NCBI GenBank assembly: GCA_023078555.1
Contig: CM041201.1
Coordinates: 2,363,713 to 2,427,712, forward strand
Source: Ulva prolifera
Lineage: Eukaryota > Chlorophyta > Ulvophyceae > Ulvales > Ulvaceae
DNA: 64,000 bases
Reading direction: 5' to 3'
The position numbers and the translations under genes are program-made. The notes under the pieces were generated by a model, which saw only the letters and a list, made by a program, of their open reading frames with translations, did no database searches and was not told the DNA's origin. Positions 1-64,000 of this stretch are shown here, piece after piece; position 1 is the stretch's first letter; each line of letters opens with the position of its first letter.

Positions 1-3000
1 TGCCGCGTGCGCAGCTGCAGACAACATGTGCATACCATACCGGGATCCGGAGCGGGATCCGGAGCGAGTCCCGCGGTCGCCAGGCACGCGCTTCAGAAAT
101 CGTACCTCGATCACTTTTGAAGGCAAAGCTCACTCAGTGCGAGAGATCATCCCATCGGGCCCGAGCCACAGCCATCTGCGTGCCACTTTCCTCGACGAAG
201 TCAGGTCGACAATAGGTGAGAGAGCGCTAGCGCCGCTGCGTGCAGGAGCAAACAAGGAGTTTATGCATGTGCAGCTCGTGAACCCGGTGCAGCCGCATTT
301 ATGATGCAGCAGGGACGGCGTCGAAGCCGACGGCAACATGTGCAGCCAACTACGCTTGCGCCCTCAAGACGGGTTACGCCGCGTAAGTTACCAACTGACG
401 CGGTGTGAAGTAGCGCTACAGTGCAAGCATCGCGCTGACAGGAAGCTGTGCACTAGTACTGTTGAGCGATCGCGGCAGGCTGCGTTGGCGTTGTGCCATG
501 CAATGGCTGGAGCTCAGGACATTTGTTTGCAGGTGGAAGTCTGCTGCATGCTCCGCGGTTCCATTCGTGTGCTACACCAAGATCTTGAAACGTCCCAAGC
601 ATGCTGCAGCACTGCCAGCTGCATAGCCAGAATCGAAGTCTGGTCGGCTTCAAACTCCTGCACATGTCACATAAGGTAACCCAACGTGTGCAACCCAGGC
701 CATAGCAACACCACCAACAGCCGCCGACAACATGGTCCGGGAAGTGACGTGCGTGCACAAAAGAAGGACATCAATGCATGCACACAGCATGCGGCGCCTG
801 GCCCACACGCAGCCTGGGTACGGTGCGGCGTGGGTCGGCGGGGCTGCGCGGCGGTGTGCCGGGCTGGCGTACACTACAAGGATGGTAGGCAGGTGATGCT
901 GTACATTATCAGTGACACATTGCCGGCTGAACAGAAGGCAAACAGTGTCCAGATGTGTATGAACTGTATGGCGATCGACGCACGAGTGGCCGTGTGATGT
1001 ACAGCTACCGTGCTGTCTGACCGGGATGTGAACGGTGCTGTTGCACGGTCGACGCGCTGCGAGTGTAGCGAATGTACACTTCTGCGCTACGAGTGCGCGA
1101 GCTGTCCATTCAATCCTCTGAAATGTTCACGAGTGGCTGGGTGATGTGCACTTCGAATTCGGCCTGTGTCATGCAGTGCACGTGGACCGGCAAGATGCGC
1201 TCGTCGTGAACATTCCCCGCATGGAGAGTTCACGTCCATAAACATCGGCGCATTGCTGACATTCTTTCATGAATAATGTACTCGTCAGACGTAGGCTACG
1301 AGTGCTGTTATACCACAATGATGTACAGTTGGTGGACGCGACATGCGATAGCAGATACCCGGTCATGCGGTCCGTGTGTAGGCTGCAGCTGCTTAACATG
1401 ATCTTCTATTGTACGTACAATAGTTATTGCCGATCATATCAGGCCACTCTGGCACTAGTGTCCGTGCCGTCGCACTGGCATCCGCTGAGGTACCCGGCTC
1501 TCCGGAACATGGCACAGTCAACACAGGTATACATTATGTGCACTTACTAACGCTAAACATGTGGAGCAGCTATGCAGAGTGTTTGGCACGCTGCGCAGGC
1601 AGCTGCACTGCGCGTGCCAACACGGCATCAGAGTTTTTTACCACGGCACGACGAAACAGCAGCGACACCGACAACTAACCAGACAAATTGCTGCTGAATA
1701 AGCTTGTTGTGCTTGATGATGTTCTTGAGCAAGGCTGAGCATGAGGATGTGTACACTGCGGACAAGACGGAACGTACAGCTGCAGGTACAATGTCTGCAT
1801 ATGCACGATATCGTGCATCCCCAGTCACAGTGCAGCAAAGTATTGATTTTTGTCAGCTGCTACCAGTGCAGCAGCACATATGTGCATTGTGCCTTCCACA
1901 GCACTACCGACGGCGTGTAGCCGTACGTCGCAGATCGACACTGCACGATCACAAGCATTCGACATTATGCTATGCCTACCGCAAGAGGACTAGCTGTAGA
2001 GAATGCAGCTGAGAGAAATGCAATCGACATAACAGTGCCTTGCGCGGATTTTCTCATGTCTGCCGACGTTCACCTGACACTTGTCGTCAGCGTTGACCGT
2101 CAAATCAATTACTATCGTTAATTGAAACATTGGCTCAATCTTTGATCTGTCCTTTGATGTATACTATGCGCAACAGTGACGGGCACAACCAGCAGGTCAC
2201 ACTTCCGCGAACAAACCAGTATTGGCGTAACAAAACCACAATGGAGTGCAGTGAGCGCCTCGTTCAGCAAACAGTAATATGCAGGTAGCAATGTAACACG
2301 CTTTTCACCTTCGTTGAGTGTCATGCTTCTGTTATCGAGTTGACAGTTCAGACGACGCCGCGACTCTGCTGCGCACTTGTCGTGCTTGTGCAGAGTGGTA
2401 TGCAGCGAAAGCTGTAGATTCCGTGTGGATTGTTGATTGTGGCGTGGAGCTGGACACGCACCGTTGGTAGGAGCCAGTCAAATGATGCACAGTCATGCTG
2501 TTCAACACCATGTGCATTGCTCGTCACCTGTGGTCACGTATGAAAGCCTGCCCTGAAATTCTGCCCACGTCCGAGCCTGCCTGCTAAGCGCTGGCTGTCG
2601 TTGACTGATACAAGTGCCACCTGGGTCCATCCTGTAATGAAGTGACGTCAAGATTTCCTACACGGCTCGGCGATGCATGGGTCCTGGTCAGCAAATCTGA
2701 CCCAATCACATCACATCCCTGGCAGGTGTCACGGAGCCAGACACGTCGGCGAGCATGGCAGATAAATCGCATGTTTCGAATTCCCGCCAGACAGCTCTCC
2801 AGAGGTCAGCTCTCAGAGGCCAAGCGTTACAGGACAGGACCTTCTCATGCCTGAGCACCATTCTGGAACTGCAGCAGCACAGGACCAAGGCTGCTAAAGA
2901 CTCATCAATGCAGAGCTGGCTGAATGTGACCAGCATGACTTGGACTGCTCCGCCAGGCGCCAGCCGCGCCCACTGACACTACCTTGAATACTCACACATC

Positions 3001-3320
3001 ACGCGAGTGGTGCTTGCCTGACTTTGCCCGCGTCGGTTCGGCAAGCCGGTGCTGGCCATCAGGTCTTTGAATGCACCACAAAAGAAGAAAAGGAAAAAGG
3101 AAATGCGGGCTCTCATGCTTGACTGAAAACCATGCCGGCCTCTGCTCGGCATAGCCAACCATCAGGCACACACACGACCATACAGCGACGCACAGAAGAA
3201 AATCGAAACGATTTGTCCATTGAAAAAGTCTCTTGGAAAGCTCGCAGTCATCCAATACATGGCACAACCCTGGCAATGCAGTCTGGGAGTCCTGGCCACA
3301 GGCCGGCCATAGGCCGGTGA
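1..3320. other. Unit A left flank, no recognisable gene
   Basis: No open frame here shows a family motif, conserved exon or codon pattern I recognise. The frames present are short and overlap on both strands. Positions 50-73 hold a 12-bp direct repeat (about two copies of GGGATCCGGAGC) that is absent from unit B. The stretch 865-2,418 occurs in units A and C but is replaced in unit B by a retrotransposon fragment. Parts may be 3' untranslated sequence of the minus-strand starch synthase fragment that ends at 3,515. Confidence 0.5.
1406..1423. repeat. Perfect 18-bp palindrome
   Basis: CTATTGTACGTACAATAG reads identically on both strands. It recurs at 37,744-37,761 in unit C. It lies in a region without a recognised gene and could be a protein-binding site or chance; nothing around it decides this. 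Confidence 0.6.
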
Positions 3321-3514
3321 GCGCATCAACACGGTGAGCGCATCCTTGTGGCGACGGTGGTAGGCAAGGGCTGTCTCATCAAGCACGCGGCAGCGGCAGC
3401 CACCGGCTCGGCATGCGCCACTCGCGCCGCCGTCACATGCCCCAAGCCAGACCACTGGCGCATGAACCGTGCATACCAACACGCTGAGGCTGTCCTGCCG
3501 TGGGCGCTCACCCC

Positions 3515-4811
3515 TCAGCGCTGCCTCTCGCAATCACTAGCCTCCCGCCCCTGTGTTTGCGCCGGCGCGTCCGCATCATCGACGCGCTCCGCTGCTACCG
3601 GCGGCCCCTCCCCGCCGTCATCATCGGAGCTCTCTGGGAAGCCCTCGGCAACGGAGGTGATGAGCTCGTGCCAGCTCGCGGCGGGCGCGTCCCAGCCGAC
3701 GTCGGCGCGCATGCCCCCCTGCTGCATGCGGCGGAACCGCGCGGTGCCGACCTCGGCGATCGCGCGGTCGAGGGCGCGGCGCAGGCGCATCACGCACGCA
3801 GCCGCCTCGCTCGCGTCGCCGCCGATGCTGATGCGGCCGGCCTCGTAGCCAAAGGCACGCGCGGCGGGCTTGTCTACCGGCACCGGCAGCGGTGCTCCGA
3901 GGGGCCCCTGGACAGACCCAACCCTAACATCGACACAAGATGAGCGGCCGCGCTGAAGCATTATCGCATGCATGAGTTTGGCACCATTCTCCAGTTACAC
4001 CGAGCACATGCGGACTGCTGCTTTCCCGGTGCTGCCCGCCTTGCCACTTTTATCCTTGTAACACCAATCGCATGCAGATCAAGTCACGATTGACCCAATT
4101 CGAACACAACCAGCACACAGTATGGCACAGCACAGCGGCCGTACCTGGCCGCGGCTAGTGCCGGACAGAAGGAAGCGCCCGGCGACGATGTCCCGGAGGC
4201 CCCCGGTCGACGCGACGACCGGCACCGCACCGTAGCGCAGCGCGGCCAGTGCGACGAGGCCGCACGGCTCGAAGCGCGACGGCACAACCAGGATGTCGGC
4301 GGCGGCCACGAGGCGGTGCGCGAGGCGCTCGTCGAAGCGCACGACGGCCGCCGCGCGCCGCGGCAGCGCCCGCGGCAGGAACCGCAGCTCCCGCTCCAGC
4401 TGCTCGTCGCCGGTGCCCATCAGCACGACCTGCCACCGTGCCTCCTGCGCCGCAGCGTCCCCGCCCGCGGCGGCCACTGCGTCCGCACCCTGCACCACAA
4501 CAGCATCCGCCATGGCGGCCCGATCTCCCCTCGCCGACAAGCTCTCCATGCATACGATCACGGGTCGTCGCGGCTCAGAGGCTCTGTGTATCTCACGCCG
4601 GCATGCAAAACGCATACTTTCCGGACTGCAGGGGTCACATGCAGAGATGCAGCGCACAGCACAGCGTGCAAAGCACGCGGAGGCGTACCTGCGGCCCGAG
4701 CTTGCGTACGAGCGTCTCACGCGCGAGCTCCTCCGGCCCGACGCAGCTGTGCAGCGCCTTGAGCAGAACGTCCACGCCCTTCTGGTGCGTGAGGCGGCCG
4801 ACGTACGCTAT
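3515..4811 (-). pseudogene. Starch synthase (GT5, granule-bound type), C-terminal fragment, unit A
   Basis: Three minus-strand exons join in phase: 4,689-4,811, 4,145-4,489 and 3,515-3,907, giving about 286 residues. Donors read CAG|GTAC and acceptors CAG. Exon 1 carries the GRLTHQKG motif (starch synthase GRLxxQKG). Exon 2 has LMGTGDEQ, the nucleotide-binding segment [10 protein letters not shown] and STGGLRD. The last exon has GYEAGRISIGG and the family's C-terminal W..PA..W block. The enzyme transfers glucose from ADP-glucose to glucan in the plastid. The N-terminal half with the KTGGLGDV site is not in the window; plus-strand SDR sequence begins at 5,735. The reading frame is open, so this is a truncated copy rather than a decayed one, but it cannot encode a complete enzyme. 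Copies lie at 29,263-30,092 and 39,853-40,827. Confidence 0.85.
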
Positions 4812-4829
4812 CTGGGCTGAGCGGCGGGC

Positions 4830-5734
4830 CCGCCATACACATGTTGAACACTGCCTCGCCGCGCTGCTTCCCGATGGTCTCCACAGCAGGGCTCCCGGCA
4901 CAAGATCTGACCGGTGATTGCCGTTGCCGTTGCCGACCCAAGCCCCCAGACCCCAACCCGCCCCCCCTTCCGCAGCCGTCCCCACCTCAATCCCCGCGTC
5001 CGATCAGGTCAGCCCCGAGCGGCAGGGCACCACGGCAGCGTCTTCATCCGCCTGCCTGCCTAGGCCAATACACGCCCAAGCCACGGCACCCTCGGGACGT
5101 GCCCGGGCGCTGGATCACGCGGAACAGGCGGCGCGCGACGGCCGGCAAAGTACTCCCACCGGAAACCAACGGCGAGCAACGGGAGATGCACCCCACACAT
5201 GTGTGTGCAGTGGCCTCGGTGAGTGCTGATGTGTTCGGTTGCATGGGTGTGTTGGTCTGTGCTGCGTGTTGCTGGTAGTGTGGGTATGAGATTCCCCTGC
5301 TTGTTGCCTGCGGTGCTACGTGCCTCGCTTGCTTTGTCTTTGTATCACATGTGTACGATGCTACGCCAAGCATGACAGCAGAGCTTGCTTCTGAACATGG
5401 AGTCACTCCTGGCTCAAAGCAGCTGCCTGGAAGAGAGGATCCCCTACATCACCGAAAGAATGACGCTGATACACAGCCGTCGAGCATGTACATGTGGCAT
5501 AGACGTGTTGATGTTTGTTGCAGTGTCCGAAAGCATTGAGCGAGCGCCTGCATGTGGCGCTGGGAGAGGAACGTCAGAAGCGGAAGCAGCGCATTCGAGA
5601 CCAAACCCCGCCTCCATGTGTACCTTCTGTCATTAATAATGTCAAGGCTTCCAAGGCAAGGTCGAGTACCGCACTGCTGAAGAGTCACAGCGGAGCATGT
5701 GGAATGAATCTCACCTGAACTGAAGCGCGGCACG
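4830..5734. other. Junction region between starch synthase fragment and SDR0
   Basis: The first part (about 4,830-5,170) is GC-rich and would be starch synthase intron or upstream sequence; I find no further GT5 exon. From about 5,340 it is alignable, with many differences, to 10,820-11,183 upstream of SDR1 in unit A, including a shared stretch ending CAGCGCATTCGAG. It therefore looks like a duplicated SDR promoter region. Confidence 0.5.
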
Positions 5735-7304
5735 ATGGCTGACCGCACATTTGAATGGTTCGGACTGGATACCAAATGTGTTCTGGTCACTGGAGGCTCG
5801 AAAGGTGTGTTCATGATGACGATAGCGTCGCTGCCATAGCTAAGCATGTCAGTGCACATTGTCTACAGGAACAGCAGTGTCGGGCTTGATCACGTTTCCG
5901 TCGGCAATCACTTGGCACGCGCGCTGTGCTTGCCTAAACGTTGAAGACTTTAAAAGGAATTATCAGGTGGCATAATTCGCATGTCTCGACCTAGTTGGCT
6001 TTCATTACGTTGAAGGTGCAATCGGCGTGTCGATCAGCGGTAATGCAACGCACCGGGCCGTTCAATTTCTCGAACGCAGAGCCACGAACCTGGCTGTAAG
6101 AGGCCTCTTTGAAGATTCATGCTGGTCATGTGACTCATAGTGCTGCATCTTTGCAGGCATTGGCAAAGCTGCTGTCAGGGAATCTGCTGCGGTAGGAGCT
6201 CGAGTGTATACATGCTCGAGAGACCAGGCGGACCTAGACACTGTGCTGCAGCCTCTGAAGGCCAGAGGTCTACCAGTGGAAGGCTCCCGGGCAAATTTCA
6301 CTGACACAGGCGCAGCTGGGCATCTGGTCAGTCAAGCTCTTGCCTTCTTCAGAGGTGTGTCACAGACCACTGCCACCTTCATCCTTGTAACACAGACCAC
6401 TTCTGAGCACCAGAAGTAACATCTGCTGGCACCGAATCCCATACCACTCTCATCAGCAAGCCTGCTGCTGGCCAGCTGGCACAGTCACCTGCTCACGACG
6501 TTTGCCAAATGCAGCTTCGACGTGGCAGGCAATGTGTATGTCGCTGAGCTAGTAGATCATGAGTGTTTGTCGTCGCATGCGCAAGGCCTGAACTCACGCT
6601 AGTGGCATGCTGTGTTCTGGAGATTCTATGATATGCCGGGATGTCATCAGCTGTCCGGACATGGAAGGTGAGGGCACAACCAATCGAACTTCGCTTGAAA
6701 TTCCAACACTCACGCAGCTGGCATTGATCCCGTATCTCCTAGGAGCTCCTGCACCAGTCATTTACGTTTACTTCACCTCAGTTGCAAACGGGCTCAACCA
6801 TGATTCCAGGGCAGCTGGATGTTCTCGTCAACAATGCCGGCTGAGGATGCGAGCGCAAAGGACTTTGACGTCATGATGGCACCCAACGTGCGCTCCGCGC
6901 CGCACCTCTGCCAGCTCCAGCTCACCATCGATCATCTTCAACTCCTCCGTGGCCGGCGGCCCGCTGGCGCTATGGAGCGGGTGCGTCTATGGCACGAAGA
7001 AAGGTATGCCCCGGGCGCATTGTCAACATCCAGGCTTTCAATGATGTTGACCTCCCAGGACAACATGCATCGGCGGAGAAATCACACGGGGCTTCTCATG
7101 GGGCAAGCGCAGAAACAACGGAATCGTCAACCACAAGAAATGCTACTCACGGCGGGTTGCATAGAATCTGATGTGCACCGTGGCACGCACCAGGGAAGCG
7201 CACTGTTCAACAGCCTTTACCAGCACAGCGGGATGCATGCAGCGGCGCTGAACCAGCTGACTCGGAGCCTTGCGTTGGGTGCGGGATCCGCGTCAACGCG
7301 GTCG

Positions 7305-7305
<1 letters not shown>
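5735..7305 (+). pseudogene. SDR0: decayed tropinone-reductase-like short-chain dehydrogenase
   Basis: This has the same exon layout as SDR1. Exon 1 (5,735-5,804) has TGGSK of the cofactor loop. Exon 2 (6,157-6,354) keeps the full 198 bp and starts GIGKAAVRE. Exon 3 (6,810-7,003) is 194 bp against 237 bp in SDR1. The 43-bp loss brings a stop right after NNAG and turns the catalytic YxxxK region into YGTKK. Exon 4 begins at about 7,248 (ALNQLTRSL) but is scrambled, then runs directly into a Ca2+-ATPase exon at about 7,305. No last exon is present. Splice sites for exons 1-3 are still consensus, so transcription is possible, but no working enzyme can be made. Confidence 0.85.
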
Positions 7306-10346
<3,041 letters not shown>

Positions 10347-10477
10347 GGTGTTGTGGACAAATGGGCGTTGTGGCCGTGGCGCTGCGATGCAGCCTGTTCA
10401 GAGGGTTCTCTGCCGAAGACTAAACAGGTACACCTGCCGAACAGATTTATGGTGTGGGGTTGGGGGGTTGGGAGGGT

Positions 10478-10478
<1 letters not shown>

Positions 10479-10508
<30 letters not shown>
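10479..10508 (+). repeat. Poly-G run (30 G)
   Basis: An uninterrupted run of about 30 G lies 130 bp after the ATPase stop codon. The homologous position in unit C has 28 G, a T and 7 G (44,925-44,960). The run could form G-quadruplexes, and its exact length is prone to sequencing error. Confidence 0.85.
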
Positions 10509-10509
<1 letters not shown>

Positions 10510-11195
10510 TAGATGACGTGGCAGTGCAGAAGTCCAATACAGAGTGTGTACATGGGCAGCCCTAGCCAGGCCAGCCAAAACGGACATGGCCAGTGTGTCG
10601 GTGGTTGTCTGTCGCGATTGCAAGCCTCCTGAGCAACCAATGCTGGAGGCGCTGCACTGTGGCGGCAGGTATCCACATGCCTGGTGTGTGTCGTAACGGC
10701 GCGGGGCTGGATCCCAAAATGCAGTAGTAGTCCTTATGGATGCATGATCTATGCAGTAGAACGGTAACATCACGTGCATGCCCATGTGCCTTGTGTAGGC
10801 CATTACAATTGCTTTGCTGCCACACATGTGTGTACAGTGCTGGCTTCTGAAGAGCTGGCTTCTGAAGAGTCCCACACCTGGCTCAAAGCAGGCATGTTTC
10901 TGCCAGAGAAATGCCCCTACATCAGCAAGTTGATACATTTATGTCACAGCTATAGAGCATCTGCATATTCCATAGATTGTTTAGCGTCTGAATCAGCGTC
11001 CGAAATTGTTGGGCTGGTGCCGGCACATACGGCAGATCAGCAGCGGCAGCAGCGCATTCGAGGCAAGTCACTGCAATTGTTTGTCTTTTGCCAACATCCA
11101 CTTCAAGGCTTGTACGGCAACGCCGACCACCACACTGCTCGACATTCGACGGAGCATTTGAGGAGAGCCCCTGACGTAGACTGATGCGCGGCACG
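10509..11195 (+). promoter_or_regulatory. Upstream region of SDR1, unit A
   Basis: This intergenic stretch between the ATPase fragment and SDR1 is conserved in unit C (44,961-45,650). A 15-bp motif CTGGCTTCTGAAGAG is tandemly doubled at about 10,843-10,873. No clear TATA box is visible. The in-frame upstream ATG at 11,184 would add four residues, but 11,196 (GATGGCTGAG) aligns with the start of SDR0 and is preferred. Confidence 0.4.
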
Positions 11196-13468
11196 ATGGC
11201 TGAGCGCACGTTTGAACGTTTCGGAATGGACAGGAAGTGTGTTCTGATCACCGGAGGCTCCAAAGGTGTGTTCATGCCGACGGTAGCGTCGCTGCTCGTG
11301 CCATGTACTTCAATGCACAGGTCTTTCATCAACAGCAGTGTCGTGTTTGCTTCTGCAATGTCGTTGTCCCATTCATGCAAGCACAACGCGCGTGCCAAGA
11401 CTGTGGAAAACATTGTAAGGAGTGATCAGCTGGCATGTAACGACATAAATGTCTTTCAATATGTTGGAGCGTAAACCGGCGTGTCGATCAGAGCGCCACA
11501 GCGGGCAATGTCACGCCCAGGACCGGCCAATGTCTAGAACGCCTAGCCACCAGAATTGCCAAAAGAGGCCTCCGCCAAAATGCATGTTAATCAGGTGTCT
11601 CACGGCGCTGCACCTCTGCAGGCATTGGCAAAGCTGCTGTCAGGGAATTCGCTGAGGTAGGAGCTCGAGTGTATACATGCTCGAGAGACCAGGCTGAGCT
11701 AGACACTGTGCTGGAGCCTCTGAAGGCTAAAGGTTTACCAGTGGCAGGATGCATGGCGGATGTCACCGACACAGACGCAGCTGAGCATCTGGTCAATCAG
11801 GCGCTCGCCTTCTTTGGAGGTGTGTCACAGATCACTGCTCAGCACCAAGGTGGAATATGTACTGGCACCGCATTCCAGATCACTGTCATGAGCATGCCTG
11901 CCGCTAGCGCAGGCCAGCCTGCGCAGTCTCCTGCTCTCGGACACTGCTGAAATGCAGCTAGTCATCGGCATGCCTGTCGCCCACCTATCACTGAGTGCAG
12001 GCCACCAAGAATGTCACCGTACACCTGAGGCCTGACCTCATGCTGGTGGCATGCCATCTCCTTGATGTCTTCTGGAGGGTAGGGACGTCATCTGCTTTTC
12101 ATCACGGAATGGAAGGGTACATCCAATGGCATTTAGCATCGAACAACGCGCAGGTGGCGATAGGCCTGCACAGCCTCCTACACACGCCCTCTACATCCTC
12201 AACCTCAGCTGCAGCTGAACCCAACGATGTCCATGATTTCAGGGCAGCTGGACGTTTTGGTCAACAACGTCGGCACGAACCGCCGCCGGCAGGCTGAGGA
12301 CGCGACTGCAGAGGACTTTGACATGATGATGGCGACCAACGTGCGCTCCTCGCTGCACCTCTGCCAGCTCTGCCGGCCACACCTTGCCAGATCCAGCACA
12401 CCGTCGATCATCTTCAACTCCTCCGTGGCCGGCGGCCCGCTGGCGCTGTGGAGCGGATGCGTCTACGGCATGACGAAAGGTAAGCCAATCCCCCCCCCAC
12501 CGGGAACGCACAGTACACAGCTATTTTTGCATCGATGTGTACCTCCCAGGATCTACATGCATTGCCTGGACATACACATGATGACACAGGGGTCTCATGG
12601 GGCAAGCGCGCAAACAGCGGAATCGGCTACCGCAAGACATGCTACTCACGGCAGCTTGCATTGAATCTGGCATGCACGGAGGCACCAGGGAACCGTGCCC
12701 TGCGGCAGCCTGTGCCAGCCCAGCGGGGTGTATGCAGCGGCGCTGAATCAGCTGACGCGGAGCCTCGCGTGCGAGTGGGCGCGGGACGGGATCCGCGTCA
12801 ACGCGGTCGCGCCGTGGTTTGCCGCGACGCCGCTCGTGCGGCAGGCGCTGCAGGACGACGGCTTCCGGCAGGGTGTGCTGGCGCGCACGCCGCTCGGCCG
12901 CATCGCCGAGCCGGAGGAGACGTCGGGCGCGCCCCCTGCCGCTCTCAGCTGCCCATGCGAGACGGATCCTGTGATGCCAAAGCGCCTCGCGATGCCGTCA
13001 TGCGAGGTCACCGCGCTGTGGTTGTGCTGGTTCTATTGCGGCCCGAACGCAGACGGTTGCGTCGGGGGTACATCAAGGGCCCCATGTTTGGCCGCGGCCT
13101 GAATTGAAAATACGCCACGGACGTTACGCTCAACATCGATCCTGGGAGATGCAGTCCACCATTGTAGTCGGGGATACCGGTGCAGCTTCGCAGTCGAGTG
13201 ACCACCAACCCCATCTGCTGCCGCCGTGGGCCACCATCAAGTCGCTGCCCGCATCAGCTGTCTTGTTCCTGCATCCAATTTGCCACCGATACACCCACGT
13301 GGGTGTGTGATGTGTGCCGGCCGGTGCTTGAGGAGGTGTGTGTGTGCAGGTGTGATGGTGTTCCTCGCCTCGGCTGCAGCGTCCTTCATCACCGGGCATG
13401 TGCTGCCCATCGACGGCGGCATGTCCGCCAATGGGTTCCACGTGGCCGCAGACTACCAGCCATGCTAG
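11196..13468 (+). CDS. SDR1: tropinone-reductase-like short-chain dehydrogenase, unit A
   Basis: Five exons: 11,196-11,265; 11,622-11,819; 12,243-12,479; 12,738-12,926; 13,350-13,468. All junctions are phase 1 and give 270 aa, the usual length for the family. Visible motifs are TGGSKGIGK (cofactor loop), a YTCSR segment whose Arg favours NADPH, NNVG, SSVAGG (catalytic Ser), YGMTK (catalytic Tyr/Lys), NAVAPW, and the C-terminal FITGHVLPIDGG. The enzyme is expected to be a soluble NAD(P)H-dependent carbonyl/hydroxyl oxidoreductase; the substrate is unknown. Introns 1-3 are GT-AG. Intron 4 works in frame only with a GC donor (G|GCGCGC at 12,927), where SDR2 of unit C has GT. A TGTAA signal follows at 13,585. 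This is the only complete SDR1 copy in the window. Confidence 0.82.
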
Positions 13469-13584
13469 CGCAAGTCGTGGTGACGTGCGCTTGAAAACTG
13501 CCACGTTTCAGACCGGCCACTGCATGGGCCCATTCACAGATTTGTAAACAAAAAGATTTTTCTGTTCGCACCCGTTGACATTTT

Positions 13585-13589
13585 TGTAA
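13585..13589 (+). terminator. Polyadenylation signal TGTAA for SDR1
   Basis: TGTAA followed by TAAAAC lies 117 bp after the SDR1 stop. TGTAA is the usual green-algal polyadenylation signal. The same sequence is kept at 47,759-47,763 after SDR1 of unit C. Confidence 0.55.
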
Positions 13590-14628
13590 TAAAACCACTC
13601 CATGGGCCCGTGTGCATGTGGTGTGCACAGAGATGGCGTGGGTGCTCGTTGTTGGGGCTGCAAAAGGACGGGCTTTCAGGGTGGCCTGCAGGATTTTTCA
13701 AAATCCACCGGGAAATATGTTTTTTGCTCCAGTCAAGGGAGTGGTGCATCCTGGGAATGCCAACAGCTACCCGATGCAACCAGTCATGTGCTGCGTCAGC
13801 ACGATTTGATTGCAGTTCTGTTCATGCATGACGTATGGGCAGTGACTATGTGCAGAATACATGAACTTGCGATTTCAAGCTACGTGTAATCACAGAATTA
13901 CAGATTTATCATGCCAAGAATTCAACAATAAATCCGTATGACCTTGCTACGGTCCCCAGCAGCATGCTGTGGCGGTAAAGCTGTGGCAATGAGGCACCAC
14001 TGGAAGGCAAAGCCGCAGTACCACTGCAAAACTGCAGCTTCCACATAAGGCTACACTAAAATCCCAAAGCGTAGGCAGGTCGCTTTTATGTCAATGTTGC
14101 TGCACCTAGGCCATGATCTGCATCCACCTCGTCAGTGTGACATGCACACTGCATGCTCGTTCACAGCACCTCTGCTGATTTCGCCTGAAAACCGACTGAA
14201 TAGAGAGCTCGCAGCAGCCAGCGCAACATCGTCAATCACGTGCGTCACATTATGTTAGTCACTCATATAGACCTGCAAGCCCGAAAGGAGGTTGTGCATA
14301 TCACTCTTTGTATTCCCTGCCATGGCTGTTGGTACCCCGACACATGTTCATGCGCGCAACACAGTTCTGCATAGTCCGGGATCCTGAGCTCGGCAGAACT
14401 ACCTGAAGAGCACTAGCAACTCGCTTTAATGAAACATGCTTCTGGTTTGACGATGGTGTTGCGTACGTGCAATAGCCGCGTTTGACTTTGCACACCCGTC
14501 GTTTGCGATCGCGATAGCGACGCTTTCTCAGGCGTATCTACAGCTCTTCTCATGTAGATCGTCAGCGATATACGAAGTGGAACTTTCTTCAACTTTTCCT
14601 CTTCTACATCGTCATATGTACTTTGACA
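13590..14628 (+). other. Intergenic region between SDR1 and SDR2, unit A
   Basis: About 1 kb without a coding frame I can support. It is conserved in unit C (47,764-48,793). The last 150 bp before SDR2 contain GCGATCGCGATAGCGACG and a pyrimidine-rich tract (about 14,581-14,605), a plausible promoter and 5' leader. Confidence 0.4.
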
Positions 14629-17343
14629 ATGGCAAGTGCAGCCAGCTACACGTCCAAGCTGTTCGGGATGGAAGGCAAGTGCGTCCTGGTCACCGGTGGC
14701 ACGTCAGGTGCGTCAACATGGGGTGATCTCCAGCCTCTGATAAATGAAAGCACATTGGAATGATTTCGATCTTGCACTCACGTTTCCTGAGAATGACCTA
14801 AAAGTTGAAGCCATGTGCTTGGGGAAGTCAGGCCAGGACTGTCATGCAGCCGATGCTGGTCAACGCAATCAGCTTTCCGTCGCATCAGTACAGAGACAGC
14901 GTTGTCAACAGCTGTTGTGTCCATGAGATCACGAGTATGTGTCAAATGTCAGCCAGTTCCAGTCATGTGCTGTATGCATCCTCAGCTGGTGCCCACCTGT
15001 CAGTGGATGGGCAAGATCATGCATCAACATCCCGGTGCAGGCCGTCTTCACTCTTGAAAGTAAACCACGAATACAATTATGCGGGGCACATGTCAAGCCA
15101 TACCATTCAGACGCCTTTGCATGTCATCTTGCCCGGTGATAGTTTATGTACCTGACAACACAGTCAGACCAGGCCGGTTTGGGCACAGCATGCGCACTTC
15201 AGGGCCTCAACACGAGCATCACCCACTGGTTCACAGTAAGTTGACAGGTCTGCGGAGATTCAGGCATAGGCAAGGCCGTTGTCGAGGAGTTTGCAAAGCT
15301 CGGAGCGAAGGTGTACACATGTGCCCGAGACGAGCAGAAGCTGAGCGAGACGGTGGCGCACCTCAGCGACCAAGGCCACGTGGTTGGAGGCTCCCCGGCA
15401 GATGTTTGCAACCTTGAAGATGCCAAGGACTTGGTGGCAAAAGCGAAGACGTTCTTTGACGGTATGAATCCACTGCTACGTCAAGTGAATGAGAATTTAC
15501 TGAAAGGACATTGACAACTCCGCATGCACGGGACCATATATAAAAGGGTGAACCACCTGAAACAGGGCCTCCTCCCGTGCACATCATCATCATCATTCAA
15601 GGCACTGCTCACATCAGTGCTAGTGACCACTGCCCATGCCACCGGCAAGTAGAATTATCTATCAGTACGGCCACTCATCGAAGGAACGCAGGCATCAGAG
15701 CCCATCAGCGTTGACATGGCTAGCTAGCCGCCCTATTGTCTTGCGAACAAGTATGCTTCGAACATACTGAACTGTAGCAACAACCCACTGCGGTGCCTCT
15801 TGACCGTGGTGGAGTCAGCGTGTGCACGTGGATTCCCGGTCAGCTGTGTCACACTTGTGCCTGGGCAGCAGAAGGTTCGAACTCCTTGCATCATCATGCC
15901 ACTCCCACACAAGGGAAACAATCGGCTCTGGCACGTAGACATGTCAAACCCCATCACAGCAGTGTGCTGCGGGTGGTGGAGGACCATGATAGCTCACACT
16001 GTGTTACTGTGTTGCACACCGCTTCACGTACATCCCGTGTGCTTGCCTGTTGAGCGTGTTCTTGTTATTGTGCCAAACTCCTTTGATGCGTTTCATTCCG
16101 GCATCACATCTGCTCTGTTGCGCAGCATGGCCGCATCAGTTTTAAGCACATGTGCTTGTCCACGCAGGCAGGCTGGACGTGCTGATCAACAATGTCGGCA
16201 CCAACCGCCGCAAGGCCGCCCTCGACGCCACGGCGGAGGACCTCGCGTTCCTGATGGCCACGAACGTACAGTCTGCGCTGCAGCTGAGCCAGCTGTGCCA
16301 CCCGGCGCTGGCCAAGGCGGGCGGCAGCATCGTTCTCAACTCGTCCGTGGCGGGCGGGCCGCAGGCGATGAAGAGCGGCTGCATGTACGCCATGACCAAA
16401 GGTGAGGCTTTCTCACCTGTGAGTCAATGGCAGACTTGGCAGGGCTCCTGCAAACGTGAGCGAGTCAGCAAGCAAGCATGCATGTGTGCGCACTGGCCGC
16501 TGTGCTGCTGCGGGTGATGGAGATGTTGATCACTAGGCCTCACGTGGCCCCTGCGCCACACAGTTTTTGCAGTTTAGCCTGCTGCAATGCAGAGTCACTT
16601 GCACCCACTTATGCTAATCATTGGGCCTCACGTGGCCCCTGTGCCACGCAGTTTTTGCAGTTTAGCCTGCTGCAATGCAGAGTCACTTGCACCCCTGTTA
16701 GGCCTGCCGAGGCTGCTCACAGCACATCGGCCATTTTTTAGAATTACAGCGGGAATCTGTGGTACATAGTGCGCACAGTGCTGAGACACCAGGCCCCTTG
16801 CACACTGCCCCAGCCTGGATGGCCCCAACCCTCTCTTCCACCGTGATCACAACAGCCCACACCCGGGCCCCCCTCAAGCGTGTCACCCCAAGTACGTGGG
16901 AGCCACTTGGTGCTTTGGAACTTTGCTGAACCCGTCAGCCACAGATGCCTCGCACAAACACCGTGCCAGCGCTGCTGCAGCCTCACTGAACCAGCTGACC
17001 AAGAACCTCGCGTGTGAGTGGGCGCGGGACGGCATCCGCGTCAACGCGGTCGCGCCGTGGTACACCGCCACCCCCGCCGCTGCCGCCGCGCTGCACGCCG
17101 ACCCGCAGTACGAGGCCGTCGTGCTCGGCCGCACGCCGCTCGGCCGCATCGGCCAACCACCTTCGCGCCCATGCATGTGCGACAGCGACGGCGGCAGCGG
17201 GTGCAGCGGTGATGGCCTTCCTGGCGTCGCCGGCGGCGGCGTACATGACGGGGCAGACGCTCGCCGTTGACGGTGGCCACAGCGTGATGGGCATCTATGC
17301 CGAGGCCCGGGGGGATGCCGCCTCCAGCGGCGCCCGCTTCTAG
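14629..17343 (+). pseudogene. SDR2: tropinone-reductase-like dehydrogenase, last junction deleted, unit A
   Basis: Exons 14,629-14,707, 15,264-15,461, 16,168-16,401, 16,981 onward and 17,207-17,343 match the intact unit C gene. TGGTSGIGK, NNVG, SSVAGG, YAMTK and NAVAPWYT are all present. Relative to unit C, 146 bp (C 51,249-51,394) are missing after LGRIGQP. The loss removes the last seven codons of exon 4, the GT donor and most of the intron. Reading straight through shifts the frame, so the conserved last exon ([12 protein letters not shown]) is lost unless a cryptic donor is used. The catalytic residues remain, but the C-terminal part that closes the Rossmann fold and tetramer interface does not. 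Confidence 0.75.
16536..16694 (+). repeat. Tandem duplication (88-bp period) in SDR2 intron 3
   Basis: Two near-identical copies start at the GGCCTCACGTGG motifs (16,536 and 16,624) and end after CACTTGCACCC. Unit C has one copy at the same intron position (from 50,714), so the duplication is specific to unit A. Confidence 0.85.
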
Positions 17344-18711
17344 AGCCGCATCTGATGCCCCTCCACCAAACAATTGGCAGATTTTGTGGACCTGGCATCT
17401 CTGCAGCTACTGTGTCGGGGTCACAGGCACGCTGAGCAGGGTCGCTGCTTGAATCGCACGCGGCTGACACCTTGCCCGCCTGTGGATGCTAGCTCTCCTT
17501 GCTTGCACATGCTGTTGGCCATTGGTCATGCTTGCAAGCGCGAGCATGCATTCCGGACGGCCGCCGACAGCCAGCACCGGGGCTCGTTCGCACTGCGCTT
17601 GCATTGCGTGCCACGCACCGCTAGCGCTGCTGTGTTCACGTGTGGAGGCGACCAGATGCCATAGTTTTGCGGCACCTGATCGGACCATGGGGCCTCCGGG
17701 TGCTGAGTGTCAGCGCTGGTCCAGGTGTGGCAGGGACTGTTGCTTTGGGATACACTCCGAGTCGTGAACATGCAAGATAGCATTAGGAGGACATCCTGTC
17801 GAAGGGGCAGTCTGGCCATGATGGGGTGTAAGGCAATGCCAACTGACATGACATGCGACACCCGGAATGCCACGCAATTATGTTGACAATATAGAAACTC
17901 TGAACAGCCTTGCGGTCTCACTGCGGCGGCAGAGCCTCCAACTGGGCCCACTGCACAATCATTGCAGAGCATCTCGACTCTGAACAACACGTGAGACTCA
18001 TGCACAGGATTCCCCTGAGAGGCACTTTCATTCGAGCAGGTGCTGCCGCAGGCCTGTGCCGTTGAACAGGGAGTCAAAGAGGGCTGACGTACATGCAATC
18101 TGCCATGCTGCAGATACACACGCCACGCACAACGATGGTCGGAACGGGAACCCCATGGTATAGAGTGGGACTTGGTACCCTGTTGCTGAAAGCTCGAGCC
18201 TGAGTTGTATTGTAATTTGTTCTTACAGATGATTGACACGGGAATAGACAAACACAACAGAAGAAGGTCTTCCTAGGCAGCATACACACAGCCATACTGC
18301 AGCACTTTTGTGTTGTGATGTAATGACTGATGTGCTTCTTGAGTGGCAGTGTTTGAACTGTGCCTGTTTCACGCTGCTTTGACTACTCTCTGAGGTTTGG
18401 CATCAGCATGGCAGCCTCGATGCACCTCAGCGTGCCATCAAGTGGTCTCCATGGCTGTCTACGCTAATGGCTCAGCATGCTTGCGTCGGCAGTTGCCGGC
18501 TTCAGCAGTTGGGGATCCCATGAAAGGTTGCTTCACCGGCTTTGACTGCTCTACAACGTCTGCAACATGCGCACAGACTGTCAACATTTCTGTGAAAACG
18601 CGCCTTGCACAGTGTTGCTGCATGCTCTGCACTGAAGCCAATGCTCTGGAACTGGTTGCAGCATGACCTTGGCCACAAGTCTGAGTGTCGACAACTCGCC
18701 GGGCACATGCA
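17344..18711. other. SDR2-NLR convergent intergenic region, unit A
   Basis: This is the 3' flank shared by the plus-strand SDR2 and the minus-strand NLR. The part from about 17,785 (AGGAGGACATCCTGTC) to 18,640 is conserved in units B (31,165-32,070) and C (52,045-52,960), so it travels with the NLR 3' end. No coding sequence is recognised. Confidence 0.5.
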
Positions 18712-21700
18712 TCATGACAGGGGCGAGCGGGGTACATGTTGCTTGTAAAGCAGGCAGCAACTCAGACAGGTTGGCAGGATCGCTTGTGCCCCCTGGGTCA
18801 CCCTCTGGCAGCAGCCTGCCGCGGCGCACCTCCACCAGCACACTGCCCGACAACGCTCCTGAACTCTATTGAAATCCATGCATAAGCTAGGATGTAGCAC
18901 AGGCAGACAGGTCGGCCACACGTGCTGCCGCTTGAGTCCGCTTCCCATTTCACAGAAGTACCGGAACGTGCGGCCGCTGATGCACTCTGGCAGTTGTGTA
19001 AGACTCTTGCACAACATGAGGTCGAGGTGCTGTAGCTGGCTGCAGCCGCTGATGCCCTCTGGTAGTTGTGTCAGACTCTCGCAGCTGCTGAGGTCGAGGT
19101 GCTGTAGCTGGCTGAAGCCGCTGATGCCCTCTGGCAGTTGTGGAAGACTCTTGCACCAGCTGAGGTCGAGGTGCTGTAGCTGGCTGCAGCCGCTGATGCC
19201 CTCTGGCAGTTGTGTAAGGCTTGTGCACCTGCTGAGGTTGAGGTGCTGTAGCTGGCTGCAGCCGCTGATGCCCTCAGGCAGTTGTGTAAGACTGTTGCAC
19301 CGGCTGAGGTCGAGGTGCTGTAGCTGGCTGCAGCCGCTGATGCCCTCTGGCAATTGTGTAAGATTCATGCAACCACTGAGGTCGAGGTGCTGTAGCTGGC
19401 TGCAGCCGCTGATGCCCTCTGGCAGTTGTGTCAGACTCTCGCAGCTGCTGAGGTCGAGGTGCTGTAGCTGGCTGAAGCCGCTGATGCCCTCTGGCAGTTG
19501 TGGAAGACTCTCGCACCAGCTGAGGTGGAGGTGCTGTAGCTGGCTGCAGCCGCTGATGCCCTCTGGCAGTTGTGTAAGACGTTTGCACCTGCTGAGGTCG
19601 AGGTGCTGTAGCTGGCAGCAGCCGCTGATGCCCTCTGGCAGTTGTGTAAGACGCTTGCACCAGCTGAGGTCGAGGTGCTGTACCTGGCTGCAGCCGCTGA
19701 TACCCTCTGGCAGTTGTCTAAGACTCATGCAATAGCTGAGGTTGAGGTGATGTAGCTTGCTGCAGCCGCTGATGCTGTCTGGCAGGTGTGTAAGACTCCA
19801 GCATCTGCTGAGGTTGAGGTACTGTAGCTGGCTGCAACTGCTGATGCCCTCTGGCAGCTGTTCTATACTCTCGCTGCCACTGAGGTCAAGGTGCTCCAGC
19901 TTCCCCAGTCGCTCCACTCGAACCTCGGAGGCATGGCGAAGTCGCATCCTCAGGAACCTGAGCATGGGCCAGCAGCAAAGGTACTGCGCAGCCCGTTCCC
20001 CCGCATGTCCGTGAAATTCCAGCCATAGCCACTGCAGCCTTGGCGCGCATAAGCATCGCCACCGCTTGTCCCAGTGCGAACTGGCCCCATCGACCACTAC
20101 GCAGGCTCGTAGCCGCTTACCATCGACCTTCAACTTTGGATCAATCGATGCATCCGCGACGTGACCTGCCGCCTGGTGCGAGCTGATGTATTGCAACGAT
20201 GAGGATGCATGGCTGTGTTCACTGCCTGAGATGCAGCGCTCTTGGTCCTGCGCTGACAGTTGCAGCGCAATGTCTCGCAGGATGTCGTGCATGTAGTATT
20301 TATGCGTATAATGGTGAAAACGCATGTTAAAGGAATCTGGTGCCACAGCCCTGGACACGAGGCTGCGGCTGACGAGTTGCTCGAGCTTGGCGGCGGCCGC
20401 CCTGACGCTGGCGGGCGTGTGCAGGGGCGCGTGCGTCGCAAAGAGGTGCAGCAGAGCCTCCTCCCCCACCCTCGCATCCTCGGGGAACATCGCAAAGTCC
20501 ATGAAGCACTCCTTCAGGGATGGCGGCAAGATTTCAACGCTCGTAGCACAGGTCCGGGTGACATCATCATCACGTGCACCTGCTGCCCTCTGCGCCTTCT
20601 GCACTTCCAGGCGCTCCTCCCAAGCCTCCGCTGTTCTGCAGTGGCGCAGTGCGCCGCCGAGCACACCAAGCGCGAGGGGATTGCTGCCGCAGCTCTGCAG
20701 CAGCTCTGAACAGGCAGCAGCAGGCACATACTCTGGCGGATGCGCTTCGGCCGACCCAAAGGCATGGTGGTAGAACAGCTGCTTTGCAGGCCCTTCTTTG
20801 AGGAGACCAGGCTTATGAATGCGCAGCTCGCGCATGAGCGTGACTTCACCTGTGCGCGGATCGCGGGGAAGGTAAGACAGAGTCTCTTCGCTCCTCGTCG
20901 TAACAATGAGCCTGCTTCCGTCATGCCGCAGACTGGGCTGCGTGGCAAAGTTCAAAGCCGCCAGCTGCAGCGGACGGCCCTGCGACCATGGCCACAAGTC
21001 ATCCAGAACCAGGAGCACCGCCTGACCCCGCTCATCTTCGCCGTGCGTCAGCTGGGCCAGTGCCTGCAGTCCCTCAGCCGCGGTTGCGAAGCGAATACTC
21101 TGGCCGGGATACAGCTTGACAAATGCCGCCTCGAGAAGGCGCAGCATTTCTCTGTCATTTGCATCTTTCCCGACCGTCAGCCACACAGCTTTGTCAAAGC
21201 GCGACCTGGCGCGCGCAAACACTGCGCAGGCGATGGTCGTCTTGCCGATGCCGCCAGCCCCGACGATGCCGATGTTGCGGTTGTCCTTGAGCTGCTCGTC
21301 AATAAGGGGCACGAGGTCGTCGCTATGCTGGAAGACGTGCTTCGGCAGGGCAGGCTCACTGCACTGCGGCAGCTCGCTCGATGGGCCTCTGTGGGGATGC
21401 ATAGATGGTAACCTGCCGAAGCGGATGCGGGGCGCTGTGGGCACAGACTCTGCCTTGCTCTTCAGGGCTGGGTGCAGCTTCAAGGCTGTGTCCAGATCAC
21501 AGACTTCCTGTAGCGAAGAGCGTAACTCTTTGGGCCTGCTGCTGTAGAATACTCGCTGCCACATCCTCTGCGACCTGGATTGCACGTGCAGCAGCAGCAC
21601 CTCAGCCTCCTGCAGAGTGTCACACATGGCCTGATACTCTGACCTTTGGTCCGCAAATTCAGGCAGATCCGTCAGCTGGTCGAGGGCATGTGCGGCTTTC

Positions 21701-22008
21701 AGGAGCGCCTTGTCGCTCAGCTGATCGAGCAGCTTCCGGCACTGCTTCGGGTGGCCAGCGATCGTTATCGCTCGATCCACCAGCCACTGAATTGACTCCT
21801 CAACAGCCCAGCCGGCGACATCGCTGACGATCGGCAGGGGAATGACTGTCTTCATGGCGGTGCCAGCTGCCTTTCCCGCAGCCTTGCCTGCATTCTCGCC
21901 TGCTTTCTTGCGTGCTTCCTTCCCATAAAACATCACCTGCAGGGCATCTGCTTTCAGATCGAGGTGCATCCTTGGATGCATGGCCACACGTGTGTGTATG
22001 CACCGCAC
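18712..22008 (-). CDS. NLR1: NB-ARC/LRR receptor, unit A
   Basis: A single open frame of 1098 aa. Residues 1-190 form a helical, non-TIR N-terminal region with an Ala/Gly/Lys-rich stretch (about 36-52). The NB-ARC core follows: P-loop GAGGIGKTT (about 250-258), kinase-2 VLLVLDDLW (331-339), RNBS-B GSRLIVTTRS (364-373), GLPL-like GSNPLAL (441-447), RNBS-D CFMDFAMFPED (501-511) and MHD (573-575). An LRR array of about 12 near-identical 24-residue repeats plus a partial one completes the domain order. In plants such STAND ATPases switch ADP to ATP on recognising a ligand and trigger defence signalling; that role here is inferred. The start could be Met1 or Met10 (21,981), which has a better context and is conserved in NLR3. 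The last ~80 residues are Cys-rich and unrelated to the ends of NLR2 and NLR3, so the 3' end is rearranged or spliced. Confidence 0.85.
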   Translation of the reverse strand: MRCIHTRVAMHPRMHLDLKADALQVMFYGKEARKKAGENAGKAAGKAAGTAMKTVIPLPIVSDVAGWAVEESIQWLVDRAITIAGHPKQCRKLLDQLSDKALLKAAHALDQLTDLPEFADQRSEYQAMCDTLQEAEVLLLHVQSRSQRMWQRVFYSSRPKELRSSLQEVCDLDTALKLHPALKSKAESVPTAPRIRFGRLPSMHPHRGPSSELPQCSEPALPKHVFQHSDDLVPLIDEQLKDNRNIGIVGAGGIGKTTIACAVFARARSRFDKAVWLTVGKDANDREMLRLLEAAFVKLYPGQSIRFATAAEGLQALAQLTHGEDERGQAVLLVLDDLWPWSQGRPLQLAALNFATQPSLRHDGSRLIVTTRSEETLSYLPRDPRTGEVTLMRELRIHKPGLLKEGPAKQLFYHHAFGSAEAHPPEYVPAAACSELLQSCGSNPLALGVLGGALRHCRTAEAWEERLEVQKAQRAAGARDDDVTRTCATSVEILPPSLKECFMDFAMFPEDARVGEEALLHLFATHAPLHTPASVRAAAAKLEQLVSRSLVSRAVAPDSFNMRFHHYTHKYYMHDILRDIALQLSAQDQERCISGSEHSHASSSLQYISSHQAAGHVADASIDPKLKVDGKRLRACVVVDGASSHWDKRWRCLCAPRLQWLWLEFHGHAGERAAQYLCCWPMLRFLRMRLRHASEVRVERLGKLEHLDLSGSESIEQLPEGISSCSQLQYLNLSRCWSLTHLPDSISGCSKLHHLNLSYCMSLRQLPEGISGCSQVQHLDLSWCKRLTQLPEGISGCCQLQHLDLSRCKRLTQLPEGISGCSQLQHLHLSWCESLPQLPEGISGFSQLQHLDLSSCESLTQLPEGISGCSQLQHLDLSGCMNLTQLPEGISGCSQLQHLDLSRCNSLTQLPEGISGCSQLQHLNLSRCTSLTQLPEGISGCSQLQHLDLSWCKSLPQLPEGISGFSQLQHLDLSSCESLTQLPEGISGCSQLQHLDLMLCKSLTQLPECISGRTFRYFCEMGSGLKRQHVWPTCLPVLHPSLCMDFNRVQERCRAVCWWRCAAAGCCQRVTQGAQAILPTCLSCCLLYKQHVPRSPLS
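18960..19900 (-). repeat. 72-bp LRR-coding tandem array of NLR1
   Basis: About 12 full copies of a 72-bp unit, each coding a 24-residue LRR that starts LPEGIS and carries a LxxLxLxxCxxL core. Copies are nearly identical in DNA. Differences cluster at the codons either side of the core Cys (S-x-C-x-S). Two copies read GFSQ instead of GCSQ, in repeats separated by five units, which suggests a duplicated block. Confidence 0.9.
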
Positions 22009-23160
22009 GACCTGGCAGTCAAGCAGTTCGCTCAGCAGCCTGACTCATGTTTGGGACATTGGACAAATTGGCGTCAATACAATTCGGCGTGCGGTGTGTG
22101 CTGCGAAACACCATCGGCGATGCTGGCAATGCTGGCGATGAGAAGAATCTGGGCCGGCGAGGTTACAAATGACTGTACTGTCACCTTGACACTGAAGTAT
22201 TGCACATGTACTGAAAAGAGGAAGCCTATAGGCTGCTAGTGAAGGTGATGAGCCGCGGCGGCCGTGTTGCGGATCTTCCCACTCATGCACCATCACTCCC
22301 ACGCCAGGGCAAACGGGAACAGGGTTCCAAAGGCAGTAGGGCACAGAGCCTGCGAAGGGTGCATGCATATGAGCTGAATTGATGCTGTAAGGCTGCACAC
22401 GGTTGAGTGGCAGCCTTACAGCAGCAACTCAACCGTGTGCTGCCGTTGCCACTGCCATTGTACACCTGCTGGGTTTGATGAGGCCGGTTGGACGTTCTGT
22501 GGCGTACCCACTCGAATGCACTAGCTACGTCATAGATGTGTCCGCCAGCTACTAGCTAGTAGTACTAGGTGAATGGTAGACCTCATGGCACTGCGCGACT
22601 CGCTATGACTTAACTGCACCGTACACCGTGGATCCATCCCAGGTCGCGCCATGATGTGGATTGCGTTACGTATTTTGCACCATAGTATTGCAGCATCGGC
22701 GCAGCACACATGCATGCAAAGCAGGATACCCAACGTTAGTGCTCAGCTCGCGTGGTCAGAATATACACGCAGCCTGGCCTGCCATGCGTAGAGCCATGCA
22801 TGAGGACCAGATGGCTGCACGGTCGCGTGGCGTGACGTCACCCCGGGCCTACGCACGCTGCGGTAGTCTTCGGTGCATGCATGAATGCATGCAGAACACA
22901 CCTCACGCTGGGGCCTCGGTCAAGCGCGGCAGTGTCCAGAACTTGCGCGGCGGTGCCGGAAGGGGGGGGCAGCCTGGCTTGGTGCGCACTTGAGGTGTCG
23001 CTCCCTCCAGAGAACTTGGAGGCGCGCGGGTGTGGGAGGGGGGGCGGGAGAGGTTTGGGTGGTGCACCTCTAAGGTAGTAGTTGCAGATGCAGGACCAAG
23101 TGCAAGTTGGGTTTGAGAGGGCCTGCACAGGCTGCGGCGGTCAGGGGCACCCCAGCCGCC
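22009..23160. promoter_or_regulatory. NLR1 upstream region with one copy of the M repeat module
   Basis: About 22,480-23,160 is one copy of a degenerate module found three times upstream of NLR3 (about 57,990-62,110). Landmarks in order are a GGATCTGTCAGC/CTACTAGCTA stretch, CGCGCCATGATG, TACACACAGCCTGCC, CAGATGGCTGCA and CACACCTCACGCTGGGGCC. It is non-coding as far as I can see and may hold the NLR promoter or 5' leader. Confidence 0.5.
22384..22438. repeat. Interleaved inverted repeats (pseudoknot-type layout)
   Basis: The arm GCTGTAAGGCTGC (22,384-22,396) pairs perfectly with GCAGCCTTACAGC (22,410-22,422). The arm ACACGGTTGAGT (22,397-22,408) pairs perfectly with ACTCAACCGTGT (22,427-22,438). 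The order is A-B-A'-B', so the stems interleave as in an H-type pseudoknot rather than nest. It lies about 380 bp upstream of the NLR1 start, in the sequence that would be transcribed if the leader is long. The homologous place in unit C (about 61,075) lacks it. Confidence 0.75.
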
Positions 23161-23929
23161 GTTGCACAGCAGGATCGAATCTAGCAATGCGGTTTTCCGC
23201 CATATTTGGCATCTCAATGTATCATGGCGGATGCATATCCCAACTGAAGATGGATTGAACGCTGCATTGAGCCCCTGGCGCCATGGCACAGCTGCATTGG
23301 CTGGCGCCACAACTGCAATCTCATTCCTGCGCCGTTCAAAGTCATCCAGTGGCCTATTTACAAGTACATACAACACACGATGTCGTTTTGCGAACACATG
23401 GGATGTAGCATTGCATACCTGGAAATTGGCGTCTTCCAATTGACCAAAAACGTGGTCGAAGCACGGATTGAGACGCTGTTGTCTCGGCGTGGCACCAAAA
23501 TTGGGAGGGGTGGTTCGGATAGGGCCGGCACAGTCAAGGGACGGAGACAGGCACCGGTGGGCTCTGAGATGGCCTAGCCAGGCAGCCGCAGTCCTGCAGC
23601 ATCACACTCTCGAGTGACACTGTGTGGCAGTCTAGGGACGTGCCCTCTGTTGCGTTGCATTCTTGCAAGTCTCGCGGTGGTGCGCCGCATCACCGATACA
23701 TCGACAGCGCCGCCGGCACTGCAAGAGGAACGCTGCAGCGCGGACGTGACAGGCACACGGCGATCGGGCCAGAGTGAACATGCATGAATCGGACAGCAAA
23801 CAGGCAGGCGCCCTAGCACCCTGAGCGACATGCAGATGCTGTAGCAATCGCGACACATCCACATCCTGGGGCTCCGTTGTGACTGAATTCGAAGGGGACA
23901 CACTCAGCGGAGGTGCTGACTCACTGCTA

Positions 23930-25228
23930 GGGGTTCTCAACTCACTGCTGAGCAGCAACATTGCAGGGCCCAGATCGCAGTTGCATGCGTCTACACAGGT
24001 CGTCGCTCATGCGTATGAGCGCCTCCGTATGAGCGGCCATATGAGCGATACGTTCACCATGTTTGGGTCGAACAGCTGACCTGGAGAATGTGGGATCACT
24101 GGAAGCACGACAGAAGCTGGCTTGTGCGGATGGTTTCGTTGTGGTCACGACCTGGTCCTGGCTAGCATTTGGCTTGGCAAGTATCTCGTGGACGTCGCAG
24201 GCTCCTGAACAGCCTGTGCAAAAATACCTGACTGCCGCTGCGTGACTGCCGCTTTGTTCGCGGTGCCATCTACCGACTCTCACGACCGCATCCAGACCTG
24301 ACTGATGTGACTCTTGCGGTAGGAAGTGTGATCTACGAGACGCAGAATACAACCGTTGCTGGTCAGCAGGGGGGTGGGCACTCGGTCTGCATGCACGTCC
24401 ACCGGGAACGCGGGCAACTCAGAACGCTCTGGAACACGCTTTAAAGAGCCATAGACTGAGTAGAACAACCTGAATCGGTCTGAAGCATTCTGGGTTAAAC
24501 AGATTTGAATGCCCGTCGAAACGAGGGGTGTTTGATGAAAAGTGCTGTTTTGCCCAGCGCGGCTCAAATGACGTCAAATGGCGCCCAGCGCATGCCCAGT
24601 GTGCTTGGTGGGCCGAGAACACCTCGAAAACACGATAATATGTGTCACTGGTGATGATTGATAAAGCAGCTAGTTGTCGAGTGTCCGTCTGACTTGACAG
24701 CACGACTCGCGACGACTCGCCAGCGTAGCCACGGCGAGCGACCAGCTCGCTGGGGCTGGTCACCACGATATGGCATGTGTTGCAGAACAATATGTATGTT
24801 ATCCAGTCTACAAAGCATTTGTGTCAATCGGCCGGAACAGGTTGATGAAGACACCATCCTGGCTTCGAGGTGAAAGCTCGATATCCAGACTCAACCAGCG
24901 CGAATTTTACCTGTCACTTTCCGATCAGTACCTGGTCTCTAGGCAAGAAGCAGTCCATTACTGGCCGTGGACCACTGGTTCTGAATTCACAAGACGCACA
25001 GGCCAAGCCTTCATCGTTGATCTGGCATGCAGTGCACAATGCCATGAGAGTGACGCACAACGCATGCAACTTTGGGGTTTCTATACCATAAGGTAAAACC
25101 TCTGTCACACTGCGATACATCACCCGTTGCACCAGAGCCATGTCTTGTGACCGTGCACAAACATGTCAGCACACCTACATTTGCTCACACCTGGGGTTCT
25201 CAACTCACTGCTGAGCAGCAACATTGCA
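23930..25228. repeat. Unit A-specific 1.26-kb insertion between direct repeats
   Basis: A 36-bp sequence (23,930-23,965) beginning GGGGTTCTCAACTCACTGCT is repeated exactly at 25,193-25,228; looser similarity continues for about 25 bp more. Units B (about 35,447) and C (about 63,396) have one copy and no intervening sequence. The insert (about 23,966-25,192) has no recognisable coding domain, terminal inverted repeat or poly(A). Confidence 0.7.
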
Positions 25229-25621
25229 AGGTGCAGATCGCAGGTGTGTGATGCGGACATGGTTGGTTGTGATGTCGGCAGACAAGGCTAAAATCAGGGT
25301 CGATGCGGATTCAAAACTATATTTGGCATGTGGGAAGCAGTGTAGGACAAGCAGAGGTGGTCACGAGTGGAGCGTGTGCCATGCGTAGTTGGCTCTACAC
25401 GCTCGTGCACGACGTGAAAGCTTCCCTCGCAAGGCAGCTGCAGTTTGATCATCCGGTCAAGGCGGTGTCTATGTCCTGTAAAGCAAGTTTTCGTCTGAAC
25501 CGAATCTGTCGACCTGGATTCGCGATCGGCCTCTGGAAAGCCAGCGAAATGTAGCAGAAGCCCGTGCGCGAATGAAGGTGTACATACATATACAAGAAAG
25601 GCAGCTAAGATGAGTGTTCCC

Positions 25622-25682
25622 GTGAGAAGTGTTACAAGGGCAAAAGTGAGAAGTGTCATAAGCGGGGCCCCGTGAGAAGTGT
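25622..25682. repeat. Three iterations of GTGAGAAGTGT
   Basis: Exact copies at 25,622, 25,646 and 25,672 (spacing 24 and 26 bp). The same set is at 35,900, 35,924 and 35,950 in unit B. In unit C it is at 63,806 and 63,830, with a third changed to ATGAGAAGTGT. This could be a clustered binding site; function unknown. Confidence 0.6.
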
Positions 25683-26060
25683 GCCTGTCCCGCGCTACAC
25701 CCGACGCTGGCCGTTTGGATCTGCTTTGGCTCCGCACAGCAATCGACAGAACAGCGTTGGATAGTCTGTTTCTGCCCAGCTTTGCAAGCTTTACAAAGAG
25801 GCACAGGGTGCTCGTCGTTCGTGACAAGCCAGAGTCCAAGGAACGCTGGACCAAATACCGCGGACCCATACACGTCAGGGCTCGATGTCTACGCAACTCA
25901 ACAGTGCTGCACGATGACGGGACTGGGGGCGTATCAGGAACGAGGCTTTGCGCGCGTGAAACCTCCGACAGAAGTTTAGCAGCTCAGCATACAACCTAAG
26001 AACAAGAGGAGCCATTGCTATATATGGGTCTGTTTTAAAGCTGTCACGCTTTATGCAGGG

Positions 26061-26925
26061 CTGCCGCGTGCACAGCTGCAGACACAGCGACAGCATATGC
26101 ATACCATATGTACCGGGAGCGAGTCCCGCGGTCGCCAGGCAAGTTCAGAAATCGTACCTCGGTCAGTGTTGAAGGCACAAAGCTCACTCAGTGCGAGAGA
26201 TCATCCCATCGGCCCAGAGCCACAGCCATCTGCGTGCCACTTTCCTCGACGATGTCAGTCGACAATGGGCGAGAGATAGAGCGCTCTAGAGCGCCGCTGC
26301 GTGAAGGAGCGAATAAGAAGTTTATGCATATGTAGCTGGTGAACACGGCACAGCCACATTTATGATGCAGCAGGGACGGCGTCGAAGCCGACGGCAACAG
26401 CCAAGTACGCTTGCGCCCTCAAGACGGGTTACGCCGCGTAAGTTACCAACTGACGCGGTGTGAAGTAGCGCCACAGTGCATGCATTGCGCTGACAGGAAG
26501 CTGTGCACTGTTGAGCGATCGCGGCAGGCTGCGTTGGCGTTGTGCCATGCAATGGCTGGAGCTCAGGACATTTGTTTGCAGGTGGAAGTCTGCTGCATGC
26601 TCCGCGGTTCCATTCGTGTGCTACACCAAGATCTTGAAACGTCCCAAGAATGCTGCAGCACTGCCAGCTGCATAGCCAGAATCGAAGTCTGGTCGGCTTC
26701 AAACTCATGTCACCCATTGCAATTGTGTGCACCGGTAAGGCACGTTCACCCAGGGCATAGCAACACCACCAACAGCCACCGACAACAAGGTTCGGGAAGT
26801 GACGTGCGTGCACAAAAGAAGGACATCAATGCATGCACACAGCATGCGGCGCCTGGCCCACACGCAGCCTGGGTACGGTGCGGCGTGGGCCGGCGGGGCT
26901 GCGCGGCGGTGTGCCGGGCTGGCGT
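26061..26925. other. Unit B left flank
   Basis: Matches A 1-864 with scattered substitutions and small indels, including loss of the 12-bp GGATCC repeat. The match stops abruptly after CTGGCGT, where retrotransposon-derived sequence starts. Confidence 0.65.
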
Positions 26926-28062
26926 GGTGTGCTGTGGCTCGGGGGGGTGGGGGTGGGGTTTGGGGCTAGGGCGGCCCCGGCAATCGGGCGGCCAGGATGG
27001 GCGGCCTCAGGCAGCAGTGTGGTGGGCGTGGCCCTGTCGTACGGCGACGGGCGTTGTGGTGTTGGCGGTTGTGTTGTTGTGTTACAAAGGAAAAAGCCGG
27101 AGGGGCCGGTAGCACCGCCAGGACCGAAAGGGAGAGCACAAGAAACGCAATGCGCACGCAGCAGGAGAGTAACAGCCAACGCCAAGGCTCAACAAGCACC
27201 CCCACACTCCGACACACTACCACACGAACCAACCCCCACACGCACCTCCACACGCACCCACCCCCAAACGCACCGACACCCTGACACCCACGCACCCACG
27301 CACCCGCCCGCGGCCCAGACCCAACCCCCAACACACACACCCACACGCCAACACGCTACACGACCCCGCCGCCCGCGCGGCAGCGGCAGCCCCATGCAGC
27401 GGCCCGGCCGGCGCCCGCCCCACACGGAAACCGCCGGGGGCCTCCAGGACCCCCGCCCCAATGCCCCGACCAGGCCAGCCCCGAGCGCCGGAACAACACA
27501 CACGGGGGCGCCCCCATCCGCGGACCCACCCGGAACGGAGCCCGCCCGAGGCGCGCCGTGTTCGGGGGTTGGGGCACACGGCAGAGGCATCACACGCCGC
27601 GTATCAGCGCGTCCGAGCCTGGGACGGAGCCCGGCCCGCGAGAGAGCGGCGAGGACGCCGCGGGCGGCTCGCCGCTCAGGCCGGATGGCCAGTGAGCGGC
27701 GAGAGATCATCACATGGGACCGTAAGTCCCGTCAGTACAGCCTTTCCCGCGTGACGCGCCATCAGCGGGGCAGCGGCGTGAACCTGGCGCGCAACGGCGC
27801 GGCAGAGCGTCGTGGAGATGTCGCGCATCGCATTCTCCAGGTAGAGCCGCCGAGAGACCGCACCTGCCCCTGCAGCCACATCGGCGAGCCTGTTCAGGAA
27901 TGCGAACGCCGCCGGGCCCACACGCCCGTATGTTTCATGCGACAGCGGGACCAAGCTGAGCCCTCCGACTCCCGAGCGGCCGTACTTGTCGCGCTTCCGC
28001 CGGTCGGCGGCTTCCGCCGAGGCGCCGTCGCGCAGCGCAGCCGCGCGAACGTTGGAACCAAC
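26926..28062 (-). mobile_element. 5'-truncated non-LTR retrotransposon (LINE) fragment
   Basis: On the minus strand an open frame from about 28,062 to 27,676 gives some 125 residues. It has a basic stretch ADRRKRDKYG, then LSLVPLSHETYGRVGPAAF, FLNRLAD, and STTLCR near the end. This pattern (P.S.E.YGR.G..A...L..LAD...L....LCR) is the C-terminal tail of reverse-transcriptase polyproteins of algal and fungal non-LTR elements. GC-rich, CA-rich sequence follows to about 26,926 and would be the element's 3' UTR. Only the 3' end is present, as expected for truncated LINE insertions. It replaces A 865-2,418, so insertion and deletion are combined. The family assignment is by motif recall only. Confidence 0.6.
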
Positions 28063-28337
28063 GTCGTGTTGTTGTGTGTGGGCCGTGGGGTCTGTGCGTG
28101 CGTGTATGGGTGTGTGCTTGGCGGTCTGCAGGTCTGTGTCGTTTGCTGCGCCGGTGATGGGTTTTCTGGGCGTGGTGGGTGTCGCATGCGTGGGTGTCTA
28201 CTTCGTCTGTTTGCATCTTTCGTGGTGCTGCCCGCCTTGCTGCCTTTGTCCTTGTAACACACGCAGCTTGCAACCATGGCTGCAGCGCACTGCACCCTGG
28301 GGAACACACGTTGTGCCATGCACACGCGCCAGGTGGT

Positions 28338-28413
28338 CGGGTGGCTGTTGACTCCGTTTGGATTGTTGATTGTGCCGGTTGGCTGTTGATTCCGTGTGGA
28401 TTGTTGATTGTGG
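28338..28413 (+). repeat. Tandem duplication of a 37-bp segment
   Basis: Two imperfect copies, each ending GGATTGTTGATTGTG. The second matches A 2,405-2,447. They mark where unit B returns to family sequence after the retrotransposon fragment. Confidence 0.65.
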
Positions 28414-28417
28414 CGTT

Positions 28418-28709
28418 GGAGAGCTGTCTGGCGGGAATTCGAAACATGCGATCTATCTGCCATGCTCGCCGAGCCGTGTAGGAAATCTTGACGTCACTTC
28501 ATTACAGGATGGACCCAGGTGGCACTGGTATCAGTCAACGACAGCCAGAGCTTAGCAGGCAGGCTCGGACGTGGGCAGAATCTCAGGGCAGGCTTTCATA
28601 CGTGACCACAGGTGACGAGCAATGCACACCGTGCACATGGTGTTGAACAGCATGACTCTGCATCATTTGACTAGCTCCTACCAACGGTGCGTGTCCAGCT
28701 CCACGCCAT
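28418..28709 (-). repeat. Segment inverted relative to units A and C
   Basis: This is the reverse complement of A 2,451-2,812 (for example GGTGCGTGTCCAGCTCCAC here against GTGGAGCTGGACACGCACC there). About 80 bp (A 2,672-2,751) are missing inside it, between two TCGGCG copies. Flanks on both sides are in normal orientation. Confidence 0.8.
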
Positions 28710-29262
28710 GGATCACGAGCGCGCCCACTGACACTGCCTTGAATACTCACAGACATCGCGCGAGTGGTGCATGCCTGGCTTTGCCCGCGTCGGTTCGGCA
28801 AGCCAGTGCTGGCCATCAGGTCTGGGAATGCACCACAAAAGAAGAAAAGAAAAAAGGAAATGAGGGCTCTCATGCTTGACTGAAAACAATGCCGGCCTCT
28901 GCTCAGCATAGCCAACCATCAGGCACACACACACAACCATACCGCAACGCACAGAAGAAAATCGAAACGATTTGTCCATTGAAAACTTCTCTCGGAAAGC
29001 TCGCAGTCATCCAATACATGGCACAGCCCTGGCACTGCAGTCTGGGAGTCCTGGCCACAGGCCGGTGAGCGCATCAACACAGTGAGTGCATTCTTGTGGC
29101 GACGGTGGTAGGCAATGGCAGACTCATCAGGCCAGCGCCAGCGGCAGCCACAGGCTCGGCATGCGCCACTCGCGCCGCCGTCACAGGCCCCAAGCCAGAC
29201 CACTGGCGCATGAACCGTGCATACCAACACGCTGAGGCTGTCCTGCCGTGGGCGCTCACCCC

Positions 29263-30092
29263 TCAGCGCTGCCCCTCGCAATCAACAGCCTCCGGCCCCT
29301 GTGTTTGCGCCGGCGCGTCCGCATCATCGACGCGCTCCGCTACTACCGGTGGCCCCTCCCTGCCGTCATCATCGGAGCTCTCTGGGAAGCCCTCGGCGAC
29401 AGAGGTGATGAGCTCGTGCCAGCTCGCGGCGGGCGCGTCCCAGCCGACGTCGGCGCGCATGCCCCCCTGCTGCATGCGGCGGAACCGCGCGGTGCCGACC
29501 TCGGCGATCGCGCGGTCGAGGGCGCGGCGCAGGCGCATCACGCTCGCGGCCGCCTCGCTCGCGTCGCCGCCGATGCTGATGCGGCCGGCCTCGTATCCAA
29601 AGGCACGCGCGGCGGGCTTGTCTACCGGCACCGGCAGCGGTGCTCCGAGGGGCCCCTGGACAGACCCAACCCTAACATCGACACAAGATGAGCGGCCGCG
29701 CTGAAGCATTATCGCATGCATGAGTTTGCCACCATTCTCCAGGTACACCGAGCACATGCGGACTGCTGCTTTCCCGGTGCTGCCCGCCTTGCCATTCACA
29801 TTCTTGCAACACCAATCACATGCAGATCAAGTCACGATTGACGCACAAGCAGCACACAGAATGGCGCAGCACAGCGGCCATACCTGGCCGCGGTTAGTAC
29901 CTGATAGAAGGAAGCGCCCGGCGAGGATGTCCCGGAGGCCCCCGGTCGAAGCGACCACCGGCACCGCACCGTAGCGCAGCGCGGCCAGCGCGACAAGGCC
30001 GCACGGCTCGAAGCGCGACGGCACAACCAGGATGTCGGCGGCGGCCACGAGGCGGTGCGCGAGGCGCTCGTCGAAGCGCACGACGGCCGCCG
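29263..30092 (-). pseudogene. Starch synthase C-terminal fragment, unit B
   Basis: The last exon (29,263-29,655, 393 bp, stop at 29,263) and the 3' part of the preceding exon (29,884 to about 30,092) are kept, with [17 protein letters not shown] and GYEAGRISIGG. The donor reads CAG|GTATGG. Upstream of VVRFDE the sequence breaks. Short pieces alignable to A 4,735 and 4,935-4,965 follow and lead straight into plus-strand SDR1 exon 1. Substitutions relative to unit A are scattered, so this copy is older than the A/C pair. Confidence 0.8.
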
Positions 30093-30149
30093 CCGGCCCG
30101 ACGCGCAAGTCGCCGGGGGCCCCCGACCCAAGCCCCCAGACCCCAACCT

Positions 30150-30472
30150 GGACAGGAAGTGTGTTCTGATCACCGGAGGCTCGAAAGGTGTGTTCATGCC
30201 GACGGCAGCGTCGCTGCTCGTGCCAAGTACGTCAATGCACAGGTCTTTCATGAACAGAAGTGTCGTGCACGCTCACGTTTGCGTCTGCAACGTCGTTGTC
30301 CCATTCATGCAAGCACAACGCGCGTGCCAAGACTGTGGAAAAATTTTTAAGGAGTCATCAGCTGGCATGTAACGACCTGAATATTTTTTATTATGTTGGA
30401 GGTTCAATCGGTGTCGATCAGAGCGCCAGCGGGGAATGTCACGCCCAGGACCGGCCAATGTCTAGAACGCCC
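30150..30472 (+). pseudogene. SDR1 exon 1/intron 1 remnant, unit B
   Basis: [12 protein letters not shown] and the GTGTGTTCATG donor of SDR1 are present (30,150-30,190), followed by intron 1 sequence matching A 11,266-11,545. The start codon side is replaced by starch synthase intron sequence (GACCCAAGCCCCCAGACC). The rest of the gene is absent; the match stops at about 30,472, where an FtsH exon begins. Confidence 0.8.
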
Positions 30473-30992
30473 AGCGCGATGGTCACGGAGTACGGCTTCA
30501 GCAACCGTGTCGGACCGCAGTCGCTCACCGTGTGCCCTCTCCCACCTCTGTACTTCGTAATAGGCTGTGTCCGAGAAACTTATGGAGAGCTGCGTCGAGA
30601 TTGCAGCGATGGCCTCTTCCTTGTGCTTGTAGGCCAGTGCATGCACGAGTGGATATGAACGGGCTTTCATGTGTAATTTTGCTGCTGATGAATGAGCTGG
30701 TCCCATTACAGCATTGGACAGGCTACATTTTTTCAGTGCACATGGTTTCAATTGCGCATGGCTTCAATTCTGGGTTGAGTATGCAGTATGAAGACAGCTC
30801 GCTGTCTCCGGGAACGCGATCGTCGAGGAGGAGGTGCAGCTTCTTGTACAAGATGCATACGACCGGGCAAAGAGCTTGATAAAGGCGAATGAGGACAAAC
30901 TCCACAAGCTAGCAACTGCCCTCGTGGAGCACGAGACGATGTCCGGTGATCAGATTAGCGAATTGTTGGGTCTCCCAACCCGGAAAGCATGA
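30473..30992 (+). pseudogene. FtsH/YME1-type AAA metalloprotease, C-terminal fragment
   Basis: Two exons can be read. Exon a (about 30,473-30,525) encodes AMVTEYGFSNRVGPQSLT, the MVT.(F/Y)G.S...G segment of the FtsH protease domain, and ends at a GT donor. Exon b (30,787-30,992, after ATGCAG) begins YEDSSLSPGTR and continues IVEEEVQLLVQDAYDRAK, HKLATALVEHETMSGDQI, ending GLPTRKA-stop, the conserved FtsH C-terminus. Between GTR and IVEEE the frame slips by one base (near 30,818), so the fragment is broken. FtsH proteins are membrane-anchored ATP-dependent zinc proteases of plastids and mitochondria; the sequence resembles the mitochondrial i-AAA group most. AAA and HEXXH domains are not in the window. 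Units A and C have no such sequence. Confidence 0.78.
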
Positions 30993-32184
30993 TGCAGTAG
31001 TAGAACGACAGTGGTGTCCCAATAAAATTGTGTTCAATCGCTTGGAGAGGACCTGTTTCCAAGTGGCATCGAGCCTGAAGTTGAGTCGGCCTGTGAGTTT
31101 CATACTGTTTATTTCGAGTCCCAGGTGTGCATGGTCCCAGGTGTGCATGTGCAAAGTAGCGCCAGGAGGACATCCTGTCAAAGAGGCAGTCTGGCCATGA
31201 TGGGGTGTAAGGCAATGCCAACTGACATGACATGCGACACCCGGAATGCCACGCAATTGTGTCGATAATATAGAAATTCGGAACAGCCTTGCGATCTCAC
31301 TGCGGCGGCAGAGCCTCCAACTGGGCCCACTGCACAATCATTGCAGAGCATCTCGACTCTGAACAACACGTGAGACTCATGCACAGGATGCCCCTGACAG
31401 GCACTGTCATTCGAGCAGGTGCTGGCGCAGGCTTGTGTCGTTGAACAGGGAGTCAAAGGGCTGAAGTACATGCATCATGTCATGCTGCAGCTACACATGC
31501 CACGCACAACGATGGCCGGAACGGAAACCCCCTGGTACAGAGTGGGACATAGTACCCTGTTGCTGGAAGCTTGAGCCTGAGCTGCAAAGCAGTGTATCTA
31601 GTCTAGCTGTATTGTAATATGTTCTTACAGAAGACTGACACGGGCATATAGAAACCCAAAACAAAGAAGAAGCTTTCTAAGTCAACATTTGTACACACAG
31701 CGACACTACAGCACTTCTGTGCTGTGATGTAATGACTGATGTGCTGTTCGAGTAGCAACATTTGTGCATGCTTCACGCTGCTTTGACTACTCTCCGAGGT
31801 TTGGCATCAGCATGGTAGCCTCGATGCGTGCCATCCAGTGGCCGCCCTGGCTGCCTACGCTGATGTCCGGCTCAGCATGCTTGGCGTTGGCAGTGGCCAG
31901 CTTCAATCATTGCGGATCCCATGACAGGTTGCTCCACCGGCTTGAACACAGTCAAAGTTGGACTGCTCTACAATGTCTGCAACATGCGCACAGGCTGTCA
32001 ACATGTCTGTGAAAAGGCGCCTTGCACAGTGCTGCTGCATGCTCTGCACTGGAGCCGATGCTCTGGAATTGGTTGCACCTTCTCCACACGTCCGAACGTC
32101 GACAACTCTACACGCAGCGCTGCTTCATGAAACAGCGGGAGGGGGGTATGCCAGACGCTGCAGTGGTGGCACACGCACCTTGAA
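30993..32184. other. Region between FtsH fragment and NLR2
   Basis: Up to about 31,150 the sequence is unique to unit B, probably FtsH 3' flank. From about 31,160 it matches the NLR 3' flank of units A (17,785) and C (52,045). No gene is supported. Confidence 0.5.
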
Positions 32185-34602
32185 TCAGAAATGCCCAGAC
32201 CATTGCACTTTGATGCCCTCTGGAACAGCTGCTAGACTCATGCATCCACTGAGGTCGAGGTGCTGTAGCTGGCTACAACCGCTGATGGTGTCTGGCAGGT
32301 GTGTGAGGCTCTCGCACTGGCTGAGGTCAAGGTGCTGTAGCTGGCTGCAGCCGCTGATGCCCTCTGGCAGGTGTGTGAGGCTCTCGCACTGGCTGAGGTC
32401 AAGGTGCTGTAGCTGGCTGCAGCCGCTGATGCCCTCTGGCAGGTGTGAAAGACTCTTGCAACCCCTCAGGTTGAGGTGCTGTAGCTGGCTGCAGCTGCTG
32501 ATGCCCTCCGGCAGTTGTGTCAGGATCTCGCACCAGCTGAGGTCGAGGTGCTGTAGCTGGCTGCAACCGCTGATGCCCTCTGGCAGCTGTTCTAGACTCT
32601 CGCTCCCACTGAGGTCAAGGTGCTCCAGCTTCCCCAGTCCCTCCATTCGAACCTCGGAGGCCAAGACATGGTCAAGTCGCATCCTGAGGAACCTGAGCAT
32701 GGGCCAGCAGCAACGGTACTGAACAGCCGTTTCCTCCGCACATCCGTAAAACTCCAGCCATAGCCACTGCAGCCTTGGCGCGCATAAGTGTCGCCACTGC
32801 TTGTCCCAGTGCGAACGGGCCCCATCGATCACTACGCAGGCGAGTAGCCGCCTCCCATCGACCTTCAACTTTGGATCAATTGATGCATCCGCGACGTGAC
32901 CTGCCGCCTGGTGCGAGCTGATGTACCGCAACATTGAGGATGCATGGCTGTGTGCACTGCCTGAGATGCAGCGCTCTTGGTCCTCCATCGACAGACGCAG
33001 CGCAATGTCTCGCAGGATGTCGTGCATGTAGTATTCATGCGTATGATGGTGACACATTGTGACGGAATCTGGTGCCACAGCCCTGGACACGAGGCTGCGG
33101 CTGACGAGTTGCTCGAGCTTGGCGGCGGCTGCCTTCACGCTGGCGGGCGTGTGCAGGGGCGCGTGCGTCGCAAAGAGGTGCAGCAGAGCCTCCTCCCCCA
33201 CCCTCGCATCCTCGGGGAACATCGCAAAGTCCATGAAGCACTCCTTCAGGGATGGGGGTAATGTGTCAACACTTGTGGCACAGGTCCGGGTGACAGCATC
33301 ATCACGTGCACCTGCTGCCCTCTGCGACTTCTGCACTTTCAGGTGCTCCTCCCAAGCCTCCGCTGTCCTGCAGTGCCGCAGTGCGCCGCCGAGCACTTCC
33401 AGCGCGAGGGGATTGCCGCCGCAGCTCTGCAGCAGCTCTGAGCAGGCAGCAGCAGGCACATACTCTGGCGGATCCGCATCGGCTGACCCAAAGGCATGGT
33501 GGTAGAACAGCTGCTTTGCAGGTCCTTCTTTGAGGAGACCAGGCTTATGAATGCGCGTGACATCCCCTGTGATTGGATCGCGGGGAAGGAAAGACAGAGT
33601 CTCTTCGCTCCTCGTCGTAACAATGAGCCTGCTTCCGTCATGCCGCAGACTGGGCTGCGTGGCAAAGTTTAAAGCCGCCAGCTGCAGCGGACTGCCCTGC
33701 GACCATGGCCACAAGTCATCCAGGACCAGGAGCACCGCCCGACCCCGCTCATCTCCGCCGTGCGTCAGCCGGGCCAGTGCCTGCAGTCCCTCAGCCGCGG
33801 TTGCGAAGGGAACATCCTTGCGGGGATACAGCTTGACAAATGCCGCCACGAGAAGGCGCAGAATTTCTCCTTCGTATGCATCTTTCCCGACCGTCAGCCA
33901 CACAGCATCGTCAAAGCGCGACCTGGCGCGCTCAAACACTGCGCGGGCGATGGTCGTCTTGCCGATGCCGCCAGCCCCGACGATGCCGATGTTGCGGTTG
34001 TCCTTGAGCTGCTCGTCAATAAGGGGCACGGGGTCGTCGCAGTGCTGGAAGACATGCGGCGGCAGGGCAGGCTCACTGCACTGCGGCAGCTCGCTCGATG
34101 GGCCTCTGTGGGGCTGCATAGATGGTAACCTGCCGAAGGTGATGCGGGGCGCTGTGGGCACAGACGCTGCCCTGCTCTGCAGCATTGGGTAAAGCTTTAA
34201 AGTTGTGTCTAGATCACAGAACTTCTGCAGAGAGCAGCGCAGTTCCTTGGGCTTGCTACCATGCACAAGTCGCTGCCACCATCTTTGTGGCTCGTGTTGC
34301 ACGTGGAGCAGGAGCAACTCGGCCTCCTGCAGAGTGTCACACAGGGCCCGATAATCTGACCGGAGGCCCGCAAATTCAGGCAGATCCGTCAGCTGGTCGA
34401 GGGCATGTGCGGCTTTCAGGAGCGCCTCGTCGCTCAGCTGATCGAGCAGCTTCCGGCTCTGCTTCGGGTGGCCGCCGATGGCTATTCCACGTTCTACCAG
34501 CCACTGAATGGACTCTTCAGCAGCCCAGCCGGCGACATCGCTGACGATCGGCAGAGGAATGGCTTTCGTCAAGGTGGCGCCTGCTGCCGTTCCCGCAGCC
34601 AT
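32185..34602 (-). CDS. NLR2: NB-ARC/LRR receptor with truncated N-terminus, unit B
   Basis: Open frame of 805 aa. It keeps the helical region and the full NB-ARC set: GAGGIGKTT (about 209-217), VLLVLDDLW, GSRLIVTTRS, GGNPLAL, CFMDFAMFPED and YYMHD. Compared with NLR1 it lacks the LMREL segment before RIHKPG. Only about five 24-residue LRRs follow, then VPEGIKVQWSGHF-stop; the VPEGIKV ending is shared with NLR3. The first ~40 residues and the upstream region of NLR1/NLR3 are gone. At about 34,605-34,612 the sequence switches to the right-flank module T, sharing TGCAG with it. The Met used here (34,602) exists only because of that junction. Without its promoter it may be silent, although the frame is free of stops. 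Confidence 0.75.
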   Translation of the reverse strand: MAAGTAAGATLTKAIPLPIVSDVAGWAAEESIQWLVERGIAIGGHPKQSRKLLDQLSDEALLKAAHALDQLTDLPEFAGLRSDYRALCDTLQEAELLLLHVQHEPQRWWQRLVHGSKPKELRCSLQKFCDLDTTLKLYPMLQSRAASVPTAPRITFGRLPSMQPHRGPSSELPQCSEPALPPHVFQHCDDPVPLIDEQLKDNRNIGIVGAGGIGKTTIARAVFERARSRFDDAVWLTVGKDAYEGEILRLLVAAFVKLYPRKDVPFATAAEGLQALARLTHGGDERGRAVLLVLDDLWPWSQGSPLQLAALNFATQPSLRHDGSRLIVTTRSEETLSFLPRDPITGDVTRIHKPGLLKEGPAKQLFYHHAFGSADADPPEYVPAAACSELLQSCGGNPLALEVLGGALRHCRTAEAWEEHLKVQKSQRAAGARDDAVTRTCATSVDTLPPSLKECFMDFAMFPEDARVGEEALLHLFATHAPLHTPASVKAAAAKLEQLVSRSLVSRAVAPDSVTMCHHHTHEYYMHDILRDIALRLSMEDQERCISGSAHSHASSMLRYISSHQAAGHVADASIDPKLKVDGRRLLACVVIDGARSHWDKQWRHLCAPRLQWLWLEFYGCAEETAVQYRCCWPMLRFLRMRLDHVLASEVRMEGLGKLEHLDLSGSESLEQLPEGISGCSQLQHLDLSWCEILTQLPEGISSCSQLQHLNLRGCKSLSHLPEGISGCSQLQHLDLSQCESLTHLPEGISGCSQLQHLDLSQCESLTHLPDTISGCSQLQHLDLSGCMSLAAVPEGIKVQWSGHF
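32215..32640 (-). repeat. 72-bp LRR-coding tandem array of NLR2
   Basis: Five 72-bp units plus end pieces; the shortest of the three arrays. Two neighbouring units (about 32,296-32,439) are almost identical (SQCESLTH), consistent with a recent single-unit duplication. Confidence 0.88.
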
Positions 34603-34611
34603 GCCTGCAGG

Positions 34612-36338
34612 ACCAATTACTCAAGTGCAATTGGGGTTTTAGAGGGCCTGCACACGCTGCGGCGGTCAGCGACACCCAGCCGCCGTTGCACAGAAGGACC
34701 GAATTTAGCAATGCGGTTTTCCGCCACATTTGGCATCTCAATGCATCATGGCGGATGCACATCCCAATTGCTAGATGGATTGCACGCTGCAGCGAGCCCC
34801 TGGCGCCATGGCACAGCTGCATTGGCTGGCGCCACAACTGCAATCTCATTCCTGCGCCATTCAAAGTCATCCAGTGGCCTACTTACAAGTACACACAACA
34901 CACTATGCCGTTTTGCGGACACATGGGATGTAGCATTGCACACCTGGAAATTGGTGTCTTCCAATTGACCAAAAACGTGGCCGCAGCACGGATTGAAGCG
35001 CTGTTGTCTCGGTGTGGCGCGAAAACGGGAGGGGCGGTTCGGATAGGGTCGGCACAGTCAAGGGACGGAGACAGGCACCGGCGGGCTCTGAGATGGCCTG
35101 GCCAGGCAGCCGCAGTCCTGCAGCATCACACTCTCGATTGACACTGTGTGGCAGTCTAGGGACATGCCCTCTGTTGTGATGCATTCTTGCACGTCTCGCG
35201 GTGGCGCGCCGCATCAGCGATACATCGACAGCGCCGCCGGCACTGCAAGAGGAACACTGCAGCGCGGACGTGACAGGCACACGTCGACCGGGCCAGTGTG
35301 AACATGCATGAATCGGACAGCAAACAGGCAGGCGCCCTAGCACCCTGAGTGACATGCAGATGCTGTAGCAATCGCGACACATCCACATCCTGGGGCTCCA
35401 TTGTGACTGAAGGGGACACACTCAGCGAGGTGCTGACTCACTGCTAGGGGTTCTCAACTCACTGCTGAGCAGCAACATTGCAAGGTGCAGATCGCAGGAG
35501 TGTGATGCGGACATGCCATCAGTGATTGGTTGTGATGTCGGCAGACAAGGCTAAAAATAGGGTCGATGCGGATTCAAAACTATATTTGGCATGTGGAAAG
35601 CCTTTCCACTGAGCAGTGTAGGACAAGCAGAGGTGGTCACGAGTGCAGCGTGTGCCATGCGTAGTTGGCTCGACACGCTCGTGCACGACGTGAAAGCTTC
35701 CCTCACAAGGCAGCTGAACTTGCTGATCATCCCGTCAAGGCGCTGTCTATGTCCTGTGAATCAAGTTTTCGTCTGAACCGAATCTGTCGACCTGGATTCG
35801 CGATCGGCCTCTGGAAAGCCAGCGAAATGTAGGAGAAGCCCGTGCGCGAATGAAGGTGTACATAAATATACAAGAAAGGCAGCTAAGATGAGTGTTCCCG
35901 TGAGAAGTGTTACAAGGGCAAAAGTGAGAAGTGTCATAAGCGGGGTCCCGTGAGAAGTGTGCCTGTCCCGCGCTACACCCGACGCTGGCCGTTTGGATCT
36001 GCTTTGGCTCCGCACAGCAATCGACAGAACAGCGTTGGATAGTCTGTTTCTGCCTAGCTTTGCAAGCTTTACAAAGAGGCACAGGGTGCTCGTCGTTCTT
36101 GACAAGCCAGAGTCCAAGGAACGCTGGACCAAATACCGGGGACCCATAGACGTCAGGGCTCGATGTCTACGCAACTCAACAGTGCTGCACGATGACGGGA
36201 CGGGGGCGTGTCAGGAACGAGGCTCTGCGCGCGTGAAACCTCCGACAGAAGTTTAGCAGCTCAGCATACAACCTAAGAACAAGAGGAGCCATTGCTATGG
36301 GTCTGTTTTGTAGCTCTCACGCTTTGTGCAGGCAGGCC
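34612..36338. repeat. Right-flank repeat module T, unit B
   Basis: Runs from GGACCAATTACTCAAGTGC to the start of unit C and matches 23,100-26,060 in unit A without the 1.26-kb insertion. It continues without a break into the unit C left flank, which defines the tandem arrangement. No gene is supported. Confidence 0.7.
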
Positions 36339-39300
36339 TGCCGCGTGCGCAGCTGCAGACAACATGTGCATACCATACCGGGATCCGGAGCGGGATCCGG
36401 AGCGAGTCCCGCGGTCGCCAGGCACGCGCTTCAGAAATCGTACCTCGATCACTTTTGAAGGCAAAGCTCACTCAGTGCGAGAGATCATCCCATCGGGCCC
36501 GAGCCACAGCCATCTGCGTGCCACTTTCCTCGACGAAGTCAGGTCGACAATAGGTGAGAGAGCGCTAGCGCCGCTGCGTGCAGGAGCAAACAAGGAGTTT
36601 ATGCATGTGCAGCTCGTGAACCCGGTGCAGCCGCATTTATGATGCAGCAGGGACGGCGTCGAAGCCGACGGCAACATGTGCAGCCAACTACGCTTGCGCC
36701 CTCAAGACGGGTTACGCCGCGTAAGTTACCAACTGACGCGGTGTGAAGTAGCGCTACAGTGCAAGCATCGCGCTGACAGGAAGCTGTGCACTAGTACTGT
36801 TGAGCGATCGCGGCAGGCTGCGTTGGCGTTGTGCCATGCAATGGCTGGAGCTCAGGACATTTGTTTGCAGGTGGAAGTCTGCTGCATGCTCCGCGGTTCC
36901 ATTCGTGTGCTACACCAAGATCTTGAAACGTCCCAAGCATGCTGCAGCACTGCCAGCTGCATAGCCAGAATCGAAGTCTGGTCGGCTTCAAACTCCTGCA
37001 CATGTCACATAAGGTAACCCAACGTGTGCAACCCAGGCCATAGCAACACCACCAACAGCCGCCGACAACATGGTCCGGGAAGTGACGTGCGTGCACAAAA
37101 GAAGGACATCAATGCATGCACACAGCATGCGGCGCCTGGCCCACACGCAGCCTGGGTACGGTGCGGCGTGGGTCGGCGGGGCTGCGCGGCGGTGTGCCGG
37201 GCTGGCGTACACTACAAGGATGGTAGGCAGGTGATGCTGTACATTATCAGTGACACATTGCCGGCTGAACAGAAGGCAAACAGTGTCCAGATGTGTATGA
37301 ACTGTATGGCGATCGACGCACGAGTGGCCGTGTGATGTACAGCTACCGTGCTGTCTGACCGGGATGTGAACGGTGCTGTTGCACGGTCGACGCGCTGCGA
37401 GTGTAGCGAATGTACACTTCTGCGCTACGAGTGCGCGAGCTGTCCATTCAATCCTCTGAAATGTTCACGAGTGGCTGGGTGATGTGCACTTCGAATTCGG
37501 CCTGTGTCATGCAGTGCACGTGGACCGGCAAGATGCGCTCGTCGTGAACATTCCCCGCATGGAGAGTTCACGTCCATAAACATCGGCGCATTACTGACAT
37601 TCTTTCATGAATAATGTACTCGTCAGACGTAGGCTACGAGTGCTGTTATACCACAATGATGTACAGTTGGTGGACGCGACATGCGATAGCAGATACCCGG
37701 TCATGCGGTCCGTGTGTAGGCTGCAGCTGCTTAACATGATCTTCTATTGTACGTACAATAGTTATTGCCGATCATATCAGGCCACTCTGGCACTAGTGTC
37801 CGTGCCGTCGCACTGGCATCCGCTGAGGTACCCGGCTCTCCGGAACATGGCACAGTCAACACAGGTATACATTATGTGCACTTACTAACGCTAAACATGT
37901 GGAGCAGCTATGCAGAGTGTTTGGCACGCTGCGCAGGCAGCTGCACTGCGCGTGCCAACACGGCATCAGAGTTTTTTACCACGGCACGACGAAACAGCAG
38001 CGACACCGACAACTAACCAGACAAATTGCTGCTGAATAAGCTTGTTGTGCTTGATGATGTTCTTGAGCAAGGCTGAGCATGAGGATGTGTACACTGCGGA
38101 CAAGACGGAACGTACAGCTGCAGGTACAATGTCTGCATATGCACGATATCGTGCATCCCCAGTCACAGTGCAGCAAAGTATTGATTTTTGTCAGCTGCTA
38201 CCAGTGCAGCAGCACATATGTGCATTGTGCCTTCCACAGCACTACCGACGGCGTGTAGCCGTACGTCGCAGATCGACACTGCACGATCACAAGCATTCGA
38301 CATTATGCTATGCCTACCGCAAGAGGACTAGCTGTAGAGAATGCAGCTGAGAGAAATGCAATCGACATAACAGTGCCTTGCGCGGATTTTCTCATGTCTG
38401 CCGACGTTCACCTGACACTTGTCGTCAGCGTTGACCGTCAAATCAATTACTATCGTTAATTGAAACATTGGCTCAATCTTTGATCTGTCCTTTGATGTAT
38501 ACTATGCGCAACAGTGACGGGCACAACCAGCAGGTCACACTTCCGCGAACAAACCAGTATTGGCGTAACAAAACCACAATGGAGTGCAGTGAGCGCCTCG
38601 TTCGGCAAACAGTAATATGCAGGTAGCAATGTAACACGCTTTTCACCTTCGTTGAGTGTCATGCTTCTGTTATCGAGTTGACAGTTCAGACGACGCCGCG
38701 ACTCTGCTGCGCACTTGTCGTGCTTGTGCAGAGTGGTATGCAGCGAAAGCTGTAGATTCCGTGTGGATTGTTGATTGTGGCGTGGAGCTGGACACGCACC
38801 GTTGGTAGGAGCCAGTCAAATGATGCACAGTCATGCTGTTCAACACCATGTGCATTGCTCGTCACCTGTGGTCACGTATGAAAGCCTGCCCTGAAATTCT
38901 GCCCACGTCCGAGCCTGCCTGCTAAGCGCTGGCTGTCGTTGACTGATACAAGTGCCACCTGGGTCCATCCTGTAATGAAGTGACGTCAAGATTTCCTACA
39001 CGGCTCGGCGATGCATGGGTCCTGGTCAGCAAATCTGACCCAATCACATCACATCCCTGGCAGGTGTCACGGAGCCAGACACGTCGGCGAGCATGGCAGA
39101 TAAATCGCATGTTTCGAATTCCCGCCAGACAGCTCTCCAGAGGTCAGCTCTCAGAGGCCAAGCGTTACAGGACAGGACCTTCTCATGCCTGAGCACCATT
39201 CTGGAACTGCAGCAGCACAGGACCAAGGCTGCTAAAGACTCATCAATGCAGAGCTGGCTGAATGTGACCAGCATGACTTGGACTGCTCCGCCAGGCGCCA

Positions 39301-39852
39301 GCCGCGCCCACTGACACTACCTTGAATACTCACACATCACGCGAGTGGTGCTTGCCTGACTTTGCCCGCGTCGGTTCGGCAAGCCGGTGCTGGCCATCAG
39401 GTCTTTGAATGCACCACAAAAGAAGAAAAGGAAAAAGGAAATGCGGGCTCTCATGCTTGACTGAAAACCATGCCGGCCTCTGCTCGGCATAGCCAACCAT
39501 CAGGCACACACACGACCATACAGCGACGCACAGAAGAAAATCGAAACGATTTGTCCATTGAAAAAGTCTCTTGGAAAGCTCGCAGTCATCCAATACATGG
39601 CACAACCCTGGAAATGCAGTCTGGGAGTCCTGGCCACAGGCCGGCCATAGGCCGGTGAGCGCATCAACACGGTGAGCGCATCCTTGTGGCGACGGTGGTA
39701 GGCAAGGGCTGTCTCATCAAGCACGCGGCAGCGGCAGCCACCGGCTCGGCATGCGCCACTCGCGCCGCCGTCACATGCCCCAAGCCAGACCACTGGCGCA
39801 TGAACCGTGCATACCAACACGCTGAGGCTGTCCTGCCGTGGGCGCTCACCCC
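36339..39852. other. Unit C left flank, no recognisable gene
   Basis: Practically the same as 1-3,514, with the 18-bp palindrome at 37,744-37,761. I see nothing here that unit A does not have. Confidence 0.5.
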
Positions 39853-40827
39853 TCAGCGCTGCCTCTCGCAATCACTAGCCTCCCGCCCCTGTGTTTGCGC
39901 CGGCGCGTCCGCATCATCGACGCGCTCCGCTGCTACCGGCGGCCCCTCCCCGCCGTCATCATCGGAGCTCTCTGGGAAGCCCTCGGCAACGGAGGTGATG
40001 AGCTCGTGCCAGCTCGCGGCGGGCGCGTCCCAGCCGACGTCGGCGCGCATGCCCCCCTGCTGCATGCGGCGGAACCGCGCGGTGCCGACCTCGGCGATCG
40101 CGCGGTCGAGGGCGCGGCGCAGGCGCATCACGCACGCAGCCGCCTCGCTCGCGTCGCCGCCGATGCTGATGCGGCCGGCCTCGTAGCCAAAGGCACGCGC
40201 GGCGGGCTTGTCTACCGGCACCGGCAGCGGTGCTCCGAGGGGCCCCTGGACAGACCCAACCCTAACATCGACACAAGATGAGCGGCCGCGCTGAAGCATT
40301 ATCGCATGCATGAGTTTGGCACCATTCTCCAGTTACACCGAGCACATGCGGACTGCTGCTTTCCCGGTGCTGCCCGCCTTGCCACTTTTATCCTTGTAAC
40401 ACCAATCGCATGCAGATCAAGTCACGATTGACCCAATTCGAACACAACCAGCACACAGTATGGCACAGCACAGCGGCCGTACCTGGCCGCGGCTAGTGCC
40501 GGACAGAAGGAAGCGCCCGGCGACGATGTCCCGGAGGCCCCCGGTCGACGCGACGACCGGCACCGCACCGTAGCGCAGCGCGGCCAGTGCGACGAGGCCG
40601 CACGGCTCGAAGCGCGACGGCACAACCAGGATGTCGGCGGCGGCCACGAGGCGGTGCGCGAGGCGCTCGTCGAAGCGCACGACGGCCGCCGCGCGCCGCG
40701 GCAGCGCCCGCGGCAGGAACCGCAGCTCCCGCTCCAGCTGCTCGTCGCCGGTGCCCATCAGCACGACCTGCCACCGTGCCTCCTGCGCCGCAGCGTCCCC
40801 GCCCGCGGCGGCCACTGCGTCCGCACC
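39853..40827 (-). pseudogene. Starch synthase C-terminal fragment, unit C
   Basis: Exons 39,853-40,245 and 40,483-40,827 are identical in layout to the unit A copy ([39 protein letters not shown]). The GRLTHQKG exon is missing because the 2.76-kb deletion joins 40,945 to ATPase sequence. The remaining 245 codons are open. No complete starch synthase gene exists in the window. Confidence 0.85.
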
Positions 40828-42709
40828 CTGCACCACAACAGCATCCGCCATGGCGGCCCGATCTCCCCTCGCCGACAAGCTCTCCATGCATACGATCACG
40901 GGTCGTCGCGGCTCAGAGGCTCTGTGTATCTCACGCCGGCATGCCTCGGTGGCTGCTCAGCAGTGCTGTTCAGTGCTAGGCCTCAACGGCACACCAGGAT
41001 TTTGGCAATGGCTCTGTGTAGTCTGGCGTAATCGCCTTTCAGTGCGGCTGCTCGGCATAAAAATCACCTCACAGGCCCTTCCCAGCCGTGACCCTTCCCT
41101 GTGTAGACTGCCGCATCTCGATCATGCATGGGCTGCATGCATGCCGACGCTGCTGCAGGTCATCTGCGTCGACAAGACGGGCACGCTGACATGCAACTCG
41201 ATGACGGTCGCGCGCGCCGCGGTGCCCACCGCCGCCGTCGCCTCCCAGACGCTGCGCGAGTTCACGGTGCGAACGGAGGCGCGCCCCGCGCCGCCGGGGC
41301 CGTCTACGCCGACGTCCAGCGTCGACGCGCCCACGGCCGTGCCGGTGCTGCGGCCGGCGGCCGTCGGCAGCCTCCGCATGTGCGCACTGGCTGGCTCGGT
41401 GTGCAACGACGCGGAGCTGATTGTTGATGAGGAGACGGGGGAGTTCAGGCACGTCGGGGAGAGTGCCGAGGCGGCGCTGCGGCTGTTTGCGGAGCGAGTA
41501 GGGTTGCCGGAGGACGTCCAGGTGTGTTCGATTGCCAGAGAGCTGTATAGCCTCACGACATTGCCCAGCACCACATTCTCTTCTCGAGGGAACAATTCAC
41601 TGAGTGACAAACCACGGGCATAAACGAGCCCGTACTTGTGCGTCCCTGCAGCGATCTCAAGCCGCCGCCGCCGCCTGCAGGCTCCAGCACAGTCCCGATG
41701 TCAACCGAGCTGCGCGTCGCCGTCGACGCGATGGTCGAGCGCTGGGGCTCGGAGGCGGCGCTGCGGTGTATGGCGCTCGCGTACCGCCCGCTGCCGGCCG
41801 GAGGACCCCCCGTGACGCACGCGGACGAGCAGGCGCTGACGTTCATCGGCGTCGTCGGCCTGCACGACCCGCCACGGCCCGAGGCCGCCGACGCTGTCGC
41901 GTGCTGCGGCACCGCTGGCATCCGCGTCGTGATGCTCACAGGTGCGCGATTATAGTACCCTCCATGCATGCCACTCCTCGCGCACGTGAAACGCGAACCA
42001 TTCCTGCGCCCGCGCCGTTTACCTGCGCCGAGCTGAGCTGAGACATCCCAGACGCACCGAATACATTCTATCAGTCCGTTCATTCAACACCTAATCATGC
42101 ATTGACCACCGGAGATGGGAGCAATACCGTACTAAATGAAATCGTTCGCCATGTAACGCGTAACGCAGGGTTTTCTAGGTACTCCGGTAGGTAATTTTAA
42201 GCATGATGTTTCGGGGTGATTGACCCAAAAAAGGTTAAAATTTTAGACCTAGACCCCATGTAATTTATCCCGGGCTAATTTAGCGAACCTTTTACCTTAG
42301 TCCGGTACACTGCATCATTGTTCCTCGATTGATTGTGTGTAACACGAAGCGTGCAGTGATGCCCCCGTTCCACACGTTCACATGTGTGCGTGCAGGCGAC
42401 AACCCCGCCACCGCCAACGCCGTCGCGCGCCAGGTCGGCATCCTCTCCACCGACATCGCCGTGCCAGGGTTAGCGCCGAGCCCCGCGGCCTCCTCCAGCG
42501 CCGCGAGCGGCGCCACGGTGTCGCGGGACAGCAGCGAGCGCACCGTGGCGGAGAGCATGACGGCGACCGATTTCCTCGCGCTGTCGGACGGGGAGCAGCG
42601 CGTCGCCGCGGTGCGGCTGCGGGTGCTTGCGCGTGTGGAACCGCTGCATAAGCAGAAGCTGGTGGAGCTGCTGCAGGATGCTATGCGGCGCGGCTCACAA
42701 TTTATGCAT

Positions 42710-42851
42710 GATGCTCATGCATGTGTTAATGTGTGATTGAGTGAGGGTGCAGTGAGGAGCGGTGCCTCCGTTGATGGGATCGTGCATTTGCATGGCCGTC
42801 TGAAGCATCCAGGGTTCAGTCTTCGTCCTTTTGACAGGCCCCCCCCACTAG
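42710..42851 (+). repeat. 142-bp repeat R1, copy 1, in an ATPase intron
   Basis: Runs from GATGCTCATGCATGTG to CCCACTAG and ends exactly at the exon that begins GCGATGACCGGC. The second copy is at 44,328-44,469 and has the same length. Unit A has neither copy: its intron at the first position is unrelated, and the second position is deleted. Confidence 0.75.
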
Positions 42852-43178
<327 letters not shown>

Positions 43179-44327
43179 TAGCTGAAATTCGTGTCGTTTG
43201 TGTGTGGGCTGAGTTACGGAATGCGACTGTTGTTTGTAATGACAACAGCACAAGCACCTCACTTCCATAGCATTTCGCAAAGCAGCCTACGTCAGCAGAC
43301 CGCATCTGCAAGCAAACCCGGCAAGACAGCTCCACTAGCATGGCCAGCTCATCAGCCTACCCCAGCACGACGATGTCTCACATGCAGAATCCGTGCGCTT
43401 GTGACGTCCGTCAGGGGTTGTGCGCAGGTGAGTTCGAATATCGGCGAGGCCGTCGCGATCTTCGCGGCGGCCGCCGGCGGCCTGCCGGCGGCGCTGTCGC
43501 CGGTGCAGCTGGACCAGAGCAAATGCGCACGCGGCCTCGCAGCCAGGCGGACGGCATGGTCGATCGCTGGCTTGTGGTGCGGTGCGTGCATGCAGCCCTG
43601 GAATACAGCCCTTGAATGAAAACGAAAACGACTGCACACAGTTCCTCCCGCGAGCGGGCTGGGGGCCGATGCATGCAGTGGGGCGGGCGAATGCATACCT
43701 TTGGAAACAAGACCGAAGCGCCCAGCCAGTGCGTGAGTGGCACGTCGGTGATCGTGGACTGGTGGCCGTATGTGGGCTGACTCGTCAGTGTCGTTTCTTC
43801 TGTTGTGCAGTTTCGCGAGACCCGCATGCGCTTCTGCCGACGCTCGCATCATATGCGTGTCCCATCCAATGCGTAGCCACTTGCCCCGCATGCGATTTTG
43901 TCTGAGACATAACCGGCCCTGCTGTGGTGCAGGTATGCGGTAATCGGGGGCTACTTCGGGGCGGCCACGGCCGCAAGCTTCGTGTGGTGGTTCATCGCGT
44001 TCACCGGCGGCCCGCAGATGTCGTGGCACGACCTCCGCCACTCGCAGTCCTGCATAGAGGACGCCGCCGGGGCGGACGCTGATGCCAGCGTCGCGGCGCG
44101 GGAACTTACCGGGGACGGCGGCTACGCGTACGCGTGCTCCGTGTTTGAGGACCGGCGGCCGTCGACGGTCGCGATGAGCGTGCTCGTCGTCGTCGAGATG
44201 TTCAACGCGCTCAACGCGATCTCGGAGAACGGCTCGCTGCTGGTCGTGCCGCCGTGGCGCAACTGGTGGCTCGTCGCCGCGATCGCGGTGTCGATGGCGC
44301 TCCACATGGCCATCTTGTGCGCTCCTG

Positions 44328-44469
44328 GATGCTCGTGCATGTGTTAATGTTTGATTGAATGAGGGTGCAGTGAGGTGCGGTGCCTCCGTTGATGGGATCG
44401 TGCATTTGCATGGCCGTCTGAAGCATACGGGGTTCAGTCTTTGTCCTTTTGACAGGCCCCCCCCACCAG
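44328..44469 (+). repeat. 142-bp repeat R1, copy 2, in an ATPase intron
   Basis: Runs from GATGCTCGTGCATGTG to CCCCACCAG and again ends exactly at an acceptor before exon sequence (GCCCGTTCATGG, matching PFMDS after M8). Both copies contain a pyrimidine-rich CTTTGTCCTTTTGACAG stretch. The coincidence of the repeat end with the 3' splice site in two different introns suggests copying of an intron, possibly an introner-like element. Confidence 0.7.
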
Positions 44470-44924
44470 GCCCGTTCATGGACTCTGCAACAACTCGCCG
44501 GTGGTGCCGTGCAGGCACATCCCCGGGCTGCAGCTCGTGTTTGGCGTCACGGCGCTATCGTGGCCGGAGTGGCGGGCTGTGCTGCTGCTCTCCGCGCCGG
44601 TGGTGCTGCTCGATGAGGGCCTCAAGTTTGTGTCGCGGGGCGGCCTCGCGTCGTGGGGCCGCGCGCTGACATGGGCGTGCACCTTCTGCTGGCGCAGCCG
44701 GCGCTACATGGGCATCGCGGGGGATGGGACCCACTACGACGAGGACGCGGGGGATGGGCAAGAGATGCAGAAGCTGCGCTCATCATAGGGTGTTGTGGAC
44801 AAATGGGCGTTGTGGCCGTGGCGCTGCGATACAGCCTGTTCAGAGGGTTCTCTGCCGCAGACTAAACAGGTACACCTGCCGAACAGGTTTATGGTGTGGG
44901 GTTGGGGGGTTGGGAAGGTCGGGC

Positions 44925-44960
44925 GGGGGGGGGGGGGGGGGGGGGGGGGGGGTGGGGGGG
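44925..44960 (+). repeat. Poly-G run (28 G, T, 7 G)
   Basis: Sits at the same place as the 30-G run at 10,479-10,508, 140 bp after the ATPase stop. Retained in both duplicates with different length. Confidence 0.85.
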
Positions 44961-45650
44961 TAGATGACGTGGCAGTGCAGAAGTCCAATACAGAGTGTGT
45001 ACATGGGCAGCCCTAGCCAGGCCAGCCAAAAAACGGACATGGCCAGTGTGTCGGTGGTTGCCTGTCGCGATTGCAAGCCTCCTGAGCATCCAATGCCGGA
45101 GGCGCTGCACTGTGGCGGCAGGTATCCACATGCCTGGTGTGTGTGTCGTAACGGCGCGGGGCTGGATCCCAAAATGCAGTAGTAGTCCTGATGGATGCAT
45201 GATGTATGCAGTAGAACGGTAACATCACGTGCATGCCCATGTGCCTTGTGTAGGCCATTACAATTGCTTTGCTGCAACACATGTGTGTACAGTGCTGGCT
45301 TCTGAAGAGCTGGCTTCTGAAGAGTCCCACACCTGGCTCAAAGCAGGTATGTTTCTGCCAGAGAAATGCCCCTACATCAGCAAGGCGATACATCTATGTC
45401 ACAGCTATAGAGCATCTGCATATTCCATAGATTGTTTAGCGTCTGAATCAGCGTCCAAAACTGTTGGGCTGGTGCCGGCACATACGGCAGATCAGCAGCG
45501 GCAGCAGCGCATTCGAGGCAAGTCACTGCAATTGTTTGTCTTTTGCCAACATCCACTTCAAGGCTTGTAAGGCAACGCCGACCACCACACTGCTCGACAT
45601 TCGACGGAGCATTTGAGGAGAGCCCCTGACGTAGACTGATGCGCGGCACG

Positions 45651-47641
45651 ATGGCTGAGCGCACGTTTGAACGTTTCGCAATGGACAGGAAGTGTGTTCT
45701 GATAACCGGAGGCTCCAAAGGTGTGTTCATGCCGACGGCAGCGTCGCTGCTCGTGCCAAGTACTTCAATGCACAGGTCTTTCATCAACAGCAGTGTCGTG
45801 TTTGCTTCTGCAATGTCGTTGTCCCATTCATGCAAGCACAACGCGCGTGCCAAGACTGTGGAAAACATTGTAAGGAGTGATCAGCTGGCATGTAACGATC
45901 TAAATGTCTTTTATTATGTTGGAGCGTAAACCGGCGTGTCGATCAGAGCGCCACAGCGGGCAATGTCACGCCCAGGACTGGCCAATGTCTAGAACGCCTA
46001 GCCACCAGAATTGCCAAAAGAGGCCTCCGTCAAAATGCATGTTAATCAGGTGTCTCACGGCGCTGCACCTCTGCAGGCATTGGCAAAGCTGCTGTCAGGG
46101 AATTCGCTGAGGTAGGAGCTCGAGTGTATACATGCTCGAGAGACCAGGCTGAGCTAGACACTGTGCTGGAGCCTCTGAAGGCTAAAGGTTTACCAGTGGC
46201 AGGATGCATGGCGGATGTCACCAACACAGACGCAGCTGAGCATCTGGTCAATCAGGCGCTCGCCTTCTTTGGAGGTGTGTCACAGATCACTGCTCAGCAC
46301 CAAGGTGGAAGATGTACTGGCACCGCATTCCAGATCACTGTCATGAGCAAGCCTGCCGCTAGCGCAGGCCAGCCTGCGCAGTCTCCTGCTCTCGGACACT
46401 CGCTGAAATGCAGCTAGGCATCGGCATGCCTGTCGCCCACCTATCACTGAGTGCAGGCCACCAAGAATGTCAGCGTACACCTGAGGCCTGACCTCATGTT
46501 GGTGGCATGCCATCTCCTTGATGTCTTCTGGAGGGCAGGGACGTCATCTGCTTTTCATTGCGGAATGGAAGGGTACATCCAATGGCATTTAGCATCGAAC
46601 AACGCGCAGGTGGCAACAATAGCCCTGCACCCCCTCCTGTACAAGTCCTTCACATCCTCAACCTCAGCTGCAGCTGAACCCAACGATGTCCATGATTTCA
46701 GGGCAGCTGGACGTTTTGGTCAACAACGTCGGCACGAACCGCCGCCGGCAGGCTGAGGACGCGACCGCAGAGGACTTTGACATGATGATGGCAACGAACG
46801 TGCGCTCCGCACTGCGTCTCTGTCAGCTCTGCCGGCTGCACCTCGCCAGATCCAGCGCACCATCCATCATCTTCAACTCCTCCGTGGCCAGCGGGCCGCT
46901 GGCGCTGTGGAGTGGGTGTGTCTACGGGATGACGAAAGGTAAGCCAATCCGCCCCCCCCCCCGGGAACGCAGAGTCCACATCTGTCTTTGCATCGATGTG
47001 TACCTCCCAGGATCTACATGCATTGCCTGGACAAACACGTGATGACACAGGGGCGGCATGGGGCAAGCGCGCAAACAGCGGAATCGGCTACTGCAAGACA
47101 CGCTACTCACGGCAGCTTGCATAGAATCTGGCATGCACGGAGACACCAGGGAACCGTGCCCTGCGGCAGCCTGTGCCAGCCCAGCGGGGTGTATGCAGCG
47201 GCGCTGAATCAGCTGACGCGGAGCCTCGCGTGCGAGTGGGCGCGGGACGGGACGTCGGGCGCGCCCCTTGCCGCTCTCAGCTGCCCCTGCGAGACGGATC
47301 CTGTGATGCCAAAGCGCCTCGCGATTCCGTCATGCGACGTCACCGTGCTGTGGTTGTGCTGGTTCTATTGTGGCCCGAACGCAGACGGCTGCGTCGCGGG
47401 TACATCAAGGGCCCCATATTTGGCCGCGGCCTGAATTGAAAATACGCCACGGACGTTACGCTCAACATCGATCCTGGGAGATGCAGTCCACCATTGTAGT
47501 CGGGGATGCCGCTGCAGCTTCGCAGTCGAGTGACCACCAACCCCATCTGCAGCGTCCTTCATCACCGGGCATGTGCTGCCCATCGACGGCGGCATGTCCG
47601 CCAATGGGTTCCACGTGGCCGCAGACTACCAGCCATGCTAG
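45651..47641 (+). pseudogene. SDR1 copy with two frame-preserving deletions, unit C
   Basis: Exons 45,651-45,720, 46,077-46,274, 46,702-46,938, 47,199-47,258 and 47,553-47,641. Exons 1-3 are complete (TGGSKGIGK, NNVG, YGMTK). Exon 4 has lost 129 bp (43 codons, A 12,792-12,920), removing the IRVNAVAPW to AEPEE part. A second deletion of 159 bp (A 13,219-13,377) removes the intron 4 acceptor and the start of exon 5, but the new junction creates CTGCAG|CG, which restores phase to FITGHVLPIDGG. If spliced this way the product would be 217 aa. It would lack the substrate-binding loop region, so activity is unlikely. The GC donor is shared with unit A. Confidence 0.7.
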
Positions 47642-47758
47642 CGCAAGTCGTGGTGACGTGCACTTGAAAACTGCCACGTTTCAGACCGGCCACTGCATGG
47701 GCCCATTCACAGATTTGTAAACAAAAAAGACTTTTCTGTTCGCACCCGTTGACATTTT

Positions 47759-47763
47759 TGTAA
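47759..47763 (+). terminator. Polyadenylation signal TGTAA
   Basis: TGTAA followed by TAAAACC, same context as 13,585-13,589, 118 bp after the SDR1 stop codon of unit C. Confidence 0.5.
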
Positions 47764-48793
47764 TAAAACCACTCCATGGGCCCGTGTGCATGTGGTGTGC
47801 ACAGAGATGGCGTGGGTGCTCGTTGTTGGGGCTGCAAAAGTACGGGCTTTCAGGGTGGCCTGCAGGATTTTTCAAATCCACCGGGAAATATGCTTTTTGC
47901 TCCAGTCAAGGGAGTGGTGCATCCTGGGAATGCCAACAGCTACCCGATGCAACCAGTCATGTGCTGCGTCAGCACGATTTGATTGCAGTTCTGTTCATGC
48001 CTGACGTATGTGACTATGGGCAGAATACATGAACTTGCGATACAAAGCCACATGTGATCACAGAATTACAGATTGATCGTGCCAAGGAATTCAACAATAG
48101 ATCCGTATGACCTTGCCACGGTCCCCAGCAGCATGCTGTGGCGTTAAAGCTCTGTCAATGAGGCACCACTTGCAGGCACAGCCGCTGTACCCCTGCAAAC
48201 TGCAGCTTCCACATAAGGCTACACAAGCATCCCAAAGCGTAGCCAAGTCACTTCCAAGTCAATGTTGCGGCACATGGGCCATGTTCTGCATCCACCTCGT
48301 CAGTGTGACACGCACACTGCATGCTCGTCCACAGCACCTCTGCTGATTTCGCCTGAAAACCGACTGAATAGAGAGCTCGCAGCAGCCAGCGCAACATCGT
48401 CAATCACTTGCGTCACGTCATGTTAGTCACTCACACAGACTTGCAAGCCCGAAAGGAGGTTGTGCATATCACTCTTTGTATTCCCTGCCATGGCTATTGG
48501 TACCCCGACACATGTTCATGCGCGCAACACAGTTCTGCATAGTCCGCGATCCTGAGCTCGGCAGAACTACCTGAAGAGCACTAGCAACTTGTATAATGGA
48601 ACATCCTCTGTTTTGACGATGGTGTTGCGTACGTGCAATAGCCCCGTTTGACTTTGCACACCCGTCGTTTGCGATCGCGATAGCGACGCTTTCTCAGGCA
48701 TATCTACGGCTCTCCTCATGTAGATCGTCAGCGATATACGAAGTGGAACTTTTTTCATCTTTCCTCTTCTACATCGTCATATGTACTTTGACA
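47764..48793 (+). other. Intergenic region between SDR1 and SDR2, unit C
   Basis: Homologous to 13,590-14,628 with scattered differences. The final 150 bp include the same GCGATCGCGATAGCGACG motif and the pyrimidine-rich leader before the SDR2 start codon, so the likely promoter is conserved. Confidence 0.4.
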
Positions 48794-51579
48794 ATGGCAA
48801 GTGCAGCCAGCTACACGTCCAAGCTGTTCGGGATGGAAGGCAAGTGCGTCCTGGTCACCGGTGGGACGTCAGGTGCGTCAACATGGGGTGATCTCCAGCC
48901 ACTGGTAAAGGAAAGAACATTGGAATGATTTCGATCTTGCACTCACGTTTCCTGAGAATGACCTAAAAGTTGAAGCCATGTGCTTGGTGCAGCCAGGCCA
49001 GGACGGTCATGCAGCCGATGCTGGTCAACGCAATCAGCTTTCCGTCGCATCAATACAGAGACAGCGTTGCCAACAGCTGTTGTGTCCATGAGATCACGAG
49101 TATGTGTCAAATGTCAGCCAGCTCCAGTCATGTGCTGTATGCATCCTCAGCTGGTGCCCACCTGTCAATGGATGGGCAAGATCATGCATCAACATCCCGG
49201 TGCAGGCCGTCTTCACTCTTAAAAGTAAACCATGAATACAATTATGCGGGACACATGTCAAGACATACCATTCAGACGCCTTTGCATGTCATCTGACTCA
49301 GTGATAGTTTATGTATCTGACACCTGAGTCAGACCAGGCCGGTTTGGGCACAGCATGCGCACGTCAGGGCCTCAACACGAGCATCACCCACTGATTCACA
49401 GTAAGTTGACAGGTCTGCGGAGATTCAGGCATAGGCAAGGCCGTCGTTGAGGAGTTTGCAAAGCTCGGAGCGAAGGTGTACACATGTGCCCGAGACGAGC
49501 AGAAGCTGAGCCAGACCATCGCCAACCTCAGCGACAAAGGCCATGTCGTCGGAGGCTCCCCGGCAGATGTTTGCAACCTCGAAGATGCCAAGGACTTGGT
49601 GGCGAAAGCAACAACGTTCTTTGACGGTGTGAATCCATTGTTATGGGATCATTTAAGGCATTTGCTTTCATCAGTGCACATTACCACTGTCAATCCCACT
49701 GGCAGGCAGACCTTTGTATCAGTACAGCCGCTCATCGCAGAGAACCAGGCAGCAGAGCCCATCAACTTCGCTAACTAGCATCCCTCAAGGGAGTGCATAC
49801 TGACACCTAGAAGCAAATCGCCATGGTCTGTCCGGACCGTGGTGGAATCAGCATGTTCCCGTGGATGTCTGGTCAGCTCTGCCACACCTGTACCCAGGAG
49901 GCACTTCATTCCATACATCACCATGCCACTCCCAACTAGCGTAGCACTAAGCCCTGTCACGTAACGACATGGGGCGCCTCCACAGCTGCATGCTGCGTGT
50001 GGGTCAGGCCTGCCCTTGCTTGCGTATGCTGCAATGACAGACTGCTTCACATATATCAGTGTTGGACTGCGGTCCAAGGTTGTGATCACACCGCCGCTGA
50101 TGTTGATTGCATGCGAATCTGATGATGGTCAAGTGCGGCCTGGAAGAGGCGCATCGGGTGTTGCACACAGCCAGGTGAGCATCGATAACACAGCCGGGTG
50201 AGCGTTCAGGCCTCGTCACACTACAGTGTGATGGGGCCAACAGGCCCAACTGCATACATACTTCTACAGCCTCACTTCAGCGGCACGATGCCTTGAAGAG
50301 ACAGGTCAAAGGCTAAGCATCTATGTGTGTAGTCAGACGTTAAATTCCATGCAGGCAGGCTGGACGTGCTGATCAACAATGTGGGCACCGACCGCCGCAA
50401 GGCCGCCCTCGACACCACAGCGGAGGACCTCGCGTCCCTGATGGCCACAAACGTGCAGTCTGCGCTGCAGCTGAGCCAGCTGTGCCACCCGGCGCTGGCC
50501 AAGGCGGGCGGCAGCATCGTGCTCAACTCGTCCGTGGCGGGCGGGCCGCAGGCGATGAAGAGCGGCTGCATGTACGCCATGACCAAAGGTGAGGCTTTCT
50601 CACCTGTGAGTCAATGGTAGACAGGGCTCCTGCAAACGTGAGCTCGTGAGCATGCATGCGTGTGTGCGAACTGGCCGCTGTGCTGCTGCGGGTGACGGAG
50701 GTGTTGATCACTAGGCCTCACGTGCCCCCTGCGCCACACAGTTTTTGCAGTTTCGCCTGCTGCATTGCAGAGTCACTTGCACCCTTGTTAGGCCTGCCGA
50801 GGCCGCTCACAGCACATCGACCATTTTCCAGAACTGCAGCGGGAATCTGTGGTACATAGTGCGCACAGTGCTGAGACACCAGACCCCTTGTACGCTGCCC
50901 CAGCCTGGATGGCCCCAACCCTGTCTTCCACCGTGATCACAACAGCCCACACCCGGGCCCCCCTCAAGCGTGTCACCCCAAAACCGTTGGAGCCACTTGG
51001 TGCTTTGGAACTTTGCTGAACCCGTCAGCCAGAGATGCGTCGCACAAACACCGTGCCAGCGCTGCTGCAGCCTCGTTGAACCAGCTGACCAGGAACCTCG
51101 CGTGTGAGTGGGCGCGGGACGGGATCCGCGTCAACGCGGTCGCGCCGTGGTACACCGCCACCCCCGCCGCTGCCGCCGCGCTGCGCGCCGACCCGCAGTA
51201 CGAGGCCGACGTGCTCGGCCGCACGCCGCTCGGCCGCATCGGCCAACCCGCCGAGATCGCCGGTGCGCCCCTCTTCCGGCGAGCGCAGCCGCGTTTCTGC
51301 TTTGCATTGCACGACCAGCAACATGTACACAGACCGCAGAGCGTGCATACCTGCCACTGACGCCGAGGAACCCAAACATGGCCACGTGTACGGCACCTCA
51401 GCGCCCATGCATGTGCGACAGCGACGGCGGCGGCGGATGCAGCGGTGACGGCCATCCTGGCGTCGCCGGCGGCGGCGTACATGACGGGGAAGACGCTCGC
51501 CGTTGACGGTGGCCACAGTGTGATGGGCATCTACGCCGAGGCCCAGGGGGATGCCGCCTCCAGTGGCGCCCGCTTCTAG
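48794..51579 (+). CDS. SDR2: tropinone-reductase-like short-chain dehydrogenase, unit C
   Basis: Five exons with GT-AG introns, all phase 1: 48,794-48,872; 49,429-49,626; 50,355-50,588; 51,071-51,262; 51,443-51,579. They give 279 aa without a stop or frameshift. Motifs: TGGTSGIGK (cofactor loop), YTCAR (Arg favouring NADPH), NNVG, SSVAGG (catalytic Ser), YAMTK (catalytic Tyr/Lys), [21 protein letters not shown] and YMTGKTLAVDGG, followed by a 25-residue Gly/Ala/Ser-rich tail. It is closest in pattern to plant tropinone-reductase-like SDRs, which act on diverse small carbonyls, so tropinone itself should not be assumed. It differs from SDR1 by the first exon (MASAASYTSKLF) and the tail. No transit peptide is evident. 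This is the intact counterpart of the damaged unit A copy. Confidence 0.87.
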
Positions 51580-53501
51580 AGCCGCATCTGACGCTCTTCC
51601 AACAAGCAATCGTAGGATTTTGCGGACCTGGCATCTCTGCAGCTACTGTGTCGGGGACACAGGCACGCTTAGCTGGCTGGCTGCTTGAATCGCACGAGGC
51701 TGACACCTCGCCCGTGTATAAATGCTAGCACTAAGCCCCCTTGCTTGCACATGCCATTGGTCATGCTTGCAAGTGCGAGCATGAGTTCCGGGCGGCCGCC
51801 GACAGGCAGCACCGGGGCTCGTTTGCGCTTGCGTGCCACGCACTCCTAGCGCTGCGGTGTTCACGTGTGGTGGCGACAGCCCAGAATTGCCCACCCTGCC
51901 TAGCAGGCAGCGGCTGCGCACACTACCTCGGGCAATGCCGCGTCGGCTCTGCTGGTTGTACCCCTCATCCTTGTGATAGACATTCTAGGACTACAGGTGC
52001 TGTGTCTTGGGCTGTTGCTTCAGGATACACTCGTGAGCTTGTGCAAAGTAGCGCCAGGAGGACATCCTGTCAAAGAGGCAGTCTGGCCATGATGGGGTGT
52101 AAGGCAATGCCAACTGACATGACATGCGACACCCAGAATGCCATGCAATTATGTTGATAATATAGAAATCCTGAACAGCCTTGCGATCTGCGGCGGCAGA
52201 GCCTCTAACTGGGCCCACTGCACAATCATTGCAGAGCATCTCGACTCTGAACAACACGTGAGTTTCATGCACAGGATGCCCCTGACAGGCACTGTCATTC
52301 GAGCAGGTGCTGCCGCAGGTCTGAGCCGTTGAACAAGGAGTCAAAGGGCTGAAGTACATGCATCCTGTCATGCTGCAGCTACACATGCCACGCACAACGA
52401 TGGCCGGAACGAGAACCCCCTGGTACAGAGTGGGACATGCTACCCTGTTGCTGGAAGCTCGAGCCCTGAGCTGCAAAGCAGTGTGTCTAGTCTAGCTGTA
52501 TTGTAATATGTTCTTACAGAAGACTGACACGGGCATATAGAAACCCAAAACAAAGAAGAAGCTTTCTAAGTCAACATTTGTACACACAGCCACACTACAG
52601 CACTTTTGTGCTGTGATGTAATGACTGATGTGCTGCTTGAATAGCAACATTTGTGCTGTGCCTGTTTCACGCTGCTTTGACTACCCTCTGAGGTTTGGCA
52701 TCAGCATGGCAGCCTCGATGCACCTCAGCTCGATGCATCTCAGCAGGTTGCCCCGGCTGTTTACGCTAATGTCCGGCTCAGCATGCTTGCGTCGGCAGTG
52801 GCCAGCTTCAATCATTGCGGATCCCATGACAGGTTGCTCCACCGGCTTGCACACAGTCAAAATTGGACTGCTCTACAACGTCTGCAACATGCGCACAGGT
52901 TGTCAACATGTCTGTGAAAAGGCGCCTTGCACAGTGCTGCTGCATGCTCTGCACTGGAGCCAATGCTCTGGAATTGGATGCACCTTCTCCACACGCCCGA
53001 ACGGCGAAAACTCTACACGCAGCGCTGGGCACATGCATCATGAAACAACGGGAGGGGGGTATACATGTTACTTGTAAAGCGGCTGCACTGCTTGCGATCT
53101 CAAACCTCGCGGATCCCTTGAGAGAGGGACATCACTGTCAGTGCAGCACTAATAGCGCCATGGATCCAGTAGTACAGGAGCCCTGGGTGTCACCATAGGC
53201 GAAGGCATAGGTGAAGGTGATCAGCATGACGAAGATGCCAGACACTGCAGTGGTGGCACACGCACCTTCTCTTGAATCAGAAATGCCAGACCACTGGTGA
53301 CAACCACTGAGAAATCCATCAGTGGCAAAGGGTCCAGTAGCTGTTGATGCAAAGAACCATAGCCGCAGCACACTGCTGCTGTGTGTACAAGGCTGGTGAC
53401 AGTGGTGACAAGGCTGGTGTTGCCTTCTGTGCGTAGCTGTGTGTAATTGTCTGCTTCTCCTTTCATGAGGATATATGCACACAGCTGCACCATGCATGCA
53501 C
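51580..53501. other. SDR2-NLR3 convergent intergenic region, unit C
   Basis: Shares the NLR 3'-flank block (about 52,045-52,960) with units A and B. From about 53,080 to 53,500 there is unit C-specific sequence, including TCACCATAGGCGAAGGCATAG-like stretches, with no supported gene. It probably includes the NLR3 3' UTR. Confidence 0.45.
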
Positions 53502-56500
53502 TCATGCCCTCGCCGGGCTGTGGAATTCTACTTTGATGCCCTCTGGAACAGCTGCTAGACTCTTGCATCCACTGAGATTGAGAGGCCGTAGCTGGCAACA
53601 GCCGCTGATGCCCTCTGGCAGGTGTGTCAGATGATTGCACCAGCTGAGGTTGAGGTGCTGTAGCTGGCTGCAGCTGCTGATGCCCTCTGGCAGCTGTGTA
53701 AGACTCCGGCAATCACTGAGGTCGAGGTGCTGTAGCTGGCTGCAGCTGCTGATGCCCTCTGGCAGTTGTGCAAGACTCATGCACCAGCTGAGGTCGAGGT
53801 GCTGTAGCTGGCTGCAGCCGCTGATGCCCTCTGGCAGTTGTGTAAGACTCTTGCACAAGCTGAGGTGGAGGTGCTGTAGCTGGCTGCAGCCGCTGATGCC
53901 CTCTGGCAGTTGTGTAAGACTCTCGCAACTGGTGAGGTCAAGGTGCTGTAGCTGGCTGCAGTCGCTGATGCCCTCTGGCAGTTGTGTAAGACTCTTGCAC
54001 AAGCTGAGGTGGAGGTGCTGTAGCTGGCTGCAGCCGCTGATGCCCTCTGGCAGTTGTGTAAGACTCTCGCAACTGGTGAGGTCAAGGTGCTGTAGCTGGC
54101 TGCAGCTGCTGATGCTGTCTGGCAGTTGTGCAAGACTCTTGCACCAGCAGAGGTTGAGGTGCTGTAGCTGGCTGCAGTCGCTGATGCCCTCTGGCAGTTG
54201 TGTAAGACTCTCGCAACCCTTGAGGTCGAGTTGCTGTAGCTGGCTGCAATGGCTGATGCCCTCTGGCAGTTGTGTAAGACTCTCGCAATCCTTGAGGTCG
54301 AGGTGCTGTAGCTGGCTGCAGCCGCTGATGCCCTCTAGCAGGTGTGTAAGATTTATGCAACTGCTGAGGTCGAGGTGCTGTAGCTGGCTGCAGCCGCTGA
54401 TGCCCTCTGGCAGTTGTGTAAGACTCACGCAAAAGCAGAGGTCGAGGTGCTGTAGCTGGCTGCAGCCGCTGATGCCCTCTGGCAGTTGTGTAAGACTCAT
54501 GCAACTGCTGAGGTCGAGGTGCTGTAGCTGGCTGCAGCAGCCGCTGATGCCCTCTGGCAGTTGTGTAAGACTTGTGCACCAGCTGAGGTTGAGGTGCTGT
54601 AGCTGGCTGCAATGGCTGATGCCCTCTGGCAGTTGTGTAAGACCCATGCAATGGCTGAGGTCAAGGTGCTGTAGCTGGCTGCAGCTGCTGATGCCCTCTG
54701 GCAGTTGGGTAAGACTCTCGCAACTGGTGAGGTCAAGGTGCTGTAGCTGGCTGCAGCTGCTGATGCTGTCTGGCAGTTGTGAAAGACTCTTGCAACTGCT
54801 GAGGTTGAGGTGCTGTAGCTGGCTGCAGCTGCTGATGCCCTCTGGCAGCTGTGTAAGACTCCCGCAATCACTGAGGTTGAGGTGCTGTAGCTGGCTGCAG
54901 CCGCTGATGCCCTCTGGCAGTTGTGTAAGACTCATGCAATTGCTGAGGTCGAGGTGCTGTAGCTGGCTGCAGCCGCTGATGCCCTCTGGCAGTTGTGTAA
55001 GACTCCCGCAATCACTGAGGTTGAGGTGCTGTAGCTGGCTGCAGCCGCTGATGCCCTCTGGCAGTTGTGTAAGACTCCCGCAATCACTGAGGTTGAGGTG
55101 CTGTAGCTGGCTGCAGCTGCTGATGCCCTCTGGCAGCTGTGTAAGACTCCCGCAATCACTGAGGTTGAGGTGCTGTAGCTGGCTGCAGCCGCTGATGCCC
55201 TCTGGCAGTTGTGTAAGACTCATGCAATTGCTGAGGTCGAGGTGCTGTAGCTGGCTGCAGCCGCTGATGCCCTCTGGCAGTTGTGTAAGACTTGTGCACC
55301 AGCTGAGGTTGAGGTGCTGTAGCTGGCTGCAATGGCTGATGCCCTCTGGCAGTTGTGTAAGACCCATGCAATGGCTGAGGTCAAGGTGCTGTAGCTGGCT
55401 GCAGCTGCTGATGCCCTCTGGCAGCTGTGGAAGCCTCCAGCATCTGCTGAGGTTGAGGTGCTGTAACTGGCTGCAACCGCTGATGCCCTCTGGCAGCTGT
55501 GTAAGACTCCCGCAATCACTGAGGTCGAGGTGCTGTAGCTGGCTGCAGCTGCTGATGCCCTCTGGCAGTTGTGTAAGACTGCTGCAACCACTGAGGTTGA
55601 GGTGCTGTAGCTGGCTGCAGCCGCTGATGCCCTCTGGCAGGTGTCTCATGAACATGCTCCCACTGAGGTCAAGGTGCTCCAGCTTCCCCAGCTTCCCCAG
55701 ATGCTCCACTGGAAAATCGAAGAATGTTTGCATCCTGAGGAACCTGAGCATGGGCCAGCAGCAAAGGTACTGCACAGCCCTTTCCAGCGCGAATCCGTGA
55801 AATTCCAGCCATAGCCACTGCAGCCTTGGCGCGTGTAAGCATCGCCACTGCTTGTCCCATGGCGAACTGGCCACATCGACCACAACGCAGGCTTGCAACC
55901 GCCTCCCATCGACCTTCAACATTGAATCAGTCGATGCATCCGCGACATGACCTGCCAACTGGTGCGAGCTGATGTACCGCAACGATGAGGATGCATGGCT
56001 GTTTGCACTGCCTGAGATGCAGCGCTTTTGGTCCTTCATTGACAGTCCCAGCGCAATGTCTCGCAGGATGTCGTGCACGTAGTACTTATGCTTATGATGG
56101 TGACGCATTTTGACGGAATGAGGTGCCACAGACCTGGACACGAGGCTGCGGCTGACGAGCTGCTCGAGCTTGGCGGCGGCTGCCTTCACGCTGGCGGGCG
56201 TGTGCAGGGGCGCGTGCGTCGCAAAGAGGTGCAGCAGAGCCTCCTCCCCCACCCTCGCATCCTCGGGAAACATCGCAAAGTCCATGAAGCACTCCTTCAG
56301 GGATGGGGGCAAGACTTCAACGCTCGTAGCACAGATCTGCGTGACAGCATCATCACGTGCACCTGCTGCCCTCTGCGCCTTCTGCACTTTCAGGTGCTCC
56401 TCCCAAGCCTTCGCTGTCCCGCACTGCCTCAGTGCGCCGCCGAGCACTTCCAGCGCGAGGGGATTCCTGCCGCAGCTCTGCAGCAGCTCTGAGCAGGCAG

Positions 56501-57803
56501 CAGCAGGCACATACTCTGGCGGATCCGCATCGGCCGACCCAAAGGCATGGTGGTAGAACAGCTGCTTTGCAGGCCCTTCTTTGAGGAGACCAGGCTTATG
56601 CATGCGCAGCTCGCGCATGAGCGTGACTTCACCTGTGCTTCGATCGCGGCGAAGGTAAGACAGAGTCTCTTCGCTCCTCGTCGTAACAATGAGCCTGCTT
56701 CCGTCATGCCGCAGATTGGCCTGCGTGGCAAAGTTCAAAGCCGCCAGCTGCAGCAGCGGACGGACCTGCGACCATGGCCACAAGTCATCCAGCACCAGGA
56801 GCACCGCCCGACCCCGCTCATCTCCGCCGTGCGTCAGCCGGGCCAGTGCCTGCAGTCCCTCAGCCGCGGTTGCGAAGGGAACAGCCTTGCGGGGATACAG
56901 CTTGACAAATGCCGCCTCGAGAAGGCGCAGCATTTCTCCGTCGTTTGCATCTTTCCCGACCGTCAGCCACACAGCATCGTCAAAGCGCGACCTGGCACGC
57001 TCAAACACTGCGCGGGCGATGGTCGTCTTGCCGATGCCGCCAGCCCCGACGATGCCGATGTTGCGGTTGTCCTTGAGCTGCTCGTCAATAAGGGGCACGA
57101 GGTCGTCGCAGTGCTGGAAGACGTGCTTCGGCAGGGCAGGCTCACTGCACTGCGGCAGCTCGCTCGATGGGCCTCTGTGGGGATGCATAGACGGTAACCT
57201 GCCGAAGCGGATGCGGGGCGCTGTGGGCACAGGCCCCGCCATGCGCTTCAGCGTTGAGAACAGCTGCATACTCGTGTCCAGCTTGCAGCATTTCTGCAGT
57301 GAGCAGCGCAGTTCCTTGGGCTTGCTACTATGCACAAGTCGCTGCCACAACCTCTGCGACCTGGATTGCACGTGCATCAGGAGCACCTCGGCCTCCTGCA
57401 GAGTGTCACACAGGGCCCGATAATCTGACCGGTGGCACGCAAATTCAGGCAGATCCGTCAGCTGGTCGAGGGCATGTGCGGCGTTCAGGAGCGCCTCGTC
57501 GCTCAGCTGATCGAGCAGCTTCTGGCATTGCTTCGGGTGGCCGCCGATGGCTATTCCCCATTCTACCAGCCACTGCATTGACTCCTCAACAGCCCAGCCG
57601 GCGACATCGCTGACGATCGGCAGAGAAATGACTGTCTTCACGGCGGCGCCCGCTGCCTTTCCCGCAGCCTTGCCTGCATTCTCGCCTGCTTTCTTGCGTG
57701 CTTCCTTCCCACAAATCATCACCTGCAGGGCATCGGCTTTCGGATCGAGGTGTATCCTTGGATGCATGGCCACACGTGTGTGTATGCACGACCTGGCAGA
57801 CAA
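53502..57803 (-). CDS. NLR3: NB-ARC/LRR receptor with 29 homogeneous LRRs, unit C
   Basis: Single open frame of 1433 aa, the longest gene in the window. Helical N-terminal region (about 1-190), P-loop GAGGIGKTT (about 253-261), kinase-2 VLLVLDDLW, RNBS-B GSRLIVTTRS, GLPL-like GRNPLAL, RNBS-D CFMDFAMFPED, and YYVHD where NLR1 and NLR2 have YYMHD. About 29 LRRs of 24 residues follow, one with an extra Cys (GCCSQ). The protein ends VPEGIKVEFHSPARA-stop. No TIR, signal peptide or membrane segment is seen. By analogy with plant NLRs it is a cytoplasmic sensor that oligomerises after exchanging ADP for ATP. The preferred start may be Met13 (57,767), conserved with NLR1. It is convergent with SDR2, and its upstream region holds three copies of the M module. 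Confidence 0.87.
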   Translation of the reverse strand: MSARSCIHTRVAMHPRIHLDPKADALQVMICGKEARKKAGENAGKAAGKAAGAAVKTVISLPIVSDVAGWAVEESMQWLVEWGIAIGGHPKQCQKLLDQLSDEALLNAAHALDQLTDLPEFACHRSDYRALCDTLQEAEVLLMHVQSRSQRLWQRLVHSSKPKELRCSLQKCCKLDTSMQLFSTLKRMAGPVPTAPRIRFGRLPSMHPHRGPSSELPQCSEPALPKHVFQHCDDLVPLIDEQLKDNRNIGIVGAGGIGKTTIARAVFERARSRFDDAVWLTVGKDANDGEMLRLLEAAFVKLYPRKAVPFATAAEGLQALARLTHGGDERGRAVLLVLDDLWPWSQVRPLLQLAALNFATQANLRHDGSRLIVTTRSEETLSYLRRDRSTGEVTLMRELRMHKPGLLKEGPAKQLFYHHAFGSADADPPEYVPAAACSELLQSCGRNPLALEVLGGALRQCGTAKAWEEHLKVQKAQRAAGARDDAVTQICATSVEVLPPSLKECFMDFAMFPEDARVGEEALLHLFATHAPLHTPASVKAAAAKLEQLVSRSLVSRSVAPHSVKMRHHHKHKYYVHDILRDIALGLSMKDQKRCISGSANSHASSSLRYISSHQLAGHVADASTDSMLKVDGRRLQACVVVDVASSPWDKQWRCLHAPRLQWLWLEFHGFALERAVQYLCCWPMLRFLRMQTFFDFPVEHLGKLGKLEHLDLSGSMFMRHLPEGISGCSQLQHLNLSGCSSLTQLPEGISSCSQLQHLDLSDCGSLTQLPEGISGCSQLQHLNLSRCWRLPQLPEGISSCSQLQHLDLSHCMGLTQLPEGISHCSQLQHLNLSWCTSLTQLPEGISGCSQLQHLDLSNCMSLTQLPEGISGCSQLQHLNLSDCGSLTQLPEGISSCSQLQHLNLSDCGSLTQLPEGISGCSQLQHLNLSDCGSLTQLPEGISGCSQLQHLDLSNCMSLTQLPEGISGCSQLQHLNLSDCGSLTQLPEGISSCSQLQHLNLSSCKSLSQLPDSISSCSQLQHLDLTSCESLTQLPEGISSCSQLQHLDLSHCMGLTQLPEGISHCSQLQHLNLSWCTSLTQLPEGISGCCSQLQHLDLSSCMSLTQLPEGISGCSQLQHLDLCFCVSLTQLPEGISGCSQLQHLDLSSCINLTHLLEGISGCSQLQHLDLKDCESLTQLPEGISHCSQLQQLDLKGCESLTQLPEGISDCSQLQHLNLCWCKSLAQLPDSISSCSQLQHLDLTSCESLTQLPEGISGCSQLQHLHLSLCKSLTQLPEGISDCSQLQHLDLTSCESLTQLPEGISGCSQLQHLHLSLCKSLTQLPEGISGCSQLQHLDLSWCMSLAQLPEGISSCSQLQHLDLSDCRSLTQLPEGISSCSQLQHLNLSWCNHLTHLPEGISGCCQLRPLNLSGCKSLAAVPEGIKVEFHSPARA
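53535..55690 (-). repeat. 72-bp LRR-coding tandem array of NLR3 with 720-bp higher-order repeat
   Basis: About 29 units of 72 bp. The stretch around 54,601-54,660 is identical to 55,321-55,380, exactly 720 bp (ten units) apart, and the similarity extends to neighbouring units. Pairs such as TSCESLTQ/LSLCKSLTQ also alternate (repeats 22-25). The pattern shows growth by duplication of single units and of multi-unit blocks. Confidence 0.88.
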
Positions 57804-58170
57804 GCAGTGTCTTCACCAGCCTGACTCAGGTTCGGGATATCGGGCGAATTGGCATTGACGCGATCTATCTAACGTGCGATGTGTGCTGTGCTCGAACGCA
57901 CCATCAGAACGCACCATCTGCGATGCAAACAATCTGGGCGAGTGAGGTGACAAACGAATGCACTGGCAACCTGGCACTTGACACAGCTGGGTTGCTGGGT
58001 TCGTTGAGACAGATCAGACATTCCGTGGCGTAGTGCAATAGCTGCGTCATGGATCTGTCGGCTACCTACTAGCTGATGGCAAGTTACAGATCCCGTTGCA
58101 CTGCATGATGTGATTGTGTCACGTATTTCGCAAACTGCAGCATCAACTCAACGCGCATGCATGCGAGGCA

Positions 58171-58278
58171 GGGTACTCGTAGCTAGTCTTAAGGTGGTGC
58201 TGCCATTGTACAATCAGTGCTGCCGGGTACTCGTAGCTAGTCTTAAGGTGGTGCTGCCATTGTACAATCAGTGCTGCC
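58171..58278 (+). repeat. Perfect 54-bp tandem duplication
   Basis: Two identical 54-bp units starting GGGTACTCGTAGCTAGTC at 58,171 and 58,225. The related module at 61,378 has a single, altered version. Confidence 0.9.
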
Positions 58279-59022
58279 ATCGCGGTCAGAATGTACACAC
58301 AGCCTGCCCTGCCTATGTGCAGAGCCATGCGAGAGGGTCAGATGGCTGCATGCCACCCTGAGCCTAGTCCCGCTGCGGCAGTCCATCGTGCACGCATGCG
58401 TGGAGAACACACCTCACGCTGGGGCCTTCGTCAAGCGCGGCAGTATCCACAACCCGGGGGGGGGAGGGGGGGAGCCCAGCTCAGTGTGCAGTTGGTGTGT
58501 GGCTCCCTCTAGGGAAGGCGGGTGTGGGTGGGGGCGGTAGCGGCAGATGCAGGACCAATTACTTAAGTGCAATTGGGGTTTTAGAGGGCCTGCACACGCT
58601 GCGGCGGTCAGGGGCACCCCAGCTTGGCACAATCGCATAGTCATGACTGTTGGTGTGTAGTTATAGTGAGCCACACTCCCTGAAGCACGATCCTCGCGCA
58701 GTTGCAAACCGGGGTCTGAAGGAAGCAGGGAGCAGAGCCTGCGGAGGTTGTGGTCATGTGATCATGAGATGCAGTCATGCCATAAGCGTCCAGCTAAATC
58801 ATGTCCAAAAGCCATCTACACGCATAACGATTAATGAATCGATGATGTGCATGCATGTAGAGCACACCTCACGTTGGGAATCCACCGCGATGGTTGACGC
58901 CCAAGCCCTGGTGTCTAAGATACGTTTCGGTGTGACTGCAGGGGCAGTGGCGACTTGGAGGGGGGCTGAGGGAGGGGATGAGGGAAGGGTGTGAGGGGTC
59001 TGAGCTCGTCCAAGCTTGTTCA

Positions 59023-59065
59023 GGGGGGGGGGGGGGGGTTGAGGGGGGGGGTTGAGGGGGGGGGG
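59023..59065 (+). repeat. Interrupted poly-G tracts (16, 9 and 10 G)
   Basis: Three G runs separated by TTGA. They have quadruplex-forming potential and lie inside the NLR3 upstream repeats. Similar runs are at 61,895-61,908 (14 G) and 62,483-62,507 (25 G). Confidence 0.8.
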
Positions 59066-61444
59066 CCAGTGAGCGTGGGGTCGGCTGCCTGACGGACAGA
59101 GGCCAGGCTCCGGACGTCCTGCAAACAGGTTCTGCAGTCAGCACTCTGTTGATAACTATGCCGGCACACATTGTGAGCAAACCTGCTGGCACGTGCATGC
59201 TGGTGCTGCCGTCGCCACAAGCACACCTACCAGATGCGTGGCATGCCCACTAAACTAATTTTCATGGATCTGTCAGCTGGCTACTATAGCTAGCTGAACT
59301 GCAGATCCCATGGCACTGCGCGACTCGACGATACATAATGCAGTACAACATGAATCCTTGTTGAGTCGCGCAGTGTCGTGGATTCCGAGTGCCGCATCAT
59401 GTCAGTGCAGCTTCAACACGCACGCATGAGACACAGGGCGATACATGCAACCACATGGACAAAACTCGGAAATGTTCTACCCTGCCATGCACAAGGCCAT
59501 GCGCCCAGATGGCTTGATGGTGCCGTGCCTTGATGTGGCCCTGGCCCTATGGATGCTGGGGCAGTCCATGGCAAACGCCTGCATGCATGCACGCAGAACA
59601 CACCTGCCGCTGGTGCCCGAGCCGAGCGCGGCAGTGGCCGCAACTCACGCAGGGGCGCCTGAATGGACTGCCCGGCTTCGTGTGCACTTGGAGGCGGCTC
59701 CCTCTGGGTAACGGGGCGTCGGTGGGGGCGGGAGTGCGTTGGGTGGAACGCCTGTCAGACAGTGGCTATAGATGGAGGATCAACTGCAAGTGGGGCTGGA
59801 GGGGACCTGCAGGGCAGCAACTGTCAGGGGCACGCACGCCGCCATGGCACCAGATGGACGAATGTGGCACGGCCTGTCACCATCACCACCACATTTGGCA
59901 TCAGCATACATCATAGCGGATGCCGATTCTTAGATGGATCCACTGAGCCTTTGATGCCATGGCCGACTTGCCAAGACTTTGCCCTGGAGACTTTGCACTT
60001 CAGATGCATGCGCATATGGCGAATGTACGCACACCTGTCAGCGGGCATCTTCAGACCAAATGTGGCTGCAATGTAGACTGCGGGTGTGGCTGCCTCAGTC
60101 TGGCACGAGGGCCTGCATGGGCAGCTGCAGTCACCAGTTGCACAGCCTGATGCATCACAAATGCAACTGACTTGTGTTGCAATGTAGTGAGAACCGGTAT
60201 AGTGTTAAAAGTCAGAACTGTCGGCGTTGATAGCGTTGATAGCGTTCTATGCCAATGCCAGTGGGTGTTTTTGGTGCATGCATGTGCATATGCAGACTTG
60301 GCCAAAGCTACAACAAGACCTTTGCTGCCAATGTGATGCATGGGAACGTGCCGGGAGGGGCAGTGTCAACATGATTTGGGCAGCAAACACTGGGGCAGGC
60401 AGCTGCCCAAGCAGCCTGAGCGACACGTAAATATTATTTGGACAGTGACCAGGCAGCTGCACAAGCCGCCTGAGCAACAAGCAGATGCCCCAGCAAACAC
60501 AGCCATGCTTCTTGGGAACTGCAACGGACAGCAGGCAAACCAGCCAGAGCTGCTGAGCAACAATATCGCAAGGTACAGGTTTGCATGATGCGGTAGTGTG
60601 ATGCAGGCACCACCGATTCTGACATTGGCAGGATAGGTCAGGAGTGAGCTGAAGGCGGATTGAGAGTCTCGATTTTAGACCTGCTTTGTCATGTGGAAAG
60701 CAGTGCAGAAGAGGTGGTCACGCATGGGGCAGGTACCATGTCTGGTCAATTTCACAATCTCGTAACAAATCTTTGCTGATATCGCTAAATCTAGGATTGA
60801 GTCAATGTCCTGGAAAACAGCAACTGCACTGACATTCAGCGTTGTTTTAACAAACGATGCGGATAGAATAAACAATGCGATGAAAGTCATCGCTCAAAGT
60901 GCTCTTGAAACCAGAATTTGCAGCACCCCTTATCGCATACGTGCATTGACTGACCGCTTGCGGACTTCAAGGCAGGTGTGACGTGGCGTGCCGAACTTGA
61001 AGTAGCCTGGCCTCATGAGCTTGGTTGGCAGGTGTCTACAGAGCCTGCGGAATGTGCTTCCATATGAGCTGCATTGATGCATGCATGGTGTTCCACCGCG
61101 TGCCATTGTCAATCATGATGTCAGTGCACACCTGCTGGGTTTGTTGAGACAGATCAGAGATTCCGTGGCGTATCCTATAGTGCATTAGCTGCAACATGGA
61201 TCTGTCAGCCGCCTACTAGCTGATGTCAAGTTACAGATCCCATTGTACTGCGCGACACTCTACGACTTCAATATCCTGTACTATACCGTGGATCCATCGC
61301 AGGTCACGCCATGATGCGATTGTGTCACGCATTTTGCAAACTGCAGCACGAACTCAACGCGAATGCATGCGAGGCAGGGTTCTCGTAGCTAGTCGTAAGT
61401 CAGTGCTGCCATCGCTGCAGTTAGTGCTGCCACAATATACACAG

Positions 61445-61704
61445 TCCAATGGGTTGAGGACGGATTAAAAGCTACCCCCTCCGGTTCAGGAGGTCGTGGG
61501 TTCGATTCTGCGTGTGCTTTGGGGAGACGAAACAGCCGTACGTGACCACCTCGCTTAGCACAGGAGGAGGCCCTGTGAGTTGCGTATGGTCGTCTGAGGG
61601 GGGTTTCCAGGTGGTTTACCCCTTCGGCATATGTGGTCCCGTTAACTCGGAGTTGTCAGTGTCCAACAGGATACGGCTCAGTAAATTTATATTTACTTTA
61701 CTTT
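61445..61704 (+). mobile_element. tRNA-derived SINE-like insertion
   Basis: A roughly 260-bp segment interrupts the M module between TACACAG (61,438-61,444) and TACACATAG (61,705-61,713). The modules at 22,760 and 58,290 are uninterrupted there, so they act as empty sites, and the flanks look like a 7-9 bp target duplication. Near its 5' end is GGTTCGATTCT (61,499-61,509), a good RNA polymerase III B box. About 45 bp before it, CAATGGGTTGAGGA resembles a tRNA D-loop/A box, and CCTCC...GGAGG (from about 61,479) resembles an anticodon stem. The 3' end is AT-rich (TAAATTTATATTTACTTTAC). No protein is encoded. The tRNA part is degenerate, so this is not a tRNA gene. Confidence 0.6.
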
Positions 61705-62482
61705 TACACATAGCCTGCCCTGCCATGTGCAGAGCCATGCATGAGGACCAGATGGCTGCACGTTCCCGTGGTGTGATGCCACCCTGAGCCTAGTCCCGCT
61801 GCGGCAGTCCACCGTGCACGCGTGCGTGGAGAACACACCTCACGCTGGGGCCTTGCTCAAGCGCGGCAGTATCCAGAACTCGGGCAGCGGTGCTGGGGGG
61901 GGGGGGGGAGCTCCCAGTTCAGTGTGCAGTTGGGGTGTGGCTCGCTCTAGGGAATGCGGGTGTGGGTGGGGGCGGGAGAGCTTGGCGTGGGGCGCCTCTT
62001 GAGGCGGTACTACGCTAGTAGCGGCAGATGCAAGACCGATTACTTATGTGCAATTGGGGTCTGAGAGGGCCTGCACACGCTGCGGCAGTCAGCGGCACCC
62101 CCGGCGCCGTGGCACAGACATGTGTCACAGTGTCTGCAAAACAAACACTTGTGGCACCGTGCTTCGCCACCACATCTGGCAACTCACAATATCATGGCGG
62201 ATGCATATCCCAATTGCAAGATGGATTGCACGCTGTAGCGAGCCCCTGACACCGTGGCATATTTCCAATGGCTGGCGGCACGTCTCCAATGGATGGCAGC
62301 AGCACTGCAACGACTCATTCCTGCGCAATTCAAAGTCATGGCGTAGCATGTTGGCAAATACACTATGCCGCTTTGGAGACACACGTGCAGATGCATGCAC
62401 ACCTGACAATCGACGTCTTCCAGTTGACCAAAGTTGTGGCCGAAACACGTCCCAAAGTGCTGTTGTCTCAGTGTGGCATGTA

Positions 62483-62507
62483 GGGGGGGGGGGGGGGGGG
62501 GGGGGGG
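62483..62507 (+). repeat. Poly-G run (25 G)
   Basis: Uninterrupted G run at the boundary between a diverged sub-repeat copy and the main T module of unit C. Confidence 0.85.
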
Positions 62508-62509
62508 AC

Positions 62510-64000
62510 CAAGTGCGAGTTGGGCTTGAGAGGGCCTGCACAGGCTGCGGCGGTCAGGGGCACCCCGGCCGCCGTTGCACAGAAGAATCGAATCTGGCAA
62601 TGCGGATTTCCGCCACATTTGGCATCTCAATGCAACATGGCGGATGCAGATCTAGATTCCAATTGCAAGATGGATTGCACGCTGCAGCGAGCCCCTGGCG
62701 CCATGGCACGTGCTGTACAGCCGCATTGGCTGGCGCCACAACTGCAATCTCATTCCTGCGGCATACAGAGTCATCAAGTGGCATGTTTACAGGTACATAC
62801 CACACACTATGACGTTTTGCGAACACATGTGCATGTAGCATTGCACACCTGGAAATTGGTGTCTTCCAACTGACCAAAAAGGTGGCCGAAGCACGGATTG
62901 AAGCGCTGTTGTCTCGGTGTGGCGCGAAAACGGGAGGGGCGGTTCGGAAAGGGTCGGCACAGTCAAGGAACAGAGACAGGCCCCAGTGGGCTCTGAGATG
63001 GCCTAGCCAGGCAGCCGCAGTCCTGCAGCATCACACTCTCGAGTGACACTGTGTGGCAGTCTAGGGACGTGCCCTCTGTTGTGATGCATTCTTGCCCGTC
63101 TCGCAGTGGTGCGCCGCATCACCGATACATCGACAGCGCCACTCGGAGGAACACTGCAGCGGGCTCGTGGCAGGCACACATCGATCGGGCCAGAGTGAAC
63201 ATGCATGAATCGGACAGCAAACAGGCAGGCGCCCTAGCACCCTGAGCGACATGCGCATGCTGTAGCAATCGCGACACATCCACATCCTGGGGCTCCGCTG
63301 TGACTGAAGGGGACACACTCAGCGGAGGTGTGTCCCTGTAACACACTTGCTTTGTCCTTGTAACACACTCAGCGGAGGTGCTGACTTAGTGCTAGGGGAT
63401 CTCAACTCACTGCTGAGGAGCAACATTGCAAGGTGCAGATCGCAGTTGCATGATGCGGACATGGTTGGTTGTGATGTCGGCAGACAAGGCTAAAAATATG
63501 GTCGATGCGGATTAAAAACTATACTTGGCATGTGGAAAGCAGTGTAGGACAAGCAGAGGTGGCCACGAGTGGAGCTCGACACGCTCGTGCACGACGTGAA
63601 AGCTTCCCTCACACGGCAGCTGAACTTGCTGATCATCCCGTCAAGGCGGTGTCTATGTCCTGTGAATCAAGTTTTCGTCTGAACCGAATCTGTCGACCTG
63701 GATTCGCGATCGGTCTCTGGAAAGCCAGGGAAATGTAGCAGAAGCCCGTGCGCGAATGAAGGTATACATAAATATACAAGAAAGGCAGCTAAGATGAGTG
63801 TTCCCGTGAGAAGTGTTACAAGGGCAAAAGTGAGAAGTGTCATAAGCGGGGCCCAATGAGAAGTGTGCCTGTCCCGCGCTACACCCGACGCTGGCCGTTT
63901 GGATCTGCTTTGGCTCCGCATAGCAATCGACAGAACAGCGTTCGATAGTCTGTTTCTGCCCAGCTTTGCAAACTTTCCAGTATGGCACAGGCTGCACATC
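62510..64000. repeat. Right-flank repeat module T, unit C (cut by window end)
   Basis: Matches 23,100-23,965 plus 25,229-25,830 of unit A and 34,620-36,090 of unit B. A short tandem around CTTGTAACACACTCAGCGG is doubled at about 63,320-63,380. A more diverged copy of the ATTTGGCATCTCAATG sub-repeat precedes it at 62,172. The window ends inside the module, so a fourth unit may follow. Confidence 0.7.

Follow-up and report, generated by a model that had tools for sequence, protein, structure and literature searches.

Near-identical, length-variable LRR arrays in plant-type NLR genes of the green alga Ulva prolifera

Three NLR genes with nearly the same backbone but very different numbers of leucine-rich repeats lie within the window, by which we mean the whole 64,000-nucleotide stretch of Ulva prolifera DNA that was analysed (assembly GCA_023078555.1, contig CM041201.1, positions 2,363,713 to 2,427,712). 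Backbone DNA identity among the three is 89.6–91.3%, and the array of each opens with a divergent entry LRR (LGKLEHL...), after which come 12, 5 or 29 units of 72 bp. The paralogy, the repeat numbers (exact when counted after the entry LRR) and the near-identity of the LRRs had been claimed in the original prediction; that observation is confirmed and is somewhat stronger than stated, and the interpretation attached to it is partly supported, the pattern being well supported and the function plausible. We consider it probable that the genes encode intracellular, plant-type NLR receptors whose sensor diversifies by LRR shuffling, in a mode like that of the fungal HNWD genes. The features of the three genes are as follows.

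18712..22044, minus strand: NLR gene 1, a single long ORF of 1110 aa stop to stop
20581..21285, minus strand: gene 1 NB-ARC match, with P-loop GAGGIGKTT
18973..19908, minus strand: gene 1 LRR array, entry LRR and 12 near-identical 72-bp units
32185..34620, minus strand: NLR gene 2, a single ORF of 811 aa stop to stop
33313..34002, minus strand: gene 2 NB-ARC match
32206..32637, minus strand: gene 2 LRR array, entry LRR and 5 units, the fifth being the terminal LRR
53502..57812, minus strand: NLR gene 3, a single ORF of 1436 aa stop to stop
56328..57071, minus strand: gene 3 NB-ARC match
53529..55691, minus strand: gene 3 LRR array, entry LRR and 29 units, with internal block duplications
57213..57719, minus strand: gene 3 N-terminal domain

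All three genes matched the NB-ARC and LRR families of Pfam above cut-off, with E-values for NB-ARC (PF00931) of 4e-18, 1.4e-23 and 1.7e-18 in genes 1, 2 and 3, respectively. The NB-ARC motifs GAGGIGKTT, LLVLDDLW, GSRLIVTTR, NPLAL and (M/V)HDILRDIA are visible; gene 3 has VHD where genes 1 and 2 have MHD. The C-terminal region is an LRR solenoid of plant type, as judged from the LRR family matches and a predicted LRR fold that matches RPP1, and in each gene the whole array forms one uninterrupted open frame on the NB-ARC core. The arrays also matched Xanthomonas LRR effectors in NCBIfam, and gene 3 passed the curated cut-offs of two of these models (XopAE, 602 against 600; XopAC, 454.9 against 450) owing to its numerous repeated LRR stretches; in Pfam, gene 3 further matched Sputnik V18/19 and Synapsin_N. 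None of these matches was taken to reveal identity: in a repetitive protein they are put down to LRR similarity or to chance. The strand opposite the gene 3 array (window 53635–55800, plus strand) is likewise open over 721 codons, which is probably a by-product of the codon make-up of the units.

Tandem Repeats Finder reported 72-bp arrays of 12.9, 5.3 and 29.8 copies in genes 1, 2 and 3 (scores 1374, 514 and 2934). The prevailing form of the 24-residue unit is CSQLQHLDLSxCxSLTQLPEGISG, and gene 3, with its entry LRR counted, has 30 LRRs of 24 distinct amino-acid sequences. In the three genes, internal units are 8.1–10.6 of 72 bp apart whether they are compared within or between genes; the mean is 8.1 within gene 1 and within gene 3, and 10.5 in gene 2.

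The genome (88.9 Mb, 44 contigs) was searched for relatives, and 33 NB-ARC matches were found on contigs C6, C4, C1, C8, C3 and C31; 28 of these were examined, the other five being fragments of less than 50 bits. Ten genes with usable arrays make up clade A: the three window genes and loci L013, L014, L016, L017, L018, L024 and L028. Their backbone DNA is ∼90–97% identical, and they carry 5–29 in-frame units. L016, L019 and L028 are frameshifted; the units of L016 and L028 were counted only up to the frameshift, and the unit statistics exclude L019 as well as two duplicate copies, L029 and L034. A candidate splice acceptor, CTGCAG/GTG (slash at the junction), was present near the presumed start of five of the ten clade A genes when the best two candidates per gene were considered, and the ORFs may thus be without a first exon. 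The more distant locus L020 (G000:C6:2568248-2578212) is more extreme than the window genes, with ∼72 LRRs in a single 2458-codon ORF and a 7-unit higher-order repeat present in four to five copies. Block repeats of five units, differing between the two loci, were found in L009 and L012, and a 7-unit block repeat in L030, whose end is cut off. In the arrays of L011, L015, L021, L022, L023, L031–L033, L035 and L036, on the other hand, mean unit identity is 0.42–0.54 and no pair reaches at least 0.97; these arrays are not homogenised, and homogenisation is therefore limited to part of the family. No LRR-only reservoir was seen among the matches listed (150 of 328 candidates scored), each of which, by eye, either has an NB-ARC match nearby or belongs to the L034 copy, and a peptide-pattern search of viral contigs and prokaryote genomes confirmed no relatives. 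The assembly also contains nuclear genes for light-harvesting proteins (38 exon-level matches) and for the RuBisCO small subunit (four exon matches, one of them closest to chains of Chlamydomonas type), which marks the genome as that of a photosynthetic eukaryote of the green lineage. A light-harvesting reading matched two chains at a strict cut-off, and a search of the assembly for the RuBisCO large subunit gave no match.

From the ten clade A genes 142 units were collected, nine of which (terminal LRRs and false anchors) were dropped; the 133 kept include 112 that are distinct in DNA. The nearest unit lay in the same gene for 0.63 of the units, as against 0.12 with shuffled labels (maximum 0.22), in agreement with the expectation that units cluster by gene. 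Two units from the same gene differed on average by 8.7 of 72 bp, and two from different genes by 9.5. The two ends of the array behave differently from its middle: internal units lie 23.3 bp from the entry LRR and 20.7 bp from the terminal LRR, which is fixed in six of the ten genes, whereas across genes the entry units differ among themselves by 9.0, no less than internal units do, and the six terminal units by 5.0. The large distances from the internal units mark the ends as distinct types fixed in place, with a middle built from one interchangeable type.

Traces of rearrangement are present within the arrays. Counting the entry LRR as unit 1, units 5–7 and 15–17 of gene 3 differ by 0, 0 and 1 bases. 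The clearest single event involves gene 2 and L024, its twin 36 kb away, whose backbones are 97.0% identical and whose arrays hold 5 and 6 units. In gene 2, unit 5 (the fourth internal one) corresponds exactly to a chimera that joins the first 59 bp of L024 unit 5 to the rest of L024 unit 6; units 4 and 5 of L024 are themselves identical. The net difference between the two sisters is one unit (72 bp) exactly, and the breakpoint falls within a unit. When all units were scanned for such chimeras, 5 of 133 were recovered, a weak excess over the control mean of 1.9 (maximum 4). Together, the block duplications and the chimeric unit point to out-of-register recombination. The sister genes L010, L013 and L024 have one unit type in identical form, which they may have inherited. 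Unit dS is 0.14 within and 0.18 between genes, and mean backbone dS over the ten genes is 0.12 (range 0.04–0.20); since the between-gene unit value exceeds the backbone mean, the likeness of units between genes needs no exchange, which is no more than a possibility here.

Substitutions were followed along a minimum-spanning tree of the 112 distinct clade A units (111 edges). At positions 8, 10, 11 and 13, which were chosen after seeing the clade A variation, replacement change was 2.49 [2.00–3.27] times overall dS, compared with 0.07 [0.03–0.13] at the scaffold positions L4, L7, L9, C12, L15, L18, P19 and I22. Positions 5, 6, 8, 10 and 11, a set that comes from general LRR knowledge and was added after the first look, gave 1.53 [1.20–1.95]. 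Among arrays held out from the choice of positions, the L009 and L012 pair on C8 gave 2.80 [1.95–4.36] at the chosen four (24 short edges), whereas L020 (0.96; 21 short edges) and the C4 group (1.00; 23 short edges) had no excess; L009, L012, L020, L026 and L030 together gave 1.48 [1.09–1.94] over 62 short edges, and the xxLxLxx set gave 1.38 [0.97–1.88] over all held-out arrays. Synonymous differences are also raised at positions 8, 10, 11 and 13. With the positions' own dS as the yardstick, the tree ratio was 1.75 [1.11–3.23] over all edges, 1.50 [0.91–3.01] for edges of at most five differences and 5.47 [2.00–24.08] for those of at most three; adding position 14 lowered it to 1.16 [0.79–1.77], and all-pairs dN/dS was 0.88 (positions 8, 10, 11, 13 and 14) or 0.80 (positions 10, 11, 13 and 14). 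Mean backbone dN/dS over 45 pairs was 0.59. In these sequences scaffold positions stand in firm contrast to the variable ones, and positive selection at the latter is likely. The likeness to fungal NLRs, with few variable codons on a conserved scaffold, is seen in clade A and the C8 pair, but not for L020, the C4 group or the all-pairs ratios scaled by own dS. In our mapping of the unit onto the predicted structure, the strand occupies positions 6–8 and a short helix positions 20–24, which would place the variable residues at the strand end and in the following loop. This face is established as the ligand-binding one in LRR proteins generally, and by analogy it may serve the same purpose here.

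A segmental duplication of ∼36 kb gives the window itself a mosaic structure, and its paralogous segments carry genes 1 and 3. The main pieces are listed here.

1..4606, no strand assigned: duplicated segment, with its copy at 36339–40944, 99.94% identical and without gaps
36339..40944, no strand assigned: second copy of 1–4606
10214..18759, no strand assigned: region downstream of gene 1, with piecewise paralogy (81–96% identity) to 44656–53087 downstream of gene 3

The other duplicated pieces are 81–96% identical, apart from one at 99.3%. The duplicated blocks also contain three copies of a glycosyltransferase-like segment with an EPCGL motif (window 4270, 30009 and 40608, minus strand), presumably starch synthase, the first of which has a Pfam group 1 glycosyltransferase match, and two copies of a P-type ATPase-like segment with a DKTGT motif (window 7600 and 41171, plus strand).

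Some NLR loci exist in the assembly as duplicate copies that look like uncollapsed or unpolished sequence and were not counted as polymorphism. L017/L034 and L026/L027 differ by gaps only (29 and 12, respectively) and have no mismatches, and L028/L029 and L032/L033 are fully identical. Near the start of contig C6, G000:C6:33000-60500 contains mismatch-free copies of two C1 NLR loci (C1:4.68–4.82 Mb), one identical over 5 kb and one with 29 gap positions; these copies are likely to be uncollapsed or misplaced assembly sequence. Such copies, together with the three frameshifted relatives, would fit array lengths that are largely assembly products, with units collapsed or inserted. We nevertheless regard that explanation as very improbable. 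The 29-unit ORF is open throughout, the 24 distinct sequences among the LRRs of gene 3 aid unique assembly, short and long arrays occur both on C1 and on C6, and the change between gene 2 and L024 is a clean recombinant; duplicate copies also agree with their partners in array length, though they are perhaps not independent. The frameshifts in L016, L019 and L028, and an end of gene 1 that is unlike the tails of its sisters, would likewise be expected of a family that expanded once and is now pseudogenising. Such decay is hardly credible for genes whose frames (the window ORFs and those of relatives including L014, L017, L018 and L020) are open over 811–2458 codons and whose scaffold and backbone ratios are 0.07 and 0.59.

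An ordinary plant-style NLR cluster, recently duplicated and subject to neutral LRR turnover with no special diversification system, is an unlikely explanation, although several observations are compatible with it: backbone and unit dS are of the same order, so that the genes and their units are all young, the cluster lies within a segmental duplication, the all-pairs ratios fall below 1 when scaled by the positions' own dS, and the L020 and C4 arrays lack an excess of replacements. Neutral turnover accounts poorly for a nearly sixfold range of copy number on near-identical backbones, for internal units of one interchangeable type between entry and terminal LRRs that are not interchangeable, for the strong contrast between scaffold and variable positions in both clade A and the held-out C8 pair, and for block repeats that differ between sister genes. 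A role in self/non-self recognition or mating compatibility, as for the fungal het NLRs, would replace pathogen defence while overlapping in mechanism with the explanation that we favour. We think such a role rather improbable, given that the plant NLRs that appear by name in the PDB matches of the algal genes are pathogen-resistance proteins; in its favour, the conserved repeats, few hypervariable codons and length change resemble Podospora HNWD (PMC2873952, PMC12222747).

The N-terminal domain is less clearly assigned than the rest of the protein. RPW8 matched two of 14 N-terminal sequences (the gene 1 counterpart included) with a best E of 0.003 and 17.6 bits, below the Pfam cut-off of 30.4, and L27 also matched two of the 14 (best E 0.0013); neither match is convincing. 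A profile of the 14 sequences found nothing in the PDB better than E 0.1, six-frame scans of the genome gave no match to RPW8 and none to TIR, the AF2 model of the domain is of low confidence and unreliable, and the VIA structure-match list covers essentially the LRR part. A plus-strand ORF of L035 (C4:7315800-7322500) reads MAEPI ahead of its N-terminal domain; the CC domains of non-flowering plants carry the motif MAEPL, which differs by a single letter, and the resemblance may be due to chance. Reviews and tests of CC/RPW8-type domains extend from streptophyte algae through to angiosperms (PMC10952240, PMC11218826), and the domain in Ulva is possibly CC/RPW8-like.

Close parallels are found among fungi. 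Fungal NLRs with high internal conservation undergo concerted evolution and have few hypervariable codons (PMC4986451, PMC2873952, PMC12222747); a survey in fungi found no LRR. The HNWD genes of Podospora (het-d, het-e and het-r) are, in these sources, STAND/NLR genes with a C-terminal array of near-identical repeats that changes in length, and their few variable codons lie on a conserved scaffold at the binding face, a location that in Ulva is given by prediction. The algal genes likewise have a near-identical repeat array, and members of the family differ in copy number and show turnover of units. They carry LRRs in place of the WD40, ANK or TPR repeats of the fungal genes; lacking a WD40 sensor, they may work like HNWD but are not counted as members. 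Inter-locus exchange, polymorphism among isolates and spontaneous rearrangement are documented for fungal NLRs, whereas the algal genes are known from one genome. Within the algae, brown-algal LRR-ROCO genes (and NB-ARC-TPR genes) provide another parallel, since 72-bp LRR modules are shuffled there too and the selected sites are on the concave face (PMC11378527). The LRR-ROCO genes, however, have a ROC-COR GTPase core, one LRR per 72-bp exon, introns and alternative splicing, and belong to brown rather than green algae; the Ulva genes have an NB-ARC core and a continuous frame through the array.

By PDB sequence match, the algal genes share the NB-ARC to MHD region and the plant-type LRR with land-plant NLRs of the CC/RPW8 type (ZAR1, MLA13, ADR1) and the TIR type (RPP1, Roq1), and, like them, they form clustered paralogues. 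The TIR-type proteins have a TIR domain, unlike anything in the six-frame search of the algal genome, and the LRRs of a land-plant NLR generally diverge from each other. Among chlorophytes, Chromochloris, Botryococcus and Ulva have known NB-LRR genes, and Chromochloris also combines NB-ARC with LRR in an NLR gene cluster (PMC8891106, PMC7145615); compared by description, the TIR-linked Chromochloris genes and the one Ulva gene are not said in the passages on them to have homogenised or length-variable arrays. A sea-urchin NLR, although an animal gene, is reported to have LRRs of high internal conservation too (Hibino 2006, as cited in PMC12222747). No report of homogenised LRR arrays in green-algal NLRs was found among the matches listed in an exact-term search of the open-access literature. 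The claim that green algae have no well-described LRR equivalent of the fungal system accordingly stands for the matches listed, but LRR parallels exist outside the green algae, in the sea urchin (PMC12222747) and in the brown-algal LRR-ROCO genes (PMC11378527).

Under the reading that we favour, an N-terminal helical, CC/RPW8-like domain would trigger the response, followed by an NB-ARC switch and a C-terminal LRR solenoid acting as sensor between a fixed entry LRR and, in six of the ten clade A genes, a fixed terminal LRR. The internal 72-bp units would be gained, lost, block-duplicated and hybridised by out-of-register recombination within the array, with unequal exchange or conversion as the presumed underlying process. 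The few exposed residues at and after the β strand (positions 8, 10, 11 and 13) would bind the ligand; with the scaffold held constant and replacement focused on these residues, the number, order and identity of the units would jointly set ligand specificity. Binding may then release the NB-ARC switch and lead to oligomerisation and to cell death or defence, by analogy with RPP1, Roq1 and ZAR1, and on this analogy we infer an immune role for the algal NLRs.

If this reading is right, a green alga would possess an LRR-built counterpart of the fungal NLR strategy, with an NB-ARC core of plant type, and plant-type NLRs would be able to expand their sensor by modular LRR gain. More tentatively, and in our view doubtfully, the arrays may rearrange often, perhaps during clonal growth, and give populations a standing repertoire of receptors with different numbers and orders of LRRs; such a system, serving innate immunity or allorecognition, would shuffle LRR cassettes in arrays of up to ∼72 LRRs on its plant-type NB-ARC core. 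The family would in addition offer a natural series of solenoids, from 5 to ∼72 repeats, for relating LRR number and surface residues to specificity, and an algal system in which receptor diversification could be measured directly.
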